In this document: positions 1 to 64,000 of the stretch, piece after piece
Layout of the letters: each line of letters starts with the position of its first letter
Position numbering within the stretch: position 1 is the first letter of the stretch
NCBI RefSeq assembly: GCF_014639275.1
Contig: NZ_BMFW01000008.1
Location: 62,660 to 126,659 of the forward strand
DNA length: 64,000 nt
Reading direction: 5' to 3'
Origin: Arthrobacter liuii
Lineage (GTDB): Bacteria > Actinomycetota > Actinomycetes > Actinomycetales > Micrococcaceae
Translations under genes and position numbers: made by a program
Notes under the pieces: generated by a model
The model's database searches: none
Seen by the model: the letters and a program-made list of their open reading frames with translations, nothing else
What the model was told of the DNA's origin: nothing

Positions 1-158
1 GTCCTGGCCTTCTTTCTACTCCTGCCGTGCCCAGAAACAAGGCCGGCCGTTGCGCCGGGTACAACATTTGATAAGTTTACTGATTATTACCCGGAGCGGT
101 GGACTTGGTCCTCCGCCCGGGATAGCTTCGAAGGGCCGGAGCATGACTGAGTTCTTTC

Positions 159-185
159 CAACCGACACAGGTCAACCGACACAGG
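159..185. repeat. 13-bp tandem direct repeat before the SDR gene
   Basis: CAACCGACACAGG occurs twice, at 159-171 and 173-185, separated by a single T. It lies within 40 bases of the start codon of the SDR gene at 196. It could be a small duplication or a regulator half-site pair; nothing in the sequence decides. The rest of 1-195 holds no gene that I can support. Confidence 0.45.
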
Positions 186-195
186 CAGGCGGACG

Positions 196-1095
196 ATGAG
201 CGACACGGAAAAGCAAACGGACCAGCCAAGGGATCCGCGAGGCGGCTACCACTCCGGTCCGTTCCCGGAGCAGGAACAGAAGCAGCCCGGGCTCACCGCG
301 CCCATGGATCCCAAGCCGGACCACGGGGAGCTCAGCTACGAGGGGCACGGCAAGCTCGAAGGCAAGGCAGCACTAATCACCGGCGGCGACTCCGGGATCG
401 GCAAAGCTGCGGCGATCGCCTTCGCCCGGGAAGGGGCCGACGTCGCCATCTCCTACCTGCCGGAGGAGGAAGACGACGCGCAGGACACCGCAGAGTGGAT
501 CCGGAAAACCGGTCGCCGGGCCCTGCTGTTTCCCGGTGACGGGCGGGAAGAGGAGTTCAGTACCCGCATCGTGGAGGAGGCCGTCTCCGAATTCGGCCGT
601 CTCGATGTCCTGGTGCTGAACGCCGCCTACCAGAAGAACCGCGAGAGCCTGGAAACCCTCCCCACCGAGGAGTTCGACCGGGTCTTCCGCACCAACCTGT
701 ACTCGCTGCTGTGGTCCGCGCGTGCAGCCGTACCGCACCTCAAAGCCGGCGCCTCGATCATCACCACGGCCTCCATCCAGGCCTTCAACCCTTCGCCGGG
801 GCTCATCGACTACGCTATGACCAAGGCGGCGCAGGTAGCATTCACAAAGGCCCTGGCCCAGGAGCTCGGCCCCAAGGGGATCCGTGTCAATGCGGTGGCA
901 CCGGGGCCCATCTGGACCCCATTGATTCCCGCCACCGAGTGGCCGGACAAGCTTCCCTCCTTTGGACAGGACACTCCGCTGGGGCGGGCGGGGCAGCCGG
1001 CGGAGCTCGCCGCGGCCTACGTGCTGCTCGCTTCGGAGGACGGCTCGTACATTTCCGGCGCAGTCCTTCCGGTCACCGGCGGCAAGGGGCTTTAG
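196..1095 (+). CDS. SDR family oxidoreductase (YhdF / general-stress type)
   Basis: The product is a 299-residue NAD(P)-dependent short-chain dehydrogenase. The nucleotide-binding motif TGGDSGIG is at about residues 62-69, the catalytic Tyr-x-x-x-Lys (YAMTK) at about 206-210, and an NAA motif at the active site lies between them. A 55-residue polar N-terminal extension (GPFPEQEQKQPG) is typical of the SDR subgroup that includes B. subtilis YhdF/GspC39-type stress proteins, often labelled glucose-1-dehydrogenase-like. The substrate cannot be told from sequence; the enzyme should be soluble and cytoplasmic. The ATG at 196 follows an AGGCGG-like ribosome site. The acidic gene at 1182 follows on the same strand and may be co-transcribed, which fits a general stress role, but that is inference. 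Confidence 0.9.
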   Translation: MSDTEKQTDQPRDPRGGYHSGPFPEQEQKQPGLTAPMDPKPDHGELSYEGHGKLEGKAALITGGDSGIGKAAAIAFAREGADVAISYLPEEEDDAQDTAEWIRKTGRRALLFPGDGREEEFSTRIVEEAVSEFGRLDVLVLNAAYQKNRESLETLPTEEFDRVFRTNLYSLLWSARAAVPHLKAGASIITTASIQAFNPSPGLIDYAMTKAAQVAFTKALAQELGPKGIRVNAVAPGPIWTPLIPATEWPDKLPSFGQDTPLGRAGQPAELAAAYVLLASEDGSYISGAVLPVTGGKGL

Positions 1096-1181
1096 GCGGG
1101 GCCGCCTGCGCAGGACAACGCAGGACAGTCAAGGCAGAATCACAAGACCAGCAACATCGGCAACGCACAACAGGAGGAAGC

Positions 1182-1547
1182 ATGACGCAGGAAAACCAGC
1201 AGGCTGAACCCGAGACCGCCCCGGGCGGCTACGGCACCCCCACCGCCGAGCAGGAAGCGGCCGGGACCCAGGGCGGCCAGGGCCAGCAGTCCAGCGGCGG
1301 CGCGTCGTCGGGTGGCGCCGACACCAACGAACCGCAGTCGGGAACGGGCCAGGACCCGGTCGCCCACGACATGGACCTCCCCTCCAGCGCCGCCGAAATC
1401 GATGAGTCCAATGACGATTCCCAGGGGTCGGCGCCGGTTTCCTCGGAGTCAGGCCAGGAAGCCACGGGCATCCCGGACGGCAGCGGAAACGACCTTCCGC
1501 AGGAGGAATCGCCCAATGACGACGACGAGAGCTTCGACGCCGGATAA
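1182..1547 (+). CDS. acidic, low-complexity hypothetical protein
   Basis: This small gene encodes 121 residues and begins at an ATG preceded by a clear AGGAGG site (1172-1177). The product is almost entirely Gly, Ser, Gln, Glu, Asp and Pro with no predicted core, membrane segment or cysteine. It ends in a very acidic tail (DDDESFDAG). It therefore looks intrinsically disordered. Similar short acidic proteins are common beside stress genes in Arthrobacter-type genomes, but I recognise no named family. The open frame extends further upstream into the SDR gene, but the strong ribosome site fixes the start here. A GC-rich hairpin 17 bases past the stop probably ends the transcript. Confidence 0.75.
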   Translation: MTQENQQAEPETAPGGYGTPTAEQEAAGTQGGQGQQSSGGASSGGADTNEPQSGTGQDPVAHDMDLPSSAAEIDESNDDSQGSAPVSSESGQEATGIPDGSGNDLPQEESPNDDDESFDAG

Positions 1548-1563
1548 GGCATCCCGACTTACA

Positions 1564-1606
1564 GGCCCCCGTTTCCACTGCCCGGCCGGCAGCCGAAGCG
1601 GGGGCC
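1564..1606. terminator. GC-rich hairpin terminator
   Basis: GGCCCCCG (1564-1571) pairs with CGGGGGCC (1599-1606), with further pairing inside the loop (GCC/GGC). It lies just after the acidic gene that ends at 1547. A short TTC follows rather than a long T tract, as is common in high-GC actinobacteria. Confidence 0.6.
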
Positions 1607-1776
1607 TTCGCCGTTCCTGGGTCCCCATCCCGTGGACCCACGCCTCCGGACCGCGCAGCCGGCATACATGACGCCCGGCTGGGTACGGAACAAGCGAAAC
1701 CAAATCGCCGGAACAGGCAGCAGCAAGGGACTTCGTGCTGCCCCGGCGCCGATATCGACACCAGGGAGGCGGGGCT

Positions 1777-2646
1777 GTGGGCGGCAGATCTTCGGAGCAG
1801 TGGGCGCGGCAGCAGGACCGGCCGGACACGGTGGCGGTGGACGTCCTGGTGCCCACGTGCAACCGGCCCGCCGAACTCGCCGTCACTCTTGCGGGACTTG
1901 CCGCACAGCATGAACCCGCGTTCGCCGTCGTCATCAGCGACCAGTCAGCGGGGCAGCCCGCGTGGGAGCACCCTGCTGCCACGGCGATGGTGCGCGTACT
2001 GGAGGCGCAGGGACGGCCGGTTTCGTTGCTCCGGCACCTGCCGCGGCGGGGACTGGCCGAACACCGGCAGTTCCTGCTGGACCAGTCCACCGCGGACCAG
2101 TGCCTCTTCCTGGACGACGACGTCTGGCTGGAGCCGGGTGCCCTGGAGCGGCTGAGCCAGGCCCTCGAGGAGCTGCAGTGCGGTTTTGTGGGAATGGCGC
2201 CGCAGGGCCTGTCCTTCCTGGATGACCCCAGGCCGGAACAGACTGCCACTTTCGAGGCCTGGGACGGGCCGGTAACTCCCGAGCGCATCCGTCAGGGAGC
2301 CCCGGGTTTCGAGCGCTGGCCGCTGCACAGCGCCGCCAACCTCAGCCACATCAGTGCCGAACTGTCGCTGCGGCCGGGACAGTGGGTGCCCTATCGCGTG
2401 GCGTGGCTGGGCGGCTGCGTGCTGTACCGCAGGGAGGCACTTAACGACGCCGGCGGGTTCCGTTTCTGGAGCAGCCTTCCGGCCGACCACGCAGGCGAGG
2501 ACGTCGTGGCGCAGTGGCAGGTCATGGAGCGGTGCGGCGGGGCGGGCATCCTGCCCTCCGGGGCGGTCCACCTGGAATCACCCACGACGGTCACGGACCG
2601 GCAGGTGGAGGCTCGCGACGTGGTCCTGAGTGAGGGCCCTGCCTGA
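1777..2646 (+). CDS. family 2 glycosyltransferase
   Basis: The product is a 289-residue GT-A glycosyltransferase. The N-terminus reads VDVLVPTCNRP, the usual nucleotide-sugar binding opening, and a DDD cluster at about residues 113-115 (FLDDDVW) supplies the DxD metal site. A second half with GEDVVAQW corresponds to the GT2 ED motif. No membrane segments are visible. An ATG lies 42 bases upstream in frame, but the GTG at 1777 has an AGGGAGG site seven bases before it and the protein aligns with GT2 enzymes from there, so I prefer GTG. Donor and acceptor are unknown. It stands alone: convergent with the beta-propeller gene at 2666 and 170 bases after the previous terminator. Confidence 0.85.
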   Translation: MGGRSSEQWARQQDRPDTVAVDVLVPTCNRPAELAVTLAGLAAQHEPAFAVVISDQSAGQPAWEHPAATAMVRVLEAQGRPVSLLRHLPRRGLAEHRQFLLDQSTADQCLFLDDDVWLEPGALERLSQALEELQCGFVGMAPQGLSFLDDPRPEQTATFEAWDGPVTPERIRQGAPGFERWPLHSAANLSHISAELSLRPGQWVPYRVAWLGGCVLYRREALNDAGGFRFWSSLPADHAGEDVVAQWQVMERCGGAGILPSGAVHLESPTTVTDRQVEARDVVLSEGPA

Positions 2647-2665
2647 CCAGGGCCTCGTGGCGCCC

Positions 2666-3553
2666 TTAGTGGCCGCGTGCCGTGGGCGCGTCGAGCGGGT
2701 ACGCCACGTAGGCGAAGCGCTGGGAATCCGGCGACCAGCTGTTGACGTTGAGCGTGCCCTGGCCGCCGAACACGGGCCACGTGTGGAGCGGCGAGGTCCA
2801 GTCGCGGGTTGAAACAAGCACGACGTCGACCGGCAGGTCTGCCGGATGGCCCCGTGTTCCCGAGGGAAAGCGGACGTAGCTGGCCAGGCGGCCGTCCGGG
2901 GACAGATGCGGGAACCAGTCAACGGTAGTGCTGCTGACGAGCCGCTCGAACTGGCTGCCGTCCGGGCGAACCCGGGCAAGTTGGGCGTGGCCCGGATCCG
3001 TGGTGAATGATTCCGTGTTGAGGTACAGCCATATTCCGTCCGGGGAATATTCCGGCCCGTCACAGTGCCCTTCGCCTACAGCCACGACTTCGGGCTGGCC
3101 GCCGGCTGCCGGGACGGTCTTGAGCCGGCCGGGTTGGCTGAAGTCGCCGCCTGCAATGTCCACGTAGGCGAGCCGGCGCCCGTCGGGACTGACGCCGTGG
3201 AGGAAATGGAACGACCCGTCGTCGCCCGTGATCCTGGTGGCCTGCCCGCCCGCAAGGGGCGCCCGGTAGATATGGCCGTCATCACCCGACAGGAAAATGG
3301 CCGTGCCGTCCGGATCCAGGACATGGTCGTTGTTCAGGTCCGGGGCGCCGGCGAGCGGAACCTCGCTGAGGGAACCGCCCGCCAGGTCGAACCTCCACAG
3401 CCTGCCATCCCCGTTGAGGATCAGCGCACGGCCGTCGAGCGTCCAGTTAGCCGCTTCCAGGAGCCTACTGCTGGTGGAGTAAACCAGCTCCCGTTCGCCG
3501 GTCAACGAGGCGATCCAGACCTCGCATTGCTGGCCCGCTTGAAGGGTGCGCAT
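2666..3553 (-). CDS. TolB-like / PD40 beta-propeller protein
   Basis: The product has 295 residues built from repeated blades with the PD40/WD40-like signature (LDPDGTAIFLSGDDG, SPDGRRLAYVD, SPDGIWLYLN, SPDGRLASYV, SPDSQRFAYV). This is the TolB C-terminal propeller fold. There is no signal peptide, so it is probably cytoplasmic, unlike periplasmic TolB. The start lies nine bases after the stop of the sugar isomerase gene at 3563, so it looks like the last gene of the sugar operon. Related propellers include oligogalacturonide lyase-type enzymes and glycan-binding proteins. A catalytic or scaffold role in sugar breakdown is possible but not shown by the sequence. Confidence 0.8.
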   Translation of the reverse strand: MRTLQAGQQCEVWIASLTGERELVYSTSSRLLEAANWTLDGRALILNGDGRLWRFDLAGGSLSEVPLAGAPDLNNDHVLDPDGTAIFLSGDDGHIYRAPLAGGQATRITGDDGSFHFLHGVSPDGRRLAYVDIAGGDFSQPGRLKTVPAAGGQPEVVAVGEGHCDGPEYSPDGIWLYLNTESFTTDPGHAQLARVRPDGSQFERLVSSTTVDWFPHLSPDGRLASYVRFPSGTRGHPADLPVDVVLVSTRDWTSPLHTWPVFGGQGTLNVNSWSPDSQRFAYVAYPLDAPTARGH

Positions 3554-3562
3554 GCGTGACGG

Positions 3563-4564
3563 TCAGTCCTTGCTGCTGAACGCGGCGTCGAAGCTGGTCT
3601 GGGAGGCGGGGAAGTCGTACTTCTTCAATGCCTCCAGGGCTTCGGGGGCGCCGTGGAGGCGGTCCATGCCGGCGTCTTCCCATTCGATGCTTATGGGGCC
3701 GTCGTAGCCGATGGCGGACAGCGCCCGGAAGGACGCTTCCCAGGGGACGTCGCCGCGGCCTGCGGAGACGAAGTCCCAGCCGCGGCGGGGGTCACCCCAG
3801 GGCAGGTGGGAGCCCATGACGGTGTTCCGGCCGGTCTGGCGGACCTTGGTGTCCTTGCAGTCCACGTGGTAGATCCGGTCCTTGAAGTCCCAGATGAAGG
3901 AGACGGGGTCGATGCCCTGCCACATCATGTGGGACGGGTCCCAGTTCAGGCCGAACGCCTCGCGGTGGCCGATCGCTTCGAGGGTGCGGACGGTGGTCCA
4001 GTAGTCGTAGGCGATTTCGGAGGGGTGGACTTCGTGGGCGAAGCGGACGCCGTTTTCGTCGAAGACGTCCAGGATGGGGTTCCAGCGGTCGGCGAAGTCC
4101 TGGTAGCCGGCGTCGATGACTTTTTCGGGGACGGGCGGGAACATTGCCACGTACTGCCAGATGGAGGAGCCGGTGAAGCCGACGACGGTGTCCACGCCGA
4201 GGGCCTTGGCGAGCCGGGCGGTGTGTTTCATTTCCTCCGCGGCGCGTTGGCGGACGCCTTCGGGGTCGCCGTCGCCCCAGACCTTGGAGCGGACGATGGC
4301 CTGGTGGCGGAAGTCGATGGGGTCATCGCAGACGGCCTGGCCGGTGAGGTGGTTGGAGATGGCCCAGACTTTGAGGTTGTACTTGTCCAGGATTGCGAGT
4401 TTGGATTCGACGTAGCCGGGTTCGTCCCAGCGCCAGGCGTCCAGATGGTCTCCGGAGACGGCGATTTCCAGGCCGTCGTAGCCCCAGCCGGACGCGAGCT
4501 TGGCGACTTCTTCGAAGGGCAGGTCGGCCCACTGGCCGGTGAACAGGGTGAAGGGGCGGGGCAT
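3563..4564 (-). CDS. sugar phosphate isomerase/epimerase (xylose isomerase-like TIM barrel)
   Basis: The product is a 333-residue AP-endonuclease-2/xylose-isomerase-like TIM barrel. Metal ligands expected for the family are visible: the GLEIAVSGDHLD region, HEVHPSEIAYD, WDPSHMMWQG, HVDCKDTK and the C-terminal SIEWEDAGMD. The ATG at 4564 starts the family's usual N-terminus (MPRPFTLFTGQW); the open frame continues upstream but without similarity. It lies 40 bases after the Gfo/Idh gene 4605-5771. In the levoglucosan pathway, enzymes of this superfamily carry out beta-elimination and hydration of 3-keto-sugars (LgdB1/LgdB2). Pairing with Gfo/Idh dehydrogenases here makes that a better guess than simple isomerisation, but it is inference. 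Confidence 0.9.
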   Translation of the reverse strand: MPRPFTLFTGQWADLPFEEVAKLASGWGYDGLEIAVSGDHLDAWRWDEPGYVESKLAILDKYNLKVWAISNHLTGQAVCDDPIDFRHQAIVRSKVWGDGDPEGVRQRAAEEMKHTARLAKALGVDTVVGFTGSSIWQYVAMFPPVPEKVIDAGYQDFADRWNPILDVFDENGVRFAHEVHPSEIAYDYWTTVRTLEAIGHREAFGLNWDPSHMMWQGIDPVSFIWDFKDRIYHVDCKDTKVRQTGRNTVMGSHLPWGDPRRGWDFVSAGRGDVPWEASFRALSAIGYDGPISIEWEDAGMDRLHGAPEALEALKKYDFPASQTSFDAAFSSKD

Positions 4565-4604
4565 GTGGGGGTCCTTAACTGATGGGCGGCGCCGGTGGCG
4601 GATG

Positions 4605-5771
4605 CTAGTGGCGGACGACGGTGAGGGTGCTCTTGTTGGCAGCGGATTCCTCCACGGCGTCCAGGACATACTGGACGTTGAGTCCTTCTTCGAACGACGG
4701 CGAGGGCTGGGTTCCGTCCTTGATGGCCAGCAGGAAGTCGCGGACCTGGTGGGTGAAGGTGTGTTCCCAGCCGATGATGTGGCCCTGCGGCCACCACGCG
4801 TCCAGGTACGGGTGCTCGGGTTCGTTCACCAGGATGCGGCGGAAGCCCTGTTCGCGGACGGGAAGGGTGGCGTCCAGGAAGCCCAACTCGTTGAGGTTTT
4901 CGAGATCGAACAGGAGGCTGCCCTTATCGCCGTAGACCTCGATCTGGAGGGAGTTCTTCCTGCCGGTGGCCACCCGGGAGACCTCCACCGAGGCGATTGC
5001 CCCGGAGGTGAGGGACAGCGTGGCCCAGGCGGCGTCGTCGACCGTTACGTCCTCGATGCTGTCCTGGCCGGGGCGGCGCTCCACGAACGTGTGGAGCCGG
5101 CCGCTGACCTCGGTGACCTGGCCGCCCAGGAGGAAGAGGACCTGGTCGATGGCGTGGGAGGCGATGTCACCCAGGGCCCCGGAGCCTGCGGTTTCCTTCC
5201 GCAGCCGCCAGGTCATGGGTGCCTGGGCGTCGGCGAGCCAGTCCTGCAGGTATGCCGCGCGGACGTGCCGGACCGTGCCCAAGCGTCCTTCGGCGATCAG
5301 TTCCCTTGCCAGAGCCAGGGCCGGGACCCTGCGGTAGTTGAAGCCGATCATGGACTGCACGCCCTTGGCCCGGGCCTTGGCCGCGGCGGCGGTCATGAGT
5401 TCGGCCTCGGCAAGGGTGTTGGCCAGCGGCTTTTCCACCAGCACGTGCTTGCCCGCTTCCAGCGCCGCGACGGCGATCTCGGCGTGCATCCAGCCCGGGG
5501 CGCAAATGTCCACCACGTCGATGTCATCGCGGGTGATCACCGTGCGCCAGTCCGTTGCTGATTCGGCCCAGCCGTACTTGGCAGCGGCCTCGGCCACGGC
5601 ACCGGCGTCCCGGCCAACGAGGACCTTCTGCTCGAAGGCCGGGACGTCGAAGAAGCTGGCCACATTCCGCCACGCGTTGGAGTGGGCCTTGCCCATGAAG
5701 GCGTAGCCAATGGCGGCTACGCCCAACGGGCGGGAGGCCGGGGGTTCTGACGGGTGTGCGGGTGCGGTCAT
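4605..5771 (-). CDS. Gfo/Idh/MocA family oxidoreductase
   Basis: The product is a 388-residue two-domain NAD(P)-dependent sugar dehydrogenase. The N-terminal Rossmann domain opens with AAIGYAFMGKAHS, where the middle glycine of GxGxxG is alanine. It carries the family EKP motif (VLVEKPLANT) and then the substrate domain with FNYRR, YLQDW, AGSGALGDIASH and a late HPY motif. FMGKAHS, FNYRR, YLQDW and SGALGDI are features I recall from levoglucosan dehydrogenase, so it is the best candidate for the C3-oxidising enzyme of the operon. The real substrate is unknown. It sits 44 bases after the next Gfo/Idh gene and 40 bases before the isomerase gene. Confidence 0.92.
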   Translation of the reverse strand: MTAPAHPSEPPASRPLGVAAIGYAFMGKAHSNAWRNVASFFDVPAFEQKVLVGRDAGAVAEAAAKYGWAESATDWRTVITRDDIDVVDICAPGWMHAEIAVAALEAGKHVLVEKPLANTLAEAELMTAAAAKARAKGVQSMIGFNYRRVPALALARELIAEGRLGTVRHVRAAYLQDWLADAQAPMTWRLRKETAGSGALGDIASHAIDQVLFLLGGQVTEVSGRLHTFVERRPGQDSIEDVTVDDAAWATLSLTSGAIASVEVSRVATGRKNSLQIEVYGDKGSLLFDLENLNELGFLDATLPVREQGFRRILVNEPEHPYLDAWWPQGHIIGWEHTFTHQVRDFLLAIKDGTQPSPSFEEGLNVQYVLDAVEESAANKSTLTVVRH

Positions 5772-5815
5772 GATGCGTTCCTGCGTGCTTCCTGCTTGCT
5801 GGATTACGTGCTGGA

Positions 5816-6943
5816 TTAGAGGGTGGCGGTTTCCGGCGCCCAGTCCTCGGGGAGGGCATGGGAGGCCGGGGCCGAGCTTTCGACGTCGACGAACGTGCCC
5901 GAATCGACGGACTCCGAGATGGAGACCATCGTGTCCAGGACGTGGTAGGCCAGTTCACCCGTGGCACGGTGCGGAAGGCCGGCGCGGATGGAGCGGGCCA
6001 TGTCCAGGACGCCCATGCCGCGGCCGTTGGCTGGCCCCGTGGCGGGGACGTCGGTCCAGTCCTCGTCGCCGGCACGCCAGAGCTTGATGTCGCCGGTGAA
6101 GTAGTTGGGGTCGGGCAGCGAGAGGGTGGCTTCGGTGCCGGTGATTTCCACGAATCCCATGCGGGTGCGCGGGGACTCGAACGAGAAGACGCTGTGCGAG
6201 GAGGCCCCGGACTCGAACTGTGCCATCGCCGAGACGTGGGTGGGCACCTCGACGGTGAACTCCTCGCCGGCCTTGGGGCCCGAACCGATCACCCGCACGT
6301 CCTTGGCCTTGGATCCGACGGCGGCCACCTTGCGGATGGAGCCGAAGGCCTGGACCAGCGCGGTGAGGTAGTACGGCCCCATGTCGAACAGCGGTCCGGC
6401 GCCGTGCTGGAACAGGAACGCAGGGTTCGGGTGCCACGACTCCGGGCCGGGGGTCTGGAACATGGTCATGGCCGTCAGCGGGGTGCCGATGTCGCCGCGC
6501 TGGATCAGGCGCAGGGCGGTCTGGATCCCGGCGCCAAGGAAGGTGTCCGGCGCGCAGCCCAGGCGGATGCCGGCTGCGTCGGCGGTCTTGAGCAGGCCCA
6601 GCCCGGACTCCCGGTCCAGGGAGAACGGCTTTTCCGTCCAGACGTGCTTGCCCGCGTTGACGGCCGCGGTGGCCACTTCCACGTGGGCGGCGGGGATGGT
6701 GAGGTTGACGATGATTTCGACGTCGGGGTGGTTCAGCGCCTTGTCCACCCCGCCCCACTCGGGGATGCCGTACTCCTTGGCACGGGCCTCGGCGGCTTCC
6801 TCGAAGAGGTCGGCAATGACGTGGACCTTGAGGTCCGGGAAAGCGGTGAGGTTGTCCAGGTACTGCTTGCTGATTACGCCGGCGCCAATGACGCCGACGC
6901 CGACCGGGCCGCTGCGGGACGGCTTGGCTGCGGGGGTGCTCAT
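5816..6943 (-). CDS. Gfo/Idh/MocA family oxidoreductase
   Basis: The product is a 375-residue Gfo/Idh/MocA dehydrogenase with an intact GxGxxS-like nucleotide site (GVIGAGVISKQYLDNL), the EKP motif (VWTEKPFSLD) and a C-terminal mixed-sheet substrate domain (DMGPYYLTALVQ, VEITGTEATLSLPDP). It belongs to a different subgroup from the neighbour at 4605. Having two subgroups side by side fits one enzyme oxidising and the other reducing at the same sugar carbon. The start codon overlaps the stop of the isomerase gene at 6940 by four bases (ATGA), so translation is probably coupled. Confidence 0.92.
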   Translation of the reverse strand: MSTPAAKPSRSGPVGVGVIGAGVISKQYLDNLTAFPDLKVHVIADLFEEAAEARAKEYGIPEWGGVDKALNHPDVEIIVNLTIPAAHVEVATAAVNAGKHVWTEKPFSLDRESGLGLLKTADAAGIRLGCAPDTFLGAGIQTALRLIQRGDIGTPLTAMTMFQTPGPESWHPNPAFLFQHGAGPLFDMGPYYLTALVQAFGSIRKVAAVGSKAKDVRVIGSGPKAGEEFTVEVPTHVSAMAQFESGASSHSVFSFESPRTRMGFVEITGTEATLSLPDPNYFTGDIKLWRAGDEDWTDVPATGPANGRGMGVLDMARSIRAGLPHRATGELAYHVLDTMVSISESVDSGTFVDVESSAPASHALPEDWAPETATL

Positions 6944-7692
6944 GCGTTGGCTCCTTCGGCGGCAGTGTTGTTCTCCAGGAAGGCCAGGGACTGGGCGATG
7001 CCCTCGAAGATGTCGCCGGCGTAGTCATCGAACTCCACCACGCCCACCTCCAGCGACTTCGCGGCAGCAATAACGTCCATGACCGGGACGCTGCCCTTGC
7101 CCGCCGGCTGCTGGGCCTTGTTGTCCTTGTTCAGGGGGCCGTCCTTGATGTGGATGAATTTCACCCGGTCCCCCAGCCTGGCGAGGAGTTCCACGGGGTC
7201 CTGGCCGCCGACGGCCGCCCAGTAGGTGTCCACTTCCAGGACCAGTTCGGGATCCAGCAGGGACTCGAAGTACTCCAGGGCGGTGCGGCCCTCGATGGTG
7301 GACTCCAGTTCCCACGCGTGGTTGTGGTAGCCGACGCGGATGCCGTACTCCGCACCTTTTTTGGCGGCGGCATTGAGCTTTGCGGCGGTGGCCTGGATGT
7401 CTTCGGCCTTCTGCCAGTGCTCGGCAGGCAGGAACGGGTCAATGACCGTGGCGATGCCCAGTTCCTTGGCTGCGGCGAAGATTTCGTCCTGGTCCTGGCT
7501 CATCAGGGGCGCGTGGCCGGTCGGCGCGGTGATGCCGTTCTCCTTCAGGGCCGCGCCCAGTTCCTTGGCCGTGGCCACGAAGTTGTAGGGCTCAACCTGG
7601 GTGTAGCCGATCTCCGCCACCTTCTTGATGGTGCCCGGAAGATCCTCGGCGATGGCATTGCGGAGGGTGTAAAGCTGCAGTGAGTAGGACAT
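6940..7692 (-). CDS. sugar phosphate isomerase/epimerase (short TIM barrel)
   Basis: The product has 250 residues of the xylose-isomerase-like TIM-barrel superfamily. It starts with SYSLQLYTLRNAI and IGYTQVEPYNF and has GYHNHAWELE, LEVDTYWAAVGG and HIKDGPL, which place the metal-binding Glu, His and Asp. It is shorter than and only distantly related to the second barrel at 3563, so the two are probably successive steps rather than duplicates. It lies 58 bases after the permease gene and overlaps the following dehydrogenase by four bases. Members of this group act as 3-keto-sugar hydratases or eliminases, or as epimerases; which applies here is not decided by sequence. Confidence 0.9.
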   Translation of the reverse strand: MSYSLQLYTLRNAIAEDLPGTIKKVAEIGYTQVEPYNFVATAKELGAALKENGITAPTGHAPLMSQDQDEIFAAAKELGIATVIDPFLPAEHWQKAEDIQATAAKLNAAAKKGAEYGIRVGYHNHAWELESTIEGRTALEYFESLLDPELVLEVDTYWAAVGGQDPVELLARLGDRVKFIHIKDGPLNKDNKAQQPAGKGSVPVMDVIAAAKSLEVGVVEFDDYAGDIFEGIAQSLAFLENNTAAEGANA

Positions 7693-7750
7693 GGGTTTTC
7701 CTTAAGCGGTTCTGTAGTGATCGAAAGCGGACTGGGCCAGCGGCCTGGGC

Positions 7751-8641
7751 TTAGCGTCCGGCGAGGGAGCCGCCGATGCCGCCCACGCTGAAGTACTTGT
7801 TCAATGTGGCGAAGACGATGACGGGCGGGAGCATCATGACCACGGCCAGGGCCATGACGGAGGTCCAGTCCGTTGCGTTCTGCTGGAAGAAGGACTGCAC
7901 GCCCATGGGGAGTGTGAAGATTTCATTCGACCGCAGGAACACGATGGCCACGAGGTAGTCGTTCCAGGCCAGGAGGAAAGCGAAGATCGCGGTGGAGAGG
8001 ACGCCCGGAAGGGAGTTCCGGAGGACCACCTTGGTGAAGGACCCGAACACGGAGCAGCCGTCGATCCAGGAGGCCTCCTCCAGGCTCATGGGGATGGAGT
8101 CGAAGTACGCGGCCATCATCCACGTGGCCACCGTCATGGTGGAGCCGAGGTAGATGATGGTCAGGCCCAGGAGGTTGTCCACCAGGCCCATGCCGGCGAA
8201 AAGGATGAACAGCGGCACCACTGACGTGATGATGGGCAGGGACTGCATCACGAACAGCAGCAGGGAATATCCGGAGACCGCCTTGCTGCGGCCGCGGGAG
8301 AGGACGTAGCCGGCGGGCGCGGCCACGGCCACGGAGACCACCACGGTGGAAAGCGTGGTGACCAGGCTGTTCTTCAGCCATGTAGCGGCAAGGGTCTTGG
8401 AAAAGACGTTGCTGAGGTTTTCCAGGGTCAGGCCGGTGGCGGTGCTGTTCGGCCCTGGTGTGAAGGCCAGCAGGACGGTGACCATGATGGGTACCAGGAC
8501 GATTGCGGTGATGATGAGGATCACCACGAAGCGCCACCAGCGGCCCCGCATGCCGGCTTCGGAGAGGGCCTTGCGCCGGTTGCCGGCAGCGACGCCCAGT
8601 GACGGGCCGGATTCGGGATGGGCGTGAAGGACTGCGCTCAT
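7751..8641 (-). CDS. carbohydrate ABC transporter permease (MalG-like)
   Basis: The product is 296 residues long with about six transmembrane segments, the first at about residues 35-57 (FVVILIITAIVLVPIMVTVLL). The cytoplasmic EAA loop is clear (EEASWIDGCSVFGSFTKVVL). This is the MalG/UgpE-type half of a sugar importer, binding substrate-loaded lipoprotein outside and an ATPase inside. The ATG at 8641 shares one base with the stop of the other permease (TAATG), so the two are translationally coupled. A longer frame continues upstream across the neighbouring gene but has no family similarity there. Confidence 0.93.
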   Translation of the reverse strand: MSAVLHAHPESGPSLGVAAGNRRKALSEAGMRGRWWRFVVILIITAIVLVPIMVTVLLAFTPGPNSTATGLTLENLSNVFSKTLAATWLKNSLVTTLSTVVVSVAVAAPAGYVLSRGRSKAVSGYSLLLFVMQSLPIITSVVPLFILFAGMGLVDNLLGLTIIYLGSTMTVATWMMAAYFDSIPMSLEEASWIDGCSVFGSFTKVVLRNSLPGVLSTAIFAFLLAWNDYLVAIVFLRSNEIFTLPMGVQSFFQQNATDWTSVMALAVVMMLPPVIVFATLNKYFSVGGIGGSLAGR

Positions 8642-9603
8642 TATTCGACGCTCGACTTTCGGATCTGGCGGTACAGGATGACCGAGATGACCACCAGGGT
8701 CATGGTCATGAGGAAGGCGATGGCCACGCCGGGGCCGGTGGCGAAGTCCTGGAACACGGTCCGGTAGGCCAGGACCACCAGGGAGGTGGTGGCGTTGACC
8801 GGGCCGCCGCCGGTCAACAGATAGATGGTGGGGAAGTCGTTGACGCAGAAGATGGTCATCAGGATCCAGCTGATGTAGGTGGAGCGGGCAATCAGCGGCA
8901 GGGTGATCTGGGTGAACTGCTGCCAGCGGCTGGCACCGTCCATGCTGGCTGCCTCGTAGACGGTGGTGTCCACCGAGGCCAGGGCGGCGGAGATCATCAT
9001 CATCATGAACGGGAAGCTGACCCAGACCTTGAACACCATGACCGTGATGGAGGCCAGGGTGGGATCGGCCAGGAACAGCGGCGTGCCCAGGCCCAGGTTG
9101 CGGAACAGCGACGGGATCAGGCTGTCCGGGGTGGCCACGAGCCAGTTCCAGGCGGTGGAGGACACTACGATGGGCACCACCCAGGGCAGGAGCAGCAGGA
9201 CCTTGAAGGTACCGCCGGCCGGGATCTTGGTGCGCAGGAGCAGGGCCAGGCCCAGGCCTACGAGCCAGGAGCCGAAGACGCCCACGATGGTGAACCACAG
9301 CGTGAACTGGGCGGCCTTCCAAAACGCCGGTGAGGTCAGGACCGTGGTGAAGTTCTGCACGCCCACGAAGTTGCCGGTCTGGAGCAGGTCGCCGTCGTGG
9401 GTTGCCTGGACCGCCGCATAGATCAGCGGGTAGCCGTGGATCAGGACGAGCAGGACCACGGAGGGAAGCAGGAGCCAGAAGAACGTCCTGGTGGCCTGGG
9501 CAGAGAGCTTGCTCTTGCGTTTGCCCGGGAGGGTCCCGGGCCCGCCGGGGGCAACCCCGCGGCGGGCCCGGGCCAGGCCGGACTGGGTGGTGGCGCTGGA
9601 CAT
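8641..9603 (-). CDS. carbohydrate ABC transporter permease (MalF-like)
   Basis: The product is 320 residues, with a Gly/Arg-rich N-terminal tail and then about six transmembrane segments starting near residue 35 (TFFWLLLPSVVLLVLIHGYP). The EAA loop reads YEAASMDGASRWQQFTQITLPLI. It is the MalF/UgpA-type partner of the permease at 7751 and overlaps it by one base. It lies 12 bases after the binding-protein gene. No ABC ATPase gene is present in the operon; Arthrobacter and Streptomyces sugar importers commonly share an MsmK/MalK-like ATPase encoded elsewhere. Confidence 0.93.
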   Translation of the reverse strand: MSSATTQSGLARARRGVAPGGPGTLPGKRKSKLSAQATRTFFWLLLPSVVLLVLIHGYPLIYAAVQATHDGDLLQTGNFVGVQNFTTVLTSPAFWKAAQFTLWFTIVGVFGSWLVGLGLALLLRTKIPAGGTFKVLLLLPWVVPIVVSSTAWNWLVATPDSLIPSLFRNLGLGTPLFLADPTLASITVMVFKVWVSFPFMMMMISAALASVDTTVYEAASMDGASRWQQFTQITLPLIARSTYISWILMTIFCVNDFPTIYLLTGGGPVNATTSLVVLAYRTVFQDFATGPGVAIAFLMTMTLVVISVILYRQIRKSSVE

Positions 9604-9615
9604 GACCGGTCCGTT

Positions 9616-10944
9616 CTACTTCTTCAGGACCGATTCGAGGCCTGACTGGAAAGTCTGCAGGGCAGTCTTGGCGTCGGCCTTCCCGGTGATCATGGTCTGG
9701 CTGAACTGGTTCAGTGCCTGGCCGCCGTCGAGCGCGGCGAGGTTGGCGTTCAGCGTGCTGCCCTGGGCGGCGAAGGTCTTGGCGATGGGCTGCCAGTCCT
9801 TGACGATCTTGACGTTGTTGGGGTCGTTCGCGAACTCGGGCATCTCCGTGATCGACTTGAAGACGGGCAGGGCGGACATGAGCTTCTTCTGCCACAGCTG
9901 CTTGAGCTGGCCCAGGTAGTACACCAGGAACTCCTCTGAGGCGTCCTGGGACGGGGTGTTGGTGTACATCATGATGTTGTTCGGGAACACGATGGTGGCC
10001 TTGTCGCCGTGCGGGCCCTTGATGGGGTCAGCCACCAGGAGGTCTCCCGAGGTGTCGCCGACGCGCTGCGGGACGTTCACCTGGAACAGGCCGTAGCCTG
10101 CTTTTCCGTCCTTCCATTGTGCAGACATGTTGTCCGTGGTGTAGCTGACCGCGGCGGGATCGATGATGCCGTTGGACACGAGTTCCAGGACGAACTCCAT
10201 GGCTTCGACGTTGCGGTCGTTCATCAGGTCCAGCTCGCCGTCCTTGTTCCAGACGCCGCCGCCGTTGTTGACCATCATCATGATCATGGAGTGGTTGGCG
10301 TAGTTGTTGCCTGCGCCCGCACCGGTGGTGAACCCGAATGCGCCGACCTTCTTCAGGGCCTTGCCTGCTTCCAGCAGGGACGGCCAGTCCGTGGGCAGGG
10401 CCACGTTTGCCTTCTCAAACAGGGACTTGCGGTACCAGAAGACGCGCATGTCCAGCTGCCACGGGACCGCCACATAACCCTTGGAAGACTTGAACGGGTC
10501 CAGGGCGCCGGGCAGGAAGTCATCGAACTGCCCGTTCGCCTTCAGCTTCTCGATCACCTTGTCGGCATAGGCGATCTGGCCCTGCTGCTCGAACTGGAAC
10601 GCCTGGAAGCCGCCGCCCGTGGAGACGGCCGGGCCCGTCTTTGAGGCGATCGCCGAGGAGAAGGTCTGGTAGAAGTTGTTCCACTGGATGATCTGGTAGC
10701 TCGCCTTGGCCCCGTTGGCACCGGAGAAGCCCTCTGCGACGCTCTTGGCTGCGTCGTTGTAGGCCGGCGTTGCCCAGGGCATATCCCAGAACTTGATGGT
10801 CCCGCCCGCGCCGCCTCCGCCGCCTCCCTGGCTGGCCGAGCCGCCGCCGCAGGCCGCGAGAAGGGGTGCTGCGGCAGCTGCCGCCGTCAGGCCCAGGAAA
10901 CCGCGCCGGGAGAAGGAGCGGCGCTGTTCGGAAGTTGCGTTCAT
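9616..10944 (-). CDS. extracellular sugar-binding lipoprotein (ABC family 1)
   Basis: The product is a 442-residue solute-binding protein. Its N-terminus is a twin-arginine-like lipoprotein signal: SRRGFLGL at about residues 12-19, an Ala-rich core, and the lipobox LLAAC with Cys32, followed by a Gly/Ser linker. The remainder has the features of an ABC sugar-binding protein (KFWDMPWATP, DMRVFWYRKSLFEKANV). It should be anchored outside the membrane and feed the two permeases. The ATG at 10944 has an AAAGGA site upstream; an earlier ATG eight codons upstream would put a short extension before the signal peptide. It begins 112 bases after the stop of the degenerate dehydrogenase gene, so a secondary promoter could lie there. 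Confidence 0.93.
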   Translation of the reverse strand: MNATSEQRRSFSRRGFLGLTAAAAAAPLLAACGGGSASQGGGGGGAGGTIKFWDMPWATPAYNDAAKSVAEGFSGANGAKASYQIIQWNNFYQTFSSAIASKTGPAVSTGGGFQAFQFEQQGQIAYADKVIEKLKANGQFDDFLPGALDPFKSSKGYVAVPWQLDMRVFWYRKSLFEKANVALPTDWPSLLEAGKALKKVGAFGFTTGAGAGNNYANHSMIMMMVNNGGGVWNKDGELDLMNDRNVEAMEFVLELVSNGIIDPAAVSYTTDNMSAQWKDGKAGYGLFQVNVPQRVGDTSGDLLVADPIKGPHGDKATIVFPNNIMMYTNTPSQDASEEFLVYYLGQLKQLWQKKLMSALPVFKSITEMPEFANDPNNVKIVKDWQPIAKTFAAQGSTLNANLAALDGGQALNQFSQTMITGKADAKTALQTFQSGLESVLKK

Positions 10945-11056
10945 GATGTGTCCTTTCGGGACCGGCAAGCGCGGTGCGCCGTGGGTGCGGTCCTGCTCAT
11001 CGTCGAGAGTGGAGGTGGGACTGACTTTTGGTTTGGTTGCGTATCGGTGGGACTGG

Positions 11057-11881
11057 TTACGTGGCAGCGAGGGTTGCGTAGAGGTCGGTCAGCCGGGCGA
11101 ACCCGGCCAGGTCGTCCGGGCGGGTGCCGGCGCTGAGATGGTCCTTCAGCCGCCGCCACGCAGACCGGTGGGCGGATTCGTAGAGCGTGGGAAGGAAAAG
11201 TTCGCCGTGGGTACCCGTCACCCGGACTTCGGCAGGCCAGGCGGCGTCCGGATCGGGCACCTGGATGGCCACGCCGCCGTCGGCCGTGTAGAGGCGGATG
11301 TCGACGCCGGATCGACGGGCGGCGGTGAGCACGCCCTGGGCGGTGAACGGGGCACCGTTGGCCAGCCTGCCGCTCACCGTGTACCCGGTCGCGTCGCTGC
11401 GGAGGACGCCCACGCCGTCGAGCGCTCCGGTGACGGCAAGCAGCGCGGCGAGGTGCTCGCCCAGGAGCCGCCGCGGATCGGTGCCGGGCCCCGCCGTCGC
11501 CACGCTGTCCAGCAGTGATGCGGTGCCCAAGGCGCTGCGAACAGCCTCCCGGGCGTCGGGAGTTTCGCCAACCAGCGCAGGGTTGGAGGCCCAGCGCAGG
11601 TCCAGCACGACGGCGGTCCCTGCGGCGTCTGCCGCTGCGGCCAGTTCCGTGGTGTCCTCGGGGACCGGGTTGGCCACCACGATGCCGCGGGCACCTGCCG
11701 AGACGGCGCTGCAGGCCTCAGCGGTCCAGCCGGGGCCGCCCGCGATCACCAGCACGTCAGCCGTGCCCGGGTGGCCGGCCGGGGCGGGGCCGAAGGTTGC
11801 GGGCAGCGACGCCACGGTCTGGGTGACCGCCCCGGCTTCCCGGGCGTCGGGGGTTGCCGAAACGGTGTAATGGGCGCTCAT
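11057..11881 (-). CDS. degenerate Gfo/Idh/MocA-like protein, probably not NAD-binding
   Basis: The product has 274 residues and no clear assigned function. Its middle and end keep the Gfo/Idh pattern. DVLVIAGGPGW...ACSAVSAGARGIVVANP mirrors the DVV...PGWMHAE...AALEAGKHVLVEKP segment of real family members, and VRVTGTHGELFLP mirrors their last substrate-domain strand. The N-terminal dinucleotide loop is missing and the catalytic EKP lysine motif has become ANP. It therefore looks like a shortened, catalytically dead paralogue, possibly a partner subunit. It overlaps the active-looking dehydrogenase at 11878 by four bases (ATGA), which supports a shared complex. The alternative is an unrelated Rossmann-like protein. 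Confidence 0.6.
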   Translation of the reverse strand: MSAHYTVSATPDAREAGAVTQTVASLPATFGPAPAGHPGTADVLVIAGGPGWTAEACSAVSAGARGIVVANPVPEDTTELAAAADAAGTAVVLDLRWASNPALVGETPDAREAVRSALGTASLLDSVATAGPGTDPRRLLGEHLAALLAVTGALDGVGVLRSDATGYTVSGRLANGAPFTAQGVLTAARRSGVDIRLYTADGGVAIQVPDPDAAWPAEVRVTGTHGELFLPTLYESAHRSAWRRLKDHLSAGTRPDDLAGFARLTDLYATLAAT

Positions 11882-12981
11882 GCCGAAACTCCTGCTTTTT
11901 CTGCGGCATCTGGGTGTCCTGCCGCGGCGCTTGCCACGGTTGCGTCGGCGATGGCGAGGGCAAAGGTGAGGTCGTCGATCAGGGTTTGCGCGGAGGGCGC
12001 CTGGCGGGTTCCCCTGGCGAGTTCCGCCAGTTCGCGCCATTCGCCCTCGTAGCCGTTGTGCCCGTAGGGGCCGAAAATGGTGGTTTCGCTGCCGTTGCCA
12101 CAGGTGAAGGTGGCGACGGCGGAGCCGGCCTGGACGTAGGACGGCGTGAAGTCGATGCGGAGCGCGGAATCATCAGCGATGGCCTCGAACGTCCATTCGG
12201 GCTTCCACGTGCCGTTCATGACGGCCCGCAGTTCGATGACCCGTGTTGGGGTGCGGAGGGAGACGGAGTAGCCGAAGGGGCGGATGTGGGAGACCTGGAG
12301 GACTTCGATGTCAGCAAAGTCCGGCGTGAACCGGCGCACCAGGGGAAGATCGTGGATCGCCAGGCCCATGATCCCGCCCTGGAGTGCGGCTTTGATGACG
12401 TCGATGTCCGAGTAGTCGGGCCGGCCCGTGGCCGGGCGGGTGACGATTTCGGTTGCGAAGTCCTCGAAGCGGGCGTTGGGCGGCAGCACGATGGAGGAGC
12501 GGATGGTGTGCACCTGCTCCGGAAGATCGCCCCAGTTCTGTTCTGCTGCGAGCCAACCGGGATCGAACGTGTGCATGGCCCCCACGACGATCGGCACGCC
12601 GGTTTCGGTGCTGACTGCAGAGATGCGGGTGGCTTCCCCGGCGTTCATTGCAAAGGGCTTTTCGCAGAGGACGGCTTTCTTGCCGGCCCGGCAGGCGGCG
12701 ATGACCTGGTCCGCATGGAACTGGTGTGGGCTGCAGATCGCCACGATGTCCACGTCGTGATCGCCGAGCAGGGCGTCCATGCTGGTGCTGGAAGTGGCAC
12801 CCACGCGCGCCGCCACGGAGGAGGCCACGGCGGGATCCACATCCATGATGTGCCGAACTTCCAGGATGTCCCGGAGGCGGGCCAGGGCCGGAAGGTGGAT
12901 GGCCTGGGTGACGGGTCCGGCACCGAGGATGCCGACGCCGAGGGGCCGGTCTGCTGGCGCTGTGTGGTGGGACAAGTTCAA
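11878..12981 (-). CDS. Gfo/Idh/MocA family oxidoreductase, first gene of the sugar operon
   Basis: The product is a 367-residue dehydrogenase with LGVGILGAGPVTQAIHLP as nucleotide loop, EKP in VLCEKPFAMN, and a C-terminal domain with GIMGLAIHDLPLVRRF. It is the first gene of the minus-strand sugar operon and faces the ROK regulator across 188 bases that contain palindromes. Its stop overlaps the start of the degenerate paralogue by four bases. The family oxidises or reduces sugars and polyols with NAD(P)H; the substrate is unknown. It is clearly different from the two other dehydrogenases at 4605 and 5816, so the operon carries three separate family members plus a degenerate one. Confidence 0.92.
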   Translation of the reverse strand: MNLSHHTAPADRPLGVGILGAGPVTQAIHLPALARLRDILEVRHIMDVDPAVASSVAARVGATSSTSMDALLGDHDVDIVAICSPHQFHADQVIAACRAGKKAVLCEKPFAMNAGEATRISAVSTETGVPIVVGAMHTFDPGWLAAEQNWGDLPEQVHTIRSSIVLPPNARFEDFATEIVTRPATGRPDYSDIDVIKAALQGGIMGLAIHDLPLVRRFTPDFADIEVLQVSHIRPFGYSVSLRTPTRVIELRAVMNGTWKPEWTFEAIADDSALRIDFTPSYVQAGSAVATFTCGNGSETTIFGPYGHNGYEGEWRELAELARGTRQAPSAQTLIDDLTFALAIADATVASAAAGHPDAAEKAGVSA

Positions 12982-13080
12982 TTACCTCTTTGTAAGCGGA
13001 CTCTGGAGTACCTGGGGATCATCGCGGCTGATGTCTTCCATCGGCCCGGCAGATGTGCCTTGAGTCACAACGTAGAGCTA

Positions 13081-13104
13081 CTTTTGCCACGCGTCAAGCA
13101 AAAG
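13081..13104. promoter_or_regulatory. likely ROK-repressor operator in the divergent promoter region
   Basis: CTTTTGC (13081-13087) and GCAAAAG (13098-13104) form a perfect 7-10-7 inverted repeat, centred between the sugar operon start (12981) and the ROK gene (13170). A second small repeat, GCTGT-4-ACAGC, lies at 13129-13142. ROK/NagC-type repressors bind A/T-flanked inverted repeats in such positions. Binding is inferred from place and symmetry only. Confidence 0.5.
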
Positions 13105-13169
13105 TTGTTTGTTGCGCGTCATTCTTCTGCTGTGATGACAGCACTAAGTAAGAGTGTTATGACTTATGC

Positions 13170-14387
13170 ATGACTCAAGCCATGGGCAGGCAGGCCGCAA
13201 AAGACTCGGAGGTCGGCAGCCTGTCGCGTGCCGGAGACCTCTTCCAGCTGCTGCGCGACGGCAAAGCCCGCACCCGTGCCGAGCTCGCCCTGAGTACGGG
13301 GTTGGCCCGATCAACCGTGGCCTCACGGATCGACGCCCTGATGCTGTCCGGCCTGGTGGGCCCCGCAGGTGAGGCCCTGTCCAGCGGCGGCAGGCCGCCG
13401 TCGCGCTTTGCCTTCAACCCATCCGCCCGCCTCGTGCTGGCCGTGGACGTGGGCGCCACGCACGTCATCGTTGCGGTCACCGACCTCAGTGGGAAGGTCC
13501 TTGCCGAACACCGGCTGGCGCAGCGGGTGGCCGACGGGCCGGAAGCGGTGCTGGACCAGGTGGTTGCGCTGGGCAAGGCCCTGCTGGCGTCGGCGGGACG
13601 AAGCGTTGCCGAACTCGCCGGGATTGGCATCGGCCTGCCCGGCCCGGTGGAACACGACACCGGCAAGCCCGTGAAGCCGCCCATCATGCCCGGGTGGGAC
13701 GGCTTCGATGTGGTCAGCTACGTCCAGCGGTCCCTGCCCGTCCACGTGCTGGTGGACAACGATGTGAACATCATGGCGCTGGGGGAGCAGTCAGCCCATT
13801 GGCCCGAGCACAACAACTTCTTCTTCGTGAAGGTGGCCACGGGCATCGGTTCCGGCATCATCAGCAACGGCGAACTGCAGCGCGGCGCCAACGGCACGGC
13901 GGGCGACCTGGGGCACGTGCAGGTGGCGCGCGGTGGGGACGTCCTGTGTGCCTGCGGCAACTACGGGTGCCTGGAAGCGCTGGCGTCCGGGCCCGCCGTC
14001 GTGCGTTCCCTGCGTGACCAGGGACTGGAAGTGGAAAAGGGCGCGGACGTGCTCCGGCTCGCCGCCGACGGCAACCTGCAGGCCATTCAGGCGCTGCGCC
14101 AGGCCGGCCGGGACATCGGTGAGGTGCTGGCCACCGTGGTCAACCTGCTCAATCCGTCCGTCATCGTGGTGGGCGGCAGCCTCGGCGAGACGGGGGAGCA
14201 CCTGGTGGCCGGCATCCGTGAGGTGGTGTACCGGCGTTCCCCGCCCCTGGCCACCTCGCACCTGCGCATCAACGTCTCGCGGGCCGCCGGCCACGCGGCC
14301 GTCCTGGGCGCAAGCAAGCTGGTCACCCAATACGTCCTCTCGCCGGCAATCATCGAAGCCACGCTCGCAGGCGCAATCGCCGGGTGA
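13170..14387 (+). CDS. ROK family transcriptional regulator
   Basis: The product is 405 residues with an N-terminal winged helix-turn-helix (LFQLLRDGKARTRAELALSTGLARSTVASRIDAL, about residues 25-60). A ROK sugar-kinase-like domain follows, with DVGATH, GIGIGLPGPV and the zinc motif CACGNYGCLE near residue 262. Such NagC/XylR-like proteins sense a sugar and repress neighbouring operons. It is divergent from the Gfo/ABC operon, which it most likely controls. The ATG at 13170 lacks a clear ribosome site, so a leaderless transcript or use of the in-frame ATG at 13182 is possible. It converges on the GH13 gene at 14418. Confidence 0.93.
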   Translation: MTQAMGRQAAKDSEVGSLSRAGDLFQLLRDGKARTRAELALSTGLARSTVASRIDALMLSGLVGPAGEALSSGGRPPSRFAFNPSARLVLAVDVGATHVIVAVTDLSGKVLAEHRLAQRVADGPEAVLDQVVALGKALLASAGRSVAELAGIGIGLPGPVEHDTGKPVKPPIMPGWDGFDVVSYVQRSLPVHVLVDNDVNIMALGEQSAHWPEHNNFFFVKVATGIGSGIISNGELQRGANGTAGDLGHVQVARGGDVLCACGNYGCLEALASGPAVVRSLRDQGLEVEKGADVLRLAADGNLQAIQALRQAGRDIGEVLATVVNLLNPSVIVVGGSLGETGEHLVAGIREVVYRRSPPLATSHLRINVSRAAGHAAVLGASKLVTQYVLSPAIIEATLAGAIAG

Positions 14388-14417
14388 CGCCGGAGGCTGC
14401 CGGCGCCACCCCCGGTT

Positions 14418-16697
14418 TTAGGCTTCCGCCTCCGGTACCGGTGCCTCGGTCAGCAGCAGCGCGGTTCCGCCGTAGGCAGGCAGTTCGAGGAAGAAGCTGT
14501 GGAGATCGTCCACCTGCCCCACGGTCTCGCCGCTGAACAGGTCCTGCACGTTGGCGCCGGAGGGCAGTTCGTTGGACTGGATGCTGCCGGCGATGTCCTG
14601 CCCGGAGAAGTTGAGCGCCGTGACCTGCAGGGTTCCGTCATTGAGCCGGTTTACCAGCACCAGGGCGCCACGGTTGGAGACCTCGGGCACGTCCAGCAGG
14701 GTGCCCGTGGCGATCCCGTTTTCCTCGCGCACGGCAAGGATCCGCTGGAGGCGCCGGGCGAACGAGTTCTGGTCCTTCAGCTGGTCCGGCAGCGCGCCGT
14801 ACAGGCTGCGGGCCCTGGGCATCCCGGCGGAGGAGGTGGTGGCGTCCGGGCTGGTTCCCATGAGGTCGTGGGCACCGCGGTTGATCCAGCGCGTATCGCC
14901 CTGCGAGGTGAGTTCCCCGACACTGCTGCGGTCCAGGGCGAGGATGCCGGTGAGGTCCCAGCCGGAAAGTGCAAAGACACCGGGCTGCAGCGCGTTGTAC
15001 ATGGCCAGCAGCAGGTGGACGTCGCGGATTTGCGCCTCCTGCTCCGGGGTTACGGCTGCAGGGTCCTTGATGCCCAGGGCGGCCATGATGAAGCTGACCG
15101 TGGTGCAGGCAATGCCGTTGGTGGTGAAGACGGCGTTGTAGGGCCCGTTTTCCCCCGTCAGCCGGTCCCGCAGGGTCTGCTGCACGTTCTCGGCCAGCTG
15201 GGCGCCGGTGAGTTCCTCGCCGTTGAGCTCGAACATCTCGTCCCGGTGCCCGGTGGCGAAGTGCAGGAGCTCGTAGGTGAGTTCGTCGTGGTTCTGCAAA
15301 GCGTGCACCAGCGAGGCCTGGTCCACCCCGATTTCCATGGACAGGCGGAGCGTCAGCCGCAGGAACTCGGTATCGGCCGTGACCAGGGCGTAGTGGTATG
15401 CCGGCCTGGTGATGAAGTCGTAGGAAAGGTCCGGGCCGGACTCCGAGGTCGCCTTGATGTCATCAATGGTCAGGTTCAGCTCCTGGAAGGAGAACCCGCC
15501 CACCTTGCGGATCATGGACCCGATGAGCTGGTTGGCGGCCTCGGACAGCGGGTGCCCTTCGGACCAGCCGGGCTGCTCCTCGGCGCTCTTTTCCACGCCC
15601 AGGAAGCCGTTGGCATCCAGGCGCAGCGCGCCGGTGCCCAGGTCCACCAGCGAGTGCAGGGCATCGCCCACCACCAGGCGCATTCCGGCGAAGGTGGGGT
15701 CCAGCCAGTTGATGGAGGGCTGGCCGGCCTTGAAGTAGTGCAGGTAGACCCACCGGCGCGTCTTGCCGGTGGTGTCCACGATGGCACGGGTGGCGCTCCA
15801 GTTGGTCTCCTTCACCCCGGGTTCGTAGAAGATGACCCGCTGCAGCCGGCCGATGATGTAGCCGGCCTTCTGCAACGCCTGCTCCGAGTCCGGGCTGAGG
15901 TTGACCGAGTCGGCACCTTCGGGGACGTCCGGGAGGAGGTTCCAGTCCTCCTCCGGGATGTCCACCATGTGGTAGATGCCCGGGTAGTCCCGGAAGTTCA
16001 TTTCGGCCAGGCGGAAATCGGCACCCTTGCCGGTGTGGCCGGGGACGATGTCGTCAATCACCGTACCTTCGTGCTCAGCGGCCACCTCGCACATGCTGCG
16101 GAACTCTTCCTCGGTGCCGAAGACGGGGTCGATTGCCATGCTGATGCGGTCGAAGTGCCCGTCAACGCTGGGCGTGTGTGACCAGCCGCTGATGCCGCCG
16201 GCCAGTTTCACGGGCCCGGTGTGGATCCCGCGGATTCCGATTTCGCGGAATGCCTTCCACATTTCCGGGTCACCCAGGGCGGAAAGGAACGACTGGCCGG
16301 TGCGGGTGATGAAGGACAGCGGGTAGGCGGTGAACCACACGGAGGCGCGTTCGACGGCGGCGCGCGGGTTCGGGTGCGCGTAGGAGTTTTGCCACATGCT
16401 GGCCTGCCCTGACAGCTGCCGGGCCAGCGTGTTCGCGTCCCCGAGCATGGCCTGGTTGCGCAGCCACTCCACATACGCCGCGTTCCGCCCATCGAATTCA
16501 AAGGACGGCCTGCTGCCCACGAACTGGCGGCGGCGAGCGATCGGCCGCAAAGCCTTCGGCCGGGCCGCGAAAAACTGCTCGTCAAAATTGACATCCAGTT
16601 CCGTTGTCGGCTCCGCAGCTCCTGCTTCCACTTCCCCATTGCCCGCGGCGGCTGCGTCCGCTTCCGAAGTGTGCTCGCTGGTGCCCGGCTCCCGCAT
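14418..16697 (-). CDS. GH13 alpha-amylase family protein, trehalose-synthase-like
   Basis: The product is 759 residues. It has a catalytic GH13 barrel with [10 protein letters not shown] (nucleophile Asp at about 361), FQELNL (acid/base Glu at about 406) and NHDE (near 471), and ends with a beta-sandwich C-domain. The N-terminal 100 residues are unusual: a Glu/Ala-rich disordered stretch and then a helical part before the barrel. It resembles trehalose/maltose-interconverting (TreS-like) members more than secreted amylases. It has no signal peptide, so it should act in the cytoplasm on small alpha-glucosides. The ATG at 16697 has a GAGGAG site; frames upstream show no similarity. It is 155 bases past glycerate kinase on the same strand. 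Confidence 0.85.
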
Positions 16698-16852
16698 TAG
16701 CTCCTCTTTCCATTGCTCGTTTCCGTGCTGGCATGGATGCTCCAAGACCCCCTGCCCAAGGACAGGTACCCAGGCGGGCAGGGAGTATTCGGCGATCCCT
16801 CTCCCGATGCTACTGCGCCCCGGAGCCGCCGGAGGGGACAAACGTGCCCGGG

Positions 16853-18010
16853 CTATTGGATGCTTTGTGCGATGTCCCGGCCGATCTGCCGGAGGAGGGC
16901 GGTGGACAGCTGGGGGTCCTTGGCCGAATCCCGGCTGGTGTAGTCAGCCAGGGCATAGACCTGTGTCAGGGCTATGTCAGCCCAGCGTTCGCGCGGAAGC
17001 AGGGACCGTCCTGCGACCGCGATGATGGGCCGCGTGCCGGAGCGGCGGGCGACGGCGGCCGGCAGTTTGCCGGCGAGGGTCTGCACATCGATGCTGCCTT
17101 CGCCCGTGATGACCACGTCGCAGGTGTCCCTGCGTGCATCGAAGCCCAGCAGGTCCAGGAAGAAGTCCGCCCCCGAGACCTGCCGTGCGCCCAGGAGCAG
17201 GCACGCGTAGCCGATTCCACCGGCACTGCCGGCTCCTTCATGCCGTGCCAGCCCGTGGGCCTCAGCAAGTCCGGCCTCCGCCATCCTAGCCACGAAGTGC
17301 CCCAACCCCGCATCGAGGCTGGCCACATCCTCCGGACCCGCGCCTTTTTGCGGCCCGAAAACGGCCGGAGCCCCGGTGGGACCGGTCAGCGGATTGGAGA
17401 CATCGCTGGCCATGATCAGTTCCGTGGCCGTGAGGCCGGGAAGGGGGCAGCCCTGAACCGAGTGGATCCGGCCGAGGGCCTGCCCTGCCCCCTCCATGCG
17501 GCGGCCTTGGGCGTCGATGAAGTCATAGCCCAGGGCGGACAGCATCCCCATGCCCCCGTCGGTGCTGGCACTGCCGCCCAGCGCCAGCACGATCCGTGCC
17601 GGGGCCAGGGTGAGTGCAAAGCAAATGGCTTCGCCGAAACCGCGGCTGGACGAGTTGAGCGGATCAAGGTCGCCGTCCGGCAGGAGCGTGATCCCGCAGG
17701 TGTTGGCAACTTCCACGACGGCGGTCACCCCGTCGAAGGCAATGGACGACTGCACCTGCCGTCCCGTTGGTCCGGTGACGGCGCAGGTGTGGCGGGTGAA
17801 GCCTGCCGAGACCGCGGCGTCGACGCTGCCGTCTCCGCCGTCGGCCAGGGGGAGCAGCTCGCACTGGATGCTGCGGCCGGCCCCGGCCCCGGCGGCAGCG
17901 GCGGAGCGGAGTCCGGCCGCCAGGGCCTGTGCCACCTCGCCGGCGGTGAGGCTGCCCTTGAATTTGTCCGGCGCGATGAGGGCGCGCACGGGCGTCGTGG
18001 AGGTGCACAT
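16853..18010 (-). CDS. glycerate kinase (GlxK/GarK family)
   Basis: The product is 385 residues, the usual length of this two-domain kinase family. Diagnostic segments are the N-terminal [41 protein letters not shown] and [13 protein letters not shown]. It phosphorylates D-glycerate using ATP. The ATG at 18010 is one base away from the stop of the DctA-type carrier gene. The upstream neighbours are a C4-dicarboxylate carrier and tartrate dehydrogenase, whose tartrate route ends in D-glycerate, so this kinase completes that pathway into glycolysis. Confidence 0.93.
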
Positions 18011-18011
18011 G

Positions 18012-19466
18012 TCAGACGGTCTCGGAGTAGGCCGGGCGGCGGTCGGCAGCAGGAGAATGCCGGACGCCGGCCGGAGCGTCTTGGAGGACAGGCACCTTGT
18101 GGAGGTCGTCGTCGTCGGAATCGCCGGGACCGTCACCGGGCTCCACAACGTCCACGGGCAGGGGTTCCACTGCCTGGCCCGCGAAGACGCGGCGTACGCG
18201 GTCGGCGTCGAGGTTGCGGTCCCACCAGGCGATGAACAGGGTGGCCACGGCGTTGCCGGTGAAGTTGACCAGGGCGCGGCATTCGGACATGAACTTGTCG
18301 ATGCCGAAGATGAGCATGATGCCGGCCGCCGGGATGGTGCCGATAGTGGCCAGGGTGGCGGTCAATGCAATGAAGCCGCCGCCTGCCACGCCTGCCGCGC
18401 CCTTTGAGGTGAGCAGCATGACGGCGAGCAGGCCCAGCTGCTGGCCGATGCTTAGCTGCGTGTTGGTGGCCTGGGCGATGTAGAGGGCGGCCAGGGACAG
18501 GTAGATGGCGGCGCCGTCCAGGTTGAAGCTGTAGCCGGTGGGGACCACCAGGCCCACGGTCTCCTTCTTGACGCCGGCGTGCTCCAGCTTGCGCATCAGG
18601 CCGGGGAGGGCGGGCTCGGCGGTGGAGGTGCCCAGGATGAGCATGTACTCCTCCTTGAGGTGCCGGATCATGCTGAAGATGTTCAGTTTGAGGAACGCCA
18701 TGACCGAGCCGAGGACCACCACGACGAACAGGATGGACGTGGCGTAGAAGAGCGCGATCAGGCCGCCCATGCTGGTCAGGGATGAGACACCGTACTTGCC
18801 CACGGCGTAGGCCATCGCGCCGAAGGCGCCCAGCGGGGCGGCCTTCATGATGAAGCTGAGGATCTTGAACATGACCCCGGTGAGGCGCTGCACGCCGTCC
18901 AGGACGGGGGCGCCCACCTTGCCCATGGCGTTCAGGGCGATGCCGAAGACCACCGCGATGAAGATGATCTGCAGGATGTCACCGGCCACGAACGGCTGGA
19001 CGATGCTGGTGGGGATGATGTTCGTGATGAACTGCCACCATTCCTGGTGCTGGCCCGCGTCGATCAGCTTCGCGGCCGAGTCGGAGGTCTTGATGCTGCC
19101 GGGGTCCGCGTTCACGCCTTCACCGAGGCGGAAGACGTTGATTGCCACAAGCCCGAATGCCAGGGCGCAGATGGTGCCCACCTGGAAGTACGTCAGCGCC
19201 TTCAGCCCGGTCATGCCCACCTTCTTCAGGTCGGCCACGCTGGCGATGCCGCCCACGATCGTGAGGAAGACGATCGGACCGATGAGCATCTTCATCGCGT
19301 TCACGAAGGTGGTGCCCATCGGTTCCATGGCGATGCCGGTGGCGGGGGCGAGCCAGCCCACCAGGATGCCGATGACGATCGCTGTCAGTACCCAGAAGTA
19401 CAGTTGCCGGTACCACCGGGTTCTGGGGGCCGCTGTCGTAGCCGCGGCGGTGCTGTTGTGGTCCAT
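18012..19466 (-). CDS. dctA: dicarboxylate/amino acid:cation symporter (DctA-like)
   Basis: The product is 484 residues of the DAACS family. It has multiple membrane segments from about residue 22 onward (LYFWVLTAIVIGILVGWLAP), the family motif PTGYSFNLDGAAIYLSLAAL, and SKGAAGVAGGGFIALTATL forming the substrate/cation site. The last 60 residues are a hydrophilic Asp/Pro-rich tail, longer than in E. coli DctA. The ATG at 19466 has a GAGGTAGGA site; the frame runs 15 codons further up. By context it probably imports tartrate or similar C4 acids for the adjoining dehydrogenase. A strong hairpin lies 100 bases upstream, between it and the dehydrogenase gene. Confidence 0.92.
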   Translation of the reverse strand: MDHNSTAAATTAAPRTRWYRQLYFWVLTAIVIGILVGWLAPATGIAMEPMGTTFVNAMKMLIGPIVFLTIVGGIASVADLKKVGMTGLKALTYFQVGTICALAFGLVAINVFRLGEGVNADPGSIKTSDSAAKLIDAGQHQEWWQFITNIIPTSIVQPFVAGDILQIIFIAVVFGIALNAMGKVGAPVLDGVQRLTGVMFKILSFIMKAAPLGAFGAMAYAVGKYGVSSLTSMGGLIALFYATSILFVVVVLGSVMAFLKLNIFSMIRHLKEEYMLILGTSTAEPALPGLMRKLEHAGVKKETVGLVVPTGYSFNLDGAAIYLSLAALYIAQATNTQLSIGQQLGLLAVMLLTSKGAAGVAGGGFIALTATLATIGTIPAAGIMLIFGIDKFMSECRALVNFTGNAVATLFIAWWDRNLDADRVRRVFAGQAVEPLPVDVVEPGDGPGDSDDDDLHKVPVLQDAPAGVRHSPAADRRPAYSETV

Positions 19467-19568
19467 GATTCCTACCTCATTGTTGGAATGTCTTGCGAAA
19501 AGCTGTGACAAAGCGGCGTCCCGGGAGACCCGACGCGGGCTTGCGGGCGCCAGGGGAGGGACTTGTCA

Positions 19569-19608
19569 GAACGTACGACGGCGGCTGGCCGCCCACCGTC
19601 GTACGTTC
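19569..19608. terminator. perfect 13-bp inverted repeat between dehydrogenase and carrier genes
   Basis: GAACGTACGACGG (19569-19581) and CCGTCGTACGTTC (19596-19608) are perfect complements with a 14-base loop. It lies between the stop of the tartrate dehydrogenase gene (19638) and the start of dctA (19466), on the same strand. No T tract follows. It could be a partial terminator or an mRNA-stabilising element that sets unequal expression of the two genes. Confidence 0.5.
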
Positions 19609-19637
19609 CGGTGTGGAGGTTCCTGCGAAGGCGCGTT

Positions 19638-20735
19638 TCAGACGGCGGCGGGTGCCAGGACCAGCGCCTTGATGATGGCCTCGGTGACGTCCTCGGTGGT
19701 GCCGTCCCCGCCCACATCGCGGGTCAGGTGCCCCGAGCCGGTGGCCGCCTCGATGGCGGCCTCGACCCGGCGTGCTTCCTCGTGCAGGCCGAAGTGGTCC
19801 AGCATCAGGGCGGCGCTGGCGATGGCGCCGATCGGGTTGCTGATGCCCTGGCCGGCAATGTCAGGGGCGGAGCCGTGGACCGGTTCGAACATGGACGGGA
19901 AGCGGCGCTCAGGGTTCAGGTTGGCGCTGGCAGCCAGGCCCAGGCTGCCGGCAAGCGCGGAGCCGAGGTCGGATAGGATGTCGGAGTTCAGGTTGGAGGC
20001 CACCACCACGGAGAGTTCCTCGGGCTTGAGAATGAACTTGGCGCTCATGGCGTCCACCAGGACGCTTTCGGTCTGCACGTCCGGGTAGTCCAGGGCCACG
20101 CGGTTGAAGACTTCGTCCCACAGGACCATGCCGTACTGCTGGGCGTTGGACTTGGTGACCGAGGAAACCTTCTTCACGGTGCGGGTCCGGGCCAGGTCGA
20201 AGGCGAAGCGCATGATGCGCTCGCAGCCCTTCTCGGTGAACAATGCGGTCTGCAGGGCCACCTCGTTGCCGGGGCCGCGGCCGCTGAGGTTGCGTCCGCC
20301 CAGGCCGGCGTATTCGCCCTCGCTGTTTTCGCGGACCACCACCCAGTCCAGTTCAGTGTTGTCGGCCTTGCGCAGCGGCGACTGCACGCCTGGGAGGAAC
20401 TTCACCGGGCGGATGTTTGCCCACTGGTCGAAGTTCTGGGTGATGTTCAGGCGCAGGCCCCAAAGGCTGACGTGGTCCGGGACGTTTTCCCAGCCCACGG
20501 CGCCGAAGTAGATGGCATCGAAGTCCTTGAGGGCTTCCAGGCCCCTGGGATCCATCATCTGGCCGGTCTTTTCGTAGTAGCCGCAGCCCCAGGGGAACTC
20601 GGTCCAGTCGAAGGCGAACTTGCCGTCGGAGTGTGCGGCCAGGGCGTCCAGGACTCGGCGGCCTGCGGAAACAACTTCCTTGCCAACGCCGTCGGCGGGG
20701 ATCGAAGCGATACTGAATGTCTGGGTGGCGCTCAT
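19638..20735 (-). CDS. ttuC: tartrate dehydrogenase/decarboxylase (isocitrate/IPM dehydrogenase family)
   Basis: The product has 365 residues of the beta-hydroxyacid oxidative decarboxylase family. The phosphoisocitrate-loop arginines are replaced in the way seen in tartrate dehydrogenases: WGLRLNITQNFDQWANIRPVKF, then VVVRENSEGEYAGLGGR, the catalytic Lys region VTKSNAQQYGMVLWDEVF and metal site VLVDAMSAKFILKPEELSVVV with NLNSDILSDLGS. It uses NAD+ and a divalent metal to turn tartrate (or D-malate) into oxaloglycolate, or to decarboxylate it toward glycerate. Glycerate kinase and a C4 carrier downstream support tartrate. D-malate dehydrogenase is the main alternative. Confidence 0.88.
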   Translation of the reverse strand: MSATQTFSIASIPADGVGKEVVSAGRRVLDALAAHSDGKFAFDWTEFPWGCGYYEKTGQMMDPRGLEALKDFDAIYFGAVGWENVPDHVSLWGLRLNITQNFDQWANIRPVKFLPGVQSPLRKADNTELDWVVVRENSEGEYAGLGGRNLSGRGPGNEVALQTALFTEKGCERIMRFAFDLARTRTVKKVSSVTKSNAQQYGMVLWDEVFNRVALDYPDVQTESVLVDAMSAKFILKPEELSVVVASNLNSDILSDLGSALAGSLGLAASANLNPERRFPSMFEPVHGSAPDIAGQGISNPIGAIASAALMLDHFGLHEEARRVEAAIEAATGSGHLTRDVGGDGTTEDVTEAIIKALVLAPAAV

Positions 20736-20858
20736 ATGCCGGTCTCCTCGTTGAGTGGTTTTCAGTGCGTCCCTGTTATAGGCGTCACACTGATTCCTTC
20801 CTCTTCAAGTAGACCGGCCGTGGTCCCATAGCGTCCAAGACCAAGATTCGATCCGCCA

Positions 20859-20875
20859 GATAGGCAGGGCCTATC
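20859..20875. promoter_or_regulatory. LysR-type T-N11-A operator upstream of the tartrate dehydrogenase gene
   Basis: GATAGGC-AGG-GCCTATC is a perfect 7-3-7 palindrome containing T61-N11-A73, the LysR-type consensus. It lies 124 bases upstream of the dehydrogenase ATG and after the LysR gene's terminator hairpin. It is the natural binding site for the LysR protein at 20950. Confidence 0.55.
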
Positions 20876-20883
20876 ACCCCTTG

Positions 20884-20945
20884 CATCGATTGCTGAGTAA
20901 CCGCCGTTTTCCACGCCCAAAACGGCAGTTACTCAGCAATCGATG
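20884..20945. terminator. 27-bp hairpin (one mismatch) after the LysR gene
   Basis: The arms at 20884-20910 and 20919-20945 pair over 27 bases with one mismatch around an eight-base loop; both arms hold TGCTGAGTAAC-type sequence and their inner ends are TTTT and AAAA. It starts four bases from the LysR stop codon. On either strand the stem could end transcription. It is far longer and more perfect than an ordinary terminator and may belong to a dispersed palindrome family. Confidence 0.65.
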
Positions 20946-20949
20946 GGGA

Positions 20950-21837
20950 CTATTCCGACACGTGCTCCCCCGCGACCGCCAGGAAGGCACGGGCGGCGGG
21001 CGTGAGATCGTCCTTGCGGCTCAGGATGGCAACTTCGAGGTGGGAGACCGGTTCGGTCAGGAGCGTGCGCAGGCCGGCTTTGTGCGCGGTGGGCGCCCAC
21101 GAGGACGGCATCACCGCGTGCCCCACGCCGGCCAGCACCAACGGGAGGATGGACGTACGGTGCGCCATCTCCACTACAATCTCGGCTTCGATGCCCCGGG
21201 CCAGGGCGTCGTCCACGAGCCAGCGCATGAGGGAGCCCCGCTGGCTGGCGATGACGCGGTGGCCGCCGAGGTCCTCCCGCACGATGGCGTCGCCGGCGCC
21301 AAAAGTATCGGCCCGGGGGTTGACGATGAGGATCAGGGGCTGGCGTTCCAGCTGCAGGACTTCGACGCCGGGCACGCGGATGGCGGTGGGGGAACCGGCC
21401 AATCCAATTTCCGTGCTGCCGCTGCGCACGGATTCGATGACTTCTTCCGGCGTGAATGCAGCACCTACGTTCAGCCGGACGGAGGGGTAGGCCTGGGTGA
21501 AGGCCGCAATCATGGAGGTCAGGGGTTCAATTCCCGGTGAGGGCATGGTGATGATGTCCAGCTGTCCGCTGCGGATGCCACGGAGGGCCTGCACGGCGGA
21601 CTGTGCCGCGTCCAGGTCCCGCATCACCAGCCGTGCCGGCCCCACCAGCTCCCGGCCGGCGTCGCTGAGTACAGCCCTGCGCCCGATCCTGTGGAACAGG
21701 GGCACGCCCAGCTCCTTTTCCAGGCCGGCGATGGTCTGGGACAGGGAAGGCTGGGCTATCAGCAGCTGTTCGGCCGCGCGGTTGAATCCGCCGTGGTCAA
21801 CCACCGCGAGGAAATACTTCAATTTCCGGGTGTCCAA
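20950..21837 (-). CDS. LysR family transcriptional regulator, probably of tartrate genes
   Basis: The product is 295 residues from a TTG start. The N-terminal helix-turn-helix is LDTRKLKYFLAVVDHGGFNRAAEQL...AQPSLSQTIAGLEKELG, followed by a substrate-binding effector domain. TTG at 21837 is preceded by AGGAG at the right distance and gives the normal LysR N-terminus; starting 22 codons earlier would add a basic extension. It is encoded on the same strand as, and upstream of, the tartrate dehydrogenase. A strong hairpin separates them, followed by a T-N11-A palindrome, so it probably activates that operon. The effector is unknown. Confidence 0.9.
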   Translation of the reverse strand: MDTRKLKYFLAVVDHGGFNRAAEQLLIAQPSLSQTIAGLEKELGVPLFHRIGRRAVLSDAGRELVGPARLVMRDLDAAQSAVQALRGIRSGQLDIITMPSPGIEPLTSMIAAFTQAYPSVRLNVGAAFTPEEVIESVRSGSTEIGLAGSPTAIRVPGVEVLQLERQPLILIVNPRADTFGAGDAIVREDLGGHRVIASQRGSLMRWLVDDALARGIEAEIVVEMAHRTSILPLVLAGVGHAVMPSSWAPTAHKAGLRTLLTEPVSHLEVAILSRKDDLTPAARAFLAVAGEHVSE

Positions 21838-22020
21838 AAGGCGGCTCCTACTCCGGCTGGCCGCTGCTGCGGTGCGCCTGAAGCCTATCCACGCGTGCCC
21901 CATTCGGCGAATCCCCTTCCCCCTTTGTTTCGTCGTTATTCCCCACCAAGGGGGTAGGGGGTCGTATTCTTAGAGCAGAGGTTTTGCAGTGGGCCCGAGC
22001 ACTGATGGCAGGGCTGGAGC

Positions 22021-22869
22021 ATGGCCGCTGATCCCACGGGGCAGGTTGGCTGGGGACCGCTTCCAGTTACCCCGGAGCCGGTTTTCGACAGCAAGGACGT
22101 CGAAGACTACCTCTGGGAAGTCACCCGCGACTTCATGGCGGGTATCAAAGGTGAACGCCGCAGCATCAGCTGGGCGGCCACCCTCTTTCGCCTGGGCAAG
22201 GCACGCACCCTCGCCGCCAGCACGGAGCAGGCGCGCGAAGCGGACCGGGAGCAATGCTCGTTTGCCGACGGACCGGTCGTGGAAGCCGTGCGCACCGGGG
22301 AATTCGTCCTGCTGTCGGACCTGAGCCGGGACCGCCGGTGGCCCGGGTATTCCAGCGCCGCCGCCGTTCACGGGGTGCAGTCCCTGCTCTCCGTCCCCAT
22401 CCTCACCGAGGGCGGCACCAGCGCTGCCATCAACCTTTACGCGCCGTCCCCGCATGCCTTCACCAGCGACGACCTGGTGCGCAGCCAAAGCTATGCGCGC
22501 CAGGTGGCGCGGGCCCTGCGCGTTGTTGTCCGCGTGGCTGAGCGCGCGGAAACAACGGCCGGTCTCGCCGTCGTCCAAAGCTCCCTGGTCCTTGTGGACC
22601 TTGCTGTACGCAGCCTCATGAACGAATACGGATTAACCCGGGAGGGTGCGCTGCGGTTCCTGCAGACCCAGGCGCTGCACCACGAACTGGACCTCCGGGA
22701 TGCGGCACTGAATGTCGTGGTCCCCGGTGGCATGGACCACGGGCCCGGGCATCCTTCCGGGCCGCGCCAGGAAACGTACGACGGCGTCGCGGAGCTCCCG
22801 CGGCCCTCGGCGGCAGGGCGGGACTTTCCAACCGGAACGTCGCCCCGCAGGGACGCTGCGGCGGGGTAG
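22021..22869 (+). CDS. GAF and ANTAR domain regulator
   Basis: The product is 282 residues. A GAF-type sensor domain covers about residues 28-170 (VVEAVRTGEFVLLSDLSRDRRWPGYSSAA, SLLSVPIL, AINLYAPSPHAF). An ANTAR RNA-binding domain follows at about 185-240 (VVQSSLVLVDLAVRSLMNEYGLTREGALRFL). The ANTAR part is imperfect: the usual ALA at its start is weak and the C-terminal helices are shortened. Such proteins act as antiterminators by binding paired hairpins in nascent RNA. The SGNH hydrolase gene starts 32 bases later and is probably in the same transcript. The target RNA is not evident in the window. Confidence 0.85.
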   Translation: MAADPTGQVGWGPLPVTPEPVFDSKDVEDYLWEVTRDFMAGIKGERRSISWAATLFRLGKARTLAASTEQAREADREQCSFADGPVVEAVRTGEFVLLSDLSRDRRWPGYSSAAAVHGVQSLLSVPILTEGGTSAAINLYAPSPHAFTSDDLVRSQSYARQVARALRVVVRVAERAETTAGLAVVQSSLVLVDLAVRSLMNEYGLTREGALRFLQTQALHHELDLRDAALNVVVPGGMDHGPGHPSGPRQETYDGVAELPRPSAAGRDFPTGTSPRRDAAAG

Positions 22870-22901
22870 GAACCCCCGCCCGCTGCAGAAGGGAGGACGG
22901 C

Positions 22902-23834
22902 ATGACCATCGAGAAGCAGGAACTGCACTCAGTAGCGCAAGGACCGGACAGGCACCCCTGGCATCGGTTCGTTGCCCTTGGGGACTCCTACACCGAAGGA
23001 ATTGGCGACCCCGAACCGAACAGCCTGGGCGGCCTCCGGGGCTGGGCAGACCGGGTGGCCGAGGAGCTGGCCGCGCGCCAGCCGGACTTCGCCTATGCCA
23101 ATCTGGCCATCCGCGGAATGCTGCTGCGGCAAATCCTTGACGGGCAGCTGTCACCGGCCCTGGCGCTGAAACCCGATCTGATCGCCATGTCCGGTGGCGG
23201 CAACGACATCGTCTTCCGCCACGGCGACCCGGACAAGCTGGCGGAAAAGATCGACGAGGCCGTCGGTATCCTGACAGCCACGGGCGCCACCGTCTTGCTG
23301 TATGCAGGTCCGGACTGGGGTAACACACCTGTTTTTGGCAAGATCCGTGGACGCGTGGCCATTTACAACGAGCACCTGCACAGAATCGGGGCACGGCATC
23401 ACGCCATCATGGTTGACCTGTGGTGCCTGCCGGAGCTTCAGCACGCCCTGATGTGGGATCCTGACCGGCTGCACCTGTCACCGCTGGGCCACCACTCCGT
23501 GGCCGTGGCCACGCTCAACGCGCTGGGTGTGCCGCACGAACTCAAGCCGCTGCTGCCACGGCCGCTTCCGGCCCACGGGTGGACACAGGCCCGGGCCGAG
23601 GACCTGGTGTGGGCACGGCAGTACTTCGTGCCGTGGGTGCTGAAGCGGCTGCGTCCCCACCCGGGCGACGACGCACTGGCGGCGAAACGGCCGCAGCCCG
23701 GCCCCGTGTTCGGCCTCGGCCGGCCGGGTCCGTTCCCGGCTGGCCATCCGGCCGGCCAGGCGCCGGGGGCAGGCGTGGCTTCAGGCGTGCAGCGCGCTGC
23801 CGTACCAGGGGCGGCGACGGGCTGGGTTGCCTGA
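22902..23834 (+). CDS. SGNH/GDSL hydrolase
   Basis: The product has 310 residues. Block I is VALGDSYTEGIGD with the nucleophile Ser, block III carries GGGND, and block V is DRLHLSPLGHHSVA with the catalytic Asp and His. No signal peptide is seen, so it should act inside the cell. Such enzymes hydrolyse lipid, acyl or acetyl esters. The last 60 residues are Pro/Gly/Ala-rich and probably disordered. An AAGGGAGGA-like site precedes the ATG. It follows the GAF-ANTAR gene by 32 bases and converges on the broken permease gene with a five-base gap. Confidence 0.9.
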   Translation: MTIEKQELHSVAQGPDRHPWHRFVALGDSYTEGIGDPEPNSLGGLRGWADRVAEELAARQPDFAYANLAIRGMLLRQILDGQLSPALALKPDLIAMSGGGNDIVFRHGDPDKLAEKIDEAVGILTATGATVLLYAGPDWGNTPVFGKIRGRVAIYNEHLHRIGARHHAIMVDLWCLPELQHALMWDPDRLHLSPLGHHSVAVATLNALGVPHELKPLLPRPLPAHGWTQARAEDLVWARQYFVPWVLKRLRPHPGDDALAAKRPQPGPVFGLGRPGPFPAGHPAGQAPGAGVASGVQRAAVPGAATGWVA

Positions 23835-23839
23835 CCGGC

Positions 23840-25193
23840 CTAGCGCTTTTTGGGCGAACGCCTCGTGGCGGCCCTCATGGCTGCCTTGGCTGCGGGCGGC
23901 AGTACGCCCAGCTCGGTTTCAGGTTCGGCCACCGTTCCGCGTGCCTTCGCGATGGCCTTCATGCCGTGGTAGACCACCAGGGCCGCGGCGGACCCGAGGG
24001 CGATGCCGTTGAACTTGAGGTCGCCGACGGTCCAGGTGTAGTCGGCGATGCCGATGATCAGCGCCACGGCTGCGGTGGTCAGGTTGACGGGGTTGGAGAA
24101 GTTCACTTTGTTCTGCACCCAGATCTTCACGCCCAGGATGCCGATCATTCCGTACAGCATGGTGGCCGCGCCGCCCAGCACGCCCGCAGGGACCGTGGCA
24201 ATCAGTTCGCCGAACTTCGGCGAGAAGCTGAGCAGGACGGCGAACATGCCTGCCACCCAGTAGGCCGCCGTCGAATACACCTTGGTTGCAGCCATGACGC
24301 CGATGTTTTTCCGCGTAGGTGGTGGTGCCTGACCCGCCGCCGAAACCGGCCAGCATGGTGGCGGCGCCGTCGGCCATCAGCGCACGTCCGGAGACGCCGT
24401 CGAGGTTCTGTCCCGTCATGGCTGCAACGGATTTCACGTGGCCGATGTTCTCGGCTACCAGCACCAAGACCACCGGCACGAACAGGCCCAGGACGCCGAT
24501 GTGGAACTCGGGGGCCTGGAAGTGCGGCAGGCCCACCCAGGCCGCGGCGTCCATCTTGTCGTACTTCACTTCACCGCGGAGCGTGGCCACGAGGTAGCCG
24601 ATTACCACGCCCACCAGGATGCTGAGCCGCCCCAGGATCCCGCGGAACAGGACGCTGACCAGGATGATGGTTGAAAGGGTGACGACGGCGGTGACCGGCG
24701 CGGCGTCGAAGTTCTGCTTGGCCGCGGGGGCAAGGTTCAAGCCGATCAGTGCCACGATGGCGCCGGTGACGATGGGCGGCATGAGCCGGTTGATCCAGTC
24801 GGCGCCGAACTTCTGCACCACCGCGCCCACCAGCGCCAGGACCGTGCCGGCGAGCACCACGCCGCCGAGCGCTCCGGGGATGCCGAACTGCTGCTGGGAG
24901 GCCATGATGGGGGCGATAAACGCGAAGCTTGAGCCCAGGTAGCTGGGGATCCGGCCCTTGGTGACCACCAGGAACAGCAGGGTGCCGATGCCCGAGAAGA
25001 ACAGCGTGGTGGCCGGCGGCATCCCGGTGATGATGGGAACCAGGAAGGTGGCGCCGAACATGGCCACCACGTGCTGCATGCCCACGCTGATGGTCAGGGG
25101 CCACGCCAAACGCTCATCAGGGGCCACCACCTGGCCGGGCTTGATGGTTTTGCCGGTGCCGTGCAGCTTCCATTTGATTCCGAGCATGCTCAT
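23840..25193 (-). pseudogene. NCS2 nucleobase permease (uracil/xanthine type), frameshifted
   Basis: Read with one base removed, this is a 450-residue NCS2 permease starting MSMLGIKWKLHG with 12-14 membrane segments and motifs such as AENIGHVKSVAAMTG. The first part (25193 down to about 24311) is in one frame and the rest (about 24305 to 23840) in another. The break is at a run of five T on the plus strand, 24306-24310. Four would restore AENIGVMAATKVYS. Either the gene is newly inactivated or the run is a sequencing error. A RutE-like reductase is divergent from it, which suggests a pyrimidine connection. No separate start serves the second part. Confidence 0.85.
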
Positions 25194-25327
25194 GGGAAGG
25201 AATGCCTTTCAGGGGGGTGCCGCGAGGGGGCGAAGATCAACTCGCTCCAGAATACCGCCAAGTTTTCGCGCCGGCCCCCTGTGGCCAAGGTCACCCGCCC
25301 TTACGGGAAGAGGAGGAAAGAACTTGA

Positions 25328-25337
25328 AGTTGCAACT
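25328..25337. promoter_or_regulatory. 10-bp palindrome upstream of the RutE-like gene
   Basis: AGTTGCAACT is a perfect palindrome 57 bases before the ATG at 25394, inside the divergent region with the permease gene, and is followed by TATAGAC. It could be a MarR/HxlR-type site or part of the promoter. The assignment is weak. Confidence 0.3.
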
Positions 25338-25393
25338 ATAGACAGCATCAGAGGCCACCCCGGCAAGCGGGCGGCGCAGCGAAAGGTAAGCCA

Positions 25394-25999
25394 ATGACTA
25401 TTGCCCACGAAGAAGCGGTTATCGATTCGGCAGCCGTGGACGCCATCTTCGCCCAGGCCCGCACCGCCAACTCCTTTACCGGCGAGGTGACCGACGAGCA
25501 GGCACGTGCCATCTACGAGCTCACCAAGTTCGGCCCCACTGCCTTCAACTCCCAGCCGCTGCGCGTCACGTACGTCCGCTCGGACGAAGCCCGCGCCACC
25601 TTGGTGGACGCCCTCTCCCGGGGCAACCAGGCCAAGACAGCTTCCGCACCGCTCGTGGCCATCCTCAGCTACGACACCGACTGGGCCGGCAAGTGGGACA
25701 ACTTCCTCCCCGGCTACAACGCCCCCAAGGCCATGTACGACGCCGACCCCGACCTCGCCGCCGCCACGGGCAACAACAACGCCCACCTGCAGGCCGGTTA
25801 CTTCATCCTGGCCGTCCGCTCGCTTGGATTCTCCGCTGGCCCCATGACGGGCGCGGACTTCGCCGCAATCGACGCGGCCTTCTTCCCGGCCGGTGGCCAG
25901 AAGAGCTTCCTGGTGGTCAACATCGGCCAGCCCGGCGAGGAAGCCTGGGGCGAGGCAAAGCCCAAGTTCTCCTACGACGAGGCCGTCCGCACCGTCTAG
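25394..25999 (+). CDS. malonic semialdehyde reductase / nitroreductase family (RutE-like)
   Basis: The product has 201 residues of the flavin nitroreductase fold. RutE/HadB-type features are FTGEVTDEQARAIYELTKFGPTAFNSQPLRV near the N-terminus (FMN site), and AGYFILAVRSLGFSAGPMTGAD and VVNIGQPGEEAW near the end. RutE reduces malonic semialdehyde to 3-hydroxypropionate in the Rut uracil pathway. Here the only other possible Rut part is the divergent, frameshifted nucleobase permease. A more general role in reducing aldehydes or quinones is equally possible. Its 3' side is followed by the nested palindromes at 26020-26145. Confidence 0.88.
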   Translation: MTIAHEEAVIDSAAVDAIFAQARTANSFTGEVTDEQARAIYELTKFGPTAFNSQPLRVTYVRSDEARATLVDALSRGNQAKTASAPLVAILSYDTDWAGKWDNFLPGYNAPKAMYDADPDLAAATGNNNAHLQAGYFILAVRSLGFSAGPMTGADFAAIDAAFFPAGGQKSFLVVNIGQPGEEAWGEAKPKFSYDEAVRTV

Positions 26000-26019
26000 T
26001 ACCACCCCTCAAAACACCG

Positions 26020-26145
26020 GACGCCCGCTCACTTTTGACGGCCTTCCAACAAACGCCCGCTCACTGTGGTGAGCGGGCGTTTGTTGATTGACGGTCAGAG
26101 ATGAGCGGGCGTTTGAACTTTCATTGCCAAAAGGGAGCGGGCGTC
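26020..26145. repeat. nested palindromes built from a GACGCCCGCTC unit
   Basis: An inner perfect hairpin has 18-bp arms at 26047-26064 and 26069-26086 around a four-base loop. Outside it, GACGCCCGCTC plus CTTTTG (26020-26037) pairs with CAAAAG plus GAGCGGGCGTC (26128-26145). A fifth copy of GAGCGGGCGTTTG lies at about 26103-26115. Several copies of one 11-13 base unit in both directions between two plus-strand genes suggest a dispersed palindromic element that can also end transcription. Confidence 0.7.
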
Positions 26146-26170
26146 TGGGGCCGAGTGGGAGACTGTGGCT

Positions 26171-26692
26171 ATGTCCCTGCGGAACCTGATTTTCGTGGCG
26201 TTCGTCGAGCCGGTTACTGACGGCCAGGTTTTCCCGCGCACGGACTGGCCGCTGCACATCACCCTGGTGAGGTTCGACGCCGCCTGTACTGACAGTGCCG
26301 ACGTCGCCGAGCGCCTTGCCGGGCTGGCGGACGCGCACGCCGCGGCAGCGCTGGGCGCAGGGCTTGCGGTGGGGGAGGACGCGGCCTTTGGCCGGAACGG
26401 ATCGGTCCCGGTCAGCCTGATGGAACCGACTCCTGCCCTGCAAAACCTGCATGGGCAGCTGGTCGCCATTGTCGAAGGCCTGGGCGGCAGGATCCCCACG
26501 CCTCGCCACACCCTGTCCGGTTACCGGCCGCACATCTCGCACCAAGGCGCTGCAGGCCCGGGTGGGAAGCGCCTCCACCCGGGCGACGCCGTCGTGCTTG
26601 ACCGCGTCGCCCTGGTGGACATGGCTCCCGACGGCGACCACACCATCAGGCGCATCCTCCGGCTGTGGAGCCTCGAACCCGAGGCAGGCTAG
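26171..26692 (+). CDS. 2'-5' RNA ligase / 2H phosphoesterase family protein
   Basis: The product has 173 residues. The two catalytic His-x-Thr/Ser motifs of the 2H superfamily are HITL (His29-x-Thr31) and HISH (near residue 119), about 90 residues apart as expected. Family members hydrolyse 2',3'-cyclic phosphates or ligate RNA; the physiological substrate is unknown. ATG 26171 lies nine bases after a GGGAG site; a GTG two codons earlier is too close to it. The last four bases overlap those of the phosphoglucomutase gene on the other strand (shared CTAG). Confidence 0.82.
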
Positions 26693-28353
26693 GCGATGAC
26701 GCTGTCCACCAGGGCCTTCGCCTCGGCCTGCACCTGCTTCAGGTGGTCCTCGCCCTTGAAGGACTCGGCGTAGATCTTGTAGACGTCCTCCGTGCCGGAC
26801 GGACGCGCGGCGAACCAGGCGTTCTCGGTGACTACCTTCAGCCCTCCGATGGACGCGCCGTTGCCGGGTGCCTCGGTGAGCTTGGCGGTGATCGCTTCGC
26901 CAGCCAGTTCGGTGGCGGTGACGTCCGCAGCGGAGAGCTTGCCCAGCTTCGCCTTCTGCTCACGCGTCGCAGCGGCGTCGATCCTGGCGTACACCGGCGC
27001 GCCGAACTGGTCGGTCAGCCCCTTGTACAGCTGGGACGGTGACTTGCCGGTGACGGCGGTGATCTCGGAGGCCAGCAGAGCCAGCAGGATGCCGTCCTTG
27101 TCCGTGGTCCACACGCTGCCGTCAAGCTTGTTGAAGGACGCGCCGGCTGATTCCTCACCGCCGAACGCACCCTCGCCGGAGAGCAGGCCGGGCACGAACC
27201 ACTTGAAGCCCACGGGCACCTCAACCAGCTTGCGGCCCAGGCTCTCGGCAACACGGTCGATGATGGAAGAGGACACCAGGGTCTTGCCCACCACGGAGGC
27301 CGGGTTCCAGCCGCTGCGGTTGCGGTAGAGGTAGTCGATGGCGACGGCCAGATAGTGGTTGGGGTTCATCAGGCCGCCATCGGGGGTGACGATGCCGTGC
27401 CGGTCGGCGTCGGCGTCGTTGCCGGTGGCCACGTCAAAGGCCGGCTGCCCGGAGGCAGCGGCATCGGACATGCGCTGGATCAGTGACGCCATGGCCGACG
27501 GCGAGGAGCAGTCCATCCGGATCTTCTCGTCCCAGTCCAGGGTCATGAAGGCCCACTGCGGATCCACGGTCGGGTTCACCACGGTGAGGTCCAGGTGGTG
27601 GCGCTCGGCGATCTCGCCCCAATAGTCCACGGACGCGCCGCCCATGGGGTCGGCGCCGATCCGGACGCCCGCGTTGCGGATGGCATCCAGGTTCAGGACG
27701 GACGGAAGATCGTCCACGTAGCTGCTGAGGAAATCGAACTTGCCGGTGGTATCGGCGGCCTGGGCGTCCGCCAGCGGGATCCGCTTCACGCCGCGCAGGC
27801 CGTTCTCCAGCAACTCGTTTGCGCGGTTGGCGATCCAGCCGGTGGCGTCGGAATCGGCAGGACCGCCGTGCGGGGGGTTGTACTTGAAGCCGCCATCGCC
27901 CGGCGGGTTGTGGCTGGGCGTGACCACGATGCCGTCAGCCTGCGGGGCGCCCGGTGCTGCCGTCCGGTTGTACGTAAGGATCGCGTGGCTCAGGGCCGGG
28001 GTGGGGGTGTAGCCATGCCGGGCGTCAACGAGGACCTGGACGCCGTTGGCGGCGAGCACCTCAAGGGCGGAGTTCTGCGCTGGCTCGCTCAGCGCGTGGG
28101 TGTCCTTGGCAAGGAACAACGGCCCGGTGACGCCCTGCGCCGCCCGGTACTCCACGATGGCCTGGGTGATGGCCACGATGTGCTGCTCATTGAAGGACGC
28201 CTTGAGGCTGGAGCCGCGGTGCCCGGATGTCCCGAACACCACGCGCTGGCCGGGATCACTGAGGTCCGGCGCGATGTCGTAATACGCATCGAGGAGCGCA
28301 GTGATGTCAACAAGGTCCTGGGGTTGGGCAACTGTACCCGCGCGGCTAGCCAT
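26689..28353 (-). CDS. pgm: phosphoglucomutase (alpha-D-glucose phosphate-specific)
   Basis: The product has 554 residues, the normal size for bacterial Pgm. The phosphoserine motif is [15 protein letters not shown], the metal loop is DADADRHG, the sugar-binding loop GEESAGASF, and the C-terminal phosphate site [15 protein letters not shown]. It interconverts glucose-1- and glucose-6-phosphate, linking glycogen, trehalose and UDP-glucose metabolism to glycolysis. The ATG at 28353 starts the family's usual N-terminus; the frame continues 200 codons upstream without similarity. The 240 bases upstream, shared with the NERD gene, hold the promoters. Confidence 0.96.
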
Positions 28354-28593
28354 GGCTACAGCATGCCAGAACCTGGCTCGAGTCAAAACGACCCGCCCAG
28401 AATCCGGACGGAATGACCTGGCGTGACGCCGCCGGCCAAGTAGTCCGCCTGAGTACACGGCACGGAAAGTACCTATATACCGGCCCTTCGACGCCCTGCT
28501 ATTTTCAAGAAAATTCCTGGAAAACACCCTGGAGCAGGGCACGACGGCGGGCCGCCGCCGTCGTCCCGTCCGGCAAGGAAACGGAGACGTCCA

Positions 28594-29436
28594 ATGGGGG
28601 CAGGAGACGGGGCAGCGGAGCAGTCCAGGCTGGCAGCCGAACGCGTGGCCAGGCTGAAGCGCCGGCTGGACCAGGCCGAACACTCCACCAAGGCCCTGGA
28701 CGCCGGCGCGGCGGGGGCGGAGGTGGTGGCCGACAAGCTCAGCGAGTTGGTCCCGCGCGGCTGGTATGTGCTCCACGATGTCCACTGGCCGGGCCGCCCC
28801 AAAGCGAACCTTGACCACGTCCTGGTGGGCCCGGGCGGAGTGGTGGTGGTTGATTCGAAGAACTGGACCGGCGAAGTCCGGGTGGCCTCCGGTGTGCTGT
28901 GGCAGGGCCGTTATGCGCGGACCCAGGCCGTGGAAGGTGCCCTGGCCCAGTGCGCCGCCGTGGCCTCGGTGCTGTCTCCGCCGCACCGCCGGCTGGTTCG
29001 TCCGCTCATCTGCATGGCTGGGCAGCCGGACATTTTCGGGGTGACCGATTCAGATGTTGCCGTTGCAGGTTCCCAACGGGTGGTGGGCGCCATCGAGGCG
29101 CTGCCGGCAGTGCTCGACCAGCAAGCAGTCGTGGGCCTCTACGAGCAACTGGGCCAGCAGCTTACCCACGAGCAGGAACCAGGCATCACGGCCCTGCGCA
29201 ACGTGAGTCCGGGAACTGTGGTGCGCCCGGCAGGAGCATTGCCGCCCGCGGGCCGGCAGCCAGGACAGCGGGCGGGAGTGGCGCCAGGAGCGCGGACAGG
29301 GGCGCCGGGAGGATCGGCCCGCCGCGGCCGGAACGCCAAGGCTCGGCAGCGCGGCGGTACCAGCGGAGCGGCGCTGGCACTGCTGGCGGTCTTCGTCATT
29401 TTTGCCGTCTATATCCTGCCCTACTTGGGCCATTAG
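28594..29436 (+). CDS. NERD domain (nuclease-related) membrane protein
   Basis: The product has 280 residues. A charged helix, probably coiled coil, fills residues 10-35, then the NERD domain ([48 protein letters not shown]) shows the restriction-endonuclease-like D...(D/E)xK core as DH...DSK. A Gly/Arg-rich linker leads to one C-terminal membrane segment ([21 protein letters not shown]). NERD proteins are thought to be involved in DNA or RNA processing, but none of that is shown here. Its last 41 bases overlap the end of the LysG-like gene on the other strand. Confidence 0.85.
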
Positions 29437-30319
29437 GCTCCTGGCCGTCCCCAGGACGGAGGCTGTGTTTCGCAGCGCTGCGGACCGCTTCGGTGGCCCT
29501 GTTGAGCCGTTCGGAATCGAGGGCCCAGGACTGCCAGTAGAGCGCCACGTCCTGGTGGGCATCTTCCAGCCTGACCAGGGCGCCGTTTGCCAGCTCACCG
29601 GTGAGCTGGAGTTCCGGAATCATTCCCCAGCCCAGGCCGGCCTTCACTGCTGCGAGGAAGCCCTGGGAAGAAGGGACAGTGTGCGTGCGGGGAGGCTGCG
29701 GCACGCTCTTGGCGGTGAGCAGCTGCTGCTGCAGGTTGTCTTTCAGGTTGAACTTCAGCACCGGCATTGCTGCCCAGTCAACACTGCCGTAAGCCGAAAA
29801 GCGCCGGTGCAGTCCCGGGGCAGCCACCGGGATGTACCGCATGGAGCCCAGCAGTTCCACCCGGCATCCGCTCACGGGCACCGGGTCTGAGGTTACGGCG
29901 CCCATGACTTCGCCGTCGCGGAGGAGTTGGCAGCTGTAACCCTGGTCCTCCACGTGGAGATCGAGGGCCGAGTCCTCCCACCCGGCGGCCTGGTGCAGGA
30001 CGGGGACAAACCATGTGGCCAGCGAATCCGCGTTGATGGCCACCGGCAGGTGCGCCCGCACAGCCGGCCCTGATCCCAATGCAACCGACGTCTCCGCCTC
30101 CAGCACCTGCACCTGGCGGGCCATCCGCAGCAGCAGCGCACCGGCGTCGGTGGCCGAGCAGGGCAGCCGGCGGCGCACCAGGACCTGGCCCACGGACGCT
30201 TCCAGCGCCTTGATGCGCTGGCTCACTGCCGACGGCGTGACCCGGAGCTGGTCTGCCGCCGCCTCGAACGTTCCCTCATCGACCACGGCCATGAGGGCTT
30301 TAAGGTGCTCAAGGTTCAT
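29396..30319 (-). CDS. lysG: LysR family regulator, LysG/ArgP type
   Basis: The product has 307 residues. The helix-turn-helix is NLEHLKALMAVVDEGTFEAAADQLRVTPSAVSQRIKALEASVG, the hallmark N-terminus of ArgP/LysG (IciA) regulators that sense lysine or arginine. The effector domain follows. It is divergent from a LysE-type exporter, the classic LysG-LysE arrangement of Corynebacterium, with an ATTCT-N11-AGAAT site between them. Its C-terminal 14 codons overlap the NERD gene tail to tail, so the last residues ([10 protein letters not shown]) are probably not conserved. Confidence 0.92.
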   Translation of the reverse strand: MNLEHLKALMAVVDEGTFEAAADQLRVTPSAVSQRIKALEASVGQVLVRRRLPCSATDAGALLLRMARQVQVLEAETSVALGSGPAVRAHLPVAINADSLATWFVPVLHQAAGWEDSALDLHVEDQGYSCQLLRDGEVMGAVTSDPVPVSGCRVELLGSMRYIPVAAPGLHRRFSAYGSVDWAAMPVLKFNLKDNLQQQLLTAKSVPQPPRTHTVPSSQGFLAAVKAGLGWGMIPELQLTGELANGALVRLEDAHQDVALYWQSWALDSERLNRATEAVRSAAKHSLRPGDGQEPNGPSRAGYRRQK

Positions 30320-30325
30320 GAAGAT

Positions 30326-30346
30326 ATTCTAAGGACAGGACAGAAT
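30326..30346. promoter_or_regulatory. LysG operator (ATTCT-N11-AGAAT)
   Basis: ATTCT (30326-30330) and AGAAT (30342-30346) are an inverted repeat with exactly 11 bases between, containing T-N11-A, starting seven bases from the lysG start codon and 44 bases before the exporter ATG. Site form and position match LysR-type autoregulation plus exporter activation. Confidence 0.6.
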
Positions 30347-30389
30347 CCTTTACTTGCCTACATCGCTGCGCGACCCTACCGTCGTTGCT

Positions 30390-30986
30390 ATGTGGACCGC
30401 AGGAGTAACGGGAATGCTCACGGGGCTGGCGCTGATCGTGGCGATTGGCGCCCAGAACGCCTTCGTGCTGCGCCAGGGAATCCGGCGGGAACATATTGGC
30501 GCGGTGGTGGTTGTCTGCATGGCCGGCGACGCCCTGCTGATCGTGGGCGGCACCGCGGGCATCGGGGCGCTGGTCACCCGGTTCCCCGAGGTGCTGGAAG
30601 TCTTGCGCTGGGCCGGAGCGGCTTACCTGCTGTGGTTCGCGGTGCGATCCTTCATGGCGGCGGTGAAGCCCTCGGCCCTGGAAGAGGAGGCGCCGAATTC
30701 GAAGAACTCGGTGATTGCCACCACGGCGGCCCTGACCTTCCTCAACCCGCATGTCTATCTGGACACCGTGGTTCTCCTGGGCAGTCTTGCCAACCAGCTG
30801 GGCCCTGACCTGCGCTGGACCTTTGCCGCCGGCGCGGTGACCGGAAGCGTGCTGTGGTTCTCCGGGCTGGGCTACGGGGCGAGGGCGCTGGCAGGCGTGC
30901 TCAGCAGCCCCCGCACCTGGCGGTGGATTGACGCGTCCATCGGCGTGCTGATGGTAATCCTGGCCATCCGGCTGGTCCTGCACTGA
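30390..30986 (+). CDS. lysE: LysE/ArgO family amino-acid exporter
   Basis: The product has 198 residues and six predicted membrane segments. The family's N-terminal motif is GLALIVAIGAQNAFVLRQGI, and the middle carries FLNPHVYLDTVVLLGSL. These are specific to LysE/ArgO (basic amino acid export) within the wider RhtB superfamily. It uses the proton gradient to expel lysine or arginine when peptides are abundant. The divergent LysG-like regulator supports this. The ATG at 30390 has no clear ribosome site; a start 12 codons earlier is open but off the family alignment. Confidence 0.92.
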   Translation: MWTAGVTGMLTGLALIVAIGAQNAFVLRQGIRREHIGAVVVVCMAGDALLIVGGTAGIGALVTRFPEVLEVLRWAGAAYLLWFAVRSFMAAVKPSALEEEAPNSKNSVIATTAALTFLNPHVYLDTVVLLGSLANQLGPDLRWTFAAGAVTGSVLWFSGLGYGARALAGVLSSPRTWRWIDASIGVLMVILAIRLVLH

Positions 30987-31020
30987 AGTAGGCTGTAGCC
31001 AGATTCGCAGGGGAGAAACC

Positions 31021-31485
31021 ATGAGCAGCCAGCCATCCCAGGGGCCCGAATACCAGCGTCCCGAAAACCAGCGCAACGGTTCGCCGTGGCCCAGCTACCA
31101 GCCGCCGTCCCAGTACGGGCAAGGGCCCGATTATGGCCAGCCCCAATACGGGCAGCCCCCGTCCAACCAACCGCAGTACGGCCAACCGCAGTACTTCGGC
31201 CAGCCGTCCTACTACGGCAGTCCGGTGGAACCGAAGACCCTGAGCATCGCCAGCATGGTGTGCGGCATCGCCTCGGTCATCATGGGCTGGCTGCTGCTTC
31301 CCCAGTTCGCTGCCATCATCACCGGCCACCTGGCCCTCCGGCGGGAACCCTCCGGCCGGGGGATGTCTATCGCCGGCTTGGTGCTGGGCTATCTGTGCCT
31401 GCTGGGGTACGGGGCCATCTGGCTGCTGTTCATCATTGGCCTCGCCGTCGCCGCCACCACAGGGTCGCACACCGGCACCTTTTAG
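31021..31485 (+). CDS. DUF4190 membrane protein with Gln/Tyr/Gly/Pro-rich N-terminus
   Basis: The product has 154 residues. The first 65 are low-complexity repeats (YGQPQYGQP-like, several copies), typical of cytoplasmic tails of actinobacterial membrane proteins. DUF4190 follows: one membrane helix at about 75-97, a GHLALRREPSGRGMSIAGLVLGY loop-helix, and another at about 115-145. The function is unknown. The start is 34 bases after the exporter gene with GGGGAGAAACC as ribosome site, so the two may be co-transcribed. A hairpin element lies 78 bases after its stop. Confidence 0.85.
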   Translation: MSSQPSQGPEYQRPENQRNGSPWPSYQPPSQYGQGPDYGQPQYGQPPSNQPQYGQPQYFGQPSYYGSPVEPKTLSIASMVCGIASVIMGWLLLPQFAAIITGHLALRREPSGRGMSIAGLVLGYLCLLGYGAIWLLFIIGLAVAATTGSHTGTF

Positions 31486-31563
31486 CCACTCTTCCCCCTC
31501 AGAAGCGCTGGACCAGATCAAGGCGCACGGGCCAGCCGGCCGGCACCTACCAGGCGCGGGCAT

Positions 31564-31629
31564 AAGTCCCCGCCGGATGGACGTTTCCCCTGCGCGTGAC
31601 AGGGGGACTGGTCCGTGGGGTGGGGAGTT
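31564..31629. repeat. GC-rich hairpin element, copy 1 (plus orientation)
   Basis: AAGTCCCCGCC ... GGAC ... TCCCCTG, loop CGCGTGA (31593-31599), CAGGGGGA ... GTCC ... GGGGAGTT. The outer, middle and inner arms pair in nested fashion. The same plan is seen at 42620, 43743 and 50843. It lies between the DUF4190 gene and the convergent GntR gene, where it could also terminate both transcripts. Confidence 0.65.
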
Positions 31630-31654
31630 GTCTCGGTCGACTTACCTGGCCGAC

Positions 31655-32353
31655 CTAGCGGAGCAGCTCGACGTCCGAGACAAGCTCGATATGCGCCAGC
31701 ATGGCATTGGCAGCGCCGTCGGAATCGTGGGCGCGGACGGCATCGGCGATTTTCCGGTGCGATGCCAGTGACTGTTCGGGTCGCCCGGGCTGGCCCAGGG
31801 ACTCCATCCTGGTTTCCAGGATCATCTCGGCGATGAAGGCCATCAGTTGCCCCAGTACCGAGGAGTGTGCCGCAGCCGTGATGGCTTGGTGGAACAGTTC
31901 ATCGCCGTGGGTACCGCGGTGGCCGTCGCCGATTTCCTTGGCCATGACATCCAGGGCGTTGTCAATGGCAGTGAGGTCCTGGTCCGTCCGGCGTTCCGCC
32001 GCAAGGGCGGCAAGCTTCACTTCCAGCGTGCTGCGTGCCTCCACGATTTCCGGGAGCCGGCTCTGGTGCTCGCGCAGGCCCTTGACCACCGACGCCACGC
32101 TGGGCCGCCGGGCCAGGACTGCGCCGGTGCCGTGCTGCACGTCGATGACGCCAAGCACTTCCAGGGCCACCAGGGCCTGGGCCAGGGTGGCGCGGGAAAC
32201 TCCAAGCCGTTCGGCAAGGTCGCGCTCTGCCGGCAGGAGATCTCCGGGCTTCAGCTGGGCGGACTCAATGTAGGCAAGGATCTGCTCCACCAGCTGCTCA
32301 TAAAGCCGTGGGCGGGTGACTCGTTCCAGACCTGCCCGTGCTGTCTTCTCCAC
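31655..32353 (-). CDS. GntR/FadR family transcriptional regulator
   Basis: The product has 232 residues. The winged helix (LYEQLVEQILAYIESAQLKPGDLLPAERDLAERLGVSRATLAQALVALEVLG, about residues 17-70) is followed by an FCD-type all-helical ligand domain with the metal/acid-binding histidines (HRGTHGDELFHQAI, HRKIADAV, HIELVSDV). The GTG start has GGGAGG six bases before it. It is divergent from the permease remnant, CoA-transferase and carboxyltransferase genes and probably controls them. MatR- and FadR-like members sense carboxylic acids or acyl-CoAs. Confidence 0.92.
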   Translation of the reverse strand: MEKTARAGLERVTRPRLYEQLVEQILAYIESAQLKPGDLLPAERDLAERLGVSRATLAQALVALEVLGVIDVQHGTGAVLARRPSVASVVKGLREHQSRLPEIVEARSTLEVKLAALAAERRTDQDLTAIDNALDVMAKEIGDGHRGTHGDELFHQAITAAAHSSVLGQLMAFIAEMILETRMESLGQPGRPEQSLASHRKIADAVRAHDSDGAANAMLAHIELVSDVELLR

Positions 32354-32399
32354 AAAGCCCTCCCATGGGTCGCTCGGATCAGAATACCTCCTTCATCTA

Positions 32400-32421
32400 T
32401 TGACAGATAGACTCACTGTCT
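32400..32421 (+). promoter_or_regulatory. promoter -35 with overlapping GntR-type palindrome
   Basis: TTGACA (32400-32405) is a consensus -35. Just after it, AGAC-TCACT-GTCT (32409-32421) is a small inverted repeat, and TAAGAG (32421-32426) a poor -10. The site is between the GntR gene and its divergent target operon, in the spacer where a repressor would block transcription. Confidence 0.45.
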
Positions 32422-32488
32422 AAGAGGCTAGTCCAGTGAGCCAGTAACTCACGTCACGCTTCTCGCACCCCCCAACGGAGGACCAACG

Positions 32489-32738
32489 ATATCCGCTCCT
32501 GTCTTATCGATCATCATCCTGGCGGCGATGTTCCTGCTCGCCACCGTCCTGCCCCTCTATATGGGCGCGCCCGCGTTCGTGGGCGCCTTCTTGCTTGGCG
32601 CCCTGGTGCTGGCCAACGCGCGCGGAGGGCGTGGACAAGGACCAGTTCTACAAGCGGATCCCCGGCTACAGCGGAGTCGTCATCGTGGCAGGACCCGTCC
32701 TGGCCTGGCTGGCACTGGTGGTCCTCGGCTGGCTCTAG
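32489..32738 (+). pseudogene. remnant of an SLC13/MatC-type dicarboxylate permease: dead start and internal deletion
   Basis: A good ribosome site (ACGGAGGA, 32475-32482) is followed not by ATG but by ATA at 32489. Reading on gives SAPVLSIIILAAMF and LPLYMGAPAFVGAFLLGALVL, the N-terminus of MatC-like C4-acid/malonate permeases (about 45 residues). From about 32615 the frame shifts by one, and VDKDQFYKRIPGYSGVVIVAGP...VVLGWL then stop (32736-32738) matches the C-terminus of the same family. The middle, about 350-400 residues, is gone. It is thus a permease gene with a lost start and one large deletion whose junction lies at about 32615-32631. It stands in operon position before the CoA-transferase. 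Confidence 0.75.
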
Positions 32739-32786
32739 CGCCGACCGCGCCCCAGCCCCGCCTGTTCTAGAAAGGAAACCCAGCAT

Positions 32787-33995
32787 ATGAGCACAGCAGA
32801 AACTTCCCAAGGCCCCCTGGCCGGGCATATCGTCGTCGACCTCAGCCGGGCACTGGCCGGGCCGCACGCCGGGATGATGCTGGCAGACCTCGGCGCCCGC
32901 GTCATCAAGGTGGAGAACCCCGGCACGGGGGATGACACCCGCGGCTGGGGCCCGCCCTTCGTGGGCCCCGAGGACGACCTCCAGTCCACCTACTTCATGT
33001 CCTGCAACCGCAACAAGGAATCCATCAGCCTGGACCTGAAGAGCGCTGACGGCCAGGCGGTGCTCCGCGGGCTCCTGGAGCGGGCGGACGTGGTGATCGA
33101 GAACTTCCGGCCCGGAGTCATGGACCGGCTGGGCTTTTCCACCGCCGCGATGCACCAGCTCAACCCGCGCCTGGTCATCCTCTCCATCACCGGCTTTGGC
33201 CACGACGGGCCCGAATCCCAGCGCAGCGGCTACGACCAGATCCTGCAGGGCGAAGCCGGCCTGATGTCCCTGACCGGCTCCGGCCCGGACGATCCCCAGC
33301 GCGTCGGTGTCCCCATCGCCGACCTGCTCTCCGGCATGAACGGCGCATTCGGCGTGCTGGCGGCCCTGGTGGAGCGGAACCGGACCGGCCAGGGCAAGGT
33401 GGTACGCGCCTCGCTGCTGGCATCACTGATCGGCGTCCACGCCTTCCAGGGCACAAGGACCACCGTTGCGGGTGAAGTTCCGCAGGCCCAGGGCAACCAC
33501 CACCCGTCCATCGCCCCCTACGGACTGTTCAACTGCAAGGACGGGAGTGTGCAGATCAGTGTTGGCAGCGAGAAGCTGTGGCAGTCGTTCGCCGCGGCCT
33601 TTGGCCTGGACCCGGCCGCCCCGGGCTTTGCCAGCAACGCCGAAAGGGTGCGGAATCGTGCGGAGGTGATTGCCGCCGTCGAACGCGCCTTTGCCGGCTA
33701 CGGCGCGGCGGAACTGCTGCAAAAACTTAACGACGCCGGGATCCCGGCAGGGAAGGTCCGCTCGCTGGACGAGGTGTACGCCTGGGAACAGGTGGCGTCC
33801 CAGGGGCTCGTGGTGGATGTGGAGCATCCACTGCTCGGAAAGGTAAGCCTGCCCGGGCCGCCGCTGCGGTTCTTCGCTCCCGGGGACGCGGCGGAAACCA
33901 CGGTGACCGAGCACGACGCGCCGCCGCTGCTCAATGAGGACGGTCCGGCGATCCGCGAATGGCTCGGCCTGGCCGCGGCTGCCGGGGAAAAATAG
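32787..33995 (+). CDS. CaiB/BaiF family (class III) CoA-transferase
   Basis: The product has 402 residues. Family signatures are IVVDLSRALAGPHAGMMLADLGARVIKVENP at the N-terminus, NRNKESISLDLKS, and SGYDQILQGEAGLMSLTG with the catalytic Asp (GYD). It moves CoA between carboxylic acids, such as formyl/oxalate, succinyl/itaconate or malonate; the acceptor is not decided. An AGAAAGGAAA site precedes the ATG. The carboxyltransferase gene starts two bases after its stop, so both belong to one operon behind the dead permease, under the divergent GntR regulator. Confidence 0.93.
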   Translation: MSTAETSQGPLAGHIVVDLSRALAGPHAGMMLADLGARVIKVENPGTGDDTRGWGPPFVGPEDDLQSTYFMSCNRNKESISLDLKSADGQAVLRGLLERADVVIENFRPGVMDRLGFSTAAMHQLNPRLVILSITGFGHDGPESQRSGYDQILQGEAGLMSLTGSGPDDPQRVGVPIADLLSGMNGAFGVLAALVERNRTGQGKVVRASLLASLIGVHAFQGTRTTVAGEVPQAQGNHHPSIAPYGLFNCKDGSVQISVGSEKLWQSFAAAFGLDPAAPGFASNAERVRNRAEVIAAVERAFAGYGAAELLQKLNDAGIPAGKVRSLDEVYAWEQVASQGLVVDVEHPLLGKVSLPGPPLRFFAPGDAAETTVTEHDAPPLLNEDGPAIREWLGLAAAAGEK

Positions 33996-33996
33996 C

Positions 33997-35520
33997 ATGG
34001 CGACGGCGGAGAAGGTGCGGCATTTGAAGGCAACCGAATTGCTGGACGCGGTGGTGGACCCGGGTGCGTTCGTCTCGTGGGACACGGAGCCGCAGCAGCC
34101 ACCGCTGTCCGGGGAGTACGCCAGCGACCTGGCCAGGGCGCGCGAACGCAGCGGCGCCGACGAGTCAGTGATCACCGGTGCCGGGCTCATCCGGGGCCGC
34201 CGGGTGGCACTGATCGTCAGCGAGTTCTCCTTCCTGGCCGGGTCGATCGGCCACGCGGCGGCGCAAAGGATTGTTGCCGCCGTCGAACGCGCCACCGCGG
34301 AGGGACTGCCGCTGCTGGCCGGCCCGGCCTCCGGGGGAACGCGCATGCAGGAAGGAACGCTGGCGTTCCTGTCGATGGTGAAAATCACCGGGGCCGTGCG
34401 GGCGCACCGCCAGGCAGGGCTTCCCTACCTGGTCTACCTGCGGCATCCCACCACCGGCGGCGTCATGGCATCCTGGGGGTCTTTGGGCCACATCAACGTG
34501 GCCGAGCCGGGCGCCCTGCTGGGCTTCCTGGGCCCGCGCGTATACGAAGCGCTGTACGGCGAGGCGTTTCCGGAGAACGTGCAGGTGGCGGAGAACCTCT
34601 TCCACAAGGGACTGATAGACGCCGTTGTGGAACCCGAAGACTTGGCGGACCTGGTGGGCCGGGCGCTGGACATCCTGGCTGCAGAGGAGCGCGTTGGTGT
34701 CGGCGCCACCGTGCCGGCCCCGCCTGAAACCCTGGATGTCCGGCCCTCGACTGTTGACGCCTGGACGTCCATCGGGATATCCCGCCGGCCGCGGCGGCCG
34801 GACCTGCGCCTGCTGCTGAAGTTCGGCGCCAGCGACGCCCTGCCCCTCAACGGAACCGGGCAGGGGGAGAAGGACCCGGGGCTGCTGCTGGCACTGGCAC
34901 GCTTTGGCAGCCAGTCCTGCATCGTGCTGGGGCACGCGCGCCCGCTGCGGAAGGACGCCGCGGGCATGGGCCCGGGGTCACTGCGTGAGGCGCGTCGGGG
35001 CATGAAGCTGGCGGAGGAACTGCGGTTGCCCCTGCTCACGGTCATCGACACCGCCGGCGCAGCCCTTTCGCAGGAGGCGGAGGAGGGCGGGCTTGCCGGG
35101 GAGATTGCACGCTCGCTGCACGAACTGATCGGGCTCGAATCGCCGTCGGTCTCTGTGTTGCTTGGCCAGGGTGCCGGCGGAGGGGCCCTGGCGCTGCTGC
35201 CCGCGGACAGGACCATCGCCGCCCAGCACAGCTGGCTGTCGCCGCTGCCCCCGGAAGGCGCCAGTGCCATCGTGCACCGGACCACCGCCTTTGCCCCCGC
35301 CATGGCGCAGGCGCAGGGGGTAAACGTCGCCGCGCTGTACGCGAACGGCCTGGTGGACCACGTCGTGGATGAGCGCGATGACGCCTCACTGGAGCCGCGC
35401 GAATTCTGCACCCGGATGGCGCGGGCCATCGAGTACGAACTGGGCTCCGTGGCCGGCCGTCCGGTGCCTGAGCTCGTGGCTGCCCGGGCCCATAAGTTCG
35501 CGACCCTGGGCGCCCCTTAG
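33997..35520 (+). CDS. carboxyltransferase (fused AccD/AccA-like beta and alpha halves)
   Basis: The product has 507 residues with two crotonase-fold halves. The first (about 1-260) resembles AccD: GPASGGTRMQEGTLAFLSMVKITGA and HPTTGGVMASWGSLGHINVAEPGALLGFLGPRVYE. The second (about 265-500) resembles AccA: GMGPGSLREARRGMKLAEEL, TVIDTAGAALSQEAEEGG and LGQGAGGGALALLPAD. No cysteine zinc finger precedes the first half, unlike E. coli AccD. Neither biotin carboxylase nor biotin carrier is encoded nearby. It may serve an acyl-CoA carboxylase with partners elsewhere, or, next to a CoA-transferase and a malonate-type permease, work in decarboxylation in the manner of MdcDE. The start is two bases after the CoA-transferase stop. 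Confidence 0.88.
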   Translation: MATAEKVRHLKATELLDAVVDPGAFVSWDTEPQQPPLSGEYASDLARARERSGADESVITGAGLIRGRRVALIVSEFSFLAGSIGHAAAQRIVAAVERATAEGLPLLAGPASGGTRMQEGTLAFLSMVKITGAVRAHRQAGLPYLVYLRHPTTGGVMASWGSLGHINVAEPGALLGFLGPRVYEALYGEAFPENVQVAENLFHKGLIDAVVEPEDLADLVGRALDILAAEERVGVGATVPAPPETLDVRPSTVDAWTSIGISRRPRRPDLRLLLKFGASDALPLNGTGQGEKDPGLLLALARFGSQSCIVLGHARPLRKDAAGMGPGSLREARRGMKLAEELRLPLLTVIDTAGAALSQEAEEGGLAGEIARSLHELIGLESPSVSVLLGQGAGGGALALLPADRTIAAQHSWLSPLPPEGASAIVHRTTAFAPAMAQAQGVNVAALYANGLVDHVVDERDDASLEPREFCTRMARAIEYELGSVAGRPVPELVAARAHKFATLGAP

Positions 35521-35541
35521 GGGAACAGGCGCCCCTGGCAG

Positions 35542-35997
35542 CTACCTCCGCTGCCGGACCCTGGACCGGTGGGCGTTCCTGCGCAGCTGCAGGATGCGCG
35601 CGCCGCCTGCTGCGGCCACCAGCACGCCACCGCTGACGGCGGCGATGAACAGCGCCATGCCCAGCGGGACCGAACCCTCGAAGCCAAGGAACTTCACCAG
35701 GGCCAGCTCCTGGTTCTGCAGGATGAAGATGATCAGCAGGATCAGCAGCACCAGGGCGGCCACCACTGCTGCCCAGATGACACCGGTGCGCGTGACTTTG
35801 CGTTCAGGGGTCCCGTCGGCCGTGCGCGCGGGGCCGGTCCCGGCGGCCGGTGTGCCCGGCTGGCCCGTTGAGTAGGACGGGGCGTTGCTGTACGTCACGT
35901 TCCGGTCTGCTGACGGCTGGTCCGCGTTCGACGGCGGCGGGCCGGCTTCCGTCTCCGGCCGTCGGTCCGGTCCTGGCGTGTACTGTCCTGCGCTCAT
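35542..35997 (-). CDS. LapA domain (DUF1049) membrane protein
   Basis: The product has 151 residues. A 65-residue polar, Pro/Thr-rich N-terminal tail precedes two membrane helices (VIWAAVVAALVLLILLIIFILQNQ at about 73-96 and LGMALFIAAVSGGVLVAAAGGARI). The LapA signature FILQNQELALVKFLGFEGSVPLG joins them. The C-terminus is a basic cluster (RRNAHRSRVRQRR) on the cytoplasmic side. In Gram-negatives LapA helps lipopolysaccharide assembly; in actinobacteria the role is unknown. It converges on the carboxyltransferase gene with 21 bases between. Confidence 0.85.
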   Translation of the reverse strand: MSAGQYTPGPDRRPETEAGPPPSNADQPSADRNVTYSNAPSYSTGQPGTPAAGTGPARTADGTPERKVTRTGVIWAAVVAALVLLILLIIFILQNQELALVKFLGFEGSVPLGMALFIAAVSGGVLVAAAGGARILQLRRNAHRSRVRQRR

Positions 35998-36138
35998 GCT
36001 TTGTCCCCTTTCCCAGAATGCTAAGCATGCTTACCGTTCAACCATAGACGCCGGTGTTGCCGCAGCACAACGACCGGCGCGACGGGATGCTGGTTCTGGG
36101 ACTGTCAGGGGCAGCCTGCAGGAGGCGGTGACCGTGGG

Positions 36139-36196
36139 GGAGGGGTCCTCACTGAGAACCCCTCCTGACTTAGGTCCGGGTTGTTTGCCCGGACCT
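36139..36196. terminator. tandem hairpins at the end of the small gene at 36196
   Basis: GGAGGGGT (36139-36146) pairs with ACCCCTCC (36158-36165), and AGGTCCGGG (36172-36180) pairs with CCCGGACCT (36188-36196) around TTGTTTG. The second stem ends on the first base of the TGA stop (36196-36198) of the minus-strand small gene. The pair probably ends that transcript. Confidence 0.6.
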
Positions 36197-36399
36197 CAGA
36201 CCCTCTCCTTGCTCCGTTCGGCAGATGGGGTGCGCGGCGCAGGCGTCCTGCGCCAGCTGGGGAAGGCCCAGAACGTGAAATTCTGTGCCTTTACCGGCTC
36301 CTCCGGAGTTTCCGCAGGGGTTTCCGGTTCCGCTTCAGGCCGGCGCTTGGTTTCCTTCCTTGCGCCCCACCCAAAGTCCTTGTTCGATGCGTAGCACAT
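36196..36399 (-). CDS. small conserved-looking hypothetical protein
   Basis: The product has 67 residues and a strong ribosome site (TAAGGAGGT) five bases before the ATG at 36399; a GTG immediately upstream is too close. The N-terminus MCYASNKDFGWGARKE looks structured, with one Cys and aromatic residues, and resembles short actinobacterial proteins starting MCYAS. The rest is a Pro/Glu-rich linker and a Trp-rich patch (NFTFWAFPSWRR). No membrane helix or known domain is visible, and the function is unknown. A hairpin overlaps its stop codon. Confidence 0.65.
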   Translation of the reverse strand: MCYASNKDFGWGARKETKRRPEAEPETPAETPEEPVKAQNFTFWAFPSWRRTPAPRTPSAERSKERV

Positions 36400-36536
36400 C
36401 ACGGACCTCCTTATGGTGACTGCCCTTTAATCGTCCTCCTGCCCGGCGCGGGAGTCGAGTAGGGCAAAGGGCAAATGTCCTTGAGGCACGGGCGCAGTCC
36501 CGCCGGCGGCCTTCGAAGGCAGGCCGCTCGGATGTG

Positions 36537-36764
36537 CTAGCTGCCGCCGGCCACTACGTCCTCCGCCTCCTGCGGGCGGTGGAACTCGCAGGGCCCCTGA
36601 TGGCGGAGGGGGAGGAGGCAGGTCCGGCCCGTGGGCAGGTGGACCAGCGCGCAGCGGCCGGCCATGGCCAGGTCCTCCCTGACGTTGGAGTTGCTCAGGT
36701 CCGGCCGTCCGTCGTCTGCTGTGTCGGTGGTTCCGGCGCTCACGGCATGATGTTCAGCATTCAT
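36537..36764 (-). CDS. small hypothetical protein with Cys/His motif
   Basis: The product has 75 residues. After a Thr/Asp-rich start it carries C-(9)-C-LPLRHQGPC-F-H, three cysteines and nearby histidines that could hold a metal ion. A GAGGAGT site precedes the ATG at 36764. I know of comparable short actinobacterial proteins with a C-x-LP-x-RHxGPC pattern but not of a function. It stands alone between the amidase gene and the small gene at 36196, all on the minus strand. Confidence 0.55.
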   Translation of the reverse strand: MNAEHHAVSAGTTDTADDGRPDLSNSNVREDLAMAGRCALVHLPTGRTCLLPLRHQGPCEFHRPQEAEDVVAGGS

Positions 36765-36897
36765 TGTGGGGCAACTCCTCGTCGGGCGGAGGGCGGGTGG
36801 AAGGTGCTGAAGCGTGCCGTTCCAGTCTGCGCTGCGGGGGTTACGGGCGGGTTAAGCCGGCGTTAGGGTCACGTCAACAACAGCACCCAAGGTTTCC

Positions 36898-38304
36898 CTA
36901 GTAGCCCAGTTGGTGCGCCACCTGCAGGAGGAGGGCTTCCGATCCCATCGGACCCACCAGTTGGATTCCCATGGGAAGTCCGGTGCCGGTAGCGCCGCCG
37001 GTCCAGTGCACGGGGATGGTTATGGCCGGCAGCCCGCAAACATTCACCATGGAGGACCACGGGGCGTATTCGCACTGCTTCCGGTAGTCGCCGTCGGCAT
37101 CCCCTGGCCATTGCGCCGACGGCCAGCGGTCACCGCCGTGCGCAGTGCCGGTGAACCAGCCGACCGGCCGCGGCGTCTGTGCCAATGCGGGCATCAGCAT
37201 CAGGTCCCACTGCCCGTACTGAGTCACGGTGTCGTGCTGGAACTGGCGCAGGAACGCCAAGGCCTCGGCAAGCTTGGCAGGGCTCCGCTGCTGGGCGCGC
37301 CGCCGGAAGGTCCGGGTCAGGGGTGCCAGCAGTGCCTCCCGCCTGGGATTGATCCGGGCCGCGCCCACTCCCGCGGTCCAGGCGGTGGTGAAGGCGTCCG
37401 GGTAGCGGTTGTCGTAGCGGATGGCCGCGTCGCTGGTGGCATGGGCAGCCCCCTCCAGCAGCTTTTCGCCGATCCGGAGCGCGTCCAGTGCCTCCTGGTC
37501 CGGCGTGAAGGGGAACGTGCTGGACCACGGACTGTCCAGCGTGACGCCGATCCGCAGCCGCGGCGGCTCCTTCCTTACTGCCGCCAGGTAGCCGCCTCCC
37601 GGCACCAGGACGTCCATCATCAGCGCGGCGTCCTCCGCGCTCCGGGCAAGGGGGCCGGGCGCCACCAGCCGCGCAGGGTCCCCGGCGCTTTCCCCTGCCG
37701 CCACCAGCCCGCGGCCCGGCTTCAGCCCCACCAGGCCGCACGCGGCGGCTGGTATTCGGACTGATCCGCCGCCGTCGGTGCCCGGGGCAAACGGCAGCAG
37801 CCCTGCCGCCACGGCGGCCGCGCTGCCGCCGGAGGAACCTCCCGAACTCCTGCTGGGTGCATGGGGATTGCGCGACGGCGGTGCGATGCGGTTTTCGCTG
37901 TAGGCCGTCAGTCCGAATTCGGGCACCTGGGTCTTGCCCAGCGGGACGACGCCGGCGTCCTTGAAGAGGGAAACCAGCGGAGCGTCCGCCGGGGCAGGTT
38001 TGTGGGCCAGGGCCGCACTTCCGTGCGTGGTCACCACACCGGCTACGTCGGTGAGGTCCTTGAAGGCGAGTGGCATGCCGTGCAGCAAGGGCAGGTCATC
38101 GGCGTCGGCGCGGGACCGCAGGGCATCGGCGGCCCGTGCCTGCTCCATTGCCTGGTCCGCCGTCACCGTGACGAAGGCGCCGAGAAGGGGGTTCTGGTGC
38201 TCGATCCGGGCGAGGAAATGGGCGGTGGCATCAGTGGCGGACACTGTTCCACTCCGCAGGAGGTCCCGCAGGGCCAGCGCTGGGAGTTCGTGGAGTTCAG
38301 CCAC
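36898..38304 (-). CDS. amidase (amidase signature family)
   Basis: The product has 468 residues. The Ser-cisSer-Lys triad is visible: Lys82 in PLAFKDLTD, Ser157 in the signature SSGGSSGGSAAAVAAG, and Ser181 in TDGGGSVRIPA. The C-terminus is family-like (VNVCGLPAITIPVHWTGG). Such enzymes hydrolyse amides, from indoleacetamide to short aliphatic or aryl amides, and the sequence also resembles GatA, but there is no gatB or gatC nearby, so a catabolic role is more likely. It is cytoplasmic and monocistronic. The substrate is unknown. Confidence 0.92.
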   Translation of the reverse strand: MAELHELPALALRDLLRSGTVSATDATAHFLARIEHQNPLLGAFVTVTADQAMEQARAADALRSRADADDLPLLHGMPLAFKDLTDVAGVVTTHGSAALAHKPAPADAPLVSLFKDAGVVPLGKTQVPEFGLTAYSENRIAPPSRNPHAPSRSSGGSSGGSAAAVAAGLLPFAPGTDGGGSVRIPAAACGLVGLKPGRGLVAAGESAGDPARLVAPGPLARSAEDAALMMDVLVPGGGYLAAVRKEPPRLRIGVTLDSPWSSTFPFTPDQEALDALRIGEKLLEGAAHATSDAAIRYDNRYPDAFTTAWTAGVGAARINPRREALLAPLTRTFRRRAQQRSPAKLAEALAFLRQFQHDTVTQYGQWDLMLMPALAQTPRPVGWFTGTAHGGDRWPSAQWPGDADGDYRKQCEYAPWSSMVNVCGLPAITIPVHWTGGATGTGLPMGIQLVGPMGSEALLLQVAHQLGY

Positions 38305-38505
38305 GGTGGCGGGCCTCCGTCTGCGGGCCGGCGTTCCGGCGGGGACATGCCGGCGGCGCGGAAGGGGCGGTCAGCGGCTGGGACATGGAACCTCCTGGGG
38401 CTTTCTCCAGCCTAACCCGCAGGGTTTTTCCTGACCCGGTCAAGGTGGAAGGGGGAGGAAGGGCTAGGCTTAAACCTGACTCTGATCCGCCAAGACAGGA
38501 CTCCG

Positions 38506-38832
38506 ATGAGTGATTTCCATACCGTCCCCGTCCATGACATCCCCGCTGACGCCGTGATCCTGGACGTTCGGGAGGACTATGAGTGGGTCGCCGGACACGC
38601 TGACAGCGCCGTCCACATCCCCATGGACCAGATCCCGGCCCGGCTGGACGAAATCGACCCGGACGAGGACGTCTATGTCATTTGCCGCACGGGCGGCCGG
38701 TCCCTCCGCGTTGCCCAGTGGCTCACCGGCCAGGGGTACACCGCCATAAACGTCTCCGGCGGAATGGACCAGTGGCTGGAATCCGGCAAACCCTTGGTCT
38801 CTGACAACGGACTCAAACCGCTGGTGCTTTAG
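38506..38832 (+). CDS. rhodanese-like domain protein
   Basis: The product has 108 residues, a single rhodanese domain. The active-site loop is VICRTGGRS with Cys60; VREDYEWVAGHADSAVHIPM is the CH2A/B motif. The loop length of six residues points to a sulfurtransferase rather than a Cdc25-like phosphatase. Its stop overlaps the GTG of the prephenate dehydratase gene by one base, so the two are coupled, although no metabolic link is known. Confidence 0.92.
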   Translation: MSDFHTVPVHDIPADAVILDVREDYEWVAGHADSAVHIPMDQIPARLDEIDPDEDVYVICRTGGRSLRVAQWLTGQGYTAINVSGGMDQWLESGKPLVSDNGLKPLVL

Positions 38833-39812
38833 TGCCAGGTACGTCCCGCACCTACGCCTTCCTGGGCCCGGAAGGCACGTTCACCGAGGCTGCCCTGCTC
38901 CAGGTACCTGACGCACTTCAGGCAGTGCGGGTTCCGGCGTCGAACGTCAATGCGGCCCTTGACGCCGTGCGTGACAGTGTGGCCGACGCCGCCATGGTGC
39001 CTATCGAGAACTCGGTGGAGGGCGGCGTCACCGCCACGCTGGATGCCATTGCCACGGGCCAGGAGCTGTGGATCATCCGCGAGGTCCTGGTTCCCATCAG
39101 CTTTGTCCTGGTGGCCAGGACTGGCGTGCGCTTGGAGGACGTGCGGCGGGTATCCACGCACGGCCACGCGTGGGCGCAGTGCCGGCTGTGGATGGACAAA
39201 AACATGCCCGGTGCGGAATACGTCCCAGGCTCCTCCACCGCCGCTTCCGCCGTGGGGCTGCTGGACGGGGACTGCCAGTACGACGCAGCCATCTGTGCGC
39301 CGCTGGTCGCCCGTGAGCATGAGGGGCTGTCGGTACTGGCGGAGAACATCGGGGACAACCCGGGTGCGGTGACCCGATTCGTCCTGGTCAGCCGGCCGGG
39401 CGCGCTGCCGGCACGCACCGGAGCGGACAAGACGACGGTGGTTGTCCCGCTGCCCGAAGACCGTCCGGGCGCGCTCATGGAGATCGTGGACCAGTTCGCC
39501 AGCCGCGGGGTAAACCTCAGCCGGATCGAATCCCGCCCCACCGGCCAGTACCTGGGCCACTATTTCTTCAGCATCGACGCCGACGGCCACGCCGGCGAGG
39601 CGAGGGTGGCGGACGCCTTGGCAGGGCTGCACCGCATCAGCCCGGGGACCCGCTTTCTGGGCTCGTACAGCAGGGCGGACAGGCAATCCACGCCGGTGCC
39701 GGCGCACACCTCGGATGAAGCTTTCTCGGCAGCCCAATCGTGGGTTGAATCCATACTCGCCGCGGAATCCCTCGCAGGTGAAAACGGTTCCGGAGCTTCG
39801 CCCAAAGCGTAG
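38832..39812 (+). CDS. pheA: prephenate dehydratase
   Basis: The product has 326 residues. The dehydratase domain starts YAFLGPEGTFTEAAL and includes VPIENSVEGGVTATLD and the TRF motif (GAVTRFVLVSR). An ACT regulatory domain covers about residues 205-285 (LPEDRPGALMEIVDQFASRGVNLSRIESRPT with the ESRP phenylalanine-binding motif). It makes phenylpyruvate from prephenate in phenylalanine synthesis and should be feedback-inhibited by phenylalanine. The start is GTG, overlapping the rhodanese stop. A 40-residue C-terminal tail is not part of the usual domains. Confidence 0.95.
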   Translation: MPGTSRTYAFLGPEGTFTEAALLQVPDALQAVRVPASNVNAALDAVRDSVADAAMVPIENSVEGGVTATLDAIATGQELWIIREVLVPISFVLVARTGVRLEDVRRVSTHGHAWAQCRLWMDKNMPGAEYVPGSSTAASAVGLLDGDCQYDAAICAPLVAREHEGLSVLAENIGDNPGAVTRFVLVSRPGALPARTGADKTTVVVPLPEDRPGALMEIVDQFASRGVNLSRIESRPTGQYLGHYFFSIDADGHAGEARVADALAGLHRISPGTRFLGSYSRADRQSTPVPAHTSDEAFSAAQSWVESILAAESLAGENGSGASPKA

Positions 39813-39906
39813 GCAAATGCCCTCCGAAGTACTTCCGCGGGATGTGGACAATGCGTATGCTTGCCTGATCCACACGGGGTATGGCCCCTGATGAAGGGAG
39901 CGGGTC

Positions 39907-40110
39907 ATGACCAGCAGCACTGACAACGACGGCCAGGGGATGATCGTCAACCCCAAGCCGGCCTCAGACAACCAGGACTGGGACGGGGACGATGCGGACC
40001 GTGCTGACCGCCTGCGCTTCGAAGAGGAGCAGGCCATGATCCGCGAGCAATCAGAAGCGCATGCTGCCGCCAAGGCCCGCGCGGAGGCGGAGAAGGAAAC
40101 CGGCTCGTGA
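39907..40110 (+). CDS. small acidic helical protein
   Basis: The product has 67 residues. It starts at an ATG after GAAGGGAGCGG and ends with a charged, probably coiled-coil helix (RLRFEEEQAMIREQSEAHAAAKARAEAEKE). The N-terminal 30 residues are acidic and disordered. No cysteine, membrane segment or known motif is seen. It lies 94 bases after pheA and converges on the lipid kinase gene. It is unrecognised; a role is not inferable. Confidence 0.6.
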   Translation: MTSSTDNDGQGMIVNPKPASDNQDWDGDDADRADRLRFEEEQAMIREQSEAHAAAKARAEAEKETGS

Positions 40111-40145
40111 CCAAAGCTACTGTCCTATTTGATCACCGCGCTGCG

Positions 40146-41240
40146 TCAGCCGCCGGGCTTGGTTGCCGCGGCTCCCGCGCCGCCGGGTACCAGGCCTTTG
40201 ACCCTGACCAGGAGTGACCGCGGCTCCACCTGGACCGTAAGCTGCGTGGCTTCCCCCGACGTATCGCCGTCGATCTGTGTGGGCATCGGTTCGGGGCACT
40301 TGATGACAATCCTGGTTGACCGGTAGACGGTCATGATGGGCAGCTTCCCGCTGTGCTTGAACATGATCTTCACGTACATCAGCAGCCAGCCAAAGGCGCT
40401 GCGGGGGCTCATCACCACAACATCGAGCATTCCGTCGTCGATCATGGCCTGCGGAATGAAGTCGATGCCGCCTGGAACCAGGCCGCAGTTGGCGAAAAGC
40501 ACGCTGCGGATGTTCCGGACCTGCTCCGGGCTTCCGTCCAGCACAATGGAAACCTTCTTCCGCCGCCCCGGCAGGTGGCGCACGCCCGCCTCCGTGTACG
40601 CGAGCCAGCCCACGGCCTTCTTCAGCCCCGCGTTGGTGTCCGCCAGGACCTCGGCGTCCATGCCGATCCCCGCGATCACCAGGAAGAGGTGCTCGGAGTA
40701 GTGGCCCGTACGGGAATTCTCAATGGCCATCCGTGCGGTGTCGATGTAGCGCTGGCGGCCGAAAAGCGCTGTCTGGACGTTGCCGTGGAGGTCGCCCACA
40801 TCCAGGTCCAGATTCCGGGCCAGCAGGTTGCCGGTGCCCAGCGGGATCAAACCCATGGCAACATCGGTGTGCGCCAGGGCTTCGGCCACCACGCGGACCG
40901 TGCCGTCGCCGCCGCCTACAAGGACGACGTCAGGCTTGCCGGCAAGGGCGGCCTGCATCTGCGAGAAGCCGGGATCCTCCGCCGTCGTCTCGAAAAAGAC
41001 GGGTTCTTCCCACCCGGCCGCCAGGCAAGCCCTGTGGATGGCGGCCCTCGCTTCATCGGCCCGCGCCTTGATGGGGTTCAGGACGACGGCCACGCGCTGC
41101 TGCGCCAGTCCTGAGTCGTAGGCATCCCCGGCCACGGCGCTGCGCACGTGCAGAGCTTTGAGGCGCCGCACCCCCCACCAACTGGATGTGGCGAAGGCAA
41201 GCGCCACCGCAATCAGCAGGTAGAGAATCCAGTCGCTCAT
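40146..41240 (-). CDS. diacylglycerol kinase-like lipid kinase
   Basis: The product has 364 residues of the DAGK/YegS/BmrU family. The ATP-binding GGGDGT motif is in [18 protein letters not shown] (near residue 110), with PLGTGNLLARNL and the later GLVPGGIDFIPQAMIDDGMLDVVV. The first 25 residues are a membrane-anchoring helix (WILYLLIAVALAFATSSWWG), so it acts at the inner face of the membrane and phosphorylates diacylglycerol or a related lipid. It is divergent from serS, with 88 bases between starts. Confidence 0.92.
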   Translation of the reverse strand: MSDWILYLLIAVALAFATSSWWGVRRLKALHVRSAVAGDAYDSGLAQQRVAVVLNPIKARADEARAAIHRACLAAGWEEPVFFETTAEDPGFSQMQAALAGKPDVVLVGGGDGTVRVVAEALAHTDVAMGLIPLGTGNLLARNLDLDVGDLHGNVQTALFGRQRYIDTARMAIENSRTGHYSEHLFLVIAGIGMDAEVLADTNAGLKKAVGWLAYTEAGVRHLPGRRKKVSIVLDGSPEQVRNIRSVLFANCGLVPGGIDFIPQAMIDDGMLDVVVMSPRSAFGWLLMYVKIMFKHSGKLPIMTVYRSTRIVIKCPEPMPTQIDGDTSGEATQLTVQVEPRSLLVRVKGLVPGGAGAAATKPGG

Positions 41241-41328
41241 GGTGGTTCAACACTAGCCCGGCGGATGGCGGCCGGGGGCACCGAGCCGGCTGCCCGCCGT
41301 CGTGCGCGGTATTGGATACCCTTGTCTG

Positions 41329-42609
41329 GTGATCGACGTAAAAGACCTCAGCGAAAACCCGGACAAGTTCCGTGCCAGCCAGCACGCCCGCGGCGCGGAC
41401 GAATCAGTGGTGGACGCGATCATCTCCGCGGATTCAGCCCGCCGCGCGGCCCTGCTCCGCTTCGAGAACCTCCGCGCGGAGCAGAACGTGTTTGGCAAGA
41501 AGGTGGCGAAGGCCAAGGGCGAGGAGAAGCAGGCGCTGCTGGCTGAGGTCAAGGAGCTGGCCAACTCCGTCAAGGCAGCCTCCGCAGAGGCCGATGCCGC
41601 GCAGATCAAGCAGGAAGAACTGCTGCGCACCATCCCCAACCTGGTGGAGGACGGCGTTCCCGAGGGCGGCGAGGACGACTACGTTGTGGTCAAGACCGTC
41701 GGCACCCCGCGCGAGTTCCCGGACTTCGAACCGCGTGACCACCTGGAGATCGGTGAGCTGATCGGCGCGATCGACATGGAACGCGGCGCCAAGGTCTCCG
41801 GCGCCCGGTTCTACTTCCTGCGCGGTGTGGGTGCGCGGCTGGAGATGGCACTGCTGCAGATGGCTATGGACCAGGCCATCCAGGCAGGCTTCATCCCCAT
41901 GATCACGCCCACGCTGGTGCGTCCCGAGACCATGCAGGGCACGGGCTTCGATGTAAAGCACGACGCCGAGATCTACCGTCTTGCCGAAGACGACCTTTAC
42001 CTTGTGGGCACCTCCGAGGTTGCGTTGGCCGGGTACCACGCAGACGAAATCCTGGACTTCTCTGCCGGCCCCATCCGCTACGCGGGCCAGAGTTCCTGCT
42101 ACCGCCGCGAGGCCGGTTCGCACGGCAAGGACACCCGCGGCATCATCCGCGTGCACCAGTTCAACAAGGTGGAGATGTTCATCTACACCACCGTCGAGGA
42201 GGCCGCCGCCGAGCACCAGCGGCTCCTGGCGTGGGAAGAGGAGATGCTGGCCAAGTGCGAGCTGCCGTACCGGGTGATCGACACCGCGGCCGGCGACCTC
42301 GGCATGTCCGCCGCACGGAAGTACGACTGCGAAGCCTGGGTCCCCACGCAGGGCGCGTACCGCGAGCTGACCTCCACCTCCAACTGCACCACGTTCCAGG
42401 CCCGGCGCCTGAACATCCGTGAGCGCATGGTGAACGCCGAAGGCGCCGCCAAGGGCACCCGCGCGGTGGCCACCCTCAACGGCACCCTGGCCACTACCCG
42501 CTGGATCGTGGCGCTGCTGGAGCACCACCAGAACGCGGACGGCTCCGTCAACGTGCCCAAGGCGCTGCAGAAGTACCTGGGCGGCCTCGAGGTCCTCCCG
42601 GTCCTCTAG
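41329..42609 (+). CDS. serS: seryl-tRNA synthetase
   Basis: The product has 426 residues. The N-terminal coiled-coil arm that reads the tRNA spans about residues 30-105 ([39 protein letters not shown]). Class II motif 2 is [27 protein letters not shown] and motif 3 [18 protein letters not shown]. The GTG at 41329 gives the standard N-terminus ([18 protein letters not shown]); the frame opens nine codons earlier. It charges tRNA-Ser with serine, and also tRNA-Sec where present. A hairpin element begins ten bases after its stop. Confidence 0.97.
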
Positions 42610-42619
42610 GCACCATTAC

Positions 42620-42684
42620 AACTCCCCGCCCCGTGGACTTTTCCTCCCGTCACGCACGGGGGTCTTGTCCACAGGGCGGGGTTT
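42620..42684. repeat. GC-rich hairpin element, copy 2 (minus orientation)
   Basis: CCCCGCCC (42624-42631) / GGGCGGGG (42674-42681), GTGGAC (42633-42638) / GTCCAC (42667-42672) and CCCGT / ACGGG around loop CACGC. Its reverse complement matches copies 1 and 4, including GCGTGA. It follows serS and contains the last codons and stop of the AbiEi/DUF559-like gene at 42650. Confidence 0.7.
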
Positions 42685-43672
42685 TCTGCGGCCGGATGCC
42701 TGCCGCGATGAGCCTTTGTCGCAGGACGTCGGGCGTGGACAAGGTCTTCCAGTCCCATCGGACCACTTTGTAGCCAAGGGCCCTTAACCGGTCTTCGCGT
42801 TTCTTCTCGGCCAGGATGGCTTCCTGGGTGCTTACTCCGGCGAGTAAAACCTCGTCGAGGTACTTTGCGTCGCCGTCGAACTCGCCGATCACTTTGGCCT
42901 CGGGCCAAAAGAAGTCGGTCCGCGCGATAAAGCCTTCCCGGTCATGGAACACGTGCTGAAGGACTGGTGCGGGCAAGCCCAGGACATGGATGAACGCCCG
43001 GCTGCGGGATTCCCCGACGGACTCTGACGCCTCATCGGCCAAAGCGAGCACTTCCTGGATGTGGCGGCGCTTGGCGGCCGAGGCAAGGCCGGCTGCTGCG
43101 TCGAGCAGCTGTTGGCGCGTCAGCGCTTCACCGGGACCGCGCCGTGGGCCAAGTACGGCATCCGCGATGGCTACGGCATCCGGAATTTCGAGCCGGACCA
43201 TGCAGTCCATGACCGTCTGCGGCAGCGTAGTCACAGCGAACCCTTGGTACTGCACGGAATGGACGAGCCAGAAATGGCGGCTAAGCCCGTAGCTCCGGAC
43301 GTGCTCTATTCCGGTCTTCCCGGTCTTGGCATCGCGTGCGGCGGCGGTGGTCGGTGATGCTTTGCCCGCTTTGTGCCGAGAGCTCGTGATGACGTGGATG
43401 TGGGTGGGCACCCCCGGACACGGAAGGTTCCAAATCCGCAAGGCCGTCAGATAACAGAAGGTCATGGACGGATCGACGGCGGCCACTGCTGCCATGGTGG
43501 TCCGGTACCGCTGCCACGGTTTGAGGGAAAGCCATGCCGCCTTGCCAAAATAGACGCCGGCCCGGACTCTGACCAGGGTCCCGTTCCTGTAGCCCCGGCT
43601 CAGCGAGCGGCTGCTCCCGGTCAGGGCCCGGCGACGGCTTGCCAGGACCAGGACCGCTTCATCGGATTTCAT
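42650..43672 (-). CDS. AbiEi-like / DUF559 (PD-(D/E)XK nuclease-like) protein
   Basis: The product has about 340 residues. The N-terminal half (RRRALTGSSRSLSRGYRNGTLVRVRAGVYF, then YLTALRIWNLP) resembles the winged-helix and middle regions of AbiEi type IV antitoxins. The C-terminal 100 residues look like the Vsr/DUF559 nuclease fold: TDFFW, GEFDGDAKY, EKKREDRLRALGYKVVRWDW, giving D, ExD and K. No AbiEii toxin is nearby. The start is unsure: ATGs at 43672, 43696 and 43753 all lack a good ribosome site. The C-terminal PPCGQDPRA and stop lie inside hairpin copy 2, and another hairpin lies 70 bases upstream of the start, so it may be a mobile cassette. The function is unknown. Confidence 0.75.
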   Translation of the reverse strand: MKSDEAVLVLASRRRALTGSSRSLSRGYRNGTLVRVRAGVYFGKAAWLSLKPWQRYRTTMAAVAAVDPSMTFCYLTALRIWNLPCPGVPTHIHVITSSRHKAGKASPTTAAARDAKTGKTGIEHVRSYGLSRHFWLVHSVQYQGFAVTTLPQTVMDCMVRLEIPDAVAIADAVLGPRRGPGEALTRQQLLDAAAGLASAAKRRHIQEVLALADEASESVGESRSRAFIHVLGLPAPVLQHVFHDREGFIARTDFFWPEAKVIGEFDGDAKYLDEVLLAGVSTQEAILAEKKREDRLRALGYKVVRWDWKTLSTPDVLRQRLIAAGIRPQKTPPCGQDPRA

Positions 43673-43742
43673 GACTCCATGCTCGATGGAACGCATGCCC
43701 ACAGGGCGGGTCAGGACGGCCCATGTGGAAAACAGTCCGGGA

Positions 43743-43806
43743 ATTCCCCGCACAACGGACTACTCCCCAGATAACGCGGCGGGGACTTGTCCGCGGCAGG
43801 GGGACT
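43743..43806. repeat. GC-rich hairpin element, copy 3 (plus orientation)
   Basis: TCCCC (43745-43749) / GGGGA (43800-43804), CGGAC (43756-43760) / GTCCG (43789-...93, that is 43789-43793), CTCCCC (43763-43768) / GGGGA (43781-43785). The loop has AGATAACGCGG in place of GCGTGA. It lies between the divergent AbiEi/DUF559-like and HAD genes, opposite in orientation to copy 2. Confidence 0.6.
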
Positions 43807-43910
43807 GCTGCGCGCCGCACTGCCCCAGCATGTGGGAACCCGCAGTTAACCAACAGTTCAATAAACCTGTGGCCCGCGTCCTAGCGCGTGTCAGTTGCGT
43901 CTGCTTCACT

Positions 43911-44804
43911 ATGTGGATGACAACGCTGACTGAAACTTCAGTCGCCGGCAACGATGACCGGCGAGACAACAATCGAGACAACAACCAGGACAACGTCGGC
44001 TTCGCCGGCATCGACCAGAAGTTCATGGTCGCCCTGGACGTGGACGGCACCCTTGTGAACCATGACGGCCACATGTCCCCGGGCGTGCGGCAGGCCGCGC
44101 AGGCCGTGGTGGCCGCCGGGCACGAGGTAATGATCGCCACCGGCCGCTCCCTGAACGCCACCCTTCCCATCATCGAAAAGATCGGGATCGAACGCGGGTA
44201 CGCCGTCTGCTGCAACGGCGGCGTGACCCTCCGGCTCCACCCGGAACTGGAAAATGGCTTCGAAGTGATCCACAAGGCCACGTTTGACCCCGCACCGGCC
44301 CTGCGCGCCCTTCGGGAACGGCTCCCCTCCGCCAAGTACGCATTGGAGGACGCAGACGGTAATTTCCTCTCCACCGAGCGGTTCCAGGATGCCAGCTTCG
44401 GGGTGGAAGCGGTGGGCGTGGACTTCCACACCATGCTGGAGGCCACCGCCGTCCGCGTGGTGGTGTTCAGCACCGAAAACACGCCTGAGGAGTTCACCGA
44501 GGCCATCAACCACGTGGGCCTCGCCGGAGTGACCTACTCTGTGGGCTGGACTGCGTGGCTGGACATCGCCGCCGCAGGGGTCACCAAGGCCAGCGCCCTG
44601 GAAAGCCTCCGGCTCCGGCTCGGTTTCGAAGAGCACCTAACGGTGGCAGTGGGCGACGGCCGGAACGACATCGAAATGCTCACCTGGGCCGGCCGCGGCG
44701 TCGCAATGGGGCAGGCCCCGGCGGAAGTGGTCGCCGCCGCGGACGAGGTCACCCACTCCGTGCATGACGACGGCGCCGCCCACGTCCTGCGCAGCCTCCT
44801 CTAG
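43911..44804 (+). CDS. HAD family hydrolase (Cof-type)
   Basis: The product has about 297 residues. HAD motif I is VALDVDGTLVNHDG, motif II is in MIATGRSL, and the motif III/IV region AVGDGRNDIEMLTWAGRGVAMGQAP is classic for Cof/type IIB phosphatases, with Lys in GVTKASALESL. It removes phosphate from sugar or nucleotide phosphates; the substrate is unknown. The first 35 residues are Asn/Asp/Arg-rich. ATG 43911 or 43917 may be used, neither with a good ribosome site. The histidine phosphatase gene follows 63 bases later. Confidence 0.92.
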   Translation: MWMTTLTETSVAGNDDRRDNNRDNNQDNVGFAGIDQKFMVALDVDGTLVNHDGHMSPGVRQAAQAVVAAGHEVMIATGRSLNATLPIIEKIGIERGYAVCCNGGVTLRLHPELENGFEVIHKATFDPAPALRALRERLPSAKYALEDADGNFLSTERFQDASFGVEAVGVDFHTMLEATAVRVVVFSTENTPEEFTEAINHVGLAGVTYSVGWTAWLDIAAAGVTKASALESLRLRLGFEEHLTVAVGDGRNDIEMLTWAGRGVAMGQAPAEVVAAADEVTHSVHDDGAAHVLRSLL

Positions 44805-44867
44805 GTGGGAGGTGCTTTCGTTCGCCCCGATTCCAGTCAGCGCTCGCGGCCGAGGCAGAATAGAGGC

Positions 44868-45452
44868 ATGACCCTTACGACGTTCGCCCTCGTCCGCCAT
44901 GGCCAGACCGACTGGAACGCCGAGCGCCGGTTGCAGGGATCAACCGACATTCCCCTGAACGACGTCGGACGCGGCCAGGCGCGTGACGCCGTCGCCATCC
45001 TTGCCCCTTACGGATGGGACGCCATCGTCTCCTCGCCGCTGAGCCGCGCAGCCGAAACCGCGGACCTGATCGCCGAAGGACTCGGGCTGAAAGTGTCCCG
45101 CCGCGTCCCCGAGCTCACCGAACGCAGCTTCGGCCCGGCAGAAGGGATGCAGGCAGGCCCCGAGTTGGACGCGCTGCGTGTCCCGGGCGGATTCAAGGGC
45201 GCCGAAAGCGAAGGCGAGGCCGCCGACCGAGGCCTTGCTGCGCTTGAAGACCTTGCGGACGAGTTCCGCGGCCAGCGGCTCCTGGTGGTCACCCACGGGA
45301 CCCTCCTGCGCGTCAGCCTCAGCCGCGCCGTCGGCCAGGCCCTCACCAGCGTGGACAACGCCGCACTCAACCTGGCCCACCACCACGCAATCGACGGCTG
45401 GAAGCTGGAGTACTTCAACGGCGAGCCCGTAATGGTGGCCACCGGCAGTTAG
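44868..45452 (+). CDS. histidine phosphatase family protein
   Basis: The product has 194 residues. The N-terminal catalytic motif is LVRHGQTDWNAERRLQG with the phospho-accepting His, and the second His is in VVTHGTLLRVSL. SSPLSRAAETADLIAEGL is also characteristic. It is the phosphoglycerate-mutase-like phosphatase family (CobC/GpmB types). A role as a general phosphatase is likely; the substrate is unknown. It is the second gene after the HAD hydrolase, and converges on the HTH gene at 45471. Confidence 0.93.
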   Translation: MTLTTFALVRHGQTDWNAERRLQGSTDIPLNDVGRGQARDAVAILAPYGWDAIVSSPLSRAAETADLIAEGLGLKVSRRVPELTERSFGPAEGMQAGPELDALRVPGGFKGAESEGEAADRGLAALEDLADEFRGQRLLVVTHGTLLRVSLSRAVGQALTSVDNAALNLAHHHAIDGWKLEYFNGEPVMVATGS

Positions 45453-45470
45453 GGACCGGCGGCCATACGC

Positions 45471-46070
45471 CTACACGGCCGCGAGGATCAGCGCCAGCAA
45501 CCGCGCGGCAGCAGGACGGGCAGCATGTTCCTCGTTCCACTGCGCCCGTGCCACAGCTTTGCTGACGGCCTGGGTGGTGATGCCCAGTTCCTGCGCCACC
45601 GCCTTCTGCTGGCCCCGGACCCCGGGCGTCAACAGGTCCAAAACCCGCCATTCCGCGCCTGAGCGGTCCCGGACGATGTGGCCCAGCAGCCGGAGGATGG
45701 CCTCGGCGTCGTGGGCAACATCGGCCAGCGGCCCCTCCACGGCAACCGGGACCCGCTCCTTGCTGTTTCTGAGCCGATCCACCGCCCTGCGGGCATAGAC
45801 CAGGCTGTGGCCGGACGCGTCCTTGATCTGGTTGGGCAGCGGCTCGTTCACCGGCCCGGCGCCGATCCCCACGTACCAGTGCCCACTCCGCAGCGCGATC
45901 AATGCGGCTTCCACCGCCTGGTGCGGGCAATCGACAATCCCTTGGACCTCATCCTCCACGGACCGGTCAAAATCCAGGCGCGCGGGAATGTGCCGCAGCG
46001 CCTTGAGCAGCTGTGGGACCTGGTCGCCGTCGCGCCGGCTGTCCGTCTGGTTGATTGTCAACGTGAACAT
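45471..46070 (-). CDS. SatD-like / helix-turn-helix hypothetical protein
   Basis: The product has 199 residues. The N-terminal part ([35 protein letters not shown]) resembles the mono-domain found in SatD-family proteins. The C-terminal 60 residues carry a helix-turn-helix ([22 protein letters not shown]). A DNA-binding role is therefore likely. No partner is certain, but the phosphoketolase gene starts 180 bases away divergently, so it may regulate it. The family assignment is tentative. Confidence 0.65.
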
Positions 46071-46250
46071 TCTGGGTACACACTACCCGGAAGCAGGAGC
46101 TGCGGAACGGCCAATGTTGCGAGTGCCCAAGACCCCAACTGGCGCTCCGCAACGGCGGCGGTACGACGACGGGGGTTGCCTGCCTGCCCCTCCATCTGTT
46201 GCGATGGGGGAACGGCCGCCTGCAGCGGCACACCCGACGTGAGGATGGTT

Positions 46251-48677
46251 ATGGCCGGCAGCACTGGGCAGGACGAGATGCAGCAGGACGGGACGCAGCA
46301 GGACGACATGGGGCAGGAAGAACTTAAGCTCGTCGACCGGTGGTGGAGGGCCGCCAATTACCTCTCGGTGGGACAGATCTACCTGCGGTCCAACCCGCTG
46401 CTGCGTGAACCGCTCCAGGCAGAGGACACCAAGTCCCGCCTGCTGGGCCACTGGGGCACCACCCCCGGCCTCAACTTCGTTTATGCCCACCTGAACCGCG
46501 TGATCCGCCGGGACTCACTTGAAATGCTCTTTGTTGCCGGGCCCGGCCATGGCGGTCCCGCCGTCGTCGCCAATGCCTGGCTGGAGGGAACGTACTCCGA
46601 AATCTATGCCCATGTGGGAAATGACGAGGCCGGCCTTGCCGAGTTGTTCCGGCAGTTCTCCTATCCCGGCGGCATCCCCAGCCACGCCGCGCCGGAAAGC
46701 CCGGGCTCCATCAGCGAAGGCGGTGAACTCGGCTACTCCCTGGCCCACGCCTACGGATCGGTGTTCGACAACCCCCAGCTGGTGACCGCCGTCGTCATCG
46801 GAGACGGCGAGGCCGAAACCGGGCCGCTTGCCGCCAGCTGGCACTCGCACAACTTCCTGGACCCGGCAGTGGACGGCGCGGTCCTGCCAATCCTGCACCT
46901 GAACGGCTACAAGATCGCCAACCCCACCGTCCTGGCCCGCATGCCGCAGGACCAGCTGGAGCAGCTGCTGCGCGGCTACGGCCACGAGCCCTACTTCGTC
47001 ACCGTGGCGGACCCGGACAACACCGAAAAGGCGCACCGCGACTTCGCCGCCGTCCTGGACCGCTGCCTGGCCGATATCAAAGCCATACAGGACGCCCACC
47101 GGCAGGATGCGGCCGGTGAACAGGAGGGGGAGGGCGGGCGCCGCTGGCCCCTGATCGTGCTGCGCTCGCCGAAGGGCTGGACCGGGCCCCGGACCGTGGA
47201 CGGGCTGCAGGTGGAAGGCACCTGGCGGGCCCACCAGGTGCCGCTGTCCGAGGTCCGCACCAATGGCGAGCACCTGAAGCAGCTGGAGGAGTGGCTGCAG
47301 TCCTACCGCCCGGACGAACTGTTCGACGGCGACGGCCGGCTCCGGCCCGACGTTGCCATAGGTGCCCCCACGGGTGATTTCCGCATGAGCGCCACGCCGC
47401 ATGCCAACGGCGGACTGCTGAGGCGCTCGCTGAAATTGCCCGCGTACCAGGACCACGCCGTCGAGGTCCCCGCCCCGGGCACCGACCGGGTGAGCCCCAT
47501 GGTCACGCTCGGCTCCTGGATGCGGGACGTCATTGCGCAGAACATGGAGAACTTCCGGCTGTTCGGCCCGGACGAGACAGCCTCCAACCGGCTGCAGAAC
47601 GTCTACGAGGCTACCGACAAGGTGTGGCAGTACCGGATTGACGACGTCGACGAGCACCTTGCGCGCTCCGGCCGCGTCCTGGAGGTGCTCAGTGAGCACC
47701 TGTGCCAGGGCTGGCTGGAGGGCTACCTCCTCACCGGCCGGCACGGGGTCTTCAACTGCTACGAGGCCTTCGTCCACATTGTCGACTCCATGTTCAACCA
47801 GCACGCCAAATGGCTGAAGGTGAGCCGCAGCTTGCACTGGCGCCAGCCGGTGGCATCGCTGAACTACCTGCTGTCATCGCACGTGTGGCAGCAGGACCAC
47901 AACGGCTTCTCGCACCAGGACCCGGGCTTCATCGACCATGCAGTGAACAAGAAGGCAGAGGTCATCCGTGTGTACCTGCCGCCGGACGCCAACACCCTGC
48001 TGTCCGTCATGGAGCACTGCCTGGCCTCCACGGACTACGTGAACATCGTGGTCAGCGGCAAGCAGCCCTCGCCCACCTGGCTGGGTCCTGCCGACGCCGC
48101 CAACCATTGCCGCCGGGGCCTGGGCATCTGGACGTTTGCCGGCACGGAGGTGCCCGGCGAGGAGCCCGACGTCGTCCTGGCCTGCGCCGGCGACGTCCCC
48201 ACTGTGGAGACGGTGGCAGCCGCGGAATTGCTCCGCGACGGCGCGCCCGGACTCAAGGTCCGCGTAGTCAACGTGGTGGACCTGATGCGGCTGCAGGACG
48301 ACAGCGAGCACCCGCACGGACTTCCGGCGCATGACTTCGATGGCATCTTCACCGCGGACAAGCCGGTCATTTTCGCCTACCACGGCTACCCCGCCCTGAT
48401 CCACCGGCTGGCGTACCGGCGCACCAACCAGCAGGGGCTGCACGTGCACGGCTATAAGGAAGAGGGGACCACCACCACCCCGTTCGACATGGCCATGCTA
48501 AACGGCATCGACCGCTTCAGCCTGGCCATCGACGCGATCGACCGCGTGCCCGGCCTGGCTGAGAAACACTCGCTCCTGCGCCAGGACCTCCAGGACCGGC
48601 GGATCCGCGCGCGCGAGCACACCCGCACGCACGGCGAGGACCCGGAGGAGATCCGCAAGTGGAAGCTGGGCGGCTGA
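46251..48677 (+). CDS. xfp: xylulose-5-phosphate/fructose-6-phosphate phosphoketolase
   Basis: The product has 808 residues, in the usual size range. The thiamine-diphosphate motifs are visible: [21 protein letters not shown] near the N-terminus and [17 protein letters not shown]. The C-terminal transketolase-like part carries [19 protein letters not shown] and [11 protein letters not shown]. It splits xylulose-5-P or fructose-6-P with phosphate into acetyl-P and glyceraldehyde-3-P or erythrose-4-P. ATG 46251 has GTGAGG six bases before it. There is no acetate kinase or phosphotransacetylase next to it. The stop is one base from the convergent DUF429 gene. Confidence 0.96.
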
Positions 48678-48678
48678 C

Positions 48679-49449
48679 TTACTGCAGGGGGAGTTCGTCC
48701 AGCCGGCACGAAGGCAGGTGGATCCAGCCTTCAGTGCACGCAGCCTTGGCATGGGCCTCATCAGGCAGGAGCGTACGACGACGGGCGGCGGCCCGGGCGG
48801 TCAACGAGGCGATGACCGCGTCGAACAGGTCGTCCGAAGCAGCGAGCCGGTCCCGGTGCCCGGCCAGGTCCAGCCACGGCGCCTGCTCTTCGAGGGCTGC
48901 CAGCAGTAGGCCGAGGCGTTCGGCTTCGGGGATGCCGCGGCCTTTGTAGCCGCGCCCGTTGAGGCCCCAGATCTTCAGCGATGCCGCCGGGTACACCTCG
49001 GCAAGCCGGCCTGAGCCGTCGCGTGGCTGCGGGCGGTGCAGCGCGGCGATTTTCGCCTGGATCACCGCGCAGCGCATGGCCGGGTGCGCCAGCCGGTCGG
49101 CGGAAACACTCAGCGGGATCAGCCCGGTCTCGCGCGTGACGAAGCGGTCGGTGTCCCGGTATGCCAGCAGCCTCCGGCCGGCGATCCCGTCGTGCTCCAG
49201 GACAGGGGCCGTCATGTTGTTCAGGTGGCCGGTGAGGAACGGGATCAGCGCGTCGGGCCAGCCCACGGGACAGTCGACGCCGGTCATTTCGCAGGTGCCG
49301 AACAGGTCCACGATCTCCTGGTCGTCCACGTCCAGGGCCAGGTGGGCGAGCCGCGCGGAGCAGCGGCCTGTGGTCCCACGATCCCATTCGATGACGGCCA
49401 CGGCGGTCTTTTTGGTTGCCGCCGCAAGGTCTACGCCGAGGGTTTTCAC
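48679..49449 (-). CDS. DUF429 (predicted RNase H-like) protein
   Basis: The product has 256 residues from a GTG start at 49449. It begins VKTLGVDLAAATKKTAVAVIEW, the DUF429 opening with the first Asp of an RNase-H-like fold, and later has GVDCPVGWPDALI, RDTDRFV, EVYPAASLKIWG and SDDLFDAVIASLTARAAARR. The function is unknown for the family. The frame runs 45 codons further into the end of the carboxylesterase gene, but only GTG 49449, seven bases after that gene's stop, gives the family start; both genes likely form one unit. Confidence 0.85.
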   Translation of the reverse strand: MKTLGVDLAAATKKTAVAVIEWDRGTTGRCSARLAHLALDVDDQEIVDLFGTCEMTGVDCPVGWPDALIPFLTGHLNNMTAPVLEHDGIAGRRLLAYRDTDRFVTRETGLIPLSVSADRLAHPAMRCAVIQAKIAALHRPQPRDGSGRLAEVYPAASLKIWGLNGRGYKGRGIPEAERLGLLLAALEEQAPWLDLAGHRDRLAASDDLFDAVIASLTARAAARRRTLLPDEAHAKAACTEGWIHLPSCRLDELPLQ

Positions 49450-49456
49450 GCCGCGT

Positions 49457-50800
49457 TCAAACGGCCCGGTACCGGAGGACCCCGGGGATGCCGCCGGACT
49501 TCCCGAGGTCCGCGCCCCGTGCGAAGCCGGCCCACAGCGCCCGCGTCGCGCGGCCTGCCGCCTCCACATCCTCCCAGCGGGCACCGGCGATCAGTCCCAC
49601 CCCGTCCCACGTCTGCCGGCTGCCGAGCAGCAGGGGCAGGTCTACTGTGTGGGCGGCGCCGAAGATGTTGTTGGGAGCGTGCCAGTCCAGGACATAGCGG
49701 TATGCGTGTCCACCGGCCTTGGCGTGCCGGCGGGCGAAGCGGCGGGTTGCCCGGCCGTACACGGTCTCAGTGACCACCCAGTCGATGGCGCGCACGGCGG
49801 CGGTGCCCACCAGCGGCAGACCAGCCAGGCGCATCAGGCGCGGACTGCGGGGGAGGAACAGCCGCGCCTCCTCGGAAGTGTGGCCGATCAGCACGTCAAT
49901 TGCTGGTGCCGACCGCTCCCAGGCCGTTTCGATGCCGGATTCTTCCGGGAGCGGATCGTGGCCGTACTGGGTTCCGAACGGCATGGCGGCAAGCATGCCG
50001 AACTTTTTGGCTACCTGGGCCACGTGTTCCTCACGTGCCACCACGTCCATGGCCGGGGTCTCCTCCGTCACGGCGTCGGCGGCGATTCCCATGGCATGGT
50101 TCATCTTCGCCCTTCCGCGGGCGATGCCCAGCGGCGCGCTCTGGATGATGGCGCGCCGAAAGAGCTGCGGTGCTTCCGGTGTTGCCATCAGGTGCGCAAT
50201 CGCGTCGCCGCCTGCGGACTGGCCGAACGCCGTGACCTGGCCTGGGTCGCCCCCGAATGCCGCAATGTTCCGCTGCACCCACCGGAAGGCCTCGAGCTGG
50301 TCAAGGAGGCCCAGGTTGCCGGGGCGGCCTGCCGGTGTTGCCAGGAAGCCAAACAATCCAAGCCGGTAGGTTACGGAAACCACGATGACCAGGTTTTCGG
50401 TCACCAGCCTGGCCGGGTCGAAGATCGCCAGGTCACCCGAGCCCGTGGTGTAGGAGCCGCCGTGGATCCAGACCATCACGGGCAGCCGCTCTTCCCGCGT
50501 GACGTCGCCGGGCATGGTGATGGACAGGTTCTGGCAGTCTTCGCTGCCGGGCAGTTCGCCGTACCGGGTGCCCAGGACGTCATCAAGGAACGGAACGGGC
50601 CCCTGCGGGCAGGCAGGAGCGGGAGATGTGGCGGAAAGCTCGGTGGTCCAGTCCGGGGCCGGCGCAGGAGGCTGGAAGCGGGCCGCCGTGGCGTAGGGGA
50701 TTCCGGTGGCACGGATGACGTCGCCGTCCCGCCAGCCGATAACCGGGCCGCAAGGGGGGTGGAACAAGAGCTGGGAAGTCAGGGCTGGCTCGGAATACAC
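49457..50800 (-). CDS. type B carboxylesterase / lipase
   Basis: The product has about 447 residues. The oxyanion hole is in VWIHGGSY, the nucleophile in FGQSAGGDAIAHL (carboxylesterase type B signature), and the N-terminal half has EDCQNLSI. The third residue of the triad, His, probably lies near HTVDLPLLLG. There is no signal peptide, so it acts in the cytoplasm. It hydrolyses esters of unknown acid. GTG 50800 with GGTGGGG before it is preferred; another GTG at 50824 is possible. A hairpin element lies just upstream at 50843. Confidence 0.9.
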   Translation of the reverse strand: MYSEPALTSQLLFHPPCGPVIGWRDGDVIRATGIPYATAARFQPPAPAPDWTTELSATSPAPACPQGPVPFLDDVLGTRYGELPGSEDCQNLSITMPGDVTREERLPVMVWIHGGSYTTGSGDLAIFDPARLVTENLVIVVSVTYRLGLFGFLATPAGRPGNLGLLDQLEAFRWVQRNIAAFGGDPGQVTAFGQSAGGDAIAHLMATPEAPQLFRRAIIQSAPLGIARGRAKMNHAMGIAADAVTEETPAMDVVAREEHVAQVAKKFGMLAAMPFGTQYGHDPLPEESGIETAWERSAPAIDVLIGHTSEEARLFLPRSPRLMRLAGLPLVGTAAVRAIDWVVTETVYGRATRRFARRHAKAGGHAYRYVLDWHAPNNIFGAAHTVDLPLLLGSRQTWDGVGLIAGARWEDVEAAGRATRALWAGFARGADLGKSGGIPGVLRYRAV

Positions 50801-50842
50801 AGCCCCACCATGCCACAGATTCACGGAGGTCGGACAACGGAA

Positions 50843-50906
50843 AATCCCCGCCTACCGGACAACTCCCCCTTGCGTGAGGCGGGGATTTGTCCGGCAGACG
50901 GGGATT
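50843..50906. repeat. GC-rich hairpin element, copy 4 (plus orientation)
   Basis: ATCCCCG (50844-50850) / CGGGGAT (50899-50905), CCGGACAA (50855-50862) / TTGTCCGG (50887-50894), TCCCC (50864-50868) / GGGGA (50881-50885), loop with TGCGTGA. It is the most regular of the four copies. It lies between the carboxylesterase start and the pyrophosphatase stop, both on the minus strand, so it may end the pyrophosphatase transcript. Confidence 0.75.
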
Positions 50907-50942
50907 TGTGGCGAAGCCGCGCTAAGGCGGCCTCCGGAGGGA

Positions 50943-51431
50943 CTAGTGGCTGGTGGGCACGTAGCGCTTGATGGACGCTTCCAGCTCGGCTTCGGCGGCG
51001 GCGCGGTCGCCCCAGCCTTCGGCCTTGACCCACTTGCCCGGCTCCAGGTCCTTGTAGCGGGTGAAGAAGTGCTCGATTTCCTTGATCAGGAACTCGTTGA
51101 CGTCGCTGACTTCCTGGATGTGGTCGAAGCGGGCATCCACGGGAACGCAGAGGATCTTGGCGTCTCCGCCGCCGTCGTCGGTCATGTTGAAGACGCCGAT
51201 GGGACGGGATTCCACGATGACCCCGGGGTGCAGGTCGAAGTCCTGCAGGAGCACCAGTGCGTCCAGCGGGTCGCCGTCCTCGCCAAGGGTGTTCTCGAAG
51301 TACCCGTAGTGCGTGGGGTACTGCATGGAAGTGAAGAGGACGCGGTCCAGGCGGACCCGGCCGGTCTCGTGGTCAACTTCGTACTTGACGCGCGATCCCT
51401 TGGGGATCTCGATGGTCACATCGTGCTTCAT
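50943..51431 (-). CDS. ppa: inorganic pyrophosphatase (family I)
   Basis: The product has 162 residues, starting [24 protein letters not shown]. The active-site signature is [11 protein letters not shown], with [23 protein letters not shown] and the Lys/Tyr pair near [14 protein letters not shown]. It hydrolyses pyrophosphate with Mg2+. The ATG at 51431 has GAGGAGC before it; the frame runs 145 codons upstream without similarity. It is divergent from the dacB gene. Confidence 0.97.
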
Positions 51432-51586
51432 GGAATGCTCCTCGGCAATTGCAGGGGGTGCGCGGCACACTTGACGGGCCCACAAAAAAGAGTGTCGGTG
51501 CCGCCGACTATTATTGAGGATATAGCGAGAGGCCCTGGAATCAGGAACTTGTGGGGATATTTCAGGACTTGAGGACCAGCACCAGC

Positions 51587-53080
51587 ATGACCAAAACAAC
51601 CGGCCAAGGATCCTTGCGCGCCCGTCGGTCCAGGCGGGCCGGGAGCCGGGAGGGGCCGCGCAGGTCCTGGCCCCTGGCCCTGGCGGCCCTACTGCTGCTC
51701 GTCCTTGCCATCCCCGCAGTCCTGCTGGTGGCCCCCGGATTCCTCGGTCCCGGCGCCCCCGCGCCCACCCCGGCGCCGCCTGCGTGGCAACAGGCTCCCG
51801 CCACCCTTTCGGCCCCGCAGGTGCTTGCCCCGCTTCAGCCTTCCGCCCCGGTGCCCGTGCCGGCATCGGTGACGGCCCAGGTGGAACCTGTATTGATGTC
51901 CGACGGCGGCGGTACTTTCACGGGCATGGTGCAGGACGCGCTCACTGGCCAGGTCCTCTTTGACCGGGGCGCCGCGGAAGGCCGGGTGCCGGCGTCGAAC
52001 CTCAAGCTGCTGACGGCGGTAGCCGCGCTGCGCACCCTGGGACCGGACCACCGGTTCACCACGAAGGTGGTGCAGGGCCCTGCCGCCGGACAAGTGGTGC
52101 TGGTGGGCGGCGGGGACGTCCTCTTGGGTGCCGGCGACTCGCAGCCGCAGCAGGTCATGGGCCATGCCGGCCTTGCCACCCTTGCCGCCGTTACCGTGGA
52201 AGCCCTGAAGACCGCCGGTGCCACTGGCGATATCAAGGTCCTGGTGGACGACTCCCTCTTCACGGGGCCGGCGCTGAATCCCAACTGGCAGTCCGGCGAC
52301 GTGGAGGCCGGCGAAATAACCTCCCTGTACCCGCTGGCCCTCAACTCTGCCCGCTTCGACTCCGCCGTCACCGCGGGTCCCCGGCCCCAGGACGCCGCCG
52401 CGACCGCGGCGGAGGAGTTCGCAGGGCGGCTCCGTGCGGCAGGTGCCGGGGCGGGACTGACTGTGGCGGCCGGCGTCGAACGTTCACCCGGCGCTTCCCC
52501 AGCGAACGCCGCAGCCCTGGCCAGCGTTGACTCGGCAACCGTGGCGGAGCAGGTTGACCTGATGCTTCAGGTTTCGGACAACTACCTGGCCGAAACCATG
52601 GGCCGGATGGCGGCGGTGGCCACAGGCCGTCCCGGAAGCAACGACGGGGCCGCGGCTGTGGTCGCGGCCGAGGTCCGGGCCGCGGGCGTACCCACGGACA
52701 CCGTAAAGCTCGTGGATGTGTGCGGGCTGGCCATGGGCAACCAGGTTTCGGCCCGCCAGTTCACGGAGGTGGTGCGGGCCATCACAACCGGCGCCGATCC
52801 CAGGCTCCGTGCCGCATTGGACGGCTTTCCCGTGGGGGGCCTGTCCGGCACTCTGGACACCCGCTACGGGGACGCCACCACATCGGGCGGCGCCGGCCTG
52901 GTCCGGGCCAAGACTGGGACGCTGAACACCGTGCTGGCGCTGAGCGGCTATGTGGTGGACGCCGACGGCCGCCTCCTGGTGTTCTCGTTCATCGGAAACG
53001 GCCTGACGCCCGGGGCGGCGGGCAACAAGGAAGCGCTGGACCGGGCGGCCACAGCCCTGGCCGGCTGCGGCTGCCGCTAG
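51587..53080 (+). CDS. dacB: D-alanyl-D-alanine carboxypeptidase/endopeptidase (PBP4 type)
   Basis: The product has about 497 residues. After a basic start a single membrane helix lies at about residues 25-55 ([25 protein letters not shown]), then a Pro/Ala-rich linker. The penicillin-binding motifs are SNLK (SxxK), SDNYLAE (SxN) and KTGTLN (KTG), with the extra inserted domain of the S13 family between. It trims or cuts peptidoglycan peptides outside the membrane. ATG 51587 has GAGGA upstream; a GTG 12 codons earlier is open. It faces ppa divergently. Confidence 0.92.
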
Positions 53081-53220
53081 CGGAGGCACCAGGGACAAAA
53101 CCGGGTGCCCCCGGACTCCGTTGGACCTCGGCGCGAGCAATGCGGTAATTTTGCCGAGGTGCTGTGGGGGGCTGCTTCCGCCGGAACCGGCGAAAGCCGA
53201 TCTCGACAGGAAGGCCATTC

Positions 53221-54396
53221 ATGGATGCCGGTGCGCTCAAAAGGACATGGTCCATGGCAGCCGCGTGCGGGGATGAAGTCCCCCTTTACTTCTATTCACA
53301 CCTCTTCGTGTCCCACCCGGAGCTCCGCGAAATGTTCCCGGTCTCAATGGCCGGTCAACGGGACAAACTCTTCGCCGCCCTCGGACACATCGTGAGCCAC
53401 GCGGACCAGATCGACCAGGTGGGCGGGTTCATCGGGCAGCTCGGCCGGGACCACCGCCGCTTTTCGGTGGAGCCGGAGCAGTACTCGATGGTGGGGGCTT
53501 CCTTCCTGGCAACCTTGCAGAAGTACCTCGGTCCGGAATGGACCGATGACGTGGCCCAGACGTGGGCTGAGGCGTACGGGCTCATTGCCAAGGTCATGGT
53601 CGTGGCCGCTGAGGAAGCATCGGATACAACTCCCCCTTGGTGGGAAGGCGAAGTCACCGCCGTCGAGCGCCGAAGCCTGGACATAACGGTTCTGGAGGTC
53701 CGGACCGCGGGTGGCTTTGAATATTCACCCGGCCAGTCGGCAGCCGTCGAAGTTCCTTCGCTCCCGCGGACCTGGCGCTACCTGAGTCCGGCCAATGCGC
53801 CCCGCCCCGACGGCACCATCGAGCTGCATGTCCAGCTGATCCCCGGCGGTCTCTTCAGCACCGCCGCAGTCCGGCGGACCAAGGTGGGGGACACGGTGCG
53901 CATCGGAGCCCCCGTCGGGGACCAGCTCACCCTCCAGGGACAGAGGGACCTGCTCATGGTTGCCGGCGGGACGGGGCTCGCCCCCATGGCCTCGCTCGTC
54001 GACGAAGTGCGGCAGCAGTGGAGCGAGCACGGCGACGGGCCGCGGGTGGACCTCTACCATGGGGCGCGCGTCCCATGGAACCTTTACGACCAGCAGCGGC
54101 TCACCGAACTCGCTTCAACGGAGCCGTGGTTCCGCTACCATCCTGTCGTTTCCGACGACGCGACCTTCCCGGGCGCCAAGGGCTATGTGGGCAGCGTTGC
54201 AGCCGCCCATCCAGAGGCGTCCCGGCGACTGGCCCTCGTGGCGGGATCGACAGCCATGGTGGGGCACACCATCAGTGAACTGGTCGCCGCGGGCACTCCG
54301 CGCAGCGACATCCGGTACGAAGACTACGCAGGCGTCGAGGACAACTCCTCGGCCACGGGCGAAGACCAGGAAGAGGAATACCATGAGCACCGCTAG
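53221..54396 (+). CDS. flavohemoprotein (globin-FAD-NAD reductase)
   Basis: The product has 391 residues. The globin domain fills 1-135 (KRTWSMAAACGDEVPLYFYSHLFVSHPELREMFP) with proximal His in LGRDHRRFSVEPEQY. The FAD domain follows (EYSPGQSAAVEVP, RTWRYLSPANAP; the usual RxYS reads RYLS) and then the NAD domain (VAGGTGLAPMASLV, GSTAMVGHTISEL). The layout matches nitric oxide dioxygenases (Hmp). Its FAD motif departs slightly from the Hmp RQYS. It overlaps the DivIVA-like gene by 14 bases. The ATG at 53221 has AGGAAGG before it. Confidence 0.9.
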   Translation: MDAGALKRTWSMAAACGDEVPLYFYSHLFVSHPELREMFPVSMAGQRDKLFAALGHIVSHADQIDQVGGFIGQLGRDHRRFSVEPEQYSMVGASFLATLQKYLGPEWTDDVAQTWAEAYGLIAKVMVVAAEEASDTTPPWWEGEVTAVERRSLDITVLEVRTAGGFEYSPGQSAAVEVPSLPRTWRYLSPANAPRPDGTIELHVQLIPGGLFSTAAVRRTKVGDTVRIGAPVGDQLTLQGQRDLLMVAGGTGLAPMASLVDEVRQQWSEHGDGPRVDLYHGARVPWNLYDQQRLTELASTEPWFRYHPVVSDDATFPGAKGYVGSVAAAHPEASRRLALVAGSTAMVGHTISELVAAGTPRSDIRYEDYAGVEDNSSATGEDQEEEYHEHR

Positions 54397-54898
54397 CCCA
54401 GAAAACCGCATCAGCCCCTCGGATCTTCGCAACGCCTCCTTTGAAATAGTGGAACGGGGGTACGACCAGCGGGCGGTCCACGAGTTACTTCGGACCGTGG
54501 CCGAGCAGCTCGAGGCGGACCAGGTCCAGCCGGGTGGGGCAGCTCCTGCGGCGAAGGATGAGATGGTCAAAATCATCACGCAGGCCCAGGTCCTTGCGGA
54601 GAAGTTCGTGGCCGAGGCCGAGCAGTACTCGAAGGACCTCGTCGCCAGCGCACGCACCCAGTATGGCGAAATCCTGCGCCGCGCCGAGGAAGCAGCAGCC
54701 ACGCACCACCCCGTCGCGGCTCCGTCGAATGAAGCGGTTGCCTACACCACCCCCATCAACGAGATCGAGTATGTCCGCACCTACACCAAGGTGGCCCAGG
54801 TCCAGCTCCGCGCGGTCATCGACGCCCTGGCCGAGCAGGTGGACCGCCTCGGGGACCTGCCGGCGGCACGGACCGACCGCAGCGGCAACAACGGTTAG
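54383..54898 (+). CDS. DivIVA-domain coiled-coil protein
   Basis: The product has 171 residues. The DivIVA-like start is ISPSDLRNASFEIVERGYDQRAVHELLRTVAEQL (residues 9-45), then a coiled-coil (IITQAQVLAEKFVAEAEQYSKDLVASARTQYGEILRRAEEAA) like that of Wag31 family members, and a shorter helix near the end. Such proteins sit at curved membrane, at poles or septa, and recruit others. The N-terminus overlaps the flavohemoprotein end by 14 bases in another frame, so translation is coupled. Its stop shares bases with the convergent small gene's stop. Confidence 0.85.
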   Translation: MSTASPENRISPSDLRNASFEIVERGYDQRAVHELLRTVAEQLEADQVQPGGAAPAAKDEMVKIITQAQVLAEKFVAEAEQYSKDLVASARTQYGEILRRAEEAAATHHPVAAPSNEAVAYTTPINEIEYVRTYTKVAQVQLRAVIDALAEQVDRLGDLPAARTDRSGNNG

Positions 54899-55104
54899 GA
54901 CTCGCCGCGCAGCTGCCCCGCAGCGGGGAAGGGAATCCCGGCAACAGTCCCCAATCCCGGACTTTGAGCGGAAGCAGTATCAACGGCGACATCGGTGCTT
55001 GCGGCAGTCCCCAGGAATGCAGCCATGACGACGGCGGCAAGTACCGATGCCCAGCCCTTGCGTGGGCCAGCGGTCAGGGCAGGGATGGGACGGTAGGGGA
55101 TCAT
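54895..55104 (-). CDS. tiny exported protein
   Basis: The product has 69 residues. A perfect ribosome site (GAAGGAGGCC) precedes the ATG at 55104. A basic start (PRKGW) is followed by a hydrophobic run, SVLAAVVMAAFLGTAAS, and an ASA-like signal-peptidase site (TASAQS) at about residue 46, leaving a mature part of only about 23 residues (QSPGLGTVAGIPF). Its stop codon overlaps that of the DivIVA-like gene. It may be a secreted peptide or a membrane-tethered small protein. The function is unknown. Confidence 0.6.
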   Translation of the reverse strand: MIPYRPIPALTAGPRKGWASVLAAVVMAAFLGTAASTDVAVDTASAQSPGLGTVAGIPFPAAGQLRGES

Positions 55105-55248
55105 GGTGGCCTCCTTCGTAGCGGGATTTCTTCCGTGGTTCCACGGTGCCGGACTGGACTGGGACGGCGCTTTCGCCCTCCTGTGCAGCGGCTGTGGAAG
55201 TTCGCCGGTCAGCGAACTTAAGGACGTTCCCCGGCCTGCTGTGTTCTG

Positions 55249-56388
55249 ATGGGAACCATGGAGTCCACTGCTCGCGAGTCCGCATCGACGTTGTCCCCAA
55301 CAGCCCAGTCCCTGATCAACTGGGATCTCGCTGCTTCTGCCGCGGCGCGGCTGGCTCCTGCCGGCCCGGTGCTCGACGAAGCGGCCATCGGCGCGGCAGT
55401 CGACAGCCTCCGCCGGCTCGCGGACGCATCCGTTCCGCACGTCCACGAAATTACCGGGCTGGAAGCGGCGCGGGACCTGCGGGACTCATCCGTGCTGGTG
55501 GTGGACCGGGCGTCCTGGGCCAAGGCCAACACCCAGAGCTTCGCGGTGATGCTCAAGCCTGCCATGCAGAAAATGCTGGACAGCCGCCGCGGAAACCTCA
55601 GCCCCGGTGCCGCCCAGGTCAGCGGGGCCATCACCGGCAGCCAGCTGGGAGCCGTCCTGGCCTTCCTGTCCAGCAAGGTCCTGGGCCAGTACGACCCCTT
55701 CGCGGCGCTCGCTGAGAACTCCACTGCCCCCGCCGCCGGCAGGCTCCTCCTGGTGGCGCCGAACATCGTCTCCGTGGAGCGCGAGCTCAACGTCACGCCG
55801 GAGGATTTCCGGCTCTGGGTGTGCCTGCACGAGCAGACCCACCGGGTGCAGTTCGCGGCGGCGCCGTGGCTGCGCCATCACATGCTGGAACAAATCGATG
55901 AACTGAGCGGCCACCTCCTGGGCAACGTTGATTCCCTGATGGAGCGCGCCTCGGCTGCCGCGCGCTCGCTGAAGGACCGTTCCGCCACGGGAAATACGCC
56001 CGGCCGCGGCGCCATCCTGGACCTGCTGCAGGACCCGGAGGAAAAGGCCGCCATCTCGCACCTCACGGCCGTGATGAGCCTGCTCGAAGGGCACGCGAAC
56101 GTGGTGATGGACGCCGTGGACGCGAGCATCGTGCCCTCCGTCAAGACCATCCGGCAGCGGTTCAACGACCGCGGCAAGGACCGCGGCGTGATCGAGAAGT
56201 TCATCCGCAGCCTCCTGGGCCTGGACGCCAAGATGCGCCAGTACTCCGACGGCGCCCGCTTTGTCCGTGCCGTGGTGGATGTGGCCGGCATGGATGGCTT
56301 CAACAAAGTTTGGGAGTCGGCGGACCACCTGCCCACCGAGCCCGAAATTCACGACGCCAAGCTCTGGCTCGAGCGGATGGGCCTCTGA
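55249..56388 (+). CDS. zinc-dependent metalloprotease (DUF2342-type)
   Basis: The product has 379 residues. The HExxH motif is HEQTH (near residues 194-198, VCLHEQTHRVQF), with EGHANVVMDAVD as the second part and a long helical C-terminus. This is the actinobacterial DUF2342 family (zincin-like, often annotated as coenzyme F420-linked by old convention). It has no signal peptide. The target is unknown. An ATG three codons later is a possible start. It begins the run metalloprotease-tilS-hpt and touches the tilS frame at its end. Confidence 0.9.
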   Translation: MGTMESTARESASTLSPTAQSLINWDLAASAAARLAPAGPVLDEAAIGAAVDSLRRLADASVPHVHEITGLEAARDLRDSSVLVVDRASWAKANTQSFAVMLKPAMQKMLDSRRGNLSPGAAQVSGAITGSQLGAVLAFLSSKVLGQYDPFAALAENSTAPAAGRLLLVAPNIVSVERELNVTPEDFRLWVCLHEQTHRVQFAAAPWLRHHMLEQIDELSGHLLGNVDSLMERASAAARSLKDRSATGNTPGRGAILDLLQDPEEKAAISHLTAVMSLLEGHANVVMDAVDASIVPSVKTIRQRFNDRGKDRGVIEKFIRSLLGLDAKMRQYSDGARFVRAVVDVAGMDGFNKVWESADHLPTEPEIHDAKLWLERMGL

Positions 56389-57581
56389 TCAATACCGCTT
56401 CCCAACCTGGCCGGCCAGCAAAGCCCGGCCAGGGCACGGCTTCCCAACGCAAGAGCGGACGACGCCGGCCGGGCAGGCTCGAACCGGTCGTCGGCACTGC
56501 GCGCAAAATGCTGCAAAGCGCCCTGGCCGAGGCCGGATATCCCCGCCACGTCGTGGTGGCCTGCAGTGGCGGCCCGGACTCCCTGGCGCTGGCCGCCGTC
56601 GCTGCGTACTTCGCTCGGCGCGGCCACGTGGATGGCCGGCCCCTGACGGTGGGCGCCGTGGTGGTGGACCACCAACTGCAGGAGGGGTCCGACGACATTG
56701 CCGCCCGCACGGCCGTGGCGCTGCAGGACCTGGGCCTGTCGCCGGTGGAAATCCGTACCGTCACCGTGGCAGGTGCCGGCATGGGCCCCGAAGCCGCGGC
56801 CCGGGAGGCGCGCCATGCCGCGCTCGAAGCCGCCGCCGCGGACCAGGGCGCGGAGGCAATCCTGCTGGGCCACACCCTCGACGACCAGGCCGAACAGGTA
56901 CTGCTGGGCCTGGCCCGGGGCTCCGGCACCCGGTCCCTCGCGGGTATGCGGCCGGCCCGTGCCGGAACCGGGAATGCCGTCCTGCTGCGCCCGTTCCTTG
57001 GACTGCGGCGGCCCGACACCGAGGAAATCTGTGCCGTGGAGGAGCTGGACCCGTGGCACGATCCCACCAACGCCGACCCCTCCTTTGCCCGGTCGCGGAC
57101 CCGGGTGGAAGTCCTGCCGCACCTCGAGGAAAAACTTGGTCCCGGCGTCGCCGAATCCCTGGCCCGGACCGCTGCCATCCTGCAGCTGGACGCCGACTAC
57201 CTGGAGGATGTGGCAGAAAGCACGTACGCCTCCCTGGTGGTGCGGGACGGCCGGGAACTGAGCCTGCCGGAGGAGGCGTTGCGCGCCCTGGCTCCGGCCA
57301 TCAGGTTCCGCGTCATCGCCAAGGCAGCGGCCGACGTCGGCGGGCAGCAGCCCAGCTACCAGCGCCTTTTGGCGGCGGAAGCGCTGCTCCGGCGGCAGGG
57401 CTCGGCCGGTCCCGTGGAGCTTCCCGGCGGCGTGAGTGTGTACCGGCTGTCCCTGGCCCAGCTGGACGGATCGAAGGATGCTGCCGTTCCGGGGACCACG
57501 GCCGGCGCCGATTCCGTTCCCCGCGATCGCGCGCGCTGTGGGAAGCTAGTATTCCGGCCTCAAAAACCGCCCGTAAAATAG
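56385..57581 (+). CDS. tilS: tRNA(Ile)-lysidine synthetase
   Basis: The product has about 398 residues. The ATP-pyrophosphatase loop is VVACSGGPDSLALA (SGGPDS near residue 61). Other family segments are VVVDHQLQEGSDDIAA, GHTLDDQAEQVLLGLARGSG, and the C-terminal LRALAPAIRFRVIAKAA. It changes C34 to lysidine in tRNA-Ile2 so that it reads AUA. The start is unclear: no ATG or GTG lies near the family start. A CTG at 56385 overlapping the preceding TGA would fit best, a TTG at 56310 gives a longer product, and the ATG at 56508 would lose a conserved helix. Confidence 0.88.
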   Translation: MINTASQPGRPAKPGQGTASQRKSGRRRPGRLEPVVGTARKMLQSALAEAGYPRHVVVACSGGPDSLALAAVAAYFARRGHVDGRPLTVGAVVVDHQLQEGSDDIAARTAVALQDLGLSPVEIRTVTVAGAGMGPEAAAREARHAALEAAAADQGAEAILLGHTLDDQAEQVLLGLARGSGTRSLAGMRPARAGTGNAVLLRPFLGLRRPDTEEICAVEELDPWHDPTNADPSFARSRTRVEVLPHLEEKLGPGVAESLARTAAILQLDADYLEDVAESTYASLVVRDGRELSLPEEALRALAPAIRFRVIAKAAADVGGQQPSYQRLLAAEALLRRQGSAGPVELPGGVSVYRLSLAQLDGSKDAAVPGTTAGADSVPRDRARCGKLVFRPQKPPVK

Positions 57582-57611
57582 TCGCACCCCGCATCTAAAC
57601 AGGAGCCATTG

Positions 57612-58163
57612 GTGGATTCAAACGACGTCCAGGCAGATCTCAAGCACGTTCTCTACAGCAGGGAACAGATCCAGCAGCGCATCACCGAACTCGCCGCCCA
57701 GATCGACAAGGACTACGAAGGGCGCGAAATCCTCATTGTGGGCGTCCTCAAAGGCGCCGTGATGGTCATGGCTGACCTGGCCCGGGCACTGCACAGCCAC
57801 ATTTCCATGGACTGGATGGCAGTGTCCTCCTACGGCTCGGGTACCCAGTCCTCGGGCGTGGTGCGGATCCTCAAGGACCTGGACACCGACCTGATGGGCA
57901 AGGACGTGCTGATCGTTGAGGACATCATCGACTCCGGCCTGACACTGTCCTGGCTGAAGACCAACCTGGAATCCCGCGGCACCGCCTCCGTGGAAATCTG
58001 CACAGCGTTCCGCAAACCCACCGCCGCCAAGGTGGAGATCGACGTCAAGTACGTGGGCTACGACATCCCCAACGAATTCGTGGTCGGGTACGGCCTGGAC
58101 TACGCCGAGAAGTACCGCAACCTGGACTTCGTGGGCACCCTGGCCCCGCACGTCTACGAGTAA
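57612..58163 (+). CDS. hpt: hypoxanthine phosphoribosyltransferase
   Basis: The product has 183 residues. The PRPP-binding signature is VLIVEDIIDSGLTL, and the N-terminal part carries REILIVGVLKGAVMVMADLAR and the flexible loop SSYGSGTQSSG. It makes IMP or GMP from hypoxanthine or guanine for purine salvage. GTG 57612 is six bases after AGGAG; the TTG one codon earlier is too near. It follows tilS by 30 bases, the usual actinobacterial tilS-hpt-ftsH order, here broken by a lacI gene. Confidence 0.96.
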   Translation: MDSNDVQADLKHVLYSREQIQQRITELAAQIDKDYEGREILIVGVLKGAVMVMADLARALHSHISMDWMAVSSYGSGTQSSGVVRILKDLDTDLMGKDVLIVEDIIDSGLTLSWLKTNLESRGTASVEICTAFRKPTAAKVEIDVKYVGYDIPNEFVVGYGLDYAEKYRNLDFVGTLAPHVYE

Positions 58164-58171
58164 GCCCTTCC

Positions 58172-58234
58172 CCGCGAGATGGCAGTTCAAGGCAATGGTG
58201 CCGCCTGGGACTGCCGTCAAATGCCATCTCGCGG
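58172..58234. terminator. 23-bp inverted repeat after hpt
   Basis: The arms 58172-58194 and 58212-58234 pair with three mismatches (outer CCGCGAGATGGCA and TGCCATCTCGCGG are perfect) around a 17-base loop. It lies between hpt and the LacI gene and may end the hpt transcript, isolating the regulator. Confidence 0.6.
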
Positions 58235-58260
58235 AGGCTTTGAGGTGAAGTCCGGGAAAC

Positions 58261-59349
58261 GTGGGTAGCAGCAGCGTGGGCATCCGGGACGTGGCGCGGG
58301 AGGCCGGCGTTTCAGTCACCACGGTCTCGCACGTCCTCAACGACGTTCCCTCTGCCCGGGTCAGCCCGGAAACCCGCGAAAAGGTAAGGACGACGGCGGC
58401 CCGGCTGGGTTACGGCCCCAACCGCCTGGCCCGGGCCCTCCGCAGCCGAAGGTCCGGGGTATTGGGCCTGGTCAGTGAAGACATGGCCGCCACGCCGCAC
58501 GCCGGCAGCATCATCCTTGGCGCAGACCATGCGGCCCGCGCCCGCGGCTACACCCTGATGGTCATCACAACCGTGGGACCGGGCGGCCCGGGCTCCCGCG
58601 AAGCCGATGTGGAGTCCCTCCTGGAGCGGCACGTGGACGGGATCCTTTACGCGTCCAGCCACCAGCGGATCCTGCGGGCCCCGGCCAACCTGGGCAACGT
58701 CCCTGCGGTCCTGGTAGATGCTGTTGCCGCGGACGGAGGCCTCCCGGCTGTTGTCGGCGACGAGTACGGCGGCGCCGCTGCTGCGACCGAGGCGCTGCTC
58801 GCCGCCAACCACACGCGGATCGGATTCCTCAACAACGCGGAGGACATTCCCTCCGCCCGCCAGCGCCTTCGGGGGTTCCTGGACACCATGGCCAGCGCGG
58901 GAAGGGAAAATGCTGTGCTGAATGGGGCGTCGGCCCCTGTAGAGACCTCATCCCCCGATGCATCAGGCGGGTACGCAGCTGCCCGAAGGATGCTGGCAGG
59001 CGGCCACCCGCCGTCGGCCCTCTTTTGCTACAACGATCGGATGGCCATGGGCGCCTACCGCGCCGCCGCGGAACTGGGCCTGTCCATCCCTGGCGGCCTG
59101 TCCGTCGTCGGATTCGGGGACGAGGAACTGATCGCCGCCAATCTCCACCCGGGCCTGGCCACCGTGGCACTGCCGCACCGTGAAATGGGTGCGTGGGCCG
59201 CCAACCGGTTGATCGATGGGATTGAAAGCGCTGCGGTGGAAGCTGGTGCAATCCAACGCCCCGGCGTGCCGGACCCCGTGCTGCTCGCGTGCCGGCTGGT
59301 GACCCGCGGATCCGTGTCGGCGCCAAACACCGCAGTGCGCCAGTCCTGA
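58261..59349 (+). CDS. LacI family transcriptional regulator
   Basis: The product has 362 residues. The N-terminal helix-turn-helix (VGIRDVAREAGVSVTTVSHVLN) and hinge (RRSGVLGLV) are typical of LacI. The ligand domain ends SVVGFGDEELIAANLHPGLATVALPHREMG, a periplasmic-binding-protein-like sugar sensor. The GTG at 58261 has no good ribosome site. No sugar gene is adjacent: hpt and ftsH, the usual neighbours of one another, flank it. It is probably an insertion into a conserved block, with a target elsewhere. Confidence 0.9.
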   Translation: MGSSSVGIRDVAREAGVSVTTVSHVLNDVPSARVSPETREKVRTTAARLGYGPNRLARALRSRRSGVLGLVSEDMAATPHAGSIILGADHAARARGYTLMVITTVGPGGPGSREADVESLLERHVDGILYASSHQRILRAPANLGNVPAVLVDAVAADGGLPAVVGDEYGGAAAATEALLAANHTRIGFLNNAEDIPSARQRLRGFLDTMASAGRENAVLNGASAPVETSSPDASGGYAAARRMLAGGHPPSALFCYNDRMAMGAYRAAAELGLSIPGGLSVVGFGDEELIAANLHPGLATVALPHREMGAWAANRLIDGIESAAVEAGAIQRPGVPDPVLLACRLVTRGSVSAPNTAVRQS

Positions 59350-59521
59350 GGCGGGCGTTCGGCGGACTGCCGGACCCACTACGCCCACAGGGAACTTTTG
59401 CTTTTCGCTATGCGTGATCTACTCCGGACGGTGTATAGCTAGAAGCTGACGCAGCACCATCACGCGCGCAGACTACTCGCCGTGAAGCACTACCGGAAGG
59501 GACGGGGCCAGCCCCGAACAG

Positions 59522-61585
59522 ATGAAAGCTAAGAACTTCTTCAAAGGCCCGGGCATCTGGATCGTCGTTGTGGTCGGTCTGCTCCTTGTGGCTTTTGCAA
59601 CGCTCGCCCCCGGCGGTGCCGCACGCATCGATACGGACAAGGGCCTGGAACTGCTCTCCAGCAACAAGGTGGAGCAGGCCAAGATCTTCGACGGCGAGAA
59701 CCGCGTTGACCTCACGTTGAAGGACAACCTGCAGGTAAACGGGCAGGACAAGGGCAAGAGCGTCCAGTTCTTCTTCGTGGACGCCCGCGCGCAGGACGTG
59801 GTGAGGGCTGTCACCGATGCCAAGCCGGCCCAGGGCTTCACCGACCAGCCGATTGAGAGCAACTGGTTCTCCGGCCTGCTCTCCCTCCTGATTCCGGTCA
59901 TCCTGCTGGGCGCCCTCTTCTGGTTCCTGATGACCCGCATGCAGGGCGGCGGCTCCAAGATCATGCAGTTCGGCAAGTCCAAGGCGAAGATGGTCAGCAA
60001 GGACATGCCGCAGGTGACCTTCGCAGACGTCGCAGGTGCCGACGAGGCCGTGGAGGAACTCCAGGAAATCAAGGAATTCCTGCAGGAACCTGCCAAGTTC
60101 CAGGCCGTTGGCGCCAAGATCCCCAAAGGTGTGCTGCTCTACGGTCCGCCAGGCACCGGTAAAACCCTGCTGGCCCGCGCCGTTGCCGGTGAGGCCGGCG
60201 TCCCTTTCTTCTCCATCTCGGGCTCGGACTTCGTCGAGATGTTCGTCGGCGTCGGTGCTTCCCGCGTCCGCGACCTTTTTGAGCAGGCCAAGGCCAACTC
60301 GCCAGCCATCATTTTCGTGGATGAAATCGACGCCGTAGGCCGGCACCGCGGCGCCGGCATCGGCGGCGGCAACGACGAACGTGAACAGACCCTCAACCAG
60401 CTGCTGGTGGAGATGGACGGGTTCGACGTCAAGACCAACGTAATCCTCATCGCTGCCACCAACCGGCCCGACGTCCTGGACCCGGCACTGCTGCGTCCCG
60501 GCCGGTTCGACCGCCAGGTGTCGGTGGAAGCGCCGGACCTGATCGGCCGCGACCAGATCCTCCAGGTCCACGCCAAGGGAAAGCCGATGGCGCCGGGCGT
60601 GGACCTCAAGGCTGTGGCGAAGAAGACGCCCGGCTACACCGGTGCCGACCTCGCCAACGTCCTCAACGAAGCCGCGCTGCTCACGGCCCGCTCCAACGCC
60701 AACCTGATTGACGACCGCGCCCTGGACGAGGCCATTGACCGCGTCATGGCAGGCCCGCAGAAGCGCAGCCGCGTCATGAAGGAACACGAGCGCAAGATCA
60801 CCGCCTACCACGAAGGCGGCCACGCCCTGGTGGCGGCCGCACTGCGGAACTCGGCTCCGGTCACCAAGATCACCATCCTCCCGCGCGGCCGGGCCCTGGG
60901 CTACACCATGGTGGTTCCGGAAAACGACAAGTACTCCGTGACCCGCAACGAGCTCCTGGACCAGATGGCCTATGCCATGGGCGGCCGTGTGGCCGAGGAA
61001 ATCGTCTTCCACGATCCGTCCACCGGCGCTTCCAATGACATCGAGAAGGCCACAGGCACTGCACGCAAGATGGTCACCGAGTACGGCATGAGCGAACGCG
61101 TCGGCGCTGTCCGGCTGGGCCAGGGCGGCGGCGAACCCTTCCTGGGCCGCGATGCAGGCCACGAGCGCAACTACTCGGACCAGATCGCCTATGTTGTGGA
61201 CGAGGAAGTGCGCCGCTTGATTGAGCAGGCCCACGATGAGGCCTACGAAATCCTCACCGAAAACCGCGACATCCTGGACTACCTGGCCCTTGAACTGCTG
61301 GAGCGCGAAACCCTTAACCAGGCCGAGATCGCCGACATCTTCCGGGATGTGCGCAAGCGGGACTTCCGCGAGGTGTGGCTGTCCAAGGAGACCCGTCCCG
61401 TGCAGCTGACGGGACCGGTGGAGAGCCGACTGGAGCGCGCCGAGCGCGAGGCGCAGGAAGAAGCGAAGAGGGCGCGGATGGACGAGCCCCTGGACGCCCA
61501 GCCGCCGCACGCCCAGGGCGTTTCGGAGGATGCTCCGTTCCACGGGGGTACCCCCGACTCGGGGCCTGACACCCTTCGCGGCTAA
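59522..61585 (+). CDS. ftsH: ATP-dependent zinc metalloprotease FtsH
   Basis: The product has 687 residues. Two membrane helices are at about 10-28 and 118-140. The AAA+ domain has Walker A GPPGTGKT (near residue 208), Walker B IIFVDEID, and the second region of homology with RPGRFDRQV. The zinc site is HEGGH (near residue 431; HEAGH in most relatives). It degrades membrane and short-lived regulatory proteins. The last 60 residues are charged and Pro-rich. The 170-base region upstream holds its own promoter; folE begins ten bases after its stop. Confidence 0.97.
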
Positions 61586-61594
61586 GCTTCTCCT

Positions 61595-62239
61595 GTGACT
61601 TCATTCGACGACGACGACGTTCCCGCCTCCGCCGGATTCCCGGCGGAGGACGGTTCCCACCCCTCCAAAAAGGAAAGGGTCGACCGGCCACGGATCGAGG
61701 CAGCCGTCCGCGAGATCCTCATTGCCATCGGTGAGGACCCGGACCGGGGCGGCCTCGCGGACACCCCGAAAAGGGTTGCGAAGGCGTACGCCGAGGTGTT
61801 CGCCGGACTGCACCATGATCCCGCGGACGTCCTGTCCACCACGTTCGACCTGGACCACGAGGAACTGGTCCTGGTCAAGGACATACCGTTCTACTCCACG
61901 TGCGAGCACCACCTGGTGCCGTTTCACGGGGTGGCCCACGTTGGCTACATCCCCTCGCACGACGGTAAGGTGACCGGGCTGAGCAAGCTGGCCCGCCTGG
62001 TGGATATCTACGCGCGCCGCCCCCAGGTGCAGGAACGGCTTACTACTGAAATTGTCGAAGCGATGGTGCGCCACCTCAAGCCCCGTGGCGCCATCGTCGT
62101 TGTTGAATGCGAACACATGTGCATGTCCATGCGCGGCGTCCGCAAGCCCGGAGCGAAGACCGTCACCAGTGCGGTCCGCGGGCAGCTTCATGACCCGGCC
62201 ACCCGTGCCGAAGCCATGAGCCTCATCCTCGGAAGGTAA
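61595..62239 (+). CDS. folE: GTP cyclohydrolase I
   Basis: The product has 214 residues. The zinc ligands are in [10 protein letters not shown] and the Cys in [30 protein letters not shown] and [23 protein letters not shown] are family markers. It turns GTP into dihydroneopterin triphosphate, the first step of folate synthesis. The GTG start is ten bases after the ftsH stop, and folP follows by nine bases. It is the first of four consecutive folate genes. Confidence 0.97.
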
Positions 62240-62248
62240 CCACAGACC

Positions 62249-63187
62249 ATGGATTCACTCGCCGCAGCCCCCGGAACGGGGCCTGCAACATCCCCGCTGC
62301 CCATCCTGCGCAAGCCCCGCCCGGCCGCACGCTTCGAAGACCTGCCTGCTGACCGCACCCTGGTCATGGGAATCCTGAACGTCACGCCGGATTCCTTCAG
62401 CGACGGCGGGAAGCATGCGACGGCGGACACCGCCATCGCGGCCGGCCTGCGGATGTTCTATGCCGGCGCAGACATCATCGACGTCGGGGGCGAGTCCACG
62501 CAGCCCGGTGCTGAGGATGTGACGCCGGACGAAGAGCAACGCCGCGTCCTGCCCGTGATCGAAGCGCTGGTGAAGGCCGGCGCGCTGGTCAGCATCGACA
62601 CCACCCATGCCTCCACCGCAGCCGCTGCCCTCAAAGCCGGCGCGGCCATCATCAACGACGTCTCCGGGCTGACCATCGAACCGGAGATGGTGGAGTTGGT
62701 AGCGGCGTCCAGGGCCCCCTACATCCTCACGCACCGCCGCGGGGACGCCAGGACCATGAACTCACTCGCCGAATACACGGACGTTGCAGGGGAAGTGGTG
62801 GCAGAGCTGGCAGGAGTGCGGGACAAGCTTTACGCCGCAGGGGCCAGCCAGGAACAAATCATCATCGATCCGGGCCTGGGGTTCGCCAAGAACGACGCCC
62901 AGAACTGGGAACTGCTGCAGAACCTTGACCAGCTGGACAGCCTGGGCCACAAGGTCCTGGTGGGTGCATCCCGCAAGCGTTTCCTCGGCACCCTGCTGAC
63001 GGTGGCGGGCAAGTCCGCCGCTCCCGAAGAGCGGGACGGCGCCACGGCCGCGATCACGGCAATCAGCGCCCACCGCGGTGCATGGGCCGTCCGCGTGCAC
63101 GACGTCGGTTCCAGCCTTGACGCCGTCAAGGTGGCTGCGCGCATGGCCGCAGTCTCCACGGCACAAGCCGTACCCAAAACACAATAG
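62249..63187 (+). CDS. folP: dihydropteroate synthase
   Basis: The product has 312 residues. The pterin-binding signatures are MGILNVTPDSFSDGG and DVGGESTQPGA, with later RKRFLG. It joins pterin pyrophosphate to p-aminobenzoate and is the sulfonamide target. The first 30 residues before the barrel are Pro/Ala-rich. It follows folE by nine bases and precedes folB by 13. Confidence 0.97.
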   Translation: MDSLAAAPGTGPATSPLPILRKPRPAARFEDLPADRTLVMGILNVTPDSFSDGGKHATADTAIAAGLRMFYAGADIIDVGGESTQPGAEDVTPDEEQRRVLPVIEALVKAGALVSIDTTHASTAAAALKAGAAIINDVSGLTIEPEMVELVAASRAPYILTHRRGDARTMNSLAEYTDVAGEVVAELAGVRDKLYAAGASQEQIIIDPGLGFAKNDAQNWELLQNLDQLDSLGHKVLVGASRKRFLGTLLTVAGKSAAPEERDGATAAITAISAHRGAWAVRVHDVGSSLDAVKVAARMAAVSTAQAVPKTQ

Positions 63188-63200
63188 GGCCGGGGGACCC

Positions 63201-63593
63201 ATGGACAGGATTACGCTGACCGGAGTGACCGCCGTCGGCCATCACGGCGTCTTCGATTTTGAACGCCGGGAGGGCCAGCCCTTTGTCGTGGACACAGTGC
63301 TCTACCTGGACTTCACGGAAGCGGCGCAGTCCGACGACGTGCGGGACACCGCGCACTATGGTGAGGTAGCGCAGCGTATTACCGACTGGATCTGCGGGGA
63401 GCCCCTGAACCTTATCGAGGCCCTCGCGGTGCGGATCGCGGACAGCCTCCTGGCGGAATTCAAGCTCCAGGCCGTGGACGTCACCGTCCATAAACCCCAG
63501 GCCCCCATTGAGGTCCCTTTCGGTGACGTGGCGGTCACCGTCCACAGGACACGGGTCCCTGCCGGCCAAGAGCTGACCGGGGCGCAGAGGTGA
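63201..63593 (+). CDS. folB: dihydroneopterin aldolase
   Basis: The product has 130 residues. It starts MDRITLTGVTAVGHHGVFDFERREGQPFVVD; the segment LNLIEALAVRIADSLL and late VHKPQAPI with the catalytic Lys are typical. It splits dihydroneopterin to 6-hydroxymethyl-dihydropterin. The ATG at 63201 is 13 bases after folP; only a weak GGGGG ribosome site is present. The stop overlaps the folK start (GTGA). Confidence 0.96.
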   Translation: MDRITLTGVTAVGHHGVFDFERREGQPFVVDTVLYLDFTEAAQSDDVRDTAHYGEVAQRITDWICGEPLNLIEALAVRIADSLLAEFKLQAVDVTVHKPQAPIEVPFGDVAVTVHRTRVPAGQELTGAQR

Positions 63594-64000
63594 ACAGGAG
63601 CTACACCAAGGCCGTGCTTGCGCTGGGCAGCAACCTTGGGGAACGGAACGAGACCCTGACCGAGGCCGTGGCGGACCTGGTGGATCCGCCGGAGGTCCGG
63701 CTGCTTGCCGTCTCGCCAATAGTCCAGACCAAGGCCGTGGGCGGCCCGGCCGGCCAGCCGGACTTCCTGAACATGGTGGTCACCGTGGAAACCAGCTTGA
63801 CTCCGCAGGAACTGCTGGCTCACTGCCAGGCGGTGGAGAACAAGCACCTCCGCGTCCGAGAGGTCCGCTGGGGGCCGCGGACGCTCGACGTCGACATCAT
63901 CACCTACGGCGAGCTCCGCAGCCAGGATCCCGCCCTTACCCTTCCGCATCCCCTGGCGGCGTCGCGTGCGTTCGTCCTCTACCCGTGGTCGCTCATCGAA
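63590..64000 (+). CDS. folK: HPPK pyrophosphokinase, 3' end cut by the window
   Basis: A GTG at 63590 overlaps the folB stop by four bases. The 137 codons visible start VNRSYTKAVLALGSNLGERN and include RWGPRTLDVDIITYG, the HPPK signature with metal-binding Asp pair, and PHPLAASRAFVLYPW. It adds pyrophosphate from ATP to 6-hydroxymethyl-dihydropterin, the step before folP. The gene continues beyond base 64000. It completes the block folE-folP-folB-folK. Confidence 0.95.
   Translation, partial: MNRSYTKAVLALGSNLGERNETLTEAVADLVDPPEVRLLAVSPIVQTKAVGGPAGQPDFLNMVVTVETSLTPQELLAHCQAVENKHLRVREVRWGPRTLDVDIITYGELRSQDPALTLPHPLAASRAFVLYPWSLIE

Follow-up and report, generated by a model that had tools for sequence, protein, structure and literature searches.

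Palindromes paired with an AbiEi-Vsr-like nuclease gene in Arthrobacter: a possible REP-like system with an unrelated enzyme

Four palindromes and the nuclease gene between two of them

The window, the whole 64-kb stretch of DNA that was analysed, contains four 60-nt palindromes that align without gaps when oriented by their GCGT loop and that lie in both orientations (Table 1). An earlier note on this DNA had described four hairpins of shared architecture in both orientations; our alignment agrees, with slightly tighter coordinates. The palindromes belong to one type, A1, with the ends AAATCCCC. Two stand alone, while E2 and E3 bracket a single nuclease gene, E3 sitting between the divergent genes for the nuclease and a HAD hydrolase. 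The reading in the earlier note was right as far as it went, but it left out the nuclease gene bracketed by E2 and E3 and the recurrence of this palindrome-nuclease pairing. Its statement that the hairpins belong to no named family holds for RNA families, as Rfam gave no matches at gathering scores in the 64-kb window. Elsewhere in the same genome, a strong further A1 copy was found at C18:64796, and weak copies at C15:9193 and C5:226316; 150 of 2343 candidates were scored, so the genome holds at least these.

Table 1. Palindromes and nuclease gene, in window coordinates
Feature	Type	Position	Strand	Context
E1	A1 palindrome, solo	31567..31626	+	Flanking genes converge; a minus-strand GntR-type gene ends 29 nt away
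E2	A1 palindrome, downstream nuclease flank	42623..42682	-	14 nt from the end of serS; covers the final codons of the nuclease ORF
Nuclease ORF	AbiEi-Vsr-like	42650..43753	-	Open frame of 367 aa; likely start ATG at 43672, giving 340 aa
E3	A1 palindrome, upstream nuclease flank	43745..43804	-	About 72 nt before the likely nuclease start codon
E4	A1 palindrome, solo	50845..50904	+	About 40 nt past the stop codon of ppa (inorganic pyrophosphatase)

The product of the flanked gene is predicted to join an AbiEi-type DNA-binding fold to a nuclease domain like those of Vsr and I-Bth0305I. In structure comparison the Vsr-like part, a predicted fold spanning residues about 216-328, resembled 3r3p (Z 11.2 over 94 residues), 3hrl (Z 10.5) and 1cw0 (Z 10.2), and two mitoribosome chains also reached Z 9.2-9.5. 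The AbiEi-like part matched 6y8q (Z 8.9, rmsd 5.5 over 172 residues), Foldseek returned 1zel for the protein (E 7e-5), and the AbiEi profile of PADLOC matched it with E 2.3e-7. Nucleotidyltransferase-like folds also match residues 52-203, with Z 7-8. A profile search against solved structures gave no significant match for the protein, and NCBIfam holds no family for it. Alignment A4, made of 52 of the 70 nuclease loci and the window's own protein, showed GES-SR, Asp, GE.DG, K and E as invariant residues; PF13338 was detected at E 0.01 in 32/53 of its members and was absent from the window's own protein. A4 excludes loci whose frames, as read, are broken or interrupted by stops (L077, L096, L102, L103, L104, L108, L111, L121, L122, L123, L125 and L126), as well as L078, L085, L099, L100 and L110.

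The likeness to AbiEi and Rv2827c, antitoxins of the type IV AbiE kind, lies in the N-terminal part, by both profile and fold. Unlike those proteins, this one continues into a Vsr-like domain, is encoded between serS and the HAD hydrolase gene with no DUF1814 nucleotidyltransferase toxin adjoining it at the serS site, and is accompanied by palindromes on both sides and elsewhere. The likeness to Vsr and I-Bth0305I is one of predicted fold; here the putative DNA-cleaving domain follows an AbiEi-type fold and is associated with palindromes. At the limits used, no homologue was found in plasmids searched with a type C protein or in phages searched with the window's protein.

Palindrome sequence varies with nuclease lineage

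The four window copies alone gave weak covariation, with 16/500 shuffles reaching their score. With 32 copies from the genus, 32 cells showed changes on both sides of a pair versus 12.3 in shuffles, and 0/500 shuffles reached the score, although many of these copies are mutual orthologues and the shuffle control leaves orthology in. Alignment A3 was built without L006, L026, L030 and L042, which were weak or gapped. The proposal in the earlier note that pairing is kept by changes on both sides is thus borne out in the genus. The note had also called for a covariance model search, taking a lack of further matches above background as the sign of chance GC-rich terminators. The 32-copy model matched at least 72/150 genus genomes at E 0.001 (34 candidates scored per genome), and a motif pattern allowing up to 2 mismatches matched 37/150, against 3/150 for the reversed control pattern. 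Chance GC-rich hairpins, which the window's G+C of about 67% might have favoured, can be set aside on the strength of the reversed-pattern controls and the covariation. On the transcribed strand G-U pairs outnumbered A-C pairs (41 vs 24, p 0.046; 16 vs 7, p 0.09), an excess pointing to some RNA-level role of the palindromes.

A palindrome of about 60 bp stands on either side of the AbiEi-Vsr-type nuclease gene. Thirteen genomes each have the A1-type nuclease at a single place, and A1 palindromes stand on both flanks in 13/13 of the close homologues, spaced 1117-1122 bp apart. Among homologues of 44-52% identity the A1 model found palindromes on both flanks in 12/17, on one in 3/17 and on neither in 2/17. 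Applied to 40 further loci it matched three, one of which (L103) again carries this gene type. Other nuclease alleles at the same site between serS and the HAD gene, and paralogues elsewhere, are flanked by other palindromes; matching flanks are absent in 4/12 paralogues.

The palindrome sequence differs among nuclease lineages, and the two vary together. When the left flank of one locus was compared with the right flank of another, palindrome similarity tracked nuclease distance given serS distance, with partial r of -0.47 for 56 loci, -0.63 for 32 of type A and -0.68 for 24 of type B; 0/999 permutations were as extreme, in tests that are only partly corrected for relatedness. Left/right similarity within a locus exceeded the 99th percentile in only 35/56 serS-site loci (16/32 of type A and 19/24 of type B), and the window's own locus falls below that level.

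Solo palindromes are found elsewhere in the genomes and are commoner where the matching nuclease lineage is present. The own-type palindrome was found in 13/13 A1 genomes vs 15/44 others, in 16/19 A2 genomes vs 4/38 (11/19 vs 4/38 for solo copies only) and in 23/25 B genomes vs 18/32 others. Some genomes with a different nuclease allele also retain A1 or B palindromes. The type table behind these counts covers 57/150 genomes, typed by the allele at their serS site. It leaves out G033, whose locus lacks serS, and G103 is among the untyped genomes though it has an A2 palindrome pair 1123 bp apart; the off-type counts include the A2 matches in G039, G092, G025 and G122, some of which may be chance. 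Counts were entered by hand, and the A1 value for G135, given as 1, is 2, which leaves the positives unaffected.

Solo copies and loci across the phylum

Solo copies of several palindrome types were found. The earlier note called the hairpins dispersed, which is correct in that they occupy more than one site; the best A1 solo copies, however, share a few common ones. The 39 high-scoring Arthrobacter A1 loci reduce to only 7 distinct sites, with 21 loci at one of them and 11 at ppa, a pattern that fails to show recent A1 movement. By rough gene calls, the 37 best-scoring solo loci, a subset of all A1 loci, comprise 23 between convergent genes, 14 in tandem and 0 between divergent genes, so that 37/37, at these few sites, lie 3' of at least one gene. 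The 3' place at ppa holds an A1 palindrome in 8/29 other genus genomes examined. Of 30 genomes inspected by eye at this place, 9 have the A1 palindrome, 20 have other hairpins and one (G070) has no long hairpin; none offers a clean empty-site junction. The best-scoring Arthrobacter solo copies thus represent 7 old gene-end sites, where they likely act as terminators.

Across the phylum the pairing was followed in 29 loci, drawn from the 48 matches listed and including two from the genus genome G002. Left/right flank similarity exceeded the 99th percentile of cross-pairings in 21/29 of them (19/27 outside the genus), and matching flanks were absent in 8/29. Control flanks exceeded a comparable level of 32 in 0/27 cases for serS and 0/22 for HAD. 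A narrower first choice of flank gave 15/29, with 2/29 for outer control pieces; the wider choice behind 21/29 was made after that result, and a wrong-orientation reading gave 17/29. The matched flanks at L198, L210, L224 and L225 are not clean palindromes, and alignment A5 was made without L154. In the distant genome G290 the nuclease-flanking palindrome, with the ends ATCTTCGC, is present in 17 near-identical copies with common edges, with 0 matches to the reversed control. Their flanking DNA is alike in only 3/561 comparisons, and rough gene calls place 5/17 between divergent genes. Copies that share their edges while most of their flanks are unrelated need some spreading process.

A REP-like partnership and its alternatives

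In REP-RAYT systems, in the portions of the two reports cited here, a gene is flanked by two palindromes, solo palindromes occur elsewhere and pairing is preserved (PMC2817692, PMC3116915). The Arthrobacter arrangement resembles REPs, RAYTs and REPINs in its gene with two flanking palindromes, in having each gene type once per genome, at a conserved location, and in intergenic, lineage-specific palindromes whose pairing is preserved by double changes. The partner differs, since RAYT is a Y1 tyrosine transposase and the protein here is AbiEi-Vsr-like. A GT(A/G)G head precedes REP palindromes (PMC2817692, in the part cited) and is lacking in our alignments for A1 and G290 palindromes alike; strict patterns give 1-17 mostly extragenic copies per type and genome here, whereas REPs, in the partial accounts drawn on, are extragenic and usually number more than 100 per genome. 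The architecture would also suit ordinary REP/RAYT elements or MITEs whose mover is a known transposase that has so far escaped notice. Of the hallmarks of a MITE, namely terminal inverted repeats with a target-site duplication and ends in common with an IS, the palindromes show an inverted repeat, and ppa shows no clean empty site. The REP-associated transposase that the earlier note suggested looking for did not turn up, however: Y1_Tnp (PF01797) was detected in 0/25 genus genomes and 1/39 relatives, and the flanked gene is of another kind. We regard this explanation as highly improbable. Titles and abstract openings in the literature searched gave no link between AbiEi-Vsr-like proteins and palindromes, most subscription papers and preprints falling outside that scope.

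An AbiEi-like repressor might instead bind the palindromes at its own gene and at others, as a small regulon or as chromosome-organising sites, with copies spread by ordinary means or vertically and with no mobility of their own. Antitoxins of the AbiEi family attach to inverted repeats within the promoters of their own genes (PMC7319586, in the part cited), E3 lies a short way upstream of the nuclease start, and the top-scoring A1 solo loci come down to a few common sites. Regulation of this sort nevertheless leaves the nuclease domain unexplained and offers no spreading process for the copies in G290, and 0/37 A1 solo loci sit between divergent genes, the place expected of promoters; we judge it unlikely, if still a serious contender. 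It is distinctly less plausible that the palindromes are merely bidirectional terminators or mRNA 3' hairpins of the lineage and that nuclease flanking is a by-product. The position of E3 and of the five divergent G290 copies speaks against that account, as does a primary sequence that is conserved and goes with the nuclease lineage, and terminators have no need of a sequence match across both sides of one gene. The 3' location of all 37 A1 solo loci, the G-U excess and the other hairpins that other species have at the same ppa place do favour it.

The best reading, to which we give a probability of about 0.53, is a palindrome-nuclease system like REP/RAYT with an unrelated enzyme, whose binding, cutting and movement we infer. 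The hairpins would form the palindromic half of this two-part system. The AbiEi-like domain would read its cognate palindrome in double-stranded form, as an inverted repeat, and the copy upstream of the nuclease gene would serve as that gene's operator; the nuclease domain would nick or cut at palindromes. Repair or copying could then spread palindromes to new sites and exchange whole palindrome-nuclease-palindrome cassettes between strains. Copies landing just past stop codons may be kept as terminators, possibly bidirectional ones, and such retention would explain their long persistence at few sites.

More tentatively, at slightly below even odds, these would be phylum-wide selfish or semi-domesticated units, in which an AbiEi-type reader with a Vsr-type nuclease recognises and spreads its own palindromes, a second and independent invention of the REP/RAYT kind. 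RAYT transposases are the usual explanation for palindromes scattered through bacterial genomes, which in lineages lacking RAYT usually go unexplained; the protein here, unrelated to RAYT, bears the same marks of a partnership with palindromes. The matched protein-palindrome pairs can be swapped, which makes them ready tools for assays of binding and cutting specificity. They also provide a hypothesis of function for a recurrent actinobacterial protein, an AbiEi fold with a Vsr-like domain, which is only partly named in the family libraries consulted.

The four palindromes and further palindrome types in Arthrobacter

The earlier note had grouped four hairpins by a shared plan, and they are 60-nt palindromes with the same blocks in fixed register: CCCC, GGAC, CCCC, a GCGTNA loop, GGGG (GAGG in one copy), GTCC and GGGG. 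The sequences flanking them are unlike each other.

Palindromes of type A1, the type found in the window, and the open reading frame (ORF) bracketed by two of them
Feature	Position	Length	Strand	Setting
Palindrome E1	31567-31626	60 nt		
Palindrome E2	42623-42682	60 nt		
Nuclease ORF	42650-43753		minus	bracketed by E2 and E3; neighbours serS and HAD hydrolase gene
Palindrome E3	43745-43804	60 nt		
Palindrome E4	50845-50904	60 nt		

In the search for further copies that the note proposed, the A1 motif pattern (up to 2 mismatches) matched in 37 of 150 genus genomes (reversed control 3) and a covariance model from 32 copies in at least 72. Pairing was said to be kept by two-sided changes, and the 32 copies bear this out: cells of this kind number 32, where shuffles give 12.3. 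Across the genus the consensus reads AAATCCCCGCCTCCCGGAC-NTTTCCCC-loop-GGGGATTNGTCCGGGAGGCGGGGATTT, and one exact match in named genomes is Arthrobacter sp. 135MFCol5.1.

Three further types were found in the 150 genomes: B in 73 (reversed control 1), a single genome having as many as 14, C in 59 (control 0) and A2 in 23 (control 3), counts that take in copies adjoining nuclease genes. Covariation is strong in type B (80 double-change cells versus 43.7 in shuffles). Among 57 genomes with an assigned serS-site type each palindrome is found more often in the class it belongs to, with A1 copies in 15/44 and B copies in 18/32 genomes of other classes. Palindrome pairs 1123 bp apart, of type C (G123:C4:3519326 and 3520449) and type A2 (G103:C2:27060 and 28183), probably bracket further nuclease genes.

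The bracketed nuclease and its alleles

Pfam gave no match for the window's nuclease-ORF product itself; PADLOC AbiEi models match it, and AbiEi_4 (Pfam) is matched by 32 of 53 aligned proteins. The AlphaFold2 model (pLDDT 90, pTM 0.84) resembles Rv2827c (Foldseek E 7e-5, TM about 0.34-0.39) and, over residues 3-213, AbiEi 6y8q (Z 8.9). The stretch of about 216-328 resembles the catalytic domain of I-Bth0305I, at Z 11.2 over 94 residues; 3hrl and Vsr score Z 10.5 and Z 10.2 there. GES-SR, one Asp, GE.DG, K and E are among the residues invariant in the aligned proteins. We infer that this AbiEi-Vsr-like protein is catalytically active.

In all 13 genomes with a close homologue (62-100% identity) the gene lies between two A1 palindromes spaced 1117-1122 bp. 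At 44-52% identity, the homologue at the same serS-HAD site is mostly accompanied by a type akin to A1 but distinct from it (GCACCC...GGAC..TGCACC, or CACCC...GGACAATTCACC); the A1 model still recognises 12/17 of these on both flanks, 3 on a single flank and 2 on neither, one of these last having masked bases there. At 34-39% identity the gene lies at this site in opposite orientation with a third type, TTGTTCGCGGATC...GATCCGCGAACAA; the reversal separates type A loci (L073-L104) from type B loci among L105-L142. Of 12 paralogues at other places, 7 have on at least one side a fourth type, CGACGCGCANATTCCCTGGCGC with its variants, and 8 exceed, in left/right flank similarity, a level never reached by controls (serS 0/27, HAD 0/22).

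Compared with species in which HAD is 83-87% identical, the window's nuclease shows 62-69% identity; where HAD identity is 96-97%, that of the nuclease is only 44-48%. Since nuclease identity is thus out of step with the neighbouring gene, alleles seem, from these comparisons, to have been exchanged. The L077 and L096 alleles have an in-frame stop codon inside the match, yet a palindrome can still be recognised on a flank. Several serS-HAD loci (L076, L077, L078, L085, L111 and L116) also have, between the nuclease and HAD genes or nearby, another palindrome of some 40 nt, GGTAAACACCCACAG...CTGTGGGTGTTTACC with its variants.

Pairing of palindrome and nuclease within and beyond the genus

With serS distance removed, palindrome similarity, taken between non-orthologous sides of loci, tracks nuclease distance (partial r -0.47, 56 loci; type A loci alone -0.63, type B loci alone -0.68; 0/999 permutations as extreme). 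Within-locus left/right similarity is less general, exceeding the 99th percentile of cross-type pairs at 35/56 loci; the window's own locus falls below it.

The nuclease protein profile matched in 22 of 296 phylum genomes, 20 outside the genus. Flank tests covered 29 loci of 48 matches listed, and the left/right repeat exceeded the 99th percentile of cross-pairings in 15/29 with narrow flanks and in 21/29 (19/27 outside the genus) with flanks set from full gene length; outer control pieces passed in 2/29. Many loci have clean flank palindromes (L199, L203, L205, L209, L211, L217, L226), and matched flanks at L198, L210, L224 and L225 are not clean palindromes. Those of L210 and L224 are arrays of shorter repeats. 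G290, a genome of a distant family, has 17 copies of the nuclease-flanking palindrome in its 3.4 Mb (none for the reversed control), and they share common edges; the sequences beyond these resemble each other in only 3/561 comparisons, scoring above the highest of the shuffles. One pair co-varies T-A, A-T and G-C, with one exception, and rough gene calls place 7 copies between tandem genes and 5 each between convergent and divergent ones.

Possible movement, probable termination and likeness to REP/RAYT

In Arthrobacter A1 would now spread rarely if at all, as the 39 best A1 loci represent only 7 sites, one common to 21 loci and another to 11. No empty insertion site was found at ppa, the inorganic pyrophosphatase gene whose stop E4 follows by about 40 nt. 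What fills the ppa 3' gap (L234-L263) varies with the species: an A1 palindrome, a hairpin of the CGCGGGGTCACTTC...GAAGTGACCCCGCG or of the AGTTTTTGTCCA...TGGACAAAAACT family, or a plain GACGGCGGGTGCC hairpin. Plasmid and phage collections gave no nuclease homologue at the limits used. A terminator role is likely at A1 solo sites, given their placement (23 convergent, 14 tandem and no others among the 37 best-scoring loci, by rough gene calls) and, on the transcribed strand, the excess of G-U over A-C (41 v 24, p 0.046; 16 v 7, p 0.09).

As described in PMC2817692 and PMC3116915, a RAYT is a single-copy gene between two REPs whose orthologues hold position while the REPs change yet stay palindromic. 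The palindrome-nuclease architecture matches that description; the enzyme here, however, is AbiEi-Vsr-like, and a search of 25 genus genomes did not turn up the REP-associated transposase that the earlier note had suggested seeking. According to PMC7319586, inverted repeats are what antitoxins of the AbiEi family bind, so the simplest link would be that the AbiEi-like protein recognises the palindrome in double-stranded form. A REP-like palindrome-nuclease system is the best explanation, at slightly better than even odds (about 0.53), our confidence being slightly lowered by the window's own locus, which does not pass the simple left/right test. In such a system the nuclease would act at the palindromes, and its action would both spread them and exchange cassettes.
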